From positions 21,080,001-21,144,000 of the forward strand of contig NC_135242.1 in NCBI RefSeq assembly GCF_947623445.1: 64,000 bases of DNA, written 5' to 3'. The notes beneath the pieces are model-generated. The model had not been told where the DNA came from, searched no databases, and saw only the letters and a list, made by a program, of their open reading frames with translations. This DNA comes from Clavelina lepadiformis. Its lineage: Eukaryota > Chordata > Ascidiacea > Aplousobranchia > Clavelinidae. Each line of letters opens with the position of its first letter. Within the stretch, counting starts at the first letter, position 1. Positions 1 through 64,000 of the stretch are shown one piece after another. The position numbers and the translations under genes were made by a program.

Positions 1-966
1 AGAGTTCTCGTGATACTGCTGGGAAGTGTTGGCAAAAACAGAAGTATGTGCCTCTTTACGTCATAATGAATTAAGTACTTTCCTTTCGTCTAGGTATAGG
101 TCTTATGGATAGAGTTCAAGTGCTTTACTGTGTATGAAACCTTCCCATGGACAGACCTTGCAAATGGAAGAAGCGGCCTCACCATACACAGGCGAAAAAG
201 CGATTACTGGTGTCCAAACATGCACACAAGAAACCAACCCAGAACTCAAATCTGGCAGTCGCTCCTAAGCATACGATCGACAAACTTATGAATAACCACA
301 CATCTGAGCTTGCAAATGCTGTTTGCCTTTGCTGCGGCTGGCTGTAGCTATATACACAACACGTTTGTGTCAAACTGGATTGCAGTAAAGGAAATAAATA
401 TTGGTCGGACCTTGATAATTCTGACGTTAACTAGGTGTCATAACACACTAAACTGCTTATCGCTGACGAAACTACCGGATACACCAACAGCGTGAATGCT
501 TTATATCATATCATTATTTATACGCTACAAGTAACACTATGGTAAGTCACTATAGTACTGAAAACCTTGATATATATGACTACGCAGCAACATAAGATGC
601 CACAAACATATATCCCGTTAATAGAGCTTATTTACTTTGTCTCCACAAACTTTTCACATCCTCGAATACAGCCTCACGAAGATCAATGAAAATTAATAAA
701 ATAAGCAAATTACCAAAACATGGCAACAAAGCTACAAAGACAATGAACTAAAACACAGTACAGCATAAGAATTAGCCTTTTTATGTATTAAAATGCATTC
801 ACAGTCATGGTATAACGTTCACAGAACACTAAGCTTTGATGAGTCGGGCAGAAGTAAATTATTAGGAAAATACAACGCGCCACATGAACACTTTATGTAA
901 ATTAGGCCAAAAATCCGCAGCTAGATAAAGATCGCTCAGGAATTGAGGCCGCACACTACGGTATCA
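1..966 (+). repeat. 0.95 kb module, copy 1
   Basis: The same sequence appears at 12440-13368 (reverse) and, interrupted by a transposon, at 14667-14767 plus 16459-17366. Base 1 of the window aligns with 14667, so the window begins inside the repeat unit. The target site used by the hAT insertion in copy 3 is empty here (GTATAGGT at 94-101). The module ends near 966, where it abuts the 5' flank of the lamin-like gene. Short open frames in it (for example 147-347) differ between copies and look like chance. I see no gene in it; function unknown. Confidence 0.8.
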
Positions 967-1829
967 TATGTTTTTTGTGTAATACTTCACACAAGTAATA
1001 CACAAACGAAAATATTATTTGTTATACTGCTACCGTACCTTTCGCTACTTAGCGGTTTTTCTATGTCACTGAGTTCAAATTGGTTAATATTTTCTTTTTG
1101 AAAATGAAAACATCATTGCATGCAATTACTGTACGTGACAAAATACCGAAACAAACTTCTTTTGTTGTTGGCATACGTTTTGCGTAGTGCACTTATTTCT
1201 GCATAACTTTCTTGAATCTGGTTTTTGTTAGCTTAATAAGAAATATAATTTTACCTGTACGTTAGTAACTTGCTTCTGCAACAGGCTTTTACCATGGAAT
1301 TTACATGCAGAATGTATGCTAAAGAAAGTTCTGTTTGATACAAATTGTCCTTGCTGATTTGTGAAATATATTTTTCAACGAAAATAAATTGCATTGCACA
1401 GTTTTTTTGTATTTTTATTTTTCGCCATTATCTGTACAAATCGAAAGTTAAGATGCTAACCGTTGTAGTTATAGCACAATAAAACACATGCTCACGAAGA
1501 ATTAACGAGCAGGAAAATGTGGAAAAGTCCAAGGGCTAGAAACATGCATTTAGCTACGATTTTAATTTTACGATTTACATGGCTGGATCGGCTTTGCGAG
1601 AACAGGTATGCTAACTTACCCATCCAGAAACTTGGAATGTATAGAGTAAGTAAAATATAGCGCCACCATAGGATTGGAATTTTAATAACCCAGCTCCTTA
1701 GATACGCGACGCGACCGCAGCAATAACAACCCAAACTGGCAGATTTGATGTGTGCTGAGTTGTTTTGATTAAGTCAGACTCACTGAGCAATGTAGGCTAA
1801 TCTGTGCTGAGTTTGTTTGATGAAAATAC

Positions 1830-1838
1830 TATATAAAA
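1830..1838 (+). promoter_or_regulatory. TATA-like element of lamin-like gene copy A
   Basis: TATATAAAA lies about 105 bases before the ATG at 1944, a plausible core promoter position. At the matching place in copy B (complement of about 24985-25005) the sequence reads TTATAATTAG, so the box is altered there. No initiator motif was verified. Confidence 0.45.
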
Positions 1839-1943
1839 AATAAGACGCAAGTCAGACTATCGATTAGCCTATTTTCAAAAAGTGTTGGTCACACTTACTT
1901 TGGTCTCGCCCACCTTGTACCCTATCACGTCTGAACGTGCATT

Positions 1944-4900
1944 ATGGCAACGAAACAAACTGACTGCATGGGCGGCGATGCAGATAACACCTTGATATCA
2001 GGGAGAATTGAAGAGAAAGCTGAGTTACAAAACCTTAACCAAAGATTTTCAAATTATATCAATGTTGTGAGACGACAGAGAGAAAAACAGGTATGCAGAT
2101 TTGCATTTGGTGCCGGAGTATTGTGACATTGTATCCGTATCACTGACAAATTTTACAATGTTAACGAAGCGAAATGAGCCACCGTTCAATGTAACCTCCT
2201 TTCAAAGGAAAATTTGCAAACTTTAACAAAAATTGATCCAAGCTATCTGCAAAGCCAAATCTTACCAGGACAAGGCTGCACTTACGCTGAATTTCTTGGC
2301 TACTTTGCAAATTTTGGTTGTATCTGCACATTTGAAAGCTCCTATTTAAGCTACATGTTTTCTTAATAAAAATCCACATTAGCTGCTCATTTTGCAAACG
2401 TAGTGTCAGAGGTGGGCAGTAGGTACTGTACTTTGAAAGTATCGTTTGTAACGGTACGTTTACTTGGCAGAAAATATATAGGCCTAAATGGTTCTGGTAA
2501 TTAGTACTATTTCAAAAAAGTAGTTCAGCACTTTGTCAGTACCGATACTTTTGAATAAAAGATGCTGCTGCAAGTGCAATATTTGCCGCTATCATGCCCC
2601 TGACAAAGGTTACTCCAGGTCAAAACATATTCGACCTTACTTTCTTGTGACTTTTCTTCACATCTGTAGACTAAAAAAACAACAAGCACTAAAACTCGTA
2701 TTAAGGTTTAATTAACATGAACCTTTGAAAACATATTTGTTGAAATTTTGAAATAATCACGTAAAAAGTACAGAGTACCGGGACCGACCAAAATTTCTTA
2801 AAAAACGTAATTCGGTACAGGGATTTGATACTTTTTAAAAAGTGCTGACAGTATCGGTACTGAAACACCATCGCAGTACAGTAATTCGGTTCTGATTATC
2901 TCTGCATAATGTAGTGTTAAGCCAATGCTTTCAATATGTTGGATTTAAAACGTTTTCTGCCATTATGGCTTTTCATGTACTTTTAAACCAATTTGCATCT
3001 GGACATGACGTGTTTGCAGTGACTGAACTTTTGTTGTATGTAACCCATTAACCAATGTTCCCATCAAATTGCATTTCAATGATTACATCAATATTTTGGC
3101 AGTTCAATAAAGTCACCAATACTGTTGATGAACAAAAATGGAGGAATGAAATTGAAAATTTACGATTGAGATATGAACAACAACTATCTGAAATGAGAAC
3201 CCAACTTGAAATTCTGCAATGTGAAAAAAATGAGCTGGAAGCAACTCGTTCAAAATATGATTCAATGTCTTCTGAGTTTGAGGGCAGGTGAGATATAATC
3301 AGGTTTTAGTTGGTAACTTAACATTGGTAGGGTTGGAATTTATATACCAATTGGTTGCGACGATCACCATAAGAGCAAGTATAAAAATTTTATTGATAAA
3401 AAGTTGACACATTTCCAACAATGTGTGTTGTTTTATTGCAACAAGAATAAATTAAAACAATTGATTTTAAGCGTTTTGCTTAAATATGCGTAATATGTTA
3501 CCATTTAACTGGAGGAAAAAGAAATTAAAAAAATAAAAATATTGTTGATGTGCAACGAGCAATCAATTGTTTTCAAAAAACGTGTTGTTCAAAACATGTT
3601 ACCTTTTTAGTTTTAAGTAAACTGTTTATACATGCTTCAGTTGCGACCTTTGCAACCACTTCGAATAATCAGACTTGTAAACATTATTGTTTTGTTTGTG
3701 TAAAATGGTTTGGTCATGAAACATTTATTCCAGTCTTTGCATTATTTAATTCAGTGATGATATCAATATATATAAAACATTTTCTACTTGCTTGTTGTCT
3801 TTCACAAATTAGAAATTGTTGCCTTATCCAAGAACATTGCAGCAACAGTGTGGCACTGGCAAGTATTGAACCTTAATCGCATTTTTGCAAGTTCAACAGC
3901 CTAACTGCTACACTACCAAGCCATATAAATGAAATATTTACTTTAATTGAATTTAATTTTGTCGTGTTCCTTCCTACTCACCTAAAAACATTGAATATTT
4001 ACAACAATTCTAAGACTTCATCAAATAACTTTGTTTTTAGGTTTCTGTCCCTAAACGAAACGGTTTTAAAGCAAACTGATCAAATCACCAAGTTGCAGGT
4101 GGCACTGACAAACAAAGAGTTAGAAGTCCAACAAGCCCAGGCTCAGCTAACCGCTCCACGTACAGAGTTAGAGTCTTGCAAGTTGGAAAGAGATGATCTA
4201 AAAAAGAGACTTGCAGAAGCTGAACGGAGGTATGTGTACTTTTTATCTAACTGTGTTGTTTAAATGATCGTTACTTGCTGTTTGTTTTGTTTTTGTTTAA
4301 CTAAAATGATAAAAATATGTTATTGCTTGTTATACATAGTTGCAATTGATATCGAAAAGCAACAAAAGTAAAATGATAATTAATGCTATGGCAACTTGCA
4401 ATTCTTCTATTGTTACACATGCCAGAGATTAAATGTTTTGTGTCAAAGGTTTCAAACAGGACAGAAGGAAATATTTGATGTCCAGCATCAATTGAATGAT
4501 TATCATACAAGATGCAGCCATGAAATGGTCATTAGTCAACAGGTAGGATTTTAAAATGGTCGTAGAGATACTATATCACCAGAACTGAACAGACTACAGG
4601 AATGGAGACATTAAATTTTTGTTGTACTTGTTAGGAAATCAGCGATCTTCATAATCGATTAGAGAACTCTCGTCAATTAATTCTTGAACTGGAGGAGACA
4701 TCTCCGAAGTCCGGCCAGCAAAACGGTCATGTTTCCGAGATGATGCGAAAAGCTCGAGAATCAAGCGAAATTGAATTGAGGAGGTATATGGAGGAAGCTG
4801 AAGCGAAGCACCAGTTGAATGTGAGTCTTGACAGAAAGATTATCAGATTTTTACCCTCTGTATTGAAGAATTTTCATCATAGTTAAAGGTTATAATTAAA

Positions 4901-7900
4901 GAAAAACATTTTTCTGATAAATTCATTATTGTGTTGGCATTTGTAAAAACAAAATTAGTTGAAACCAACACCAACTAATCATCGGAGTTGTGTTTCACTA
5001 ATTCATATTTAATACTTGTATAGATTTCTGAAATCCGGTTACAAATGGAAGCCGATGCTAACAATTTAACATCATTAATGGAGGCAAATGGAAAATTACA
5101 AGCTGACCTCAACAATGCAATGACTGAACAAAACCTGCTTCAATCTAAGGTTGGTTGGTTGATTGCCTGTAAACTGCGCATTTATGTTGTTAAAGCTTTT
5201 TATGTTTAACGTTGGTTTAAGGAAAAGTGAAATGTGTTTCAATTGTAGCTTTCATCAACTGAATCTGCATACAAAGTAACTCAGACAAGCTTAGATTCTG
5301 AAAGGAAAAGCTTTGAAAGTCAGCGACGAAAGTTGGACAGAAAACTACAAGTGAGTTGAGGACAAATTAAAACTGTTCTTCGCAAAAATTAAAAAATTGT
5401 TACAACAGAAAATCTCAGGGTTATTGCCGTTTCCACAACAAAACTGAGCATTAACATTGGCCCAAGTTTTTTCCACTGTTTTCTGATAAAGAATCAAATT
5501 AGTTTTTGTGAGTGAAAATAAAACTGAATTTATCTTTTATGACTTTGTCTCTTTGTGGCAGGAAACCCAGGATTTGCTCCTGATAAAGGTGAGGGAGCTA
5601 GACTGTGCAAGAGATGCCAATATCCCTTTGCAAACTGAGATCAACATGTTGAAAACTTTAATAGAGGAAGAAGAAAAAAGGTTTGCAACATAAACTAAAA
5701 AGTTTCAGATGTTTTTGGTTGTGGTACTGGATAGGGAATTTTTCTAACTGGCTTGAGGAGTTTGTAAATTTTAATTTTGCCTGGCAAGCTGAGGCTTGTG
5801 CAGAAAATTAAATTTGTCTGTAATTTAGTGGAGCATTAATGCCTTATCCAAACTTTTACATGCTGAGTAAAAGATAGTTGTGAGAGATAGTTAACATTTT
5901 TGCGTCTGTGGTTTTGGATTACTTCTTGGTTTGCCATTGTGATTACCTTGAAACTGGATATGCTTTGGTGTATACAAAGATTGTGTTTAGTGATAAAACA
6001 CAATTACCTACACGCCTTACCCTGCCTTTAACCACTTTCTTTAACCTTTTGTGTCCAATTAATAGGGAGTTTGACCTAGCTAATCCAAAGTATCACACAT
6101 TATACCATGTTATACCATCTTTTCGGTAAAATCATTTCTCTTTGCCAAGGTAACTGATTCATTGATTCCCTAAAACTAATGTTTACCCTTGGAAGAACAA
6201 TGTGCTATTTTAAACTCTGTTTGTTGTCTTTTCCTTCTTGAGTGTTTGCTCATTAGATGATTGACTTTGTGTTACTGATAAGGTTGGGTTTGGAAGGCAC
6301 TAACTATCTCGCTCTAAAGAACGCGGTTACTACTTGCGGAGAAACGGGAAGTTCTTTTCAGACTAAGCTCTTGAATGGCCATCTCGAGAAAACTGAAAAA
6401 GATGTAAGTGTAATCTTTTTAATTTTATTACAAAACGTAACACATATACCGAAAGAATTAATATGCACCCGATTAAAACCTTCCTCCGGCAACTGTATGG
6501 ACAAATATTGATATCGTATTACGCTCACTGACCGCAGTGTGCTGGGTTACTTGCCGTGTCGCCTGAAATTAATTTCGTCACTTGGTAGTTATAATTCAAG
6601 CTTGTTAAATTGATTTCTTAATAAAATTTGATGAATAAAGGTAACTTTTCAAACGTCGTCCGCGAGTCAACAGATGGACTTCAAGACGGGAAGTCGGTTG
6701 AACATGAGCTCCATGTATGAAAGTGCCCTACCTCGCCGCCCCTCGTCCGTGCCCATAGCAACGCGAGGTTTCACGCGGGGACCGCAAGGTACCGAGGGGG
6801 CCGAGGTCTTCAGAGCGCCTTTGGCTGGATCGAAATTTAATGATGAAGACGGGAAAGAGAGAGAAGTACGAGTAAGAATGTGTGTATTGTGTGGACTTGT
6901 TTACTGCAGAATGGCGCAGTATTTTCAATTTGCTTATTTTTTGGCGCGCTTGTGCTACAAATCGTATCCGTTGTCATTCCACTGATGCTTTGGTTTAATC
7001 ACTTGGAAACAGTTTTCCAAGGATATTTCCCGTAATGAGTCCGCTGCAAGTTCCCTCATCTATTTTGAAGAGGAACTGGATGAAGGAGGTCGCGATCTTA
7101 GCAGGAGGTCCGACGAAAGAAGCCCTGGTTTGTCAAGACTTCCTCCACGTCCCAGCAATCCCACTCCTCCAAGGATGCTACCCAGACGTCCAGCGAGTGC
7201 TGTTGGGTCGAGATATGTTCACCTAGATGCAGGTATTCTTTGTTTCAACGTCATTCAGGATCTGTCCGTAGCTGGATTAAGAAATATGGTCAAAAAACGT
7301 TTAGTATCGATCCTATTGCTAAAGCATATGGCAAACAGAATTGATTGGTTGTTTTTGGGAATGGTTCATCATATTTACTGATACCAAGTAGTACAAACTA
7401 GTGGTGTTCAATTCTAAACTAGTTCCAGATGCAATTAAATCGTGGTTCCATGGGATTTACAAACTTTTGACTGAAACATCGTTGTTTGGCTTCAGGTCAA
7501 GGAAGAGATTATTTCGACGCCATGTTCAATGACCTGCGTAAGGACACAATGTACACTAAAGTCACCGAGAACCGAGTCGGTACCGATACGGCAAGAGTGA
7601 CGTCGTCTTTGCATCAGGATCTCATAAACTCCACATCCAGGTTAGTGAAGATAATTTAAAACCGACCTGTTTTCTCTCCTTCGCTGATCAGTTTTCGTTT
7701 GGTGTTAGGGCCGCTTTTTCATTGGTTGAATGAAAACGACAAGTTTTTCCGAGTGCCTAAAAATTTTGTTTGCATTGTATATAAGCAGAAGTACAAGTTG
7801 TCGTCATGTGTGGCCCATGTGAATTAATAGAATTTTACCTAAAAACAATTCGGGAAATAATAGAGTATTTATTTAGTCCAATCATTAAGCCTACCATTAA

Positions 7901-10900
7901 GATTATCAGCTCTTTCGCTTGCTACAAAGAAGCCTTGCGCTATCAACTGGTATCATAACTCTGACTTTGGCTGATAACAGTAGTTTTATTTCAAATAATT
8001 CGCAGTCACGCCATAAGGCCAAGCAAGAACGGGCTGCTTTGGTATTCCGGATCAACCGCAAGGTTTGCTATACTGGGTGCTGTGGTTTTCCATCCTGTGA
8101 TTTATTTTCTCTTGAGATAACCTTCTCACGCTGTTTGCTTTTCAACGCTGCAATACGCTTTGAAACAACTGTTTATTGTACGAGTTACATTTTTTCAACC
8201 ATTGAAAATCGTTTATTCTGCTAGTAGAATCAATCATTTGGGATTGCTGTAGGTAGAATTTTCTTTTCTAAGTGTCTCTAGTTTTTTTAGTTTTGTCTTA
8301 GTAATCTTTTATGTACATTTTCAATACGGTTTAACCCTTACATCGTTATTACAAGAGACTAATAATTTCTGGTTGTTTCCTTCCACTTTTTTTAGGTAAT
8401 CTTGTTCAATTTTTGCATGCGTACAGTTTTGTTTGACTATACGTTTCCTTGTCAACTTCTATACTTTTTATGCAAGCTTTACCACAACTTCATCTAAATC
8501 CTGGGGTTTCGTGCTTCTGTGGTGTTTAGTTTGGTTACTGTACCCTATGCTTAAGAGTTTTATCATTATCTTGTAGTGCCACGGGAAACATGAAATTGGT
8601 TGAGATCGACGAGATCGGCAGATTTGTTCGCGTCCATAACGCTTCCCCCACTCGAACGGAAGACATTGGCGGTTGTTTGTTGCAACAGAACGTCGCTGGA
8701 CATCCGGTCGCTGTCTTCCGGTTTCCGCCAAGAACGAAACTCCAACCTGGGCACACGGCGACGGTAAGTAATTATCAACAATGGTTGATTGCGTTACTTA
8801 CTGACCAACTGACAATTTTCGGCCGTCTTTGAAAATCAAATAAAAATTTTTTCAAGGTTCTGGTTGTTGTAAAAGATGCGAGCTAAGTATATCTGAGGCT
8901 ACAGATACTGCCTAGTGCTGTACGCTACTACACCTCAACGGCAATTTCAAATACCTTAGGCGGTTGACTCTTTTCTTTTAGGTTTGGAGCGCGACTTGTA
9001 ACGAAGGTATCCACGATCCTCCTACCCATTATATATGGAAACAGCTGGACAAGTGGGGCACCGGGCCCGAATGTACAACCATTCTGTGTAAGGCTAATGG
9101 ACAAGCGGTTGCCTGGATGACCTCGGCTCCGGTATGTTGTAGCAATTAAGTAAATTGTTATATTGCGCCCGACTTGGTCTACCCTATTACGCTAAGTCAC
9201 AAAAGTTAGCGAAAGTACAAATTTTTTTTGAGTTATATAACTTAGTTTAGATTGTACTGAACGTCATAATCTATAGTATAGATTCTATACCCACGCGCAT
9301 AATCGGTTTTGTGGTAAACGTTTTCAACTGCTAGTTTAGTTGTAGTTTAATTATCTAAAATCTAATTGATTAAAACAGATTATATTATCTGTAACCAAAA
9401 AGTTTTGCTATTGAGTATGGAGGTAAATTTTGCCTTGGTGCAAATTCGAGTGAATCTTATCATATCTTAGGCTGAAAATTCTTGAAATTTAAGACCTATA
9501 AAGCTGCAGTTTATTATATTCGATACTAAACGCTTCACGCAGTCATTGGGTTATAAAAGCTAGTGCAGTGCAATGGGTCGCCGTGTTCCATTTTGGCGTG
9601 TTGTCTTCTGTAAAAATCGTCTTTCATATGCAGCGCATATCACGTGTATCACGTTCTTATGAGCAACATCAACCAGATGTGAAGAATCAAACGAGGGAAG
9701 TTGAACGGCTGGCGAATGGACTTCAAAATCGTCCCAATCATCCGGTATAGCCTGTCTTTACATGCGCGTGACTTAATATGCATCGCTAATATTATGTCGC
9801 ATATATACAGTAAACTGATTACGTTTAGGTAATACTGTAGTATATTCAATAACAGTTTACTGAATTTAAAATGTTTAATTGCTACACTTGATATTCACGT
9901 ACACATTTTTTCGCATATGACTGTTATTTTGATCAGACAAGTGACGACGCTGATTACAATGGCATTGACGCCGACTATGGAAGAGTCTCTCTGCCTTACC
10001 CTTCGTCGTATAGCGCCGGGCCAACTTTGTATTCAGAGACAGCCTACGCTCCTTCACCTAATCCGGTTATCAAAAGGTGCCTAGCTCGAACTTTATGGGG
10101 TCGTGGTTTGATACCGCTATAGATTATATATATAGTGTTTTTAAGCTGGCTTCTATGCTGCTGTGCGTTGCCATAAACCGAAAGTGTACAATAAATTCCT
10201 CAACTTACGAACATCCGATTTACGAACATTCAGTTTCGTATTTAGGCCTACTCATTACGATATTAACCGCGGGCACTGCATACAGCATTAAACGTCTAAT
10301 CATTGAGATGAAGCTCATTCATAATAATGCTTGTTGGTGCATGAAAGATATTCCCGTCCTGGCATGACCCTACTAGTGCTGGGTACAAGTAACAAAATTT
10401 TATTGTTTAAGGAATAAGTAATTTTTATCAGTAGTTCAAGCAAATCTAGTAAACGACATTCAGGCTTAAAAACATCGAAGCACATCAAAATTGTTACAAC
10501 GCACACATATTCAGTCATATCTAATGGGCGAATAGTTCTTTATTTTTGAAATAACTCACGATAACCAATCATGCTTTCACCATTGACTGCTTTCACAAAA
10601 CGTTTTGATTTTTGAAGCACTTCATATTTTTACGTCACAAATCCATTGTCTACGCTACAAGTAACGTGCATGCGAACATTATCACATGCACTTGGCTAGA
10701 ATTTTGGAACGTTGGTTGAGAGTTGTCTGTTGATTGGACTCGATTCTTTTAACTTATCCTGCAGTGCACAAATGACGGATAGTAAAAAGCGTAGGGCTAG
10801 TGATGCGACATATATAGCACTGTACACCAAGTAACAGTGCAGTACCAACTTACGAACAATTCAACATACGATTACGGACGGCCGTTCGGAACGTAATTCG

Positions 10901-11430
10901 TTCGTAAGTTGAGGAGTCATACTGACTGTCTTTTGATAAATTGTTTGTACCGTAATAATGTTTGTTTATGACGTATTAATAGGGAAAAATCGTCGAGGAT
11001 CCTTCCAACTAGAACAGGTAGCGCTCCACTTCGGAAATACGTTGCTCCGCCCTCTCAACAGCAAGTGAGTTCAGAAAAGAAATCTTCTGCTGACCCTTGC
11101 GGTCAACCTTCACCCAAAGTCGCTCCATTCTCAGCCCCCGCTTTCAGCCGGTCCTCTAAGGACCTAAAAGAGAAATTTAGCGCTGGCGTTACTTCGACGC
11201 CACATTTAAGTGCGTGGCGTGGTTCTAGCGCAACTTCACCCAAGGGCAGCGTCAAACTGTCCCTGCCCGGGACTTTTCTTTCCCCGGGGGACCAACATCG
11301 TCTGGGTATGCAACGCCTACAATCCCATCATAATCTCGAATTTCTGCCACCCATGCCCCGGGCCTTTCCCCCTGTTAACCCCATTTACACACTGAAAGGA
11401 GAAAAGAGTAACGTAGTTCTTTCTCACTAA
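1944..11430 (+). CDS. Lamin-like intermediate filament protein, copy A (17 exons)
   Basis: Exons: 1944-2090, 3103-3287, 4041-4229, 4449-4542, 4635-4820, 5024-5149, 5249-5350, 5562-5680, 6283-6403, 6674-6871, 7013-7232, 7496-7640, 8577-8763, 8982-9131, 9634-9744, 9937-10076, 10983-11430. All junctions are GT-AG with matching phases, giving about 955 residues. A short head is followed by coil 1A (LQNLNQRFSNYINVVRRQ), a rod of roughly 360 residues (lamin-type length) and the helix-termination motif near 377-393 (LQTEINMLKTLIEEEEKR). The tail is unusually long. A lamin tail (Ig-fold) domain fits exons 13-14, about residues 612-723 (e.g. GRFVRVHNAS, GTGPECTTILC). The last exon is Ser/Pro-rich. There is no CaaX box (ends VVLSH) and no obvious basic nuclear signal in the tail, so membrane anchoring like a B-type lamin is unlikely. 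It should form coiled-coil dimers and filaments; a nuclear location is inferred only. Published ascidian lamins are reported to lack much of the tail, so this may be the divergent second lamin-like class. Confidence 0.85.
2407..2904. mobile_element. hAT-type element in intron 1 of copy A
   Basis: It begins CAGAGGTGGGCAGTAGG and ends in a degenerate inverted version (the complement starts CAGAGATAATCAG). Flanks are CGTAGTGT (2399-2406) and CATAATGT (2905-2912), 6 of 8 matching; both differences are G-to-A, as expected of an old 8-bp target duplication. The same element sits in copy B at 22284-22773, so it entered before the gene was duplicated. No transposase seen. Confidence 0.6.
3795..3924 (-). 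mobile_element. tRNA-derived SINE in intron 2 of copy A
   Basis: Read on the - strand it has a tRNA-like head with an A-box-like GGTAGTGTAGCAGTTAGG and a B-box-like GGTTCAATACTTGCC about 35-40 bases later. A tail with TTCTTGGATAAGGCA resembles the conserved tails of invertebrate and fish SINEs. It is shared with copy B (21266-21400), so it predates the duplication. Exact ends were not determined. Confidence 0.55.
10190..10920. mobile_element. Terminal-inverted-repeat element in intron 16 of copy A
   Basis: CCTCAACTTACGAAC near 10198 is mirrored by GTTCGTAAGTTGAGG ending near 10914, and further ACTTACGAAC-like stretches lie just inside both ends. There is no coding capacity, so it looks like a non-autonomous DNA transposon. 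No certain target duplication was found and superfamily is unassigned. Copy B has lost this region. Confidence 0.5.
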
Positions 11431-11595
11431 GTAGATATTCATTCTTCCCGAAATAATTTGCATGTTAGTTTAGAATATACTATCAACCAAAGCAAGATAA
11501 CAGTAAAATTTTTATTTGTAAAATTTGCATGGCGAAGTTTTAGTTGTCTTTACCCATAAATAATGTACTTTCTGGCACTTTTACCTGATATGCTG

Positions 11596-11601
11596 AATAA
11601 A
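11596..11601 (+). terminator. Polyadenylation signal of copy A
   Basis: AATAAA lies about 165 bases after the stop codon at 11430, in AT-rich DNA. The region to about 11660 is still shared with copy B (complement of 17500-17743). Confidence 0.5.
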
Positions 11602-11660
11602 ACAAAAACGTGATAGCTGGTCGCAAATTTGATTTTAAATCAACTTTTTTCCATGTACGA

Positions 11661-12439
11661 ATACGATTTGTTACACAGAAAGCGTTTCTTTTAGAAAAGG
11701 CTCTACAAGGTGTAAGTTATTTTTGCTTAATGCCATACAGTACTTTTAGCTTAACCATGTTATCTTTACTGGTACGATTTATCGCATGTTGCATGTGTTG
11801 ATTTCTGCTGTAACTTGTAGGGAAGACACAATGCTCTTATACATCTATATCTTTTGTTTTGCTAACAAAAGTTTGATAACATAAGAACCGACGCAAATCA
11901 ATACCACCAAGTTGCAGTGTACTCAGTTTACACAGGAATTATTAAATGGTCAAATTAAATGAATTTGAAGTGTGAAATTTGCAAAGAATTTACATCGGTT
12001 TTCATGTTTTAACTTCTAGCTTTAGTCCGTATTTAATGCTTGGAAATTTAGCTGTAACGACATGTGTAGTCTATCACACTTCAAGTAATTCTTGTCACTT
12101 TTTCACCAACTAACTACCTGTCATCTTACTAACACCTCTTCAATCCACCCTACTTCTGCCCCAATTTTCACCCATACTACAACCCAAATGTAGACCCCAA
12201 TTTACCAGCAGAAGTTGGCGACCAATGGCAACGCGGACTTGATTGAACTGACCACTCAGAAATCTGTTCGTTCAAAATATGGATTCGATTTTATGACGCA
12301 CCCTCCGAAGGTAGTCAATTATGACGGCACAGTACGCGAGCGCTAGATCTGGACCCACGTGCCTGCTTCGGCTTAAGTAACATGGAATATTTGACTGAAT
12401 TATGCCAAAATTTTAACTGAACACTGTACCGTTTCGTAT
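11661..12439. other. Copy A 3' flank, partly absent from copy B
   Basis: There is no gene. Arm homology breaks off near 11680 and resumes near 12325-12360 (ACGCGAGCGCTAGATCTGG against the complement of about 17475). About 0.65 kb is therefore unique to this arm, either inserted here or deleted in copy B. No inverted terminal repeats were recognised, so the mechanism is unknown. Confidence 0.5.
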
Positions 12440-13368
12440 GATAAAAATTATGATACCATAGTGTGCGGCCTCAATTCCTGAGCGATCTTTATCTAGCTGC
12501 GGCTTTTTGGCCTAATTTACATAAAGTGTTCATATGGCGCGTTGTATTTTCCTAATAATTTACTTCTGTCCGACTCATCTAAGCTTAGTGTTCTGTGAAC
12601 GTTATACCACGACTATGAATGCATTTTAATACATAAAAAAGCTAATTCTTATGCTGTACTGTGTTTTAGTTCATTGTTTTTGTAGCTTTGTTGTCACGTT
12701 TAGGTAATTGGCTTATTTTATTAATTTTCATTGATCTTTGTGAGGCTGTATTCGAGGATGGGAAAAGTTTGTGGAGACAAAGTAACTAAGTTCTAATTAC
12801 GGGATATATGTTTGTGGCATCTTATGTTGCTGCGTAGTTATATATATCAAGGTTTTCAGAACTATAGTGACTTACCATAGTGTTACTTGTAGCGTATAAA
12901 TAATGATATGAAATAAAGCATTCGCGCTGTTGGTTTTTCCAGTGGTTTCGTCAGCGATAAGCAATGTAGTGTGTTATGACACCTAGTTAACATCAGACTT
13001 ATTGAGGTCCGACCAATATTTTTTTCCTTTACTTTGACACAAACGTGTTGTGTATATAGCTACAGCCAGCCGCAGCAAAGGCAAACAGCATTTGCAAGCT
13101 CAGATGTGTGGTTATTCATAAGTTTGTCGATCGTATGCTTAGCAGCGACTGCCAGATTTGAATCCTGGGTTGGTTTCTTGTGTGCAGGTTTGGACACCAG
13201 TAATCGCTTTTTCGCCAGTGCATGGCGAGGCCGCTTCTTCCATTTGCAAGGTCTGTCCATGGGAAGGTTTCATACACGGTAAAGCACTTGAACTCTATCC
13301 ATACGACCTATACCTAAACAAAAGGAAAGTACTTAATCCATTATGACGTAAAGAGGTAGCCTACATAC
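12440..13368 (-). repeat. 0.95 kb module, copy 2 (inverted)
   Basis: This is the reverse complement of 1-966 and of the split copy at 14667-17366, including the stretch coding by chance for about 66 residues at 13060-13260. The hAT target site is empty (ACCTATAC at 13306-13313). Copies 2 and 3 face each other across the spacer and form the inner ends of the two arms. Confidence 0.8.
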
Positions 13369-14540
13369 TTGTGATATAAACCATCAATCGTCCTCGCTCA
13401 TATTGTAACAATAGTCGCCTGTATTAAATTTTATCTTGGTTAAAACTCAATCACTTATAGGTACCAGAGGCAATCGACCAAAGTTTAAATTAATTGTAAA
13501 TCCAGAACAAATAAATCGACTATTTTGTTGGTACTGCACTCATAAATCGAATGATCAACCGATTACAAAGGGAAGAAGCTACATCCAAGAAAAAAGACAT
13601 TAAAAGATCTTTTCGAAAAGTCTACGGCCATCTTGCAAGGCGCTATTAGAAAGAAAAGCAAAATAAATAATTTCACCTAAACTTTCAACCTCTCTTTCTC
13701 CTGTTTGATTCAACATGTACCTTCACTACCTTGTATATGTACTGTAAGTTATGTTACTTCTTCCTGTTGGTCTTCTATCTATGATATAGCCTAGCTTGTA
13801 TGCGACCATCTTCACATAGCTTTGAAATGCAACGCTAAAACGTGTTTGTCTTAAAATGAAAAATGTAATACAGTAGGCTATGTATGTATTGTTATTGGTT
13901 GATATACATCCACGCGTTTTTGACTTGAAAATACACGTAATAGGCCATTGGCAAAAACCAAGGATCACTTCACTGATTCATCATTTCGATGTCATAGCCA
14001 GCCGGGCACTTTACATTGTGAAAAAAAACTCGCGCCTGCGAAGCGTGCAGTATCTGGCGGGCAATGAAATTAAAATGTTTGTCGGGTGAATGAAAACTTT
14101 GCTGTTTTTCCACCAACTGGGTAAGTTTTGAAGCCAAACATAAATTATTAATTAAATATATGGATAAATTAAGTACATCTGGCATACTTCATTTTAAGTT
14201 AGCATTAAACAAAGATGTTTTGTCGCCAGAAGTCACAGTCTAATTGTGTCACGTTGTATATTCGGGTTCAATTCCCGATTCGGGTTATACCAAAGACTCA
14301 AAAATGAAATTCTCCGCTTCTTCTCTTGGCGTTGGGCACAAAAAATAATAAAATGCAAAAACGCGCTGTGTGTCATCGCAGATTGCCCCCTGCTTCCGCA
14401 CACACTTCCACACAGATATGTCTTACACACACGCCATCACGCATAAATTTATGTAAAAAACGCACCAAACGTTTGCGCACTCTGCATTGCATTTCGATGT
14501 TATAACAATAACCTTTTCTATTCCATTTCATTATCTAGGC
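13369..14540. other. Spacer between the inverted arms
   Basis: About 1.2 kb appearing once in the window, AT-rich, with no convincing gene. Around 14225-14350 a B-box-like GGGTTCAATTCCCGA is followed by a tail with CTTGGCGTTGGGCAC, suggesting a degenerate tRNA-derived SINE. No A box or cloverleaf could be drawn, so no tRNA gene is called. Confidence 0.4.
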
Positions 14541-14708
14541 GTTAGCGCACAAGCAGATGCGTCCGCTGAAAAAGAGTTTACACAAAATAATGTCATAATG
14601 AAAACAGCACGAGAGCGATGCAGAGAACTCGATATTACTCGACAGGAAATCGAATACAAGTTACTGAGAGTTCTCGTGATATTGCTGGGAAGTGTTGGCA
14701 AAAACAGA
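14541..14708 (+). other. Possible orphan coiled-coil exon
   Basis: After a good acceptor (TTTCATTATCTAG) comes an open frame rich in charged residues (KTARERCRELDITRQEIEYK), helical in character, running to a possible donor at AGAA/GTATGT near 14708. The window's first bases match its end (base 1 = 14667), so a second copy probably lies just upstream of the window. It resembles no exon of the lamin-like gene. It could be an exon of another gene or a relic captured in the duplication. Confidence 0.3.
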
Positions 14709-14926
14709 AGTATGTGCCTCTTTACGTCATAATGGATTAAGTACTTTCCTTTTGTCTAGGTATAGGTCAGGGGTGTCCAAAACTGTCCAACCTTTTTGGC
14801 CAAAGGGCCACATGCGATTTACGAATGATTGCGCGGGCCACTTGAGTGTTTACTGCTAATTTCTAATTAAAACCCTCACCCCAAAATTCTAATCTGAGAA
14901 ATACGTATTATCCTCTTTTACAATTA

Positions 14927-16153
14927 CAGTCGAATCCCCTTAATTCGGACACCGGATAACCTGGACAACCGCTTTATTCGGCCAAAATGCTCGGGAACGG
15001 AACAAAAGTAAAAATTGAACGTAAAAATCTCCCGTTAATTCGGACAATTCTCCGCTTAATTCGGACACAGGTTCGCAATTCTTATCGTTAGGTTATGACT
15101 AGGGCAACCAAAAGTCAATATAGTCATTTTTTTTTAACCTGCTCAGAATGCTATCAAACAAGCACAAAACAAATTTCAGCTTTGTACGACGTGTGGTATA
15201 GAAGTTATTAGGTCAAATAAAGTCAAAATGTTACGTTAGGTCAAAATACGGTCAAATTGTTTCTTTAGGTCTTCTTTTTAGGTCAAAATCTATTAAACTT
15301 GTAATTTTGTAACCATTTTGTAATATTATTCTTCCGTTTTTCTCTTTTCTTGTACCGCAAACAATTCCAGTGCCCCAAATTATACTTAGAAGTTAGAACC
15401 AAAGCCACAAAGAGAGGGAAGGCCTTTCAGCGCGTCTGGTGACGTCACGATGTGAAGGCATTGCATTTGAAACTGCAAGTTGCCAATTTTAATACGCAGA
15501 AACGAAAAAAAGTCAACACTAGAAAAGCGTTTTGTCAATTTTAATTGCAGCTTTAGATTAGAAAGTTGCTGTAGACAGTGTAGAGACTATCAGTATAGCG
15601 TTTTTCAAAATAAGGTCAAAATTTAAACTTTTTAGGTCAAAATAAGGTTAAAATTTAAACTTTTTAGGTCAAAATTTGCAAATTTTAAGGTCAAAATTTA
15701 AACTTTTTAGGTCAAAAAACTGGTTGCCCTAGTTATGACAAAACAAACAGTACTTCGTTCGTTTTTACACAAGATGCAATTGCATTATGAGTGATTATGG
15801 TGAAACAATGACGATCGATGCAGTAACAATCGACAATGAACTCATATAAGGCCGTGCCAGCTTCACAGTCGCTTTTACTTCGGTACAATTGCGTCCATCT
15901 TGTAGAACAGATTGGTACAGAAAAGTTTAGCAGAGAAAGTGAAATTGCTCACTAAAGTAAACGAAATGTTTTATGCGATCAGTGCCAGTTACTGCAGTAT
16001 AGCGCAGCTGCAATTCATTTATTACGCAACTATACAGTATTTTAAATGCGTTGTCTGCCATTACACATGACCATGAAACGAACAACTGATTCTCCGCTTA
16101 ATTCGGCCAAAAGTGAGCGGAACCAAAGTGTCCGAATTAAGTGGAGTCGACTG
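14927..16153. mobile_element. Tigger/pogo-like element inside the hAT element
   Basis: Both ends are inverted repeats of the form CAGTCGA..CC.CTTAATTCGGACAC, typical of the Tigger branch of pogo-like (Tc1/mariner) transposons, flanked by TA dinucleotides (14925-14926 and 16154-16155). Inside the ends ATTCGG-type motifs recur. No transposase frame survives. It is itself interrupted by 15100-15731. Confidence 0.85.
15100..15731. mobile_element. Innermost hAT element
   Basis: Ends TAGGGCAACCA and TGGTTGCCCTA, flanked by a perfect 8-bp duplication GTTATGAC (15092-15099 and 15732-15739). The interior repeats the phrase TTTAGGTCAAAA many times, mostly near the right end. There is no coding capacity. 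It is the youngest of the three nested elements. Confidence 0.9.
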
Positions 16154-19100
16154 TATAAGAACAACAAACATACGAAGATATAGTAAATTCAACGTCTCAA
16201 CATTTCAATGTGAAGTTTGGCACTGTTTTTCTCTAACAAGTTTGGCAATATTCGGTGAGATGGACGATGTAGCAATGCGAAGCGAGTTTTCCATATGGCT
16301 GTCAGAAATTAGTAAACTAACAATAAATGCCAATTTCTCGGAATGTAAGTTCGCCATAAATTACGTAGGCGATTCAGTTGATCAGTCATTTCGACAAATA
16401 CCGCGCGGGCTACTCAGAACCTTCCCGCGGGCCACAGGCTGGACAGTGGACACCCCTGGTATAGGTCTTATGGATAGAGTTCAAGTGCTTTCTCTCTTTT
16501 TGAAACCTTCACATTGCAAATGGACGAAGCGGCCTCACCATGCACAGGCGAAAAAGCGATTACTGGTGTCCAAGCCAGCAAACAAGAAACCAACCCACAA
16601 TTTAAATCTGGCAGATCCCACTTAAGCATACGATCGACAAACTTATGAATAACCACGCATCTGAGCTTGCAAATGCTGTTTGCTTTTGCTGCGGCTGGCT
16701 GTAGCTATATACACAACACGTTTGTGTCAAACTGGATTGCAGTAAAGGAAATAAATATTGGTCGGACCTCGATAAGTCTGATGTTAACTAGGTGCCATAA
16801 GCCCATAACACTTATTGTTTATTATTATATATTATTGCTTAAATTGCTTAATTATCGCTGACGAAACTACCGGATATACCAACAGCGCGAATGCTTTATT
16901 TCATATCATTATTTATACGCTACAAGTAACACTATGGTAAGTCACTATAGTTCTGAAAACCTTGATATATATAACTACGAAGCTACATAAGATGTCACAA
17001 ACATATATCCCGTTAATAGAGCTTATTTACTTTGTCTCCACAAACTTTTCCCATCCTCGAATACAGCCTCACAAAGATCAATCAAAATTAATAAAACAAG
17101 CCAATTACATAAACGTGACAACAAAGCTACAATAACAATGAACTAAAACACAGTACAGCATAAGAATTAGCTTTTTAAAGTATTAAAATGCATTCATAGT
17201 CGTGGTATAACGTTCACAGAACACTAAGCTTAGATGAGTCGGGCAGAAGTAAATTATTAGGAAAATACAACGCGCTATATGAACACTTTATGTAAATTAG
17301 GCCAAAAAGCCGCAGCTAGATAAAGATCGCTCAGGAATTGAGGCCGCACACTACGGTATCATAATTTTTATCATACGACACGGTACAGGTAGAGTGTTAA
17401 GTTAAAATTTTGGCATAATTCAGTCAAATGTTAATTAGGCCAAAGCCATCGTTGACGACGGCACGTGGGTTCACATCTAGTGCTCGCGTTCTGTGCAACT
17501 AATCGTATTCGTACACGGGAAAAAGTTGATTTAAAATCAAATTTGCGACCGGCTATTACGTTTTTGTTTTATTCAGCATATCAGGTAAAAGTGCCAGAAA
17601 GTACATTAAATATTTATGGGTAAAGACAACTAAAATTTTGCCATGCAAATTTTACAAATAAAAAGTTTACTGTTATCTTGCTCTGGTTGATAGTATATTC
17701 TAAACTAACATGCAAATTATTTCGGGAAGAATGAATATCTACTTAGTGAGAAAGAATTACGTTGCTCTTCTCTCCTTTCAGTGTGCAAGTGGGGTTAACA
17801 GGGGGAAAGGCCCGGGGCATGGGTGGCAGAAATTCGAGATTATGATGGGATTGTAGGCGTTGCATACCCAGACGATGTTGGTCCCCCGGGGAAAGAAAGT
17901 TCCCGGACAGGGACGGTTTGACGCAAGTTGCGCTGGAACCACGCCACGCATTTAAATGTGGCGTCGAAATAACGCCAGCGCTAAATTTCTCTTTTAGGTC
18001 CTTAGAGGACCGGCTGAAAGCGGGGGCTGTGGATTGTGCGACTTTGGGTGAAGGTTGACTTGGAAGAGTGGGATTGCTGGGAAGTGGAGGAAGTCTTGAC
18101 AAACCAAGGCTCCTTTCGTCGGACTTCTTGCTAAGATCGCGACCTCCTTCAATGAGTTCCTATTCAAAGTAAATGAGGGAACTTGCAGCGGACTCATTAC
18201 GGGAAATGTCCTTGGCTAAAATTTTCCAAGTGATTAAACTAAGAGATCAATGGAATGATAACGGATACGATTTGTAGCACAAGCGCGCCAAAAAATAAGC
18301 AAATTGAAAATACTGCGCCATTCTGCAGTAAACAAGTCCACACACTACACACGTTATTACTCGTACTTCTCTCTCTTTCCTGTCTTCATCATTAACCTTG
18401 GTACCTTGCGGTCCCGGCCTGAAGCCTCGTGTTGCTGTGGGCACGGTCGAGATGCGGCGAGGCAGGGCACTTTGATATATGGAGCTCATGTTCAACCGAC
18501 TTCCCGTCTTGAAGTCCATCTGTTGACTCGCGGACGACGTTTGAAAAGTTACCTTTATTCATCAAATTTTATTAAGAAATCAATTTAACAAGCTTGAATT
18601 ATAACTACCAAGTGACGAAATTAATTTCAGGCGACACGGCAAGTAACCCAGCACACTGCGGTCAGTGAGCATAATACGTTATCAATATTTGTCCATACAG
18701 TTGCCGGAGGAAGGTTTTAATCGGGTGTATATTAATTCTTTAGGTATATGTGTTAGGTTTTGTAATAAAATTAACAAGATTACACTTACATCTTTTTCAG
18801 TTTTCTCGAGGTGGCCATTCAAGAGCTTAGTCTGAAAAGAACTTCCCATTTCTCCGCGGGTAGTAAACGCGTTCTTTAGAGCGAGATAGTTAGTGCCTTC
18901 CAAACCCAACCTTATCAGTAACACAAGGTCAATCATCTATTGAGCAAACACTCAAGAAGGAAAAGACAACAAACAGAGTTTAAAATAGCACATTGTTCTT
19001 CCAAGGGTAAACATTAGTTTTAGGGAATCGATGAATCAGTCACCTTGGCAAAATAAAATGATAACAAACCAACAAACAAAGGTTGGTATAACAATACAAT

Positions 19101-21265
19101 ATTTTGGAGTAGCTAGGTCATACTCCCTATTAATTGGACACAAAAGGTTAAAGAAAGTGGTTAAAGGCAGGGTAAGGCGTGTATGTAATTGTGTTTTATC
19201 ACTAAACACAATCTTTGTATACACCAAAGCATATCCAGTTTCAGGGTTATCACAATGGCAAACCATGAAGTAATCCAAAACCACAGACCTAAAAATGTTA
19301 ACTATCTCTCACAACTATCTTTTACTCAGCATGTAAAAGTTTGGATAAGGCATCAAGGCTCCACTAAATTACAGAAAAAATTAATTTTCTGCACAAGCCT
19401 CAGCTTGCCAGGCAAAATTAAAATTTACAAACTCCTCAAGCCAGTTAGAAAAATTCCCTATCCAGTACCACAACCAAAAACATCTGAAACTTTTTACTTT
19501 ATGTTGCAAACCTTTTTTCTTCTTCCTCTATTAAAGTCTTCAACATGTTGATCTCAGTTTGCAAAGGGATATTGGCATCTCTTGCACAATCTAGCTCCCT
19601 CACCTTTATCAGGAGCAAATCCTGGGTTTCCTGCCACAAAGAGACAAAGTCATAAAAGATAAATTCAGTTTTATTTTCACTCACAAAAACTAATTTGATT
19701 CTTTTTCAGAAAACAGTGGAAAAAATTTGGGCCAATGTTAATGCTAAGTTTTGTTGTGGAAACGGCAATAACCCTGAGATTTTCTGTGGTAACAATTTTT
19801 AAATTTTTGCGAAGAACAGTTTTAATTTGTCCTCAACGTACTTGCAGTTTTCTGTTCAACTTTCGAAGCTGACTTTCAAAGCTTTTCCTTTCAGAATCTA
19901 AGCTTGTCTGAGTTACTTTGTATGCAGATTCAGTTGATGAAAGCTACAATTGAAACACATTTCACTTTTCCTTAAACCAACGTTAAACATAAAAAGCTTT
20001 AACCACATAAATGCGCAGTTTACAGACAATTTACCAACCAACCTTAGATTGAAGCAGGTTTTGTTCAGTCATTGCATAGTTGAGGTCAGCTTGTAATTTT
20101 CCATTTGCCTCCATTAATGATGTTAAATTGTTAGCATCGGCTTCCATTTGTAACCGGATTTCAGAAATCTATACAAGTATTAAATATGAATTAGTGAAAC
20201 ACAACTCCGATGATTAGTTGGTGTTGGTTTCAACTAATTTTGTTTTTACAAATGCCAACACAATAATGAATTTATCAGAAAAAATATTTGTCTTTATTTA
20301 TAACCGTTCAATATGATGAAAACTCTTTAATACAGAGGGTAAAAATCTGATAATCTTTCTGTCAAGACTCACATTCAACTGGTGTTTTGCTTCAGCTTCC
20401 TCCATGTACCTCCTCAATTCAATTTCGCTTGCTTTTCGAGCTTCACGCATCATCTCGGAAACATGACCGTTTTGCTGGCCGGACTTCTGAGCAGTCTCCT
20501 CCAGTTCAAGAATTAATTGACGAGAGTTCTCTAATCGATCATGAAGTTCACTGATTTCCTAACAATTACAACAAATTCATGTCATCATTCCTGTAGTCTG
20601 TTCAATTCTGGTAAAATAGTATCTCTACGACCATTTTAAAATCCTACCTGTTGACTAATGAGCATTTCATGGCTGTATCTTGTATGATAATCATTCAATT
20701 GATGCTGGACATCAAATTTTTCCTTCTGTCCTGTTTGAAACCTTTGACACAAAACATTTAAGCTCTGGCATGTGTAACAATAGAAGAATTGCAAGTTGCC
20801 ATAGCATTAATTATCATTTTACTTTTGTTGCTTTTCGATATCAGTTGCAACTATGTATAACAAGCAATAACATATTTTTATCATTTCTGTTAAACAAAAA
20901 CAAAACAAACAGCAAGTAACAATCATATAAACAACACAGCTAGATAAAAAGTACACATACCTCCGTTCAGCTTCTGCAAGCCTCTTTTTTAGGTCATCTC
21001 TTTCCAACTTGTAAAACTCTAACTCTGTACGTGGAGCGGTTAGCTGAGCCTGGGCTTGTTGGACTTCTAACTCTTTGTTTGTCAGTGCCACCTGCAACTT
21101 GGTGATTTGATCAGTTTGCTTTAAAACCGTTTCGTTTAGGGACAGAAACCTAAAAACAAAGTTATTTGATGAAGTCTTAGAATTGTTGTAAATATTCAAT
21201 GTTTTTAGGTGAACAGGAAGGAACACGACAAAATGAAATTCAATTAAAGTAAATATTTCATTTAT

Positions 21266-21400
21266 ATGGCTTGGTAGTGTAGCAGTTAGGCTGTTGAACT
21301 TGCAAAAATGCGATTAAGGTTCAATACTTGCCAGTGCCACACTGTTGCTGCAATGTTCTTGGATAAGGCAACAATTTCTAATTTGTGCAAGACCACAAGC
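21266..21400 (+). mobile_element. tRNA-derived SINE in intron 2 of copy B
   Basis: Same element as 3795-3924, opposite orientation relative to the window. The A-box-like TAGTGTAGCAGTTAGG and B-box-like GGTTCAATACTTGCC are intact in both copies. Confidence 0.55.
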
Positions 21401-22283
21401 AAGTAGAAAATGTTTTATATATATAGATATCATCGCTGAATTAAATAATGCAAAGACTGGAATAAATGTTTCATGACCAAACCATTTTACACAAACAAAA
21501 CAATAATGTTTACAAGTCTGATTATTCCAAGTGGTTGCAAAGGTTGCAACTGAAGCATGTATAAACAGTTTACTTAAAACTAAAAAGCTATGTTTTGGAC
21601 AACATGTGTTTCGAAAACAATTGATTGCTCGTTGCACATCAACAATATGATATTTTTATTTTATTTTTTCCTTTGGTTAAATGGTAACACATTGTACATA
21701 TCTAGGCAAAACAATAAAAATCAATTGCTTCAATTTATTCTTGTTGTAATAAAGCAACACACATTGTTGGAAATGTGTCATTTTTCAAAAATAAAATTTT
21801 TATACTTGTTTTTATGGTGATCGTCGCAACCAATTGGTATATAAATTCCAACCCTACCAATGTTAAGTTAACAACTAAAACCTGATTATATCTCACCTGC
21901 CCTCAAACTCAGAAGACATTGAATCATATTTTGAACGAGTTGCTTCCAGTTCATTTTTTTCACATTGCAGAATTTCAAGTTGGGTTCTCAATTCAGACAG
22001 TTGTTGTTCATATCTCAATCGTAAATTTTCAATTTCGTTCCTCCATTTTTGTTCATAAACAGTATTGGTGACTTTATTGAACTGCCAAAACATTGATGTA
22101 TCATAATCATTGCAATGCAAATTGATGAGAAAATTGGTTAATGGATTACATACAACAATAGTTCAGTCACTGCAAACACGTCATGTCCAGATGCAAATTG
22201 GTTTAAAAGTACATGAAAAGCCGTAACAGCAGAAACGTTTTAAATCCAACATATTGAAAGCATTGGCTTAACACTACATTATG

Positions 22284-22773
22284 CAGAGATAATCAGAACC
22301 GAATTACTGTACTGCGATGGTGTTTCAGTACCGATACTGTCAGCACTTTTTAAAAAGTATCAAATCCCTGTGCCGAATTATGTTTTTTAAGAAATTTTAG
22401 TCGGTCCCGGTACTCTGTACTTTTAACGTGATTATTTCAAATTTTGACAAGTATGTTTTCAAAGGTTCATGTTAATTAAACCTTAAAACGAGTTTTAGTG
22501 CTTGTTGTTCTTTTTTAGTCTACAGATGTGAAGAAAAGTCACAAGAAAGTAAGGTCGAATATGTTTTGACCTGGAGTAACCTTTGTCAGGGGCATAGTAG
22601 CGACAAATCACTTACAGCAGCATCTTTTATACAAAAATTATTGGTATTGACAAAGTGCTGAACTACTTTTTTGAAATAGTACCGATAACCGGAACCATTG
22701 ATACATTTTCTGCCAAGTAATGGGACCATTACCAACGATACTTTCAAAGTACAGTACCTACTGCCCACCTCTG
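22284..22773. mobile_element. hAT-type element in intron 1 of copy B
   Basis: Orthologue of 2407-2904, ending CTGCCCACCTCTG at 22773. Flanks ACATTATG and ACACTACG are the same degenerate 8-bp target duplication as in copy A, which confirms insertion before the duplication. Confidence 0.6.
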
Positions 22774-23236
22774 ACACTACGTTTGCAAAATGAGCAGCTA
22801 ATGTGGATTTTTATTAAGAAAACATGTAAATAGGAGCTTTCAAATGTGCAGATACAACCAAATTTTGCAAATTAGTTAAGAAATTATCCAGAATAAGTGC
22901 AGCCTTGTCCTGGTAAGTTTCGACTGTGCGGATAGCCTAGAGTAATTTTGGTTAAAGTTTGCGAATTTTGCCCCAAATGGATTTAAACTTGAACGGTGGC
23001 TCATTTCGCTTCGCTGACATTGTAAAATTTGTTAGTGATACGGATACAATGTCACAAAACTCCGGCACCAAATGCAAATCTGCAAACCTTTTTTTCTCTC
23101 TGTCGTCTCATAGCATTGATATAAATTGAAAATCTTTGGTTAAGGTTTTGTAACTCAGCTTTCTCTTCAATTCTCCCTGATATCAAGGTGCTATCTCCAT
23201 GGCAGCCCATGCAGTTAGTTTTTTTCGTTGCCATAA

Positions 23237-24887
23237 CACTGGACAACAGCAAAATTATTCCTCAAATAAAAATAAACTGCCTAGACTAACTTTGGGACGC
23301 TGATTCCAAATCTGAAATCAGAATTGGTCTATCACGTCAGGTTTTCAAGATATGAAAATTCACGAAATTCGGATTTTGCATTGATTGGCACTATATTATG
23401 AGGTTCTACAGTACAAGGTATTGTGCAATTTTCTTTCCCAGCGAATTGTTGGTCATATTATGTCACAATGCATGTTATGTAAGATTAATATTGACATTAT
23501 TTTGTAAATGCAATGTTCTATCTTTTCACAATTAATGCATTCTTGAATGTTCTTGGCCATGACTATAGAGGGGGGGGGGGGGTAAAATCGAAGACTCTGT
23601 GTGTTTTTGCACTGATGTTGATTCACTCATGTATGAGCTTGGCCACCAACACATTAGCACTGAGTGGAGACTGTTCATTGATTCTAGCAAAGCTAGTTTG
23701 AAAGCTGTCCTACTGCACAATGGGAATGAAAAGCCTTCTGTCCCTATTGCTCATGCTGTCGATTTGAAGGAGACGTACGAGTCTATGGAAACCATCCTAC
23801 GGGTCATTAACTACCGGGCTTATAACTGGAACATATGTGGAGACCTTAAAGTTGTGTCACTTTTGCTCGGATTGCAGTTGGGTTACACCAAGCATATGTG
23901 CTTTCTCTGTTTGTGGGACAGTCGAGACGATGCAAACCACTATGACACAACTGAATGGCCAATGAGAACGGACTACATTGTTGGAAGATATAATGTTAAG
24001 TGCCAACCCCTAATTGATCCGAGCAAAGTGTACTTGCCACCACTTCACATTAAACTGGGCCTGATCAAACAATTTGTGAAGGCAATGGATTTCAATGGAG
24101 ATGGATTCCTGCATATAAAAGAAAAATTTGGTGCAATACTAAGTGATGCTAAACTGAGAGCTGGAATATTTGTTGGCCCCCAAATACGTGATTTGATCCG
24201 TGACCCAGTATTTCCATTCAAGCTTAATTCAATTGAATTAAAAGCCTGGAATGCATTTGTACAGATTGTACAAAATGTTTCTTGGGAAGTACAGGGCAGA
24301 AAATTACTCGGAACTAGTGGACAATTTGCTGGAATCATACCGCGAAATGGGCTGCAGAATGTCGGTTAAACTGCATTTTCTTCATTCACACTTGGAATTT
24401 TTCCCGCCAAACCTGGGTGATGTGAGCGACGAGCATGGGGAAAGATTTCACCAAGACATCTCTGTGATAGAATCGCGGTATAGAGGTCGATTTAACCCAA
24501 ACATGATGGGGGACTACTGCTGGTTTCTTCAGCGTGAAACTGACACTGAACATACTCGAAAGAGCAAGTGTATAAAGCACTTTTGAGGGAATATAATGTT
24601 ATTTTTGTCTGATTTAATTATCCTGGGTTGTGTTAAATTGTGCAGTATGATAATGCTGTTATTTTCAATAGAAACTACTGGGTTGATTACATGTAATGTT
24701 TTGTTCCGCTCAGCCAAAATTAGCCAAAATCACAGTTATGGGTTGTCGTGAGCATATATCATATCTCAAAAACGTGACGTGTTAGAAAAAATCTAAGACC
24801 AGATTTGGATTCAGCATTGCAAAATTAGTCTAGGTAAACTTGAAATGAGCGAGGAATAAAAAATAAGTTGTAAATTGTTGTCCAGTG
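23237..24887 (+). mobile_element. DNA transposon with CACTG ends inserted before the ATG of copy B
   Basis: Inverted ends CACTGGACAAC (23237-23247) and GTTGTCCAGTG (24877-24887), with a second shared block TTATTCCTC about 15-30 bases in. Flanks are TAA (23234-23236 and 24888-24890). Copy A at 1941-1946 shows the empty site with a single TTA. CACTR ends with a 3-bp duplication fit the CMC/EnSpm (CACTA) group; assignment beyond that is inference. It carries a decayed open frame (23599-24586) and a run of about 13 Gs near 23570. Confidence 0.85.
23599..24586 (+). pseudogene. Transposon-encoded protein, frame-shifted remnant
   Basis: Two overlapping frames (23599-24369 and 24251-24586) are needed to follow one protein, so a frameshift lies near 24275-24290. 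Landmarks are YLPPLHIKLGLIKQFVKAMD, a Cys pair in HMCFLCLW, and VSDEHGERFHQDI near the end. I recognise this as a protein repeated in many invertebrate genomes as uncharacterised copies; it sits squarely within the terminal repeats here, so I take it as the element's own product. N-terminus missing. Catalytic residues not identified. Confidence 0.65.
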
Positions 24888-24890
24888 TAA

Positions 24891-25800
24891 TGCACGTTCA
24901 GATGTGATAGGGTACAAGGTGGCTAAGACCAAAGTAACCCTAACCGACACTTTTTGAAAATAAGCTAATCGATAGTCCGATTTATGTACTAATTATAAGT
25001 ATTTTCATCAAACAAACTCGGCACAGATTAGCCTACATTGCTCACTGAGTTAGTCTGACTTAACCAAAACAACTCAGCACACATCAAGTCTGCCAGTTTG
25101 GGTTGATATTGCTGCGGTCGCGTCGGGTATCTAAGGAGCTGGGTTATTAAATTTCAATCCTATGGGAGCGCTATATTTTTCTTACTCCAAGGCGTTTCTG
25201 GATGGGTAAGTTAGCATACCTGTTCTCGCAAAGTCGATCCACCCGTAAAATTAACAATGAAGCTAATTGCATGTTTCTAGCCCTTGAACTTTGCCACTTT
25301 TTCCTGCTCGTTAGTTATTCGTGAGCATGTGTTTTATTGTGCTATAACTACAACGGTTAGCATCTTAACTTTCGCTCCGTACAGATAATGGCGAAAAATA
25401 AAAATACAAGAAAACTGTGCAATGCAATTTATTTTCATAGAAATATATATTTCCCAAATCAGCAAGGACAATTTGTGTCAAACAGAACTTTCTTTAGCAT
25501 ACATTCTGCATGTAAATTCCATGGTAAAAGCCTGTTGCAGAAGCAAGTTACTAACGTACAGATAAATTATATATTTTATTAAGGTAACAAAATCCAGATG
25601 CAAGAAAGTTATGCAGAAATAAGTGCACTACGCACGACGTATGCCAACAATAAAAAGACGTTTGTTTCGGTATTTTATCACGTACAGTAATTGCATGTAA
25701 TGATATTTTAATTTCTAAAAAGAAAATATTAACCAATTTGAACTCAGTGGCATAGAAAAACCGCTAAGTAACGAAAGGTACCTTAACAGATAACACGATT
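24891..25800 (-). other. Displaced 5' flank of copy B
   Basis: Reverse complement of 1015-1943, the promoter region of copy A. It is now 1.65 kb further from its ATG because of the insertion at 23237-24887. The TATA-like box of copy A is changed here. No separate gene seen. Confidence 0.6.
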
Positions 25801-25841
25801 GCATGACTATCAATTATTTATTTATCATTACTTTCTTAAAA

Positions 25842-26973
25842 TCATAAATCGCAATGGCTTGCAGGAAAAAGCTTTGTCAAGGCATTTATTTCTATTTCTG
25901 ATAAATCATTGTGCCAGAGATCCACCATAAACACCACTCGTTTCAAGTTATGGTCAGATTCTCCATCTTCCACATTATGTACAACACGGTGGAGGTAGGA
26001 ATCATCAAAGATGAGGCATTTCCCTTCTCTCCACCTCAGTTGTATGTCATCAACGTTAAGAATAAACCCAGAGGGAATTACCAGGCCTAATATTTAAGTT
26101 AATGTATATAATTATATATAATGAACTAAATTAAATAAAGACTAATCAATTAAAGCCAAAACGTGCAATTTCAACGCACCTAAATGGCAACGAGCTCTGA
26201 TATTGCATGGTCCATAATGTTCGGATATAGTTGTATTTGGATATACAACAGAAAAGCATGCATTGCCAAAACAACAATCATCCATTAAATTATCAAGCTG
26301 TTGTAAAATAGCCATTGTCTTTGGGCACTGTTTTGAGTTCATTTTTATCTAAAAACAGAGCAAACATTGATTTATAAAACGTTCCTAAAAACACTGTAGA
26401 AAATGTATTTTCTAAAGATCTTACTTCAAAACCTTGGTTTATTAAGTAGAATACATTCCATGTTCCTTGTGGTGTAGAATTGGATTTCCAACCATTAGAC
26501 TCTGTCATGCTATCACATACTTTCTTGTATTCAGCTAAGATTGTGTCACTGTTACACTGGAGTTTTTGTATATCACCAAAGAATTGATCATGTTTTATAC
26601 CAGGATTTGAAACAATGTCAGGAAAAAACATAACGGTTGGCTGTCTCTTGTGATCTCCCTTACTGCCAAGCCCTTTATACCACCTGTTAACCCTCTCAAG
26701 GCCAGAATGATTCTCTTTATTCAGTTCATCAACAATAACTTTAATATTGTCATCTTGTATCCTCCCATTGCATCTGATACAATTGACACTTGAACATCCA
26801 TCGAAAGCGTTAGTGTGAGGGCTTTCACGAACATGTGCATTGTGGTTAACTAACTTGTAAATAAGGAAAAGTATTGCAATGCCAATGCATCTTATAAGAA
26901 GTTCTGTTGGCCAACTATCGCTGAACAACCCTACCATACCTTGCTGTTTGTAAAAAATTTGAAAAAAAATCAT
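25842..26973 (-). CDS. ASPHD2: ASPHD2-like aspartyl/asparaginyl beta-hydroxylase domain protein
   Basis: Three exons, 26973-26425, 26348-26180 and 26086-25842, give about 320 residues (human ASPHD2 is 369). A hydrophobic stretch near residues 25-42 (LLIRCIGIAILFLIYKLV) suggests a single membrane anchor. The C-terminal half is the beta-hydroxylase fold: GTWNVFYLINQGFE, FGNACFSVVYPNTTISEHYG with the first iron-binding His, then FDDSYLHRVVHN with the second His and KRVVFMVDLWH with the Arg expected to hold 2-oxoglutarate. The family predicts an Fe(II)/2-oxoglutarate-dependent hydroxylase, but substrates of ASPHD proteins are unknown to me. An AG acceptor directly precedes the ATG. ASPHD1 is an alternative orthologue. 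Confidence 0.85.
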
Positions 26974-27684
26974 CTTTCAAAGAGAAATTAAAATTTGTGG
27001 CAGAAGTACAAACACACTTCTGCAAAAATTTGACAAGCAGTATTTCAGCAGTACGCTTAATGCAAAAGATGAAATCATAAGGAGCATACCATTGTTTCGT
27101 TTCAAGTATTACATTTTAATCAGCACAAAATTGAAAAACGCTTTAAGTTGATGTATGATACTATAATCTGAGACTCACCTTAATCTCAGCACATATCAGA
27201 AATTTAATGCAACGTTTTAATTTACTGGTAAAACTATTTCTGTACATTTCCAAATCTATGCAAATAATGTAGTTTAAATTTTATCAAAAAACAAGTGACA
27301 ATGGGTTTGATTTACTGCACAAAAGAACTGAAAACTTGTATTCTATAAAAATACAATTTCTATTTAGCCAATGAAAACATTCCTGGATACTACCATACAA
27401 AAAAAATATGTCTAAATCATGCAGCATTGAATATGTCAAAATAATTCATTCTGGTTCATATAGTTAATATACTCAGAACACTCCTTTAATTTTAAAGTTA
27501 ATCGCAATGTAGTAATACAATATTGGCAATACGTGTGCAATGTTCCACGTAATCAATCACGATTACTATAAAAAGAATCACAGAAAATTACAATAATTGC
27601 ACCATATGAAGACCACTGTCATTGACCAACAAATTGCACAAACAAGCTTATCACAAGAGTTAATCAATCATAAAATCACCGTTT
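26974..27684. other. Intergenic, ASPHD2-like to PEX1
   Basis: About 0.7 kb, AT-rich, with no open frame or repeat I could support. It must contain the PEX1 3' end. Confidence 0.5.
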
Positions 27685-30600
27685 TCAAGACAACGTTGCC
27701 TTTGGTTTTCCTTCATAGTAATTTTTATTTGATGTATTCCCTCTGTCTTTTGACCGCACAAAGCCTGAATAAAGCAGCTCAAACTGATTGCGCTCCTTTT
27801 GAGAAAGTGAAGGTTTTGTGGTGGCCAATGCTTTTTGAATGTTGCCTGATGTGATCAAAAATGGTAAAGGTTTTAATGATGTCTCTTCAGTCTCTAATGT
27901 TCTGTCCTGATGCAAAATTGAATCACGTAATACATTTGCTGAATTGCAAATATCTTCTGGAATATCATCGGAACGACCATGGTGCAATGAAGGAAAATAA
28001 AGAACCTTAGAATGTTGGTGTAAGCCGTGTTTCTTAATAGGTTTATGTGGTTTCAACAAAACGTCTCGATCAGTGGAGGGAAATGGTTTGTCGAAACATA
28101 TCTTGTAGTCTGCTGAATGATTTTCCTCCCCATTCATTTGCATACTCTGCACAGTTTGTATAAGTTCGGCTGCTGTATGTTTAAGTTCACCTATAAAGCC
28201 TGCAGATAAGGTATGTTCAGGAGTTTGACCAGTCACTTCATCAACGTAGGAGAGACCATCAGTATATAAATCTTCCACTTCCATTTCTAACTTGGATGAC
28301 AAAGTTGATGTAGAGGAACTTGATGACAATGACTCAGATAGATCGTCCAAAGACTTGTATAATTGTGATTCAGGAATCCTTGTTGCCTTTGACACCGCAT
28401 CAAACTTATCATGAGCAGCTTCAAGTTGAGCATTATACAATAGTGCTTTTAAATCAGCACCACTGAAGTCTTTGGTCTCAACCGCTAGCTCTGCTAAATC
28501 AACATCACTGTGTAAGGGCAGGTTTTCGCTCAATGATACCAAGATCTCTTGCCTTTCTTCATCAGTAGGAAGAGGGCAGTACATGAGGTTGTCCAATCGT
28601 CCTGGCCTGAGAAGAGCTGGATCTAGAAGATCAGGTCGACTTGATGCTGCCATAACAGTGACCCCAACAAGAGGCTCCACACCATCAAGATGCGTCAGCA
28701 GCTGATTTACAACACGATCCGTGACACCTGTACTATCATGACCACGTGGGGGAGCAAGAGAGTCAAATTCATCAAAAAACAAGACACATGGTGCTGCTGC
28801 TTTAGCACGAGAGAATAAGTCACGAACAGCAGCTTCACTTGCACCAATGTACTTGCTTAGTACCTCGGGACCTTTTATGGAGATAAAATTCAGTCCGCAT
28901 TCATTTGCGACAACTCCGGCGATTAACGTTTTCCCACAGCCCGGTGGACCGAACAGAAGTACGCCAGACTGTGCCTGGATCCCACTGTTGTGGAAAAGCT
29001 CTCTGTATTTAATCGGCCAAACAAGCTGCTCCATCAATTTCTGCTTCACCTCAGCTAGCCCTCCAATTTGCTTCCAAGTTAACGGACTAGGCTTGTGTAG
29101 CTTGGCATTCTGAAGGGATGCTGGTACAAAACCGGTGAGGGATTTATTAAGAGCACTTCCGATAGTGTTGCCATAACATATCTTTTCACCACTTGACGTG
29201 AGCTTTCTAAGCTGAATAATATGACTAGATTTTTGAACCAATGCCAACAGATCACTGACAGCATAGCCATCAGTTCGTGTAATGATGTCATCCATATTTT
29301 CTGGGGAAGGATAGTCAGTGAAATTTTGAATAATGGAACCAAGCAGAATTTTTCTTTTGTCTGCATTAGGAAGATCCATGACAAGGCACCTAGAATATAT
29401 ATGTGTACCAGCACCAGCTACACAAGGATGAAGTGAGCCTTTAGATTTGCAAGTTATTAAAACTCCTACTCGGTTTGCAGGTTGCCAACCTTGTTCACTT
29501 CTGCCAGATAAACTAAGCAAAACTTCCTTCACCACAGACATTACTTGAGAGTTGTAAAGGTTATCTGGCGCTTTGTCATCATCTATGAGAGTGGATGCTG
29601 GAATAAGCTGATCCAAATCATCCAGTAATAACAAAGAAGGCTGTCTCCATACAAGCTCATAGTAAAGATTTTCAAAATAGCGCTTGATATTCTCTGGCTT
29701 TTTGCCTCTCAGTTGTCCACAAGAAACTGACTGGACGTAAGTGTGTAAACACCGGTCAGAACCAAATTTATGAAGAATAGCCCGACACAGTGTGGTCTTT
29801 CCTACTCCTTTAGCACCACAAATCAACATACTAGTGGTACGAACTCCTGTGCCTGATTTCCCAAGTGCATTTGATAACGGACGAGCAGATAAAGCCAATT
29901 CTGCAAACTCAACAATAACATTTACTTCCTTTTCAAACCCAGTTCCATATACAACTAAGCTTTCCATTGGAAGTTGAATTTCAGTATCAGAAATATTGGG
30001 AATGTGAGTAGGTTGGTTCAACTTGGTAAAGTTTATCTTCATATGATACAGATCGTCACTTGATAGCAAGTAGGTCTCACAGCTTTCTTCATTGATTTCT
30101 TTTGGCTCGGCATTTTTCAGCACAATGTCGCTAACAACAGCTTCGACAAAGTGTGAAGTCCCATTTCCTAGACTAACATCACTTTGGTGAGAAAGCAATA
30201 ATGGAAACACGAGCAGAGTTCCTTTTGTGATTGGCAAAGGATTGTTGTCTCCACTTACTCCAGTAAACCAGGTTTTAAATGCACTAAGAATGTAATCATA
30301 ATCAACAGAGTGGGAGGGGGGTGATTCCATAGCAACAATTTCCAAGTTAATTGCTTTTATGTCATGGCTGTTTTTGGGCCAGTGCACAACTTTCCTTATT
30401 CGAACCTTAGATGTCACAGAGAAATTCATTTGCCTCCTAAGACATGCTGGGACCTTTAGCTGATGAGTACAGCAGAGAAGATTCCAATTACAAATCATTG
30501 TAAATTTGCTCAGGGGATGAACATACATACGGATCACATATGACTGGCCTGCACCATTAACATCGTTTCCATTTCTGCTACTTAAAGTCTGGGAAAAATC

Positions 30601-31710
30601 TCTGCTTTTGGTAAAAGAATCGCTGGACTCGTTTTTGACTGCAGGTTTTCTAGCATTGGAGTTTGATTCATTTTTTTCGGAAGGCGACAAGAGTTTGGTT
30701 AGGGTCACCAAATACACCTCAGCATCATACTTATGAAAACCACAGTCATTGGATGAGTGGAGATAGACAGTGCTCGGCTGCTCCATGAATTCTGATGATG
30801 AACTATTTCCTACTGGTTCTACCCTCAACACGAGATCAAAATCGTCGGGAAGAATATTGAATCTGCAGACAGAGCTTTCCGTCTCATGTTTGGAGGCAGC
30901 GGGGGTCGACAATGCTTTATCAACTGTAGGGTATACAAGGTGCAACATACGTGAAAAAATATTGGGTATCTGTCTCCAAAAAAATAAAACTAAAAATTTT
31001 AATGTGCTTACAATTCGCTTCACCCATTTTAAATAGAGAATTGAATAGAGAAGAGAATGTTTTGAACTCTTGTTTAAAATGTCCATTTTATCAACAGTCA
31101 CATTTGTTTCTGCAACTACTTCTTTGTTGTTGTTATTTTCAACAAAATCTTTGGGTCTATTTTTTATATTCTTTAAACTACTTTCATATCTGTCAACTTT
31201 CGGTTCAACAACAAGTTCTGTTAGCGGTATAAGTATCCCACATTCAGATGATGGTTCTAACTTTACTGTTTTCAGAAATATACAAACAGCTCCATCCACC
31301 CATAAAGGAAAAATTTGCCCCGGCCAAACTACCCTTAGTTGGTCCAGTAATTGAGCTTCCACCTGATCAGCGTGCAGTTCTAAAATTTCCCAGTCATCCA
31401 CGCTTACGGGTTCAATCCAAACACTGGTGGATGGAGGAACTTTATCCAGGGCTTCCACCAAAACATCCTCTGAGTCTTTGTAGCCAAGCTTTGATGCATA
31501 GAGTCCATTCAAACTAATACAGGCTGTATCTGATTTTCCTGCCGCCAATGGCATCAAGCTCATATAGCTAGGAGTGTGACAGGCACTGCTGATCCTTGCT
31601 ATCACAACCTCTCCATCTTGATTGCTTTTTAGGCTTCGCAAAAAGCCTGGAGAGGTGAAACACAGGCAATTCTTTTGAGATGTATAGGAAACTGATGCTT
31701 GTAATTTCAT
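27685..31710 (-). CDS. PEX1: Peroxisomal AAA ATPase PEX1, intronless coding region
   Basis: 1341 residues in one uninterrupted frame (human PEX1 1283). PEX1 with PEX6 forms the ring that pulls monoubiquitinated PEX5 out of the peroxisomal membrane, recycling the import receptor. An N-terminal region fits the PEX1 double-psi barrel. D1 has Walker A GAKGVGKT at 632-639 and a weak Walker B LLLLDDLD near 693-700. D2 has GPPGCGKT at 921-928, FFDEFD at 978-983 and the second-region motif DLLDPALLRPGRLD, so D2 is the catalytically strong ring, as in the family. I start at 31710 and not at the upstream in-frame Met (31749), because an acceptor TTCATTTCAG ends 6 bases before this ATG. The lack of introns contrasts with RUSF1 and ASPHD2 on either side. 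Confidence 0.97.
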   Translation of the reverse strand: MKLQASVSYTSQKNCLCFTSPGFLRSLKSNQDGEVVIARISSACHTPSYMSLMPLAAGKSDTACISLNGLYASKLGYKDSEDVLVEALDKVPPSTSVWIEPVSVDDWEILELHADQVEAQLLDQLRVVWPGQIFPLWVDGAVCIFLKTVKLEPSSECGILIPLTELVVEPKVDRYESSLKNIKNRPKDFVENNNNKEVVAETNVTVDKMDILNKSSKHSLLYSILYLKWVKRIVSTLKFLVLFFWRQIPNIFSRMLHLVYPTVDKALSTPAASKHETESSVCRFNILPDDFDLVLRVEPVGNSSSSEFMEQPSTVYLHSSNDCGFHKYDAEVYLVTLTKLLSPSEKNESNSNARKPAVKNESSDSFTKSRDFSQTLSSRNGNDVNGAGQSYVIRMYVHPLSKFTMICNWNLLCCTHQLKVPACLRRQMNFSVTSKVRIRKVVHWPKNSHDIKAINLEIVAMESPPSHSVDYDYILSAFKTWFTGVSGDNNPLPITKGTLLVFPLLLSHQSDVSLGNGTSHFVEAVVSDIVLKNAEPKEINEESCETYLLSSDDLYHMKINFTKLNQPTHIPNISDTEIQLPMESLVVYGTGFEKEVNVIVEFAELALSARPLSNALGKSGTGVRTTSMLICGAKGVGKTTLCRAILHKFGSDRCLHTYVQSVSCGQLRGKKPENIKRYFENLYYELVWRQPSLLLLDDLDQLIPASTLIDDDKAPDNLYNSQVMSVVKEVLLSLSGRSEQGWQPANRVGVLITCKSKGSLHPCVAGAGTHIYSRCLVMDLPNADKRKILLGSIIQNFTDYPSPENMDDIITRTDGYAVSDLLALVQKSSHIIQLRKLTSSGEKICYGNTIGSALNKSLTGFVPASLQNAKLHKPSPLTWKQIGGLAEVKQKLMEQLVWPIKYRELFHNSGIQAQSGVLLFGPPGCGKTLIAGVVANECGLNFISIKGPEVLSKYIGASEAAVRDLFSRAKAAAPCVLFFDEFDSLAPPRGHDSTGVTDRVVNQLLTHLDGVEPLVGVTVMAASSRPDLLDPALLRPGRLDNLMYCPLPTDEERQEILVSLSENLPLHSDVDLAELAVETKDFSGADLKALLYNAQLEAAHDKFDAVSKATRIPESQLYKSLDDLSESLSSSSSTSTLSSKLEMEVEDLYTDGLSYVDEVTGQTPEHTLSAGFIGELKHTAAELIQTVQSMQMNGEENHSADYKICFDKPFPSTDRDVLLKPHKPIKKHGLHQHSKVLYFPSLHHGRSDDIPEDICNSANVLRDSILHQDRTLETEETSLKPLPFLITSGNIQKALATTKPSLSQKERNQFELLYSGFVRSKDRGNTSNKNYYEGKPKATLS

Positions 31711-32056
31711 TTTTACCTGAAATGAAATATTTTTTACGGCTTGAGGCACTGGTTATACGTGTCCTATGTACAATTACATATAGCTTACTTTAATTAATTC
31801 AACACAACCGGTTTCTCACCTTTTCTATTAACAATCTTCATTTAACAGATTGTTCACTTATTGCATTTGACCATATCCATCAAACTGAATTTTGTGTGAA
31901 ACATTATTAGCACACAACAACCACCATTGCAAACTATAATATGTTCTACTTTCCTAAAAAGGCATTGTACATTGGAGAGTGTATTGTAAAGAACAATGCT
32001 TTAACAATGGTTAGAACCTGTAACCAAATGCACCACATCATCCACATGTCTTACAC

Positions 32057-32394
32057 CAGGCATGCACAACTCAAAAAAGTACACGGGCCGTTTTAGCGAA
32101 AAAATATTTTTCGCGGGCCGCGTGCTAACGTTGTTGTAACTAACGTGTAGCCTACTTTATATAATGTGACCGATTAACCGTTGAATAAGAGATATCGTTG
32201 AGAAGATGGTTACTGTCAAGAGACGGTTGCCTCTCGCACTACAGTATCTAGTTGTTTTTAACGCTTAGCGGCGGTAAAGCATCGGATTCGTTGATTATGT
32301 AACTGTAACCGTGGAGAAAATGCCTGAATGAGCGAAATCACGGAATATCTCGTGGGCCGCATGCGGCCCGCGGGCCGTATGTTGTGCATGCCTG
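32057..32394. mobile_element. hAT MITE between PEX1 and RUSF1
   Basis: 338 bp with ends CAGGCATGCACAAC and GTTGTGCATGCCTG, flanked by a perfect 8-bp duplication TCTTACAC (32049-32056 and 32395-32402). Both ends carry GGCCGC/GCGGCCCGCGGGCC blocks just inside the repeats. No coding capacity. It lies in the presumed upstream region of PEX1. Confidence 0.9.
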
Positions 32395-32728
32395 TCTTAC
32401 ACCAAGGTTGCTTTTAAGTACCATAAAAAGCTTCATATAATCATCATGCAAAGGCACAAACTAACACGATTTTTCATGGATAATTTAAACGATACAGTCG
32501 GTTAACATAAGACAATAGCAACAAATCACAAGCAAGCGTATATTACCACATGTCAATGAACATTTCAAAACTGGGTACTTAAACCAACCACTTGAAACTG
32601 ATATTGCACACTTCTTTAAAAGTACTTGTAGACATCAACAACTCTAAGCACAGCTTCAGTTCTTGAACTCAAGTTTAGTAAAAATGAGCCATAATTTCTG
32701 CTTCAAAAATCTCTTTCTACAGCACTTG

Positions 32729-35700
32729 CTAGTAGTACATTGTGTGTGAATTTTCTTCTAGAGACCATCTCCATTCTTCAGGACATAAATGTTGCTTAGT
32801 TAAGTCCCAACCAACACTTTTAACAGCATCCACAAATTCATCTTCATCTAAAACAATATTATAAATGCACCTTAGTACACCTGATAAAGCAAGCTTATGC
32901 TTGTGAAAGTTCGTGTAGAAAAATTAAAAATAAAGTTAACCCTGTAGAGTAGAGACTGTAGTCTTAGAATCTGTATTTTTTAATATTATAAATGTTTGTA
33001 GAAAAGATACACTGTCAAATAAATCTGACTGTATTTTCAATTCACCTCTTTACAATACTTACTTGCTTGATATGAGGTCATATTCATATGAAGCAGATAG
33101 CTGTGATAGCAAGCTCTAAGAATATCATGTGAAGTCGCATCTTGTGCTAACGCAACGTAAACTCTTCCTGTGTATACAGCACTTAATGTCAAGTATTGGG
33201 TACAAGTATAACTAACTTGATATCTCAACGTTTGTGCTGAATCCAACCTGTTTGCCTGTCGGCCTTGATTAAAAACTTCAAAGGCTTTTTTGACGAAACT
33301 TGGTAGTCGAACTCCACTGAAGTAATTTTCAGATCTTCTATCCGACAACCAAGTTTAAGCCACGAAAAATTAGGCACTAAAATGAATAAATAAGCACATT
33401 TTAGACAATTGTGTAAAAGAAACATAAAGCAAAAGGACCATACGTGACATTATATCTTTATTATCAGATTTTTTTTGTTATTAATACATCAACTACCTAG
33501 CATGTGCCTTAGGTATTAACTTTCATAAATTACATGGTATGTAGGCCTGGAGTTGCTATTTTTATAAATATCCTTAGGCATGTCAATTTGAAACAGTCAT
33601 AAATAGCAAACATCCAACATTTAAGTTATCACGTAACGTAGTTTCTAAACTGAAATACCCGGGCATTTTATAATAAAGAAACAAACTCACCATGAAACAC
33701 CGGTTCAAGTTTATTAGCCTGTGACGGCGTCAATACTCGCCTTCGATTTAATACAAAGGATGCAGCAACATTGAAAAATCGAGTTTTGTTAAAAATATCC
33801 ATTACAACACTGGACACAGCTTTATAGTTTGCATAAATATGAAGCATGGTAAAGAGTATAAATAGGGTCCAAGTCAATGCAAAATGGTCTGCGACAATTG
33901 GGGTTATGATCAGACTAGCCACCAACGCAGCCAGGTTCACAAGCGTTTCCTAGAAATGATAATGTAAAACATAACACAAATAATGTATTTTAAAATATTG
34001 GCAAAGTTTCCATCAAATTACAAATATAAACACAAAAATGCAAAAGTGCAGAGATGCAAAAATCATTATTCAAAAATATACACACACATATACATATAAC
34101 TACTTTTTGTACAATGTATTTATAGTTTTGATTATACTAAACGAAAACCTTAAACAAATATATACGGGGAAGAAGCAATAAATAGGGACAAAAAGCACAG
34201 CACAAGTAACATCATCAACAAACTAACCTGGGAACCGTCCTTTGAAGAAACATCTGCCATATTGTTTCGTCTCGCTTGATGAACGGTAAGTGCTGCCCTG
34301 GTACAACCTCCTGCCACACCTACTAGGGAATAAGCAAGTCCTGAAAAAGAAGGAACACATTAAGTCAAACACCTAAAACTAAGATCTTTATGAATTTGTT
34401 GGACGTCCTACATAGGGCTTTAAAAAACATGTTTAGACCAATCAGAATGCAGCAGGGTTGGTGTTGTTTTCTAGCCTGGGAATTACCCTAGCAGTTGGCG
34501 TGCGTCAATGTCCCAGGTCGCATGCAGAATTAGGCTAAAAATTAGCATGAAAGTAGCTAAAATTGGGTTTTTTAGAACAAAAATTCAAGTGTTTATTTTG
34601 CGCCTCTGTAAAAAAAGTTTGAATCATGGTTTTTTGATGGCATTTTCTGGAATGGTAGTCCAAAGCATACTAAATTAACATGCAAAATTTCAGAGAGCCC
34701 CATGGAGGATTTTTCGAGTAATCTGTCTTTTAGTAAATTCACTGTATAATAAAACAAACAAAGATTTTATGGCATTTTTTGGTGTTTGACGCCACCTGAA
34801 GAGCACTATGAAAGACAAGTTGAATTAAGATCAATTAGGTATGTTAATAAGAAAACTAACAAGGCATGCAGGACTTTCAAATGCCACCTGCTGCGCACAT
34901 GATAGGGGTGAAGTAAGCTTTTGGAAGAACTGGAGCTAGCAGTTCAACGAATGTTGCTCCATCATTTAGAACATCAGCAAACATTCTCCATTGCTTTGCA
35001 TTGCAGTCTAGGCTTGAACTAAGATACACAGGAGTTAATTATTAACAATACTTCATACGTGTTGGAATAACAAGTACTTGATCAAAGTCTAGTACAACTA
35101 ATAAAGCACACGAAACAAAAAGCGGGAAGCAATCATTTTGCAAATTTAAAGAAAAATACGTTAACTTTACCTACCCTTTTGCATAGGCAAAAGCAATTCT
35201 TCCAACCATTCCAGTTCCATCTACAAAATGACAATTTTCGGTTTTTGTTTATTTGCTGCTAGCCTATTAATAATATACAGCAGGAAGTATAGGCATTGGT
35301 AAGTTATCAAACTGTACCTTTTAACAGCCATGTGATGGTGGCACCTGCAACAGTGGCGGTGCTATCACCAACTCCACTACCCTTCAAAACTGCATGGGCG
35401 GCTAAAGTTCGGGTGATACTGCTGCAGAAAGCTTGTAATGTATCCCACACCTGCAATTAATTCAAACATTGCAACACAGAAAATGAATTATGCTAGGAGC
35501 TTAGGTGCATGGATGTACTATAAGTATCTAATTAAATTAGACATAGGTAACTACCTGGTACTGAAGATAATCTTCACTCACACTATCAGGATAACCTTTT
35601 GGAAGAAACACAGCCTATAAAAGTTTGACAATGTAGGGTTGAAAATTTTCCTTTATACACATTTTGAATTGGAAGGCAAGAAAAATTCATCTTTTTCTTG

Positions 35701-35947
35701 GTCATATGCCTAAAACATTGCTAAGAGTGCACTATACAGTAATTATCTTTTACATCTATGCCAAACGTAGTTAAGAAAATTAAATTCAGTATGGCTATAC
35801 CTTGAGAAAGTGTTTAATATTGCGAGGGTGAAAAGTGTTAATTTCAGGCTGTTGTCTTTGCACAATAAAATCGGCTTCATTTCTTCGATATGAATGACCC
35901 TCACTACTTAGAGGTGACCCGTAATATTCACGAATAGCAGAATGCAT
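32729..35947 (-). CDS. RUSF1: RUS1-family (DUF647) membrane protein
   Basis: Ten exons: 35947-35801, 35614-35555, 35450-35318, 35220-35175, 35018-34888, 34340-34228, 33949-33691, 33376-33248, 33167-33063, 32847-32729, total 413 residues (human RUSF1 468). Family blocks are clear: VFLPKGYPDSVSEDYLQYQ, WLLKDGTGMVGRIAFAYAKG, DCNAKQWRMFADVLNDGA and LHIYANYKAVSSVVMD. The C-terminus keeps WRWSLEE. Several hydrophobic stretches in exons 5-7 suggest a multi-pass membrane protein. The animal protein has no established function; plant RUS proteins act in root UV-B sensing and auxin-related traits. Intron 8 is only about 80 bases. An acceptor (TTTTTTTAG) lies 34 bases before the ATG. Confidence 0.93.
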
Positions 35948-36672
35948 TTCTTTGTTATATATCAGATGCTACATAAAGTTCCTAAAAAAATACGAATAAA
36001 TATGTTTACATTTGTAAAGTATTAAAAAGCAGCTAAACTAACAAACAAAGCAGCATCAATTGTACAAGATTTAGCTTAGCCTGTGTTCTTCTACAGTGCA
36101 CCTCAGCCATCATGTACAAAAGCAGTTACCAGATAGAAAATAATTTTTGATATCAACAGCAACTGTTACCAAGCAACAACGTTTCTTTAATTTCTAACTT
36201 GAGGCAAAAACAACTAGCATATATATAATAATGAATCAATGATGTTTATATCTCATAGCAGTAGTAAGACATCCATTGTACAACAAAATACGAAAATTTA
36301 AATTTAAAGATATTACAATAACAAAAGTATATAAATAATAAGCAACATAGGTAATGAAAAGCCAACAGCTTCACTGCTTGAGAAGTGTCTGGAATTTAGT
36401 ATACTTTATGAAAACTTCATGGTAAACATATACATAAAAAGCATAGGTTTGAAATGTTAACGAAGTAAGATATGTGGAATTATTTAAATGCAATGATCCC
36501 TCTAAGTTGAGCAGATGTTAGCAAACCTCACGCAAGAATGATATATTAACCCCCTCCCCCGCACACATTTCAATCACTACTGAAAAATTAGTTTAAACTT
36601 ATAATATCTCGCCATTACTGCTACCTAAAAAATGTACACTAAAGCATCATATGACCGCCAGTATTTAAAACC
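35948..36672. other. Intergenic, RUSF1 to TBCCD1
   Basis: About 0.7 kb with no gene or repeat I can support. A pyrimidine-rich stretch lies near 36543-36561. It should hold the TBCCD1 3' end and the RUSF1 promoter. Confidence 0.5.
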
Positions 36673-38448
36673 TTACTTCCGTAAATCGTCTATCTGTCTT
36701 TGGTTACCCGACTCTGTCAGCCACTGTTTAAACTTTTCCTCCACAAGTTGTTGGAAGGAATTACGTTCTTCTTTAGTCATTTGTGACTCTTTGACAGCTT
36801 TTTTCCAACGTTCAGTTGCTCTTTGCTTTGCTTTTACCGCTTGTGAATATTCTTCAGGCAAACCTCCAGGTATTTCAGACGTGGTAACGCCATTGATCAT
36901 GGTTTCACTTATTTGGAATGGAATAGAAAACATGTAAAATTCTGCTGGGGTCATGATGCGATAAAACTTTCCTTTTTCAGCAGCTAAAGGTGCATCTCCG
37001 ACAGCAGAATATCTTGGAGAACGTGGTTGCACAACATCGCTTAGTCTTGAATGATTGTGAGAAAGATTATGCACATTACTGATACAAATTGGATTTTTCC
37101 ATTGGTCTATTTGTGGAGAAATTGGCAGGCCAACCTGGGCAAGGTGTATCTCTAAATTGGAATAGAAGGTATTGTATGGTGCTAACACTATCGAAGCTTC
37201 TACATCATCAGTAGACATGCCATCGCTTAAAATAATCGGCTGAGTTGGAGTGGCAATATGTAGGGTAATACCAGTACAATTAGCAACAGTTATTGACTGA
37301 CATGGAGCAATCAGAAGAATGTCTTGGCAATTTACAAGCTTTATGCAGGTCGATACTGGTCCCAGTACAATTGTCATTCGATTACACTTTTCAATGGTAG
37401 CACATTTAAGTGGAGACAGCAGATAAAAACAAGACCTTTGACATCGATGAAGCTTTACATAGCTACCAGAAAGAAATGCAGACTGTCTAGCAATAGTTTG
37501 ATTGGAACATTGCGTAAAAAACACAAGCTTGTGACCAGTTGGCGCAGAGGATGAATTGGCAATGATTCTAGCCTTTCTACGAGCAGTTTCACTACTCGAT
37601 GCTGGGGAATTCCACTTTAATCTTGTCCCGGATGTTATACAAGATGTTAGCCCAAATGGATTATCCGTTAAATTAGCTTGAATCCAACGCTCAAGCGTCT
37701 GAGCTGTAAAAGTCCCAGCTGAACGACTGTATCCTGCTTTTCCTTGTAGTCTATGCCTAGTGGCTATATCATACACAGAAAGAACATTGGTTTGTTTCAT
37801 GATCCTCCCTTTAATGACATATCCTAGAGCCTTTACCACATCAACAGACAAATTTGAATCCTGGTTAGACATCTCTTGTGATTTAAAATCATCAGATAAT
37901 AATTCAAATATTTGGTAGATATGAGAGACAACAAACTGAATGTGTTTATGTTCATCAAGCATGTTTGCTGTGGCTTCAGATTTATTCTGATGACTCGGAG
38001 ATTCAATGCACGACCTTGGGCTTGCTCCAGGCCACTCTTCCCCGACTAACGATCTTCTCAGTGACACTTTATTAGCTTGCTGCAAGTACAGAAAAAAAAC
38101 AAACTCAAGAGTGGGTACCTGCATACAACTTCTGTATGACTTGGCATCCCCAGATTCAAGCATTTGATGCTGAAGCTCAGCGTGTTCAAGGCGTTCATTT
38201 GCAGTAAAATCATGCAGCGTGTAAAACATCTGGAAATAGGTCCAGGCTAAATCTTCTTTCATCAACATTTTGTTAACAGCCATATGTTTCCAAACAGTCC
38301 AACTCAAAGAAGGATAACCGCCATCTTTACCTTTGTTTTTCGCATATGCCACTACCTTCTTCAGATATGGCAACGTTAGCTTTGGATGAGCATACACAAT
38401 TCCATAATAAAAAATGTCCGGATGTAGCCATAGCTCCACTTCTGACAT
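36673..38448 (-). CDS. TBCCD1: TBCC domain-containing protein 1, intronless coding region
   Basis: 591 residues in one frame (human TBCCD1 557). The N-terminal family block is clear (VELWLHPDIFYYGIVYAHPK, SLSWTVWKHMAVNKM, LAWTYFQMFYTLHDF). Residues about 300-410 form the TBCC/C-CAP beta-helix with short turns (LHRCQRSCFYLL, IEKCNRMTIVLGP, LVNCQDILLIAPCQSITVAN). TBCCD1 relates to tubulin cofactor C and RP2, is needed for centrosome positioning and Golgi organisation, and lacks the arginine finger of TBCC in other species; I could not confirm that point here. A middle stretch (about 150-190) is low in conservation. The acceptor TAATAACAG ends 6 bases before the ATG. Confidence 0.95.
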   Translation of the reverse strand: MSEVELWLHPDIFYYGIVYAHPKLTLPYLKKVVAYAKNKGKDGGYPSLSWTVWKHMAVNKMLMKEDLAWTYFQMFYTLHDFTANERLEHAELQHQMLESGDAKSYRSCMQVPTLEFVFFLYLQQANKVSLRRSLVGEEWPGASPRSCIESPSHQNKSEATANMLDEHKHIQFVVSHIYQIFELLSDDFKSQEMSNQDSNLSVDVVKALGYVIKGRIMKQTNVLSVYDIATRHRLQGKAGYSRSAGTFTAQTLERWIQANLTDNPFGLTSCITSGTRLKWNSPASSSETARRKARIIANSSSAPTGHKLVFFTQCSNQTIARQSAFLSGSYVKLHRCQRSCFYLLSPLKCATIEKCNRMTIVLGPVSTCIKLVNCQDILLIAPCQSITVANCTGITLHIATPTQPIILSDGMSTDDVEASIVLAPYNTFYSNLEIHLAQVGLPISPQIDQWKNPICISNVHNLSHNHSRLSDVVQPRSPRYSAVGDAPLAAEKGKFYRIMTPAEFYMFSIPFQISETMINGVTTSEIPGGLPEEYSQAVKAKQRATERWKKAVKESQMTKEERNSFQQLVEEKFKQWLTESGNQRQIDDLRK

Positions 38449-38454
38449 TTTTCA

Positions 38455-39828
38455 CTGTTATTATCAGAATACTTTTGAAAATCTTAACATTTCTCTAATA
38501 ATGTTGAATAAAAGATCACCATATAATTATATATATATATATGTTTATATCATTAAGCAGATTTGGCTGACTTAAGGATTGCCATACCTAACCATACTGC
38601 AACCATAAACTTATACGCCATTGCTTCACACACTGTCTGGCGTCTGCACACTGGATCGTCATTTCTTAGACAGGCAACAGCTTGCGTTACCAGTTTTGTC
38701 TGTAGGCTATACTGAAAACGATGGCCGCAGGTCAGCGAATGAGCGGGCCAGATTGAAAAGTTTGGCAGTTTTCGACGAAAACTCGTGCGTGCAAAAACGT
38801 TAATTTTGACGTGATAGCGGGCACCAAAGCCTCAATTTTTTGTTTGTTTATTATAAATTGGCGTTCCACACTTTCCACTATGGTGAGCAGGCAATCGCAC
38901 AGGGACATACATCAGATACAGTACATGTTTGTTTATTTTCATCGCCACATAGGTTGTCTTGTGACTAGTTATGCACCTGGCGTGTATTCAAACAGGGTCG
39001 TTGGTCTCGCTTGGACGGCATTTCGGAATATAACGGAGAACTGTACCGGATGAAAGGAATCAATTTGAAATATGGGTTTGGAAAGTTGTAACCTTTTACT
39101 TAATACATGAAAAAACTAAAGGATTTGAACTTAGGTTATGAAGCCAACGAGTATACGATGAAATAAAAAGAGTGCTTGCCTGTGACAACGAGGGTATAAA
39201 CTATAGTCACCAAAGTGAAAAGTTTGAAAACTGGTTAACTTACAGTACAAAGGCTCTTGGGCCTCATATTTTCGATTGTATTATAAGCTTTGTAGGTCGG
39301 ACATCTTTAGCATATAGTTGATGCCACCTGCGATCTCGCTTCTCGACATATTCATTGTGCAGACAATTGGGAATGCATGCAGCGAGACTGGCTGACCATC
39401 GCGTGAGTTACTTGCGATTTTGTTTTGCGACTGCTTTGCCGTGAGGCGTCATGGCTGTCTCCGAATTAATCTGGTTGTTATATATGGTTTTTCTGAAAAG
39501 TGAAATTTTCTTGAAAAATATTCGATTTATCCTAAAGCTCCATTTGTTTCCGTCGCAACTGTCATAACGTGACTCGAGAAATGTTGGACTCCGAATGAAA
39601 TCAATATAAGTCATTTTGGACGTTTGACTCAATTCAAGTCAAGTCATCAGAAAATGTGACTCAGGTCATTACACTAATGATTTTAAGTCTATAAAATGAA
39701 GAACAAGTAATCAAATATAGAGTAACTGAAGTTTTTTGGAAAGCAACGATTTTAAAGTACAAATATTTACTTGAAATTTGACCACTGTTTAATAGCAAAT
39801 AAAAAGACAACTGCAAAATTCAAAACTG
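38455..39828. other. Intergenic, TBCCD1 to PUS1
   Basis: About 1.4 kb. It holds the TBCCD1 upstream region, a (TA)n tract near 38530, one copy of a dispersed repeat (38690-38905) and otherwise unremarkable AT-rich DNA. No gene supported. Confidence 0.5.
38690..38905 (+). repeat. Dispersed repeat upstream of TBCCD1
   Basis: Shares GGCAGTTTTCGAC, GTGCGTGCAAA and TTTAACGTGAT-type blocks, then TTATTATAAAT and CCACACTTTCCA.TATGG, with 43610-43985 in the same order and orientation. The second copy has about 200 extra bases in the middle. Nature unknown. Confidence 0.6.
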
Positions 39829-42800
39829 CTAGCTCTCTTCATTAACATCAATAATATCGTTTCTTGCTTTTTTCTCAGCGGGTTCAACAATTTTTGAAAA
39901 GCTTGTGTCTTCTTTTTGATCATTTTTTCTTTTCAAGTCTGTGTGGGTCTGTTTCAAATTAGTATTCGAAAAGTCATCATTTGCATCAAAGTCCTGATTA
40001 TCCAATTTCTCCTGAGCGCTTGCATCTACATCACCGTTGCTTTCCAATGCATTCTTTTTCTAAAATATAAACACCATCAACAACAACTATTTTAGGCTAA
40101 CACCACATTGCCATTGCAGGATTGGAAACTATATATACAGTGTACAAGCATGTGCCTGTGAAGAACGTTTCATTCTTCTGTACGTCATAATTAATTACAT
40201 TATGTGGTCAAAAGTTTGCTTTGGATTTTCCTATCATACAACTTCCTTTGTTATTAACAAAGTAACCTCACCTCGTTCATTTTCTTCCAGTCTTCACGCG
40301 CCCGCTCCCCAGTGAAGTCATGACAGGAGAGAGTAGGAAGCCACTCCATCATGCCTTCTTCCTCAACCTCACTTCTGCATGATAAAAAACACATCACATG
40401 ACTTGAACACAAAAGGTATTACAGAAAAGCAATCAATCTGTTCATAAAATGGTCAGAATTTTATAGCAATTTAACAATACTGGTAAGAATCCATGCTTAC
40501 ATACAAATATATATAGGGCAATATCCTTGTTTGTCTGAATTGTTCTACTTCACTTTCCACTTCTGAAAAATCAATGCCACCATGCAGATGGCTGAATTTC
40601 TTGTTGTAAGTATCGTAATGGACTCTTTCCAACACTAACCCTAAGAGAAAACATATTTTTCCAATTGTAAACCTGTTGCACAAGATGTATCATATCAAGA
40701 AATGACTAACTTCAGTTGGTAATTAATTTACCAGTTCCAGGAGCTTTGGGAATGTCAACAAGGGGTTCAGAAAACGCCATGTTAAAGTAATGTTCTTCAG
40801 CATGATCGCCCACTATTGCTATCATAAGTCCAACCATTTTCCTTATTTGGTGGATCATAAAACTTTGTCCCTAAATAAATACAACAGATATTTGAATGGA
40901 AGTTGCAAATGTAGGATAATGCTAAATATTTTATCGGTAGGATAACAAACTTTTCATTTAATTTTACACAAACAACACCTTCAATTTCAAAGTCATAAAC
41001 TCAATGTCATGCTGCAAAAATGGGGTCTCATGTTCAAATTCCATGATATACCGGTGGGCACTCATATCACCCATCCTCTTTCCAGAAGTAAAATTATGAT
41101 AAGAATGAGTTCCTTTGTAACGATACAGGAATGACTGAATGCTCTTTAACTTTTCTGGTAGACAGATATGGATTAACGCCCAATAAGCAATTATTTATTC
41201 ATAACAAACAATTATGTTACGAGCAAAACCTGAAAACTATGCAATCACGATTATGTAGTTTGCTGGCTTAGCAAAATGTAGAGACAACATTCTCTGCAGT
41301 AATTATCAGTGACTAATGAAATTTGAAGATTTGAAGGTTTTTAACTGCCATTTAATTATTTTTTGAAAAACAAAGCGAATTGTTTAGCGATGGTGTCATG
41401 CTATATAAGCCAAATTGGACAATGTATTTTCATTTGTTATATTTTTCTTTTCTATGAAACTTCAATCTTTTGTTGACGTACACATATTAAGAATTTGTTT
41501 GAGTTTATCTAGACTACATAATTGTGTTCACACAAATCTAAATAAATATTCCCACAGCACATCCCTACAGTGTTGCTACTGACCAGTAGCAGTATAATAC
41601 AACTAATGATTCTGAACGAATGTAATACTTTACATATAACAAAATATGTACAATTGTACATCTTATACCTGGTGATATTCTGTATTGAGGTTTTTCTTCA
41701 TCTGAGCTGGCAAAGGCATAAGTTGGCAGTGTATAAGAATATGTTCGAGCACCAGCCCAATATTGTGCGCTAAATCCTTGTGTTGTTCTTTTTACCCCTA
41801 AATAAAAAAGATTAATACTTATAACTATGAAAAATTTCAAACTAAGTGCTAAAGCAAAATGTTTTAAATATTTCTTGTAGATTAATCCTACCAAGAACTC
41901 TTATATCATGTGGTAGTTTTTCGTTGATTAATTCAGCGGCATTTTCATGGAAGACCATTTTCAGTGATACAACCTGTCCACATGTAGATACTCCCTAGAA
42001 AACAAGACATGCAACAACAAAAAACGTTGCACTTAAGAAAAAATACATTCCAATGACAGGTTTGTATAAGCTGGCAGAAACTAACCTTATCTGTTCGAGA
42101 AGCAACTTTATAAGACATTTTATTTGGGTGATCCCAACAATTTTCAGGAACAAGTTTAGCATCAACCAACGCACGTATCAGTGATCCTTCAATAGTTTTT
42201 CTTTCTCTGTCTCCTCTGTTCATTGCCATTCCAAAATAATTTTCACCACAATATGCCAACAAAAGGGCTACCTAAAGCAAAAACATAAAAAAAATTTAGG
42301 CATGGTATTTGATGTAAAGTGTAATGCTTCCGATATAGAAATATCATTTATAATACAAAATTTGCAATAGTAATTGATAGCAAACTGGAAAGTATGGCAC
42401 TTTTTGATAAAAAATCATACACGTATTTACAAGGCTTTGGAGCGATGGTGTGCTCTGCCTTCATTTCTCTACCATTCTCTGTTTATTTTTTGCCCTTTAA
42501 GCCAAAGCGTAAACGAACAAGCTTGTCTTGTTTACTCATTAATAATAAACGCATGTTTGCAAAACATAGCATACATGTTGATAACTGTCAAGGATTCATA
42601 CGCCACACTTTCCGCTATAGGCGATGTATATAAATTACACGTAGACTTACCTTTCGTTTTGGTCCAGGCAATAAACCATGCTTAGATTCAGACTTGTCTT
42701 GTTCATCTTTTTCTGATAATTTCAAAAAACAATCTTGTGTTTACGATATTATTATATACCAATACAGTAGAATCAGAATTGTACGTGATTGGTGTTTCAA

Positions 42801-42874
42801 ATTAAAACATTCCACAATATACACGTTTATAGTTCATATATACCTGTTTCATTTTGCAGAGGTATGTTATCCAT
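39829..42874 (-). CDS. PUS1: tRNA pseudouridine synthase PUS1
   Basis: Ten exons: 42874-42844, 42712-42651, 42271-42086, 41994-41892, 41797-41669, 41154-40979, 40870-40732, 40640-40505, 40374-40272, 40059-39829, giving 338 residues (human 427, including a mitochondrial presequence). It converts uridine to pseudouridine in tRNAs of nucleus and mitochondrion. Visible TruA-family blocks: LLAYCGENYFGMAMN, the catalytic Asp in ASRTDKGV, HNFTSGKRMGD and QSFMIHQIRKMVGLMIAIVG. The C-terminus is acidic and lysine-rich (AEKKARND). For exon 8 the GTATGT donor is used, because the GTAAGC four bases later would put a stop in exon 9. The short N-terminus (MDNIPLQNETEK) shows no obvious mitochondrial signal; an alternative first exon is possible. 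The acceptor GGTTTTAG ends 10 bases before the ATG. Confidence 0.94.
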
Positions 42875-43219
42875 TTTTTGATGACTAAAACCACTAGTTG
42901 AAAAATTAGCTTCAGCAAAAATGCACCGATGTAAGCAAAGGTATTTGTTTATAGAGAAGCCCCTCTTTCTTAATGATAATTTAGGCTTCGATAATAATAC
43001 AGAAAGAATTTTAACAAGCTGCATATGCTGGTACGCTCATGAAACTAACACATTAACAGCAATTCAACTTGCTGTTTATTCTATACCGTTTAGCACATTG
43101 CCATATAGGCCTATATCTGCAAACAATCTACAATGCATGCAAAAAAAATATTTCCCAGCTAGAATTCCGTGAAAATGACACTATAAAGGCTGTCAGTGTC
43201 AACAGACCTTTTCAGAGTT

Positions 43220-43233
43220 ATGGCCGCCATTTT
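43220..43233 (-). promoter_or_regulatory. YY1-like site upstream of PUS1
   Basis: On the - strand the sequence reads AAAATGGCGGCCAT, a close match to the YY1 core common just downstream of metazoan start sites of housekeeping genes. It lies about 350 bases before the PUS1 ATG, facing the gene. Motif match only. Confidence 0.35.
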
Positions 43234-43609
43234 TTTGGGTGGCAAAATTTTTTCGAACGCCTATACTTAACAATGAAAATTGTTAACCAGCATAGATTTT
43301 TTTTTTAAATTTAAGCGTTTTGGGTGTCGGATTTTAAGGATTTTGCTCGGGTGAGTAGCATATGAATTCCTTTACATGATAAATAAGAAATATTGTAAAC
43401 ATGTTGATTATTTCCTATTTTACAGCGGTTTGTAACCTACGCAACGGGATTGTTTAGTATGATATCTAGATACGTGCTGGTCAGCAAAACATGGGACGTA
43501 AATGTGTAAAAGTGGTGCGTGGTATCTGCAGTGCGTGTGAATGTAGTAATCCAATTTATATTTACTTCTGGTTGATTAAATTATCGTTAACGTTGCTTGA
43601 CACACAAAG

Positions 43610-43985
43610 CAAGAGTAACCTATGTAACGTGCCACAGATAACAAACCTGCCTGACTGCAAAGTATGGCAGTTTTCGACAAGAAATTGTGCGTGCAAACAC
43701 CCAAATTTTAACGTGATGGCCCAATATGGAATGTAAGACTGGTGTGCACCAGTAGGCAACAAAAGATGTGCACCAGATATCCCTGTTTGGGAATTAGTTA
43801 TCTTACAAAGTAGCTTTTTTGACCCATTTTGTGCACCAGTGTGTGCATATTTGTCCAGTACACAACGTTCTCTTTACATACGGAGTGATGGGATGCACTA
43901 AATCCTCTATTCTTTGTTAATTTATTATAAATCTGCATGATCAATGATGAACCTCGTGCGTCAGGTGCCACACTTTCCATTATGG
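43610..43985 (+). repeat. Dispersed repeat upstream of PUS1
   Basis: Partner of 38690-38905, with a mid-section of about 200 bases (GTGTGCACCAG repeated in both directions) not present in the other copy. Confidence 0.55.
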
Positions 43986-44628
43986 CAAACTCGTACGTAT
44001 TTTACGGTGCATGCTCTGCTGACCACATATCCAAACGTCATATCAAACAAAACAAATCCAGTACGTAGGATTCAAATCGCTGTAAAATAAAAACTTGGCA
44101 ACATATTTTCAATGTTATTTTTAATCGTGTATGTATGTATGTATGTACATGGATTCATACCTGCTACACACCTGCATGAGCGAAATTTTTACCATCTCTT
44201 GCTCAGAACGCTTGTAATTTAAAAAGCGGCAGGTCCAGGGTACAACTACGTTATGCATTATTATACTAGAAACCTACTTCCCAAGTTATGATGTCATTTG
44301 GTTGTGCACTTCTTCACTAGACCCAAACAATGAAAGTGGGTCCACACTGCACAATTCCCATTGTTAAGTACAGATATAGGGGATCAAAGAAATCTTGCCA
44401 CGCAAAAAAAATGACGGCGATAATTCAAAAAGGGTTTGTATTTCACCAGAAAAAATCGTAGGCCCAACGTTCGAAGATAGTTTTCAGCACAGTTTCTCGT
44501 TTCTAACTTACATTTTGTAACATGTAGGGCTAGCCTGGGATAGCAACCTATAACTTCTTTCTAATTTACATCTAAACCCCGAGTAGCTACAATCAATTTC
44601 TCGCATATCAATTTTCTAATCTAACTAC
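43986..44628. other. Intergenic, no gene
   Basis: Contains a short (TATG)n-type run near 44130-44148 and a block at 44280-44335 (TTGTGCACTTCTTCACTAGACCC) that recurs inverted near 48550-48575. Nothing coding. Confidence 0.4.
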
Positions 44629-45042
44629 TAGGGATGGGCCGATATGAACCCAAACCCGAATAGATTCGCCGAATATCGCCTTTATGGAAGATTCGGGCGA
44701 ACACGAATACCAACAATGGCAAACCGGAATACAATATTACTTATAAATTTACTGACTTATGTTAAAAATGATGATCTAATTTTCCGACAAAGCTAAACTA
44801 GAATCAGCAGTACTTACAATGAAGGTCGTTTTCCTAACGAATTTGCTTTTTTAATCGTTTTTTAAACACTATTTTGAGATTTGTTTTTCGATTTCATCAT
44901 GTTACAAGCAAGACTTGACAACTTTTGGATAAAATTATTTTGTTTGGTTCTAATACGAATAGATTCGGGATTCGTTCGTGTCGACCTTCATGATATTCGG
45001 GTTCGCACGAACCCGAATAATCTTCCTCACGGCACATCCCTA
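44629..45042. mobile_element. hAT MITE with ATTCGGG-rich ends
   Basis: Begins TAGGGATGGGCCGAT and ends GGCACATCCCTA; terminal match about 9-10 bases. Flanked by a perfect 8-bp duplication CTAACTAC (44621-44628 and 45043-45050). Just inside both ends lie complementary CGAACCCGAA/ATTCGGGTTCG blocks that could form a hairpin. No transposase. Confidence 0.85.
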
Positions 45043-45609
45043 CTAACTACTAGGCCTACCTAACCGCCTATCTTCAATAACGGGCAGCGTGGCCTACTTA
45101 ACGGAGTGAAACATTCCCTTTTTAATTAGACATAAAGCATGCAGCATCAGCAAACAAGGACAGGATGAGGTTAATCCCCGGTTAGGGTTCAAAATTCATA
45201 AATAGTTCAGGACAGAGAAACACAATTGCAAAAATGAAAATGCTTGTTGAAAATTCAGACTGTTCTAATTAAAAATTGGTTATAACGGTGCCTTTTGTTT
45301 GCTTTGTACATAACGTAACGACTGTAATGTATAGTTTTTTCTTCAACAACCTACTGAAAATATTGTTGAACTAGGCGGATAAGGCTGGTTTATCTGTATA
45401 TCATATTTTCAGTACGTTCAGAACTGGAGTAATCAGTGTCCAAATTTTGCCAATAAATGTTAGTTAAACGTTAATTTTTGGTCTAAGTTAAAATAATTAT
45501 ATTCATATTTTTTCAATAGTTTCTCTCAGCTGCACAACCTATGCTTAGGTTAGGTAATTAGTTCGACCGAGTTGGAGTGAACTGTTGTTATTAACGCAGT
45601 GCCTGACAT

Positions 45610-45977
45610 CACCCCATTCGTCTACTTTCCGCCCATTAAAATGGTCTAGAGTACAGGAATTTTTTCCCATTCCAATGGTTGAAATTATGCCTTTCTTACC
45701 CTAGAGTAAGATATATGCCTTTGGAATGGGAACAATTTTACTTCGGCACAAGTATGTTTGTGAACCCCATTCGTCTATTTTTCCGCCCATTAAAATGGAC
45801 CTGCTTTCAGCAATGGGGTTTCCTACAAACCATATTTCTGCCGAAGTAAACATCTCCCCATTCCAAATGCATATATCTTACTCTAGGGTAAGAAAGGCAT
45901 ACTTCCTGCTATTCGAATGGGAAAATATTACCGCATTTTCACCCATTTTAATGGGCGGAAAGCAGACGAATTGGGTG
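45610..45977. mobile_element. Foldback element, near-complete hairpin
   Basis: The whole 368 bp folds on itself about 45794. The outer arms pair ACCCCATTCGTCTACTTTCC with the complement of 45955-45976; middle arms pair the CCCATTCC...GGAATGGG blocks (45666-45730 with 45857-45921); inner arms pair TTTTACTTCGGCA with TGCCGAAGTAAA. The motif CCGCCCATTAAAATGG occurs at the ends and again at the loop. I saw no clear target duplication. Confidence 0.75.
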
Positions 45978-47131
45978 AAAATTGAATTCATAAACTTCAA
46001 TCAGTAGCTAGAAAACACTTTTTCAAGAAATGATGTAATGGTATCAAAAATACCACCCAGGCCGCTACAGATGTTTTAAGATAGTAACCCATACCCAACC
46101 TAAAACCCAGATAGCACGTAGTTGTCGGCCCGACAGATACAACGAGCTATTCTCGCTATAGTGATTGTAGCTCCTCTGCCGCTAACGAGTAGCAAGCTAG
46201 ACACGGTGTTTTCACGCCGTCTAAAGCTCTTTGTCGGGCCGACGGAGGTCCATTAGTGATGTTAGATGATGCCGTAAAACCGTTTAGATGATGATGAGTT
46301 TAGATAATTCATTATATGGCCTTTCCGTATGCTGTAGCAGCTTAAATTAAAAAAGATACTTGCATTGTTATTCTGTTATGTAACTGTTTCGTTGCATGCA
46401 GAGAGTAACGATGTCTACCTGCGGTAATCTTGCTAAAATACAACGATGGTTTGATGATGAAGTTGCCTTTTCTCGTACAGCTTGCATGGTTTATAGTTTA
46501 GGTCAGGAGGACATGCCTACAAACTTCCAGCTGAATTCCATTAAGAATAGTCGGATTCGGGATTGAAAACGAATTGGCCTATAGCTAAGCTGATAGATTT
46601 GGGTTGGGTAAAGTTACTCGCCTTGTTAACGCATCTTAACGCGGTTCACTTTGCACTGCAGGTTGTACAGAATTTTAACTCTGTAGTCTTTATAGATATA
46701 TGTAAAGCCCCAAAGTACCTTCTATTTTAAATCTAATTCCAATTAAATCCTAAATAACTAAAATGAAGTTTTTTCATTCCAATTTTTCTAAGCTCACCGC
46801 CTGTCTTTAACAACAAGCTACATGACTTAATTTTGAAACATAATTACATGAAACAATGAATTAAGTATAAGCTACTTTACAAGGGAAGTGTCTGAACACT
46901 AATTCACATGTTTATTCATTAAACTGCTTGCTTAACCGATAAGCCCAGGTCCATTGATCACTATCATCCATTAGTTGAGAAATAATTACCTCAGATTTTG
47001 GCCCTTGGCAAGATGGACCATATGCACATATCAGATGCGCCACTCAGAAACTATAACTGGAAATCTCTAAATATCACCAGAGGACTAAGAGAATTAACAG
47101 AACTAATTAACAAACTACCCTAACCCTAAGA
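45978..47131. other. Intergenic, no gene
   Basis: AT-rich DNA. A short inverted pair TGTCGGCCCGACA (near 46120) and TGTCGGGCCGAC (near 46222) may mark another small element, but ends were not defined. One copy of the AACCGCC-type repeat lies at 46797-46831. Confidence 0.4.
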
Positions 47132-47590
47132 CATACGTGTCAAACTCCTGGCCCACTTTACAATAAAATTTGGCCCGCGATGCTATTTTATACATTGAAC
47201 TATTTCCGGCCCGCGAGATCATTGTACAATATAACTTACTTTTTTCAAGCAAGAAACAAAATCATAACAAATTGCACAATAGAGCAGCACAGCAGTTGCC
47301 CCACCGTACGATAGAATAAATAGATTAATTCTGACGCTTGTAAGCCAGTCTGACTTTTTCTTTATTGCTTGTTAATTATTTAATGAGATGAATCAAACAT
47401 AATGATGTTAGAGAAGAATAATCAAAAATAGCCCAGTCAAAAACATCCAAAAATTTGGTGTTGTTTCGCTGCCTTTTCCAATTCATATACTCTTGTCAAA
47501 AAACGTTCAATCAAGTGTTATCCTTACGGCCCGCGGGGTTAAATAAGTTATGAGTTTTGACCCTTGCTGCGATTGAGTTTGACACCCCTG
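47132..47590. mobile_element. hAT MITE, CAGGGGTGTCAAAC family
   Basis: The right end, complemented, reads CAGGGGTGTCAAACTC; the left end CATACGTGTCAAACTC. Flanks CCCTAAGA (47124-47131) and CCGTAAGA (47591-47598) match at 7 of 8. Subterminal GGCCCGCGA and GGCCCGCGGGG blocks are like those of 32057-32394. No coding capacity. Confidence 0.8.
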
Positions 47591-47598
47591 CCGTAAGA

Positions 47599-49385
47599 AG
47601 ACTAAAAAAGGTACTGGTAAGTGGGCTAAAAGATTTAAGGGTACCTAAGATGTCTATGATATACTGCTTGCTTAATTCTCTTAGCCCTCTACCGCCTACT
47701 GGTATTTAGAGAGGTCCGTAGCTCACATTGGTTTTTAGAAAAAAAAAAATTTAGAGATTTGTTGTGTAGATAAGGGTAGGCCTAGCTTAATTTATGTTTT
47801 AAACACGCTTGGTATAAACAAACAGTGAGCTGTCCAGTTTTCAGTTTCATTCAAGCAATCACAACCTGCTGTTCATTACGTCACCAACAGAAGCCGGTAA
47901 TTACAGATCCAACCAACAGCAGGGTACTATTCCTGCAATCACAGTCCGCTTTTGATTACGTCATGAACAGCAGCTTGTCCATTACTGACCATTTACCATG
48001 TGTTCAATTAAAACTGCTACTATGCTACTGCTACTATGAAAATTTGGCCAATCATTATAATTATAATTTATAGCCAATTATTTGGCTAAATGGATGAAGC
48101 CACTCTTGCCCATTCCACATACTTGGATGATTCTAAACATCTTTCGAAGTGTTTCAAAGCCACTTTTACTCTGCTATGATTACATCTTTAATTTGTGTTT
48201 TGTGGAAAGCACATTTAAAGTTTTATTGGGATTAGATGTAGAATATAGAAGATAGATTTTGGTGAGGTTTAGGCTATTATGTTAAAAACAATAAGTTAGG
48301 TTAACAAGAAACTGTGAAAAATAGCTTTGAACGCACAATTTTTTTCGGAGAAATAGTGGCTTAAAGTTATAGGCCTGTGACACTTGAATGAATCTCTCAT
48401 GAGGGGTAAATTTAGACTATTAAGCGGCTTGGCTCCGACTTTAAAGCTTAATGAAGTTAAGTGTGCCAAGAGTTTGCTTGAAATTTATCTCTTGTGTGCA
48501 GCTGCTACAGACCTGCACGCAGGAGATTCATCAATGTGTATGCCAAGTTTTGGGTCTAGTGCAGAAGTGCACAACCAGCGGATGCATTTGTATACTAGGC
48601 TAGACCCCAACTACTCAAATTGTGATGTCATTTTGCACTAGACCCCAAATTTCTTTGTCTTCACTCCAGATTGGAAAGTTTGCTAAGTGTGCAAGGGGTT
48701 AAAATTAATTACGCATATTGGCTAATGGTTATATATTGTTTCATCTTGTTGTGCAGGGCATTTGCCACCCAAAAATATCAAACTTTCCCATCTGTTCTTT
48801 ACATTGATTTATAATTAACAAAGAAAAGCTGGTTATTTCAATTTATAATAAATAATTAATCAAAGAGTTGAGTCTTCAGTGCACGCCATTAAGCCAAACT
48901 TTGCATCTTTGGACGGATTTCTTGTCGAAAAGAAGCTACCTGAGTTTATGAAATACTGAAAGCTAAGACCTCAAACAAGATTTTAGAATGTAATTTAAAA
49001 TACTTTTACCATATAACCTACATAACACCACAACCATTGGGCTGAGTGTTCATTTTTCTTTTTTGACTTTTTCTTTTTAACTACAACAACGCAACCATAT
49101 TAAACACAAGTTGCTTATTTGAAATAAACTCATTTAGTCTGCCACAAATACCACGTAATTTTGAAGCGCTTATCTTGCCACTTTCTAGCTTCTAAAAATT
49201 TTACCCTGTATATACTTGTTTGTAAATTTTTCTTTGATGCCGCTATATTTTCTTCCCGCAAAGTGTTACCAGTATATGGGTGTTGGTAATGTCAATGGCC
49301 ATACTAATATGATCATGTCATACTTACAATGGCCGGCAGAACGGTCAAAATTTGTTAAAAATTGTTGTTTAAATTGACTATTAAA
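47599..49385. other. Intergenic, no gene
   Basis: About 1.8 kb of AT-rich DNA. A short open frame at 48384-48641 ends in repeated sequence (CTAGACCCCAA twice) and shows no family. The stretch 47688-47725 is an imperfect inverted match of 47068-47105 on the other side of the hAT MITE. Confidence 0.4.
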
Positions 49386-49389
49386 TTAA

Positions 49390-50714
49390 CACTAGAACGG
49401 CCGAAAAACAAGTTTACCTCTAACGGCCGGTGGTGTCGAAAACGACACCATCCTTAAAAATGTACTTTTTGAATTAATTTAACGAAAAACTCAAAACTAA
49501 ATACTTCCGTAATGAATTTAGGATGTATTTTGCTTGTTCAGTAGAAAAAAAAGCTAGCATAACTACAGCAATACGACCTTTGATGTTGTTGCACACATTT
49601 GTAAGAAACGAAAAAAAAAAATTTTTTTATGAGTTGAAACATAAACAATCATTATTCTGATGGTAGGTATCTTAGCAAAACGTTAACTATTTCAGAAAAT
49701 GCTCATATGTGTCCTACACACAATATGATAACTGATAAGTCTTTAGAGTTACAGCAGGTCCCATGTTGATCTATTTACGTTGTACAGTTTTTGCATTCTG
49801 TAAGTTTTCAGTCGCCGTTACAACACACTCCGCAAGTTGGCCTGCTGCAGTGACTTCAAACTGTAACTATATAGTTTTACGACTTTCTTCCGCACATTTC
49901 CTTCGCTTTCCAGATGGTCTTCTCTGCGCTGGGTTCACTTCTCTTTGGACCAAATGGGTTCACTTCTCTTCACCGCGTAAGCATCCCTCAACCCCTCCAT
50001 AAGCTGGATATTGAAGCTTCGTCGGCCGATTTTGCTACCGAAACATTTTCTGTGCAGAATCTAGGAATTTAGCTCTACTATGTCCAGAAGTTTTGTCCAA
50101 ACGGCCAAAAGTCATCGTTTACTTGCTGCATGAGTTGTGTATTTTCTCGACATTTGGTCGAAAACGTCCACGCCTACCTTGTTTTGTTTTGGCCTACTGT
50201 ACAGTTTATAGCCTGGCTCTGCTAATAGCGTATGGCATACAATCCATACGTTGTACAAAAACTGTCGTGTGCATTTTACAGTTCGCCTTCGCTGCAAAGC
50301 AAAGCGAGTTTTTATTGTACAAATGTACATGGACAAAGTACGTTTAGGATGTCATAAACTCTCCGTAAAATCTGTATCTAAAGGAGATAAACAATCACGT
50401 GAAAAGATAAACACTGGGCTAATCTGAAGTATATGATAGTTGCAAGTGCAATCGTGCGAAATAAAAAGATGTTGTAGTCTACTGAACCTCTAAAATCATC
50501 TTGGTGTCGATTTCGACACCTCGGCCGTTGAAGGTATAACAGGTTATAAAAAATAAATCGAAAACAAAATTTCGGTAAATGTTACTTATCCAAACTCTTT
50601 CAAGAAAGTTAGGAAGCTACTGAAAATTTTATTTCGTTGCAACTGGTTTTACTAAAAAAAAATATACATCAAAATTCAAAAAGTGTCGATTTCGACACCT
50701 CGGCCGTTCTAGTG
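49390..50714 (-). mobile_element. piggyBac-type transposon, decayed
   Basis: Ends CACTAGAACGGCCGA and TCGGCCGTTCTAGTG, flanked by TTAA on both sides (49386-49389 and 50715-50718), the signature of piggyBac. A subterminal motif TGTCGATTTCGACACC occurs near both right-hand ends of the element (about 50500 and 50682), with a related GGTGTCGAAAACGACACC at 49430. It keeps fragments of a transposase on the - strand. Confidence 0.88.
50112..50336 (-). pseudogene. piggyBac transposase remnant
   Basis: The frame contains KQNKVGVDVFDQMSRKYTTH, matching the conserved GGVDxxDQM block of piggyBac transposases that follows the catalytic core. Downstream (towards 49750) stops interrupt the frame, and a cysteine-rich stretch (CSRPTCGVCCNGD) resembles the C-terminal Cys-rich domain. 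The catalytic Asp region is not recognisable. Dead copy. Confidence 0.75.
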
Positions 50715-50848
50715 TTAAGCAACGATTAAGAAACACTGCAATTCTTGCAGCCTCTGTTGTCTGTGCTAGTGCTTTGATTTGATAATATATCTGTGCGTCA
50801 CTGAAATTAAGAAAATCAATCATGTTTACCCTGGGACAAGAACATATA

Positions 50849-53800
50849 ATGGAAGAGGCTTCCAAGCCTCAACCAATCATGTTCACCGCAGGAGCTGTAC
50901 CTATCAAGAACAGAAAAGGTAAGTTAAATTTTTGGCTTTGCTTATACTCAGTGGCTTTCCATGCTGGCAAGCAAGCTGCTTCCAGGTCATATGTGAAGTA
51001 AAGTTTAGTGTCAAATAAATCTATGAAGGTAATATCGCGTATTGTTGTTGTCCAAGAACCATAATTACTTTTCTCTGCCGAAGCATCATTTTCGAGGTTT
51101 TTATGCGTAAACCAGCTAATGGAATAGGAATAGCTGCAGCACTTGCATTAAACTGTGGTTTTTCTTAATTGATTTATAATACTGACGTGGTTATGGGAAT
51201 ATAAGTATTTCATTGTTTTAGCAATCATAATTATATTTGGGCAAGTTAAGTTTTTTTTGGAACCAGGTGGTATGTAGCAAAGTTAAAAATATGCGAGATG
51301 GTACTTGATCAGAAAAAGGTTGAGAACCAGTAGTAATTGGTTTATGCGAACATAAAGGCTTCGTTTTTGTCTGTAGTGTTTTTTATGGTATTCTTTTATA
51401 ATATTATTTTGGTATTGTGTGTAGGTGAAATTTCTATGGAAAAGGTCCATGTGCGGCGTTATGTTGCTGGAAAACGACCAGAATGGGCAAATGAAGAAGA
51501 GGAAGATTCAGAAGATGAGGAGCGAGGAGTAAGTACCTTGACATGTGGATGCAAATTTTATATTTATCTTCCAAAAATAACAATTTAAATTGGACTACAT
51601 TTACAATCATACCTGTGTACATGTATCATGTGTTAAAACGAAACTGAAGGTGTACAGAGTGGATTTCAAAGTCACTGCCTATTTGTCAGTGTTCTCAATA
51701 TAGTGCCAGTGTAGTTTTTACAAACTTTGGTTATAACCAAATAACCGAATATATTCAGTTTGGGAGGACTGATGCTCAGTCGGATAAAGAAGAGGAAATC
51801 TCAGACAATTTTCATCAGCAACAGTTCAGAGCTAAAAATGATATTGGAATCGACATGAATAAAGTAGATGACCAGCGTCTGCGCAGGCTTATGCAGCATG
51901 AACAAGTTGACGTGGAAGAAAGGTTAATAACTGGCTTTGGCATTAAATAATTTTTTATTAGTTACCACTATTTCACTGGATAAAACATCGTACATTCAAA
52001 CTATTTTTCAGATTTTCTTGTTGACTAAAGTTAAATGTTATAACATAATAACCTAAACCTAAATAAATGAAATCCACTTTCTGTATACCCATTTTCCTAA
52101 CCGCCTATCTTTAACAACAGGCTGTGTGACCTGTTTTACTTTCTTTGTTATTTGATTTTTGTCTCGCACAAGATAAAGTTTATGTTGTTTTTCATATATT
52201 TTTATTTTTGCAGACTTCGGCGTCGAAGAGTTTATGAACCAGAAGTTATCGCAGAAGCATCTGACTCTGAAGAATCGGTGAAGGAAGTTGAACGTCCATC
52301 TAGATCTGCTATCACCATCACCATGAACGAGGAGGAAAGCAGTGATGAAGGAGAGCTGGATGAAGATGTGAGCTTCCTCTTCTCATTACAATATTAGAAT
52401 ATGATATTTGTGAAACATCTTCGTTTAACCGCATCCAATTTTCAGGAAATAGAAAATCGTCGCGCTTGTTTAAGGGAGAGGGCCAGAGCGAAACGAGATG
52501 AAGATGAGGAACTTCTGGCTCTTCCAAACGAAAACAAAGCAGCAGTAGATGATGATGATGACAAGATGGAGGATGAAGAATACACAAGTGAGGAGGAGTC
52601 AGAGTACTCAGATTCAGAAGATGACGATGGACCACGATTGAAACCTGTGTTTGTCAGAAAGTAAACTCTGATGCTGATAGGTCATAACTTGGTTTGAAAT
52701 AGTATCGGGAAATTCTACACAGACATTTGAAATTGTTTTAGATTTTTGTGTGAATTCAATTAGGCGTGTGTCGTAATGTCATTACGGATTTTTTTCAAGG
52801 TGTATCAAAGTTCTTTTGCTTTGTAGAAAAGATCGTTTGACAATACAAGAACGTGAAAAGGAAGAAGAAAAGCAACGACTGTTGGAGGAAGAAGCAAAAC
52901 GAGCTGCTCTTGAGCGTAAGAAGTATACAATCAAGGTTTGTTAACTTTTACTCATGCATAGATTTTTTAAGGTTTGACTTCCCGCTAAGTAATTTTAAGA
53001 GACTGATTAGTAAAAGTATGGTCAATAATTTTCTGCTGTAGTTGAAAAAGTATTAATTATGAGAGGTCGTTGGAGAACTTTAAGAGACTGTTTCGGCCCT
53101 CAATACACCTTTAAGATCCCTGTTCATGCACAATTTAACAGTCCTATGCTATGAAGAACATGATGTTAAACTTTGATGCTATTCACTCAGTGTGTCCGCT
53201 GTTTTGTCCACATGCACATAGCGACTACTCACTACATAGCTCATCAACTCGTGACATGTTTTACATACGGCAGGTTATAGAAAAAGAGGCGCGAGCTGAG
53301 CTGGAAGCAGAATCAGCTGCCACTGGAAGTCTTACAGCGGCTCTCGAATCTGTCGATTCTGATGATGGAAATGACGAAGCGGAATATGAACTATGGAAAG
53401 TTCGTGAATTGAAACGAGTCAAGCGAGATCGCGAGGAAAGAGAAGCGTAAGTCATCAGTGCATTGTGTGTTAATGCATTGAAACTAAATTTTGCTATTAC
53501 TAAGCAAATTGAAATAAGTCAGCATTGATTTTATTTTGGCTTGTTTTCAGTGTACTTTGGTGTTAGTGTTAAAAAAGTGACAATAGCAATATAGAGATCA
53601 ATTCGTATTTCTTCTTCACAGCATCCAGAAAGAGAAGGAAGAGGTGGAGCGACTAAGGAACATGACGGAGGAAGAGAGAAGAGCTGAAGCTCGCACCAAC
53701 CCAAAGAAGATCACAAACCAGTCTCAGAAAGGAAAATACAGATTCTTGCAGAAGTACTACCATCGTGGTGCTTTCTTCATGGTTCGTGCATTCAGTTTTT

Positions 53801-54595
53801 CTTTTGAAACCACATTTAATGTTTTTTTTCTTCTTAAATCTTGGTTGGTCAATCAGATTGTTGTTTTATGGATTCAAAGAGATATATTTTTGTGATATTA
53901 ATTCAGTATGACTCACCATAAAGGTTACTGTGGTCCCAGCCAGCTCGATTAAACCTATTGTTGTGTTGTGCTTTTAACTAATATGATTTATTTGTTGCTA
54001 GTGTGCATGTTAGTAGTCTTGTTTTATTTTAACTCAATATTGCATTAATCAATCTTTCTTCTCCGCTGGTGGTTGTATTGCTGCCGCACCAAGATAAGAG
54101 ATCTTTTTTGCACTTGCAGGACAAAGACGAGGACAAGTACATGCAAGACTTCACTTCCCCTACTTTGGAGGACCATTTTGACAAAACTGTTCTGCCGAAA
54201 GTTATGCAGGTAACAAACCTGTCACATTTTTATGCTCTATTTTGAGATATGAAAGTGCAAAATTTTAAAATTGGCACACAAAGCACTACTTTAGAATGAT
54301 GTCCTGACATCTACTGTCCGACTTGTTTGTATCAATTTCACGTTTGAAAGTGTAAAGTTTGATCAAATATGGTCAAGTACGATTTTGTCTTAAAAGTCTT
54401 TTTTGGTACAAGGTTAAAAACTTTGGACGATCAGGACGTACTAAATACACTCACTTGGTCGACCAAGACACCAGTACTTCGGACTCAGCGTGGGCTCAAG
54501 AATCAGCGGCATCCAACCGTTTTATGGCAAACAGAGGTGGCGGCATGAAACAGAATTTTGATCGGCCTGCTGGAAAGAAACAATCGACCAAGTGA
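50849..54595 (+). CDS. MFAP1: Microfibril-associated protein 1 (spliceosome B complex)
   Basis: Ten exons: 50849-50918, 51425-51528, 51759-51922, 52214-52367, 52446-52660, 52827-52935, 53274-53446, 53622-53781, 54120-54209, 54413-54595, giving 473 residues (human 439). Despite its name MFAP1 is a nuclear protein of the human spliceosomal B complex, working near PRP38 and needed for splicing. Typical parts: VPIKNRKGE start, alternating acidic and Arg/Glu-rich helices ([33 protein letters not shown]), and the conserved C-terminal block [20 protein letters not shown] through [19 protein letters not shown]. All phases agree. It converges with the - strand EF-hand gene, 845 bases apart. Confidence 0.96.
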
Positions 54596-55439
54596 CTCGC
54601 TGATGATATCTAATGGCGTGACTCAATGCCGCTAGACTGGCGTGGCCTGCAGGCATGTTCAAGCAATGCAACAAACTTTGCAGCTGTGATCAGACCGTTG
54701 GAACTGTTGCGCGCAGAACAGCTAGATGGTTTTATACCGTCTCAAATGGTCAGCACTTGACTCTTTTATTGGTGTTTTTTTGTAACGTGGACGTTTGCGA
54801 ACGACTGCTGCAACTGCTACCTTGAACCTAGTCCTTCACAGTCGCGACTTTTCATGGTCACATCTTACGACTTTGCTTTTCCCATGGTAAATCCTAAAAT
54901 TTTCGCAATAATGTTTGCTTGTTTTGAAAACTTTTAGTTAGCAGGATATTTTTTCATTTGTGAAAATATAAAACCGGTCTGACTGAAACTGTGTTCTAAA
55001 ACAATACAGTGCTTAATTTAAGGTCGTTTTGTCGTGGTGAATATGCTATGTGAAGCAGCAGTTTTTACATTTATTGTCTGATTTTAAAATAAATCTGGAC
55101 ATGACCGGTTTTTGCTCATCTTGCGTACAGATTATACTCGGTAAATAACCAAAATCATCAATGGACAAAACATGTGCAACATAAATACGACACTGTATAA
55201 ATGCAGTAGACAGCAAATTAAGCAAAGACTTGAAAACGTAATGAACAAAACACTGGTTATGTAAAACTCGCAAAAATATATGCTTAGCTAATATAGGCAG
55301 AAGCTTACGGTTATCGAGAGAAAGGTCTAGTCAGAATAGCATCATTCAGCAGGAACGAGAAGCTGCCTACAAACTGAATCACATTGGCTTCGTGATGACT
55401 ACTCATATGGCGATAGCCTGAAAGAAGGCAAATGTTTTT
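54596..55439. other. Intergenic between convergent genes
   Basis: Holds the MFAP1 3' UTR and the 3' end of the EF-hand gene. No further gene seen. Confidence 0.5.
55088..55093 (+). terminator. Likely MFAP1 polyadenylation signal
   Basis: AATAAA about 490 bases after the MFAP1 stop, in an A-rich context. Other weak signals are possible. Confidence 0.4.
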
Positions 55440-58400
55440 TCAGGCCGTACATTCCTCACGGAGTGGATTTTTTATGACGTTCGAATGAACCATTGCAAAA
55501 AGAGGAAGGTAAGTCAAAAAGTCCATGACGTCTAATTGCTTTAGGTGTTTAAGGGACTTGCGAACCTAAAAAAACAGTTTCGTCATAAAAAAAAATCAGA
55601 GAAAATGAATGCATAAATAGCTAAATCTCCGCCCAGTTGGGCGAGCTCGGCGTCTACACCAACAACTGTAAAGCGAAGGTTAAAAACATACGCCAAAAAT
55701 CAAAATGTACCAGTAGTTCTTGTTTGGGCGGGATACCGCATGCTTTCAGTTCCAGACACAAACTTTCTTGTGACATGGTCTCCCTTTCCTGATTGTCGAC
55801 CAATCGCTTGAAAAGTTGACGAGCTCGCCATAGCTTCATGTCGACAGATTGAAAGTCAAAGCGATCGATGATACCCCTCATGAAATCGCTGAAACACAAC
55901 GCTTTTTACTGTTGTCTTCGAAGAACAACAAAGCTTAAGGATTAACTTAGCTATCGTATTTAGTATTACTTTTGTTGGCTTTACTCATACGCTAAACCCT
56001 GCATTAAATCACAAGCATATTTCTATTTGTAGCTACTTACTCCAGGCTGGCGACTCGCTGTGCCAACGACACAACAATAGCAAACAGTCTAAAGTCCGAT
56101 CTTCCGGCATACATGTCGTAATCAGCGAGTTCAAGTAACTGCAAAACATAAATTGTGACCCTATCACCTGCATCAAAGGTGATTGGAATTAAGTATGATA
56201 GTCATATGGACTACCAACAGATATAATATATCGGTCAAATCACTTCTCTAATTCTCTTGTCGAATATTAATTGACCAAATTGTCCGTGGTTGAATTGACA
56301 TGGAACGTAACGTATACAGTTTAAATTTCAAATACGGACTTTACACCAACCCTGTATATGTAATGCAAGTCTGACTCCGTCAGGCCTTCGTTGGGAAGAA
56401 TTTTTAAAACCGCTTCCATCATTTCCCTGCTGTCAAGATGCCCGTCGCCGTCATCGTCTATCTAAATTATTACCCATAAATTTTGTAAGAAACTGTCGAT
56501 TATGTTAACGGGAAGTTTGGTTGTTATACGTGACTGGGCTTACTGAGTCAAAAATTCTTCTGTAATAATCGACTTTGCTTGGATTTACGATGCAATATTT
56601 GTCCAGAAAACCATCTTGAAAAAAAAATGGTCAAGTAAGCATTTGCTATACTGTGCAACAACACATTCATTAAATTAGGCAATCCAATTGCTTGCTAAAA
56701 TGACTTCGCATTGCTCTAACCTCCTTGGGAATCGAACCCACCTTCTTCTGAGGCTTGTACCTCACTGAATGGAGTGGCTGGAGTTGGAATCAATCTCGCT
56801 TCTTTCATTTTTTGAAACTTTTCGTGAGCCTTTCTTCTGCGTTCTTCAGCTTCCTTCATACGTCGCATTTCATCGGCGAGCGCCATATCCCTTTCAATCA
56901 ATGAATAATTGACAGGAGATGTGCTCGAGCACCATACTTGACCTTTCAAGCTTGGCTTGTTACAGTATAGAACGATGGCACATGGATATCATATTTACAC
57001 GTGGAAAACGTAATAAAATAGAAAATATTATTGTTGAAGGAAGAGTGAAGTGCGACTGATTAATTTTCCTTCCTTTGTGCAACTTTTGTTCTCTAGCTTA
57101 GAGACGCCATTATATACAATACTGTAAATAATACCACGGCTTAGATTAAGAGATGAGTCGTTGGCCGTTACTGTATACCTGATAACTTTTCCTCTTCTTT
57201 TCGCGCTCTTCTTGGAAGCTGTGGTGGAGGGAGTGTGGATGCTGATCCGAGAGCGACTCGATCTTGTCGATCTGGAGCTTCCAGGATGCTCTGAACACAC
57301 TCTTCCTATTACTAAAGACAATCCATGAGAAAGACTTCGGAGATTTCTTCAGTTTGTTACCTAGGAATTTTGGCAATGGCACAACTATGGGCTGCTTGCT
57401 TTGAGAAGACATTGCTGATGTAACCGTGACGTCACTCTTTTCGTCATCACTGTGGCACGTAGACGTCCCGCTGTCGATAAAAGTGGGCGGCGGGGGTAAG
57501 GGCGGTAGCGCTCGACGCCGAATAATAGGCGATTTCTTTGGAGGTTTTGCTGAAGATACAGTATAGCAGTCGATAAAATTGATATCTGTACCCATTTTAT
57601 AGAACAACATCATTGAAAGAACATATAGAACTACATAGAATTTATAGCAAAGACAGTGTCACAAATTTATATTTTTATATCGGCCTCGTTTGCTACAAAT
57701 CGCAAAGTTTACAGCTGATATTATAAATGGATTTTTTGGACACCTTTGATCTGCATAACAGGCGAGGGTGTCCTGCTAGATGAATTTCTCGTACTACCAT
57801 CCGATTCACTCGCTACGTTGGCAACGTAAGAGTCCACTGTGCTACCTGCGCAGAAAATTTCTCAGAAACATGAAAACTCGCATTTATGATGGTAATTGGC
57901 AGTAGGGTTCGTAACTAGCAAAAAATTCACTGGTGTTGTATTATAGTAAGTATAGCCTATGTATATATGGAGAAAATTGCCATAAGATAAAGCGCTACTT
58001 TGTATAAACATTATGTAGGCCAGCAGGCCCACAGCGTAAGATAGACATACAGATTACTTTGGTATAACACGTAAGACGTAACTCATGCAAAAATTGAAGC
58101 TGAATTATAGTTATGAGTATAGTAAACACCATGCCTTAGCATAAGGTCATTCCAAATTGTAAGGAACATGCATATGATGTAACTTGAAAATACAAGTTAA
58201 ATACACAGCTTGTAAGTTAAAATTTGCTGTTTAATGACAATGAAATGCCCTTGTTAGACTGCAACTTTCCTGCTAAGTTACTGATGATCCCATCATCGTC
58301 ATTTTCGTCCACTTGTTGTGTTTCTTTCTCTGATAAATCTTCGTCATCTAACGGTTCTTCCGAAAAGTCATCCTCTTCTGAAGGAACGGAAGCCTCCAAA

Positions 58401-61400
58401 TTTTCATCTGGGAGATCCGATTCGCCTGATCCCATATCAACAGCGCTATCATTCAAATCTTCATCTTGATCTTTCGAAAGTTGAGGAACTTCCGATGGAA
58501 GCTTATACTCGTCCGGAGTTACCATGGCAACATTATTTTTCGCCCCGGATATGGTGTTGTTAATTTCTGTTGATAAACGTTCCATCAAGCACACATGCAA
58601 CATGCCAGACGCTTTTTATCACGTGCAATGTGAAGAAAAAGACAACAAATTTTGGTCTTGATTTGATCACAATGTAGCTCAGTAACATAACATTAAATAT
58701 CTTTCTTAAAATTCATTTGAAAGATATATTTGTTTAAAAATAACAATATTTTGAAATATAAGATATTTGTAAACAATTATCTTAATTATCTTAAAGTGGA
58801 CGTGTAAATATAAGCTACTTACATCGAAATAGTCCCACGATTGAAGAAATATCAATGCGTCGATTAAAATATATGCAATTTCACAATAAATTATTAAAAG
58901 TTTAGGTTAGTTGGGGCGCTATTGTATTAAATAAAATTGAACTAATCACACAACATATGCAACTAAGGTTTTTATTACGGCGTTGGACCAAATATTAAGA
59001 ATCCTGAAACGGAATATGTACTTTTTTAATTGATGTGAAAAGGACGATGCTCGTTAAAACCCATGCAAAGTGATGAAGCAGTTATCATGAACAGAATTTT
59101 GAGACAAGCTAGTAATGACGAACCGCATATCTTTGTCCGCAGGAGAACAACATAAGACAGCTCTAAACTTACCTTCTTTAACGTCCTTGGGAGTAGGGGC
59201 ATCCCCAAACATGGAATCCGTAACGTCATTATCCTCGGTATACAAGCTTGGGGTGGGAGAGCTAACGATCGATGAAAGGATCATGACGTCACAAGCTGAA
59301 ATAAACTTAGCGTCAGGGAGCTTACAGGAGGTCGTAGCAAGCATAGACGCCCAAGTCACTTAGACGACTTTTATTGACTTTTTTGATTGAGCAAGGGATA
59401 AGTTTAGTTTTATGGCCTGAACAAACAAAGGGAAAGTGTCTGGGGTTTAAACAGGCGTCGAAGACGGGTCGGCAGGTGGTCAACAAAACTATAATCCATC
59501 TAACATCACGAAACATTAAGATAGAGCATTTGATGAAAGAGCATATCCATGTTTAGGAATCACCTTGATGGTGGTTGAGATAAACAAATATCACTTACAA
59601 ACAAGGGCATTTCTCCCTGGTATACTGTACAGTGGCGACTTACCTTGATCAACCATTTCAACCCTCTTCTTTTTGATCTGAACTAGATTGCGGGTTGTAA
59701 CGTCGCTTGGTACAGGGCTAATAGAATGCGCGGCATTACTGAAAAATCAAAACAAGCATTGCTGCATTCAAGACGAAAACATATGAGGACGGTGTGTTGT
59801 TATCTTGCTGATATGTCAAACAAATTTTTGTCGTTCAAATAATCTGTAAAAAGTAAACGTTCTCAGTGAATACTTGGCAGGCAAGCTGTAAACATCAGAG
59901 AGTGAATCATCAGTCATGGTCGCATTGTCAACCATCCAATGGTAAGGGTTATCATCCTTTTCACTTGGCAAAACGAGGTGTATTTTTGGCTCTGGCGTTT
60001 CTGCTGAAATTATTTTTGCTAAAGGTTACGCAATCGCTGTAAAGTAACAAGCTCTTCAAGACGGCCCAGTTTCCCACGCTTCGAATTACCCATATCCAAG
60101 GATATCATTAGCTCCGTAATAACTATATACTTTGTGCGTGTCTCCGGTGTAATTGCCTATATGCACGGAATGGTGCTATACTGTATGTAGAAAATCATTG
60201 ACCTAGCCACGACCCAATGCCGGTTTTATTCAAGCACATTCCCGTTATCGCAATGAACAACAAGAAGAAAATCAAAACAAGGCGTTGTGAATTATGATCA
60301 CGTGTCACCTGTTTGTTCGTTATTGACAACCAGTGTTTACGTCATCTCACAAACAGTTGGTGTGACGGACTTCGTGCTGACGTCACACATTCATTGGGAA
60401 TTTAAAGACGTTTGATGGAGACCGATTCGACGTTTGTATTTTATAATTACATCTAAATCTTTTAGCCAAACTTTTATATAACACTATAAAGTTTTAACGT
60501 GAATATAACGCTCCATAACCTATGCGTGACGTCACGTTTATACCAACCGAGCAATTAAAATCCCCCAAATGCATACACACTCTACGGTTACAAATGTTGA
60601 ACAAAGAATTCCCTCAAGATAGCTTTCTTTTTAAAAAGAATAAGTCCAGTCTAAATAAATACTCCCAGCAGATGGAATAGTAAACGTTTGCTTCAGAACG
60701 CGAGCTAAAACGCATATACGAAATGTAACTTTGGACTAACTGTTCCTTATGAGTATGATAGGGCAATAGAATATAGTCGCACGAAATAAGCTAATTCTTC
60801 ACCTTTCGTCTGCGTCGGTGGTTTCAACCAGGGTCGTTTTATCGTTCTCTGCTCTTTTGATGTGAAAGGATCTCGTGGTACAGTCAGTATCTTCCGCTTT
60901 GATGGATCAATCTTTGACTTCTTTGGAGGAAGCTTCCTTCCGTGATGATGTTTTTGATAGTGATGATCGGAAAACCTAGGAAAGTTTTATTAGTTCTGAG
61001 CGGTTAATTTTGAATTAAAAACGCTAATAACTGTTGAAGTATAAAACAAAATATCCAGTTATACGCATGAGAACACTTTATACATCGGAGGAATGTTCAT
61101 AAGTGATACATAAAACGGAACAGTTTTAATAATGTTTTTCAATTCAAACTAACATAAACAGTAACAAAATTTTATTTAGTTTACCTTGGACAAATGTAGG
61201 GCACGTGTTCACGTAAATCCCAATGCAGGTTTTTGTGGTAAAAGTCGTGATGATGCGAGCAGAAAGGCAACGCCTTGACCGTCAGTTTAGCTTCCGAATT
61301 TAATTTAAGATATTGCAAAGGTTGGTTCTACCAACAAAACCGGTGTGAAGTTAGTTTTGTACAAAAGTTCAAAGCCTCTGTACCTTTGAATTATAAGAAA

Positions 61401-63946
61401 GGGCCTTGGTGCCTTTGGAAAATTGGTAAATCTGTTCAAATAAACTCCGAGAAACAAAAGGGTCGCGATACGCCTTTTATTGACACAATTCTTTTCATTT
61501 TAAAGGGAACGGTGGTGCAGGGATAAATACGTTGTGTCGGTAACACGCTGGTCAATGGCATGACAATATGTCCAGAATAAGCTGTGTAGGCGCTGACAAC
61601 AGAAACGTATTAAAATCAATCTAAGGGCGTACTAAGATCGGACGCAGCTTGTTTATCCCGATTTAGCAAATACTGCTTCTTCCCGCTTACACAAGTCGGG
61701 CCATTATACTGTTATGTCGGGACATGTTGTTTTTTGTAGGGCGTCGCGCCCTAATCGATATTTAATCGATTTCGCAAAGATTTAAAAACAACCATAAAGA
61801 ATTTTTTGACAAACCTGAGGGTCGCTCTGCACCCAGGTCCCCAGTCGTTGCACCCAAGTGAGCTTTGCGGATTCCTGCGGAACATTTTGCCACGCTTTGA
61901 TATGTCCCAGGTCCTTTATGGAGGGCAGGGACTTTTTACCACAAAACCCAGTGCTTCTCGTCGGAGAACGATGTATAATGTTCGACCGGGATCGCCTAAA
62001 AGGAAAGGCTTAGTGCAGGGATTTCCAACCTGCGGCCCGCCTGAGATTTTTGTGCGGCCCGCTAGTCATTTCCACTCCAAAAGTATGTACTTCATGTACC
62101 CATTTTTCTTGAAATTTAATAGGTTTTGCGGCCCATTCAATTATTTCAAGTGACAATGCTGTCCACTATAATAAAAGGTTGGACATCCCTGGCTTAGTGC
62201 CTGGTAATAAACGAATTCACGAAAGAGTCTAAAACTATTTTAATTATCTTCAGCTACTTAAGGAATTACATTCTTTCACATTATACTACGCTCGTTAAAA
62301 TCCAAAAACAACAGCCCACGACTTTACTCACCTCCCATCTCGTGAAGACAAAAATCTTGAAATGGGATATCGATCGAAAATCTGAATTTAGAAAATAAAT
62401 TGAATAGGAAATCGCAGTTTATCTATATATACCGGTTATTTAAGCAAAATAAAGGGCAATATATTAACGAGGTAAGCATAACATCGAATACTCTAGAATT
62501 TATTTTGCGGCAATTGCACGCACGATCGCTAGAACTCTAGAAAATTTCTCGAGCGGAATTTCAATGATTGCTTTGATAAAGAAATTTAATTTGGACCAAC
62601 GGGGAGTCAACAATAGACCGTTACGAAGATTTAACTTTCCTTTAACTTCCTTTCACTTACCAGTCCTGCTGTGAATCCATTAAATTAAGTAGACTTGAAC
62701 CTGGGTGGCATTTTACTTGCCAGTGCACAAAGGCGGCGGTAAATAATAATGATGTGCGTTACTATGGTGATGAGTTTATGAGGTTTTGTGTTGACAGACA
62801 AGCAGTTCTGTTTCATGTTTACAAACACATGTACTACGATATCGGTATCAGACAAGCACTCACACGACATTTTACAAAGATCTACTTTTTGCGAACCTTG
62901 TCATGCTGTAATCGTAACATAAATAAGTTGAACATAAGCTAATAAAGCAGTAATACACACTAATCATATATAGTTGCTTTACATTTTGTTAAAGCAAGGA
63001 AAGTTTTAGGAAATCGTCAAAACCGAGCGGTAGAATTATTATCTGACAAATCCTTTAAAGGTTCACTAAAACACAAAACTCATTATAGCATTAAGATCAT
63101 CACACAGAGAAATGTGGGTTTTCCATATCCTTGAAACGTGTTTGAATCGTAAACACCTCAACATGAAAATATTAATTTATGACAGTGAAAATTACAGCCC
63201 AACCGGCGGCATAGGTACTTCGTGTATAATAGACAGCACGGTAACTTCTGTATTTACACAACACAAAATACATGTAACAAAATCTATCGTGCGGGTGCGC
63301 GTCCCTGACAGCTTTCCTTTGACAACTCTCGAGGTTTGACATGGTTAAGTCTTTCGCCAACATTTGGTTATGAATATCCATGGGATGAGTCAACAGTGTG
63401 GTTAATTATGGATGTACCTACTGAAGACTGACATTTGACATAGCTAACAATTTCTTTTCGTTATGTAAGCATCGTGCACGTCTTTGACCTTCATATCTAT
63501 TTTGTTACAAAATGTCGGTTTATAATACCTAGTCGCACTATTCAGACTATAGGCGATTGTCGCAACATTTCATTCTATTTAAAGTCTCCATAATTACCCT
63601 AAACACACAATAGGGCGGTATATTTATGCAAGGAACGCCTTTACGAAAACTTATATTCGTTACTACAACGTACACAACTAAGTTACGAAAGTGTACCTAC
63701 CCGGGCTAATTCGGTCTCCTTAAAGTCAGGGCTTGGCTGGTTTCTTTCACGAAAGTACTGCTCTCTTAAGACGACGTGAGCCACAGACGGATGCATAGCC
63801 GGTTGTGGAGAAGACGGTGCAGGCAAACTGACTATAGGTACCACCTTTACCCGATGACGGTACTTTCCGACGGTCTTCGGAACCGCAAGTTCCGGAAGAT
63901 TTTGTTGTAATTTGGATAGCAATGAAACCCGGTAATCGCATTTCAT
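55440..63946 (-). CDS. EF-hand protein with proline/serine-rich N-terminal half, unnamed
   Basis: Exons with agreeing phases: 60975-60803, 60003-59874, 59738-59644, 59295-59173, 58611-58282, 57845-57744, 57549-57361, 57311-57179, 56950-56721, 56614-56544, 56461-56351, 56138-56041, 55888-55711, 55565-55440. Upstream, 63946-63701 is a good first exon (ATG after an in-frame stop). 62381-62332 and an exon ending at 61185 (HKNLHWDLREHVPYICPR) are likely, but their joins are unresolved. Parts in order: His/Lys-rich and Pro-rich stretches (RRRALPPLPPPP), acidic region (58282-58611), Ser/Arg stretch, a helix (ADEMRRMKEAEERRRKAHEK), a degenerate EF-hand (DGFLDKYC), a canonical one (DDDGDGHLDSREM), then a conserved-looking C-terminus with DFLTYLPLFAMVH. 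It probably binds calcium; role and location unknown. I do not recognise the family. Confidence 0.75.
62016..62191. mobile_element. Short hAT MITE in an intron of the EF-hand gene
   Basis: 176 bp with ends CAGGGATTTCCAACCT and AGGTTGGACATCCCTG, flanked by a perfect 8-bp duplication GCTTAGTG (62008-62015 and 62192-62199). Carries GCGGCCCGC blocks near the left end. No coding capacity. Confidence 0.9.
62392..63700. other. Long 5' intron of the EF-hand gene
   Basis: About 1.3 kb with no exon, repeat or RNA gene that I can support; short open frames here have no family features. Confidence 0.4.
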
Positions 63947-64000
63947 TTTCGGATCTAGTATTATTTATGAAGTGGAATTGATCATATCAAGTAGACATAA

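Follow-up and report, generated by a model that had tools for sequence, protein, structure and literature searches.

A 64,000-nucleotide stretch of Clavelina lepadiformis chromosome 3 (21,080,001-21,144,000; the window) was confirmed to contain a real inverted repeat, in which two copies of one gene face each other across a set of rearranged flank segments. We found that the locus is probably a complex rearrangement of the duplication-inverted triplication-duplication (DUP-TRP/INV-DUP) kind, in which the right gene is the original and the left gene its inverted daughter. By comparing the window with itself, four inverted matches were obtained (1020-1944/25795-24888, 1942-7173/23236-18059, 11102-11684/18059-17485 and 12327-13314/17496-16458), all with an E value printed as 0. 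The ungapped identity was 91.5% in arm block 1 (903 bases), 94.6% in block 2 (5165 bases) and 95.3% in block 3 (571 bases). These four matches and the 91-95% identity bear out the inverted pair of gene-bearing arms described in the initial annotation, and both the self-comparison and the gene models agree with its statement that the same gene lies in each arm, transcribed towards the centre. The spacer had been put at 1.2-3 kb, but 5.8 kb separate the two gene arms (11684 to 17485). Both arms lie inside the extent first given (1015..25800), but duplicated pieces reach 3.6 kb to the left of the window; coordinates below 1 denote positions left of window position 1. Between the arms lie 642 bp that have no counterpart on the right, together with copied pieces of the flank and a hAT-like insert of 1.7 kb. 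Within this gap, X1-P1 and P2-X2 are mutually inverted, and the symmetry turns at 14193-14198 (Table 1). No tRNA genes were found in the window.

Table 1. Features of the rearranged locus, in window coordinates
Feature	Position	Strand	Description
Segment P, original flank copy	39..974	+	
Junction 1	966..1019	.	P ends at 974, short dispersed palindromic repeat, left arm from 1020
Left arm (G)	1020..11684	+	10.7 kb, with intact gene; read as inverted daughter copy
Left gene	1944..11430	+	16 exons, 936 aa, no stop; GT-AG at 15/15 introns
Left gene exons 1-8	1944-2090, 3103-3287, 4041-4229, 4428-4542, 4635-4820, 5024-5149, 5562-5680, 6283-6403	+	
Left gene exons 9-16	6641-6871, 7022-7232, 7496-7640, 8577-8763, 8982-9131, 9634-9744, 9937-10076, 10983-11430	+	
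Exons 1-8, intermediate-filament-like rod region	1944..6403	+	Pfam Filament, E 7.1e-6, 26.3 bits
Segment missing from right arm	7174..11101	+	remainder of exon 10 up to the beginning of exon 16
Exons 12-13, lamin tail domain (LTD)	8577..9131	+	Pfam LTD, E 8.3e-12, 45.9 bits
Left-arm-only 642 bp	11685..12326	+	no other genome match; bordered by near-repeats CACAGAAAGCG/CACAGTACGCG
X1	12327-12442		left counterpart of X2, next to P1
P1, inverted copy of P (39-974)	12443..13373	-	
Third joint	13374..13418	.	45 bp between P1 and R'; flank -2859..38 missing here
R', inverted copy of flank -3644..-2860 (L010 6356-7140)	13419..14198	-	96.8% ungapped identity
Junction 2, turning point	14193..14198	.	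4-bp shared TAAG
Q'', direct copy of flank -490..102	14193..14768	+	
hAT-like insertion in spacer	14766..16457	.	CAGGGGTGTCC ends, 8-bp target duplication GTATAGGT
P2, direct copy of P (93-974)	16458..17369	+	
X2	17370..17496	.	joins P2 to right gene
Right arm (G')	17485..25795	-	8.3 kb; probable original site
Right gene terminal exon	17743..18210	-	exon 10 fused to exon 16; TAG after 16 codons
Right gene exons 1-9	18361..23234	-	460 open codons
Young transposon at right-gene ATG	23237..24887	.	terminal repeats CACTGGACAACA, 3-bp target duplication
Right flank gene, last exon, aspartyl/asparaginyl beta-hydroxylase-like	25842..26093	-	E 6.2e-14, over cut-off

From left to right, the locus reads flank F to 974, junction 1, G forward, X1, P1 inverted, the 45-bp scrap, R' inverted, junction 2, Q''-P2 direct, X2, G' in reverse and the hydroxylase gene. 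Comparison of F with the rest gave five matches, four large and one of 35 bp. The flank segments -3644..-2860 and -490..38 are each present twice, about 93-974 three times, and X and G twice. A complete DUP-TRP/INV-DUP would give copy numbers of 1-2-3-2-1 in the ancestral order; here flank -2859..-491 is present only once, which leaves the left DUP and part of the TRP incomplete. Q'' and P2 together copy -490..974 and are interrupted by the spacer insertion, which we take to be hAT-like from the signature of its ends and 8-bp target duplication; another repeat is nested inside it. The palindromic repeat of junction 1 is present at many places in the genome, and 31 of the 45 bp at the third joint match a dispersed locus (L015) that also carries this repeat. 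We also considered whether segment P is a transposon, which was ruled out because, apart from its last ~46 bp, the best 40 of 244 candidates were confined to this locus (P itself, P1, P2 and a 64-bp piece). Beyond the right arm, the frame 26293-26976 gave a weak beta-hydroxylase match (E 0.075, under the cut-off), and none of four left-flank ORFs matched Pfam at E 0.01.

Facing arms could also arise if the assembly had fused two haplotypes of a single locus in head-to-head orientation, as the initial annotation had feared. The arms are only about 6% diverged at noncoding sites, which is conceivable between alleles of a marine invertebrate. However, no homology was found to continue into the outer flanks when -20000..25795 was compared with 25796-64000 at E 1e-3, the 84 kb examined contains zero Ns, third copies occur in mixed orientation, and there are private deletions and insertions. 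Furthermore, the assembly report describes 117-fold HiFi coverage with haplotypic duplications purged (PMC10884593). The unique flanks, the zero Ns and the third copies make such an artefact unlikely, and we regard it as highly improbable.

The segments, their order and their orientation are as given above; from these we infer one event and a replicative mechanism. The ancestral order would have been flank F (...-3644...-490...974), X, gene G reversed and the hydroxylase gene. Copying would have proceeded through F as far as 974, switched to the distal (5') end of G and continued backward through G, X and F as far as -3644, before a jump to -490 and renewed forward copying through X and G. Two new junctions would yield the layout with its middle copy inverted. 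The third joint, inside the inverted copy, where -2859..38 was lost, would represent another template switch or a later deletion, and is an extra step for this reading. The homology of P stops at 974 and that of G starts at 1020, flanking one short repeat, as a single junction predicts, which supports one junction. The P-X join is present in both arms and thus predates the duplication, while F and G are joined only at junction 1; with the hydroxylase stop codon 47 bp from the end of the right arm, parsimony alone points to the damaged right copy as the one at the original site and to the intact left copy as the inverted daughter. The daughter would have stayed intact. In the parental copy, a 3.9 kb loss would have taken away the lamin tail, a stop would have arisen in exon 10 and, very recently, a transposon would have landed at the start codon. 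Alternatively, two or more events may have occurred, with a small inverted duplication of P beside the gene, a later palindromic duplication of the block, and the left gene as the original. The unequally diverged blocks and the fragments of dispersed repeat present at two of the three joints are consistent with such a history, but it would require at least one extra new junction compared to the preferred reading and would not explain why the breakpoints of P and G coincide around the same 45 bp; we consider it rather unlikely.

The single-event reading predicts equal ages, yet the block divergences differ, so that conversion, later repair or constraint must be added to it. The copies do not all look equally old: between the same two copies, R is 3.2% and P 7.8% diverged (p = 4e-5), and the other divergences are 10.0% (P/P2) and 5.2% (Q). 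Because the divergences are unequal, we refer to the layout of a DUP-TRP/INV-DUP rather than to a proven single event. A later conversion or repair step could lie behind the difference between R and P. The initial annotation held that such arms can undergo gene conversion or cruciform-driven deletion, which may account for the exon loss, and proposed to check how evenly identity is spread. Noncoding divergence between the arms was 6.2% (299/4789). In G, the outer part (to 3600) had diverged by 8.2% and the inner part by 4.6% (p = 3e-7; cut post hoc), and 20 of 25 noncoding indels fell in the outer part (p = 0.0009; cut post hoc). Intron divergence ranged from 2.5 to 9.3% (heterogeneity p = 0.009), and the longest mismatch-free run was 152, compared to a mean maximum of 96 in shuffles (p = 0.007). 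All four observations favour conversion. Raw mismatches were clustered (variance/mean 3.9-5.1), but thinning of close mismatches removed most of this, which speaks against reading it as conversion tracts; it comes mainly from multi-base clusters. After thinning, the events had a roughly even distribution without clear patches (p 0.086 for bins of 100, 0.06 for bins of 200 and 0.298 for bins of 400). The exon loss is one 3,928-bp deletion with 1 bp of shared sequence at its joint, far from the turning point; as one event with so little joint homology, it makes a cruciform unnecessary. Gene conversion between the arms is possible but unproven, and conversion combined with a cruciform appears doubtful as the explanation of the locus.

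The left gene model is a hand-built prediction from open frames, GT-AG sites and phases, made from sequence alone. The joined protein has a sub-threshold Pfam Filament match at residues 23-334 (26.3 bits compared to a 40-bit cut-off) and an LTD at residues 591-701 that exceeds its cut-off (45.9 compared to 34.3 bits). When exons were scanned singly, exon 1 gave a sub-threshold Filament match (18 bits, E 0.0025), and each of the two LTD exon frames matched 0 Pfam families. Against solved structures, the tail matched lamin A/C (E 3.3e-17) and the rod gave weak matches to vimentin (4.6e-5) and lamin A (5.9e-4). The protein resembles lamins with an LTD in having a rod-like region and a lamin tail domain, but differs from them in its rod, which is under the Pfam cut-off, its long tail and its C-terminus (...NVVLSH), which has no CaaX box. 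The predicted product is thus a diverged filament-like rod with a lamin tail and without CaaX, lamin-related but not a lamin itself. Accordingly, the term 'lamin-like gene' holds for the LTD and the sub-threshold rod match but not for a lamin in the strict sense, as there is no CaaX box and the lamin proper lies elsewhere. The left gene is probably of the LMNTD type. Vertebrate LMNTD1/LMNTD2 (IFLTD1) are likewise lamin-related, carry an LTD and are not known to end in CaaX, and LMNTD1, too, has a stretch like GQGRDYFD before the LTD. No orthologs of Lmntd1 in chicken and zebrafish are reported (PMC6609395). Regarding its introns, a repeat common to both arms, as first claimed, lies at 2407-2893 in intron 1; it is dispersed, as judged from the best 40 of 1538 candidates. 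The hAT element assigned to intron 1 was not found there, a hAT-like element sitting in the spacer instead, and the SINE assigned to intron 2 did not hold up, since intron 2 matches only the two arms and one 80-bp stretch elsewhere (3/3 candidates scored). Segment 7174..11101 has no other genome matches than dispersed repeats at about 10172-10945 (37/37 candidates scored).

The right arm shows private damage after the duplication, as had been proposed, in the form of the deletion, the stop and the transposon insertion. The loss, first given as exons 12-16, begins within exon 10, taking its 3' part, spans all of exons 11-15 and ends within exon 16, taking its 5' part, which leaves no lamin tail; exons 10 and 16 are fused in a common frame downstream of the TAG. 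The 642 bp present only on the left were perhaps also deleted from the right arm, and the right arm was shorter in 20 of 29 cases (p = 0.06), counting alignment indels and the 3,928- and 642-bp gaps and excluding the transposon. Its introns 1-9 are retained, which rules out a processed pseudogene; what decays is a copy made by duplication without processing. GT donors are retained at exons 1-9 and AG acceptors at exons 2-10; exon 9 has a 39-bp in-frame deletion, and its donor is GTAATA compared to GTAAGA on the left. The A of the ATG is supplied by the target duplication of the transposon. The family of this transposon is young, since at least 23 full-length matches with 99-100% identity, the window copy included, were present among the best 40 of 318 candidates.

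The remaining right frame is cleaner than expected of a long-dead gene, which counts against the preferred reading. Both coding indels between the copies (39 and 12 bp) are multiples of three, compared to 19 of 25 noncoding indels that are not. No frameshift was found in 1,900 shared coding bases, with 3.8 expected for one neutral lineage (P = 0.023), nor in exons 1-9, with 2.7 expected under neutrality (P = 0.065). The lack of frameshifts and the in-frame coding indels suggest that the right copy probably decayed late. In exons 1-9, Ks was 0.066 and Ka 0.037 (Nei-Gojobori; ratio 0.55), synonymous change equalled the intron rate (p = 0.69), and there were 57 changes in all compared to 80 expected. 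The nonsynonymous split was as under neutrality (39 observed compared to 40 expected with the observed transition bias), so constraint is visible mainly as fewer changes. These data also bear on whether the right gene is alive and makes a shortened rod-only protein. Exons 1-9 are open with nine donors and nine acceptors kept, the indels preserve the frame, nonsynonymous sites have changed less than introns (p = 0.003), and the stop falls in the last exon. However, the transposon sits directly at the ATG, exon 10 carries a stop, the exon 9 donor is altered, the nonsynonymous share is neutral, neutrality would leave exons 1-9 free of stops with P = 0.07, and pairwise data are blind to which copy was constrained. 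A living right gene seems unlikely; the right gene is probably either a pseudogene of recent origin or one that still codes for a truncated protein, limited to the rod and no longer than 476 aa.

The mechanism proposed here is known rather than new, and its cargo is uncommon. As in the human PLP1/MECP2 DUP-TRP/INV-DUP cases, an inverted middle copy lies between direct copies, and two junctions with short microhomology, repeat or inserted scraps define the layout (PMC4352052, PMC10766186). At the Clavelina locus the middle copy is inverted, and the junctions carry TAAG (junction 2) and a short dispersed repeat (junction 1). In the human cases tabulated, junction homologies are mostly 0-4 bp with one of 47 bp (PMC10766186), and some human cases likewise show additional template switches or have a deletion affecting one copy (PMC4352052). 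Unlike them, the Clavelina structure is old (about 6% noncoding divergence) and in a tunicate genome, it is small (roughly 16 kb of ancestral sequence, summed), its left duplicated segment is incomplete, and the structure as a whole is eroded by deletions and transposons. The inverted triplication formed at yeast SUL1 by ODIRA likewise has an inverted middle copy, and its palindromic junctions are described as able to erode later (PMC10766186). In contrast to ODIRA, no short-spacer palindromic junction is left in the Clavelina locus, and thus ODIRA and MMBIR are indistinguishable here. The locus nonetheless preserves a nearly complete anatomy of an inverted-triplication-type rearrangement in a chordate genome, and an intact inverted daughter beside a decaying copy at the probable original site would illustrate a way for a gene to change its orientation and neighbours.

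We then placed the gene among the filament genes of the genome (209,060,895 bases, 95 contigs). A search with Pfam Filament (E up to 1) found six other loci with matches over the cut-off and three weak matches below it on C2 (chromosome 2). The same search returned nothing at the duplicated locus, indicating that its rod is highly diverged. The locus on chromosome 9 encodes a rod of lamin type, for which the best-matching solved structure is lamin A/C (3.4e-30), and inspection by eye shows a basic stretch and the ending CAVM; its sequence marks it as the predicted lamin proper of C. lepadiformis. Genome searches with the lamin A/C LTD (E up to 10; 2/2 matches) and with the window's own LTD (E up to 1) found window exons 12 and 13 only, although both could miss an LTD that is too diverged or split by an intron. 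In a six-frame search with two LTD queries, the best E in the six filament loci was only 2.3, and no LTD match was among the matches listed for chromosome 9; in the same search, the lamin LTD query matched the window at exon 12 (2.6e-7) and exon 13 (2.2e-6). A search with the Pfam LTD model gave zero matches and was disregarded because it missed the duplicated locus as well. As the LTD searches found only window exons, the predicted chromosome 9 lamin proper is without a detectable LTD. Tunicate lamins without a tail domain were reportedly described by Riemer et al. in 2000. The chromosome 9 lamin, with its rod, basic stretch, CAVM end and no LTD match, resembles these tail-less lamins, as does the right-arm copy in having lost its LTD, but the latter loss is a separate deletion in another gene. 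It might be supposed that the parental copy is on its way to becoming a filament gene without a tail, with its tail deleted once and its rod frame under selection, thereby replaying the tunicate lamin tail loss while the inverted daughter keeps the only LTD detected in the genome; we think this improbable. Among the papers listed on lamin tails, LMNTD genes and tunicates, no tunicate LTD gene of this kind appeared in titles or the start of abstracts. With an LTD gene present in a tunicate in whose lamin proper no tail domain was detected, the fates of the two domains could be studied separately. The Ciona lamin is also reported to have no lamin tail domain (PMC4680568, PMC8259725), with which the chromosome 9 lamin agrees.

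The CACTGG-ended transposon of the right arm was represented by at least 23 full-length copies at 99-100% identity among the matches listed, with the window copy counted. Three of the four copies examined carried a 3-bp target duplication (TTA/TAA), and the copy at L050, another genomic locus, seems to have ATAG in its place. The repeat nested in the hAT-like element of the spacer between the arms was also found in many copies in the genome, at 92-97% identity. As the intron 1 repeat was only 74-78% identical to its relatives (40 of 1,538 first-look candidates scored), we consider it old.

Features noted within and outside the window
Feature	Position	Strand	Remarks
DNA transposon, CACTGG ends	window 23237-24887		right arm; very young family
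Nested repeat, ~650 bp	window 15095-15740		inside spacer hAT-like element
Dispersed repeat, ~490 bp	window 2407-2893		intron 1, common to both arms
Open frame, 510 codons	L010 7742-9274	(-)	left flank; transporter-like by eye
Clavelina lamin proper	C9:12138000-12147900 (L061)		rod, basic stretch, CAVM end

The 510-codon frame matched no Pfam family at E 0.01 and falls within the flank portion absent from the inverted copy. No lamin tail domain was detectable in Clavelina lamin proper. Furthermore, C9:2574789-2630731 (chromosome 9) contained seven occurrences of the short palindromic repeat found at junction 1, between segment P and the left arm. They were mostly ~8.5 kb apart, a hint that a larger unit is repeated there in tandem.
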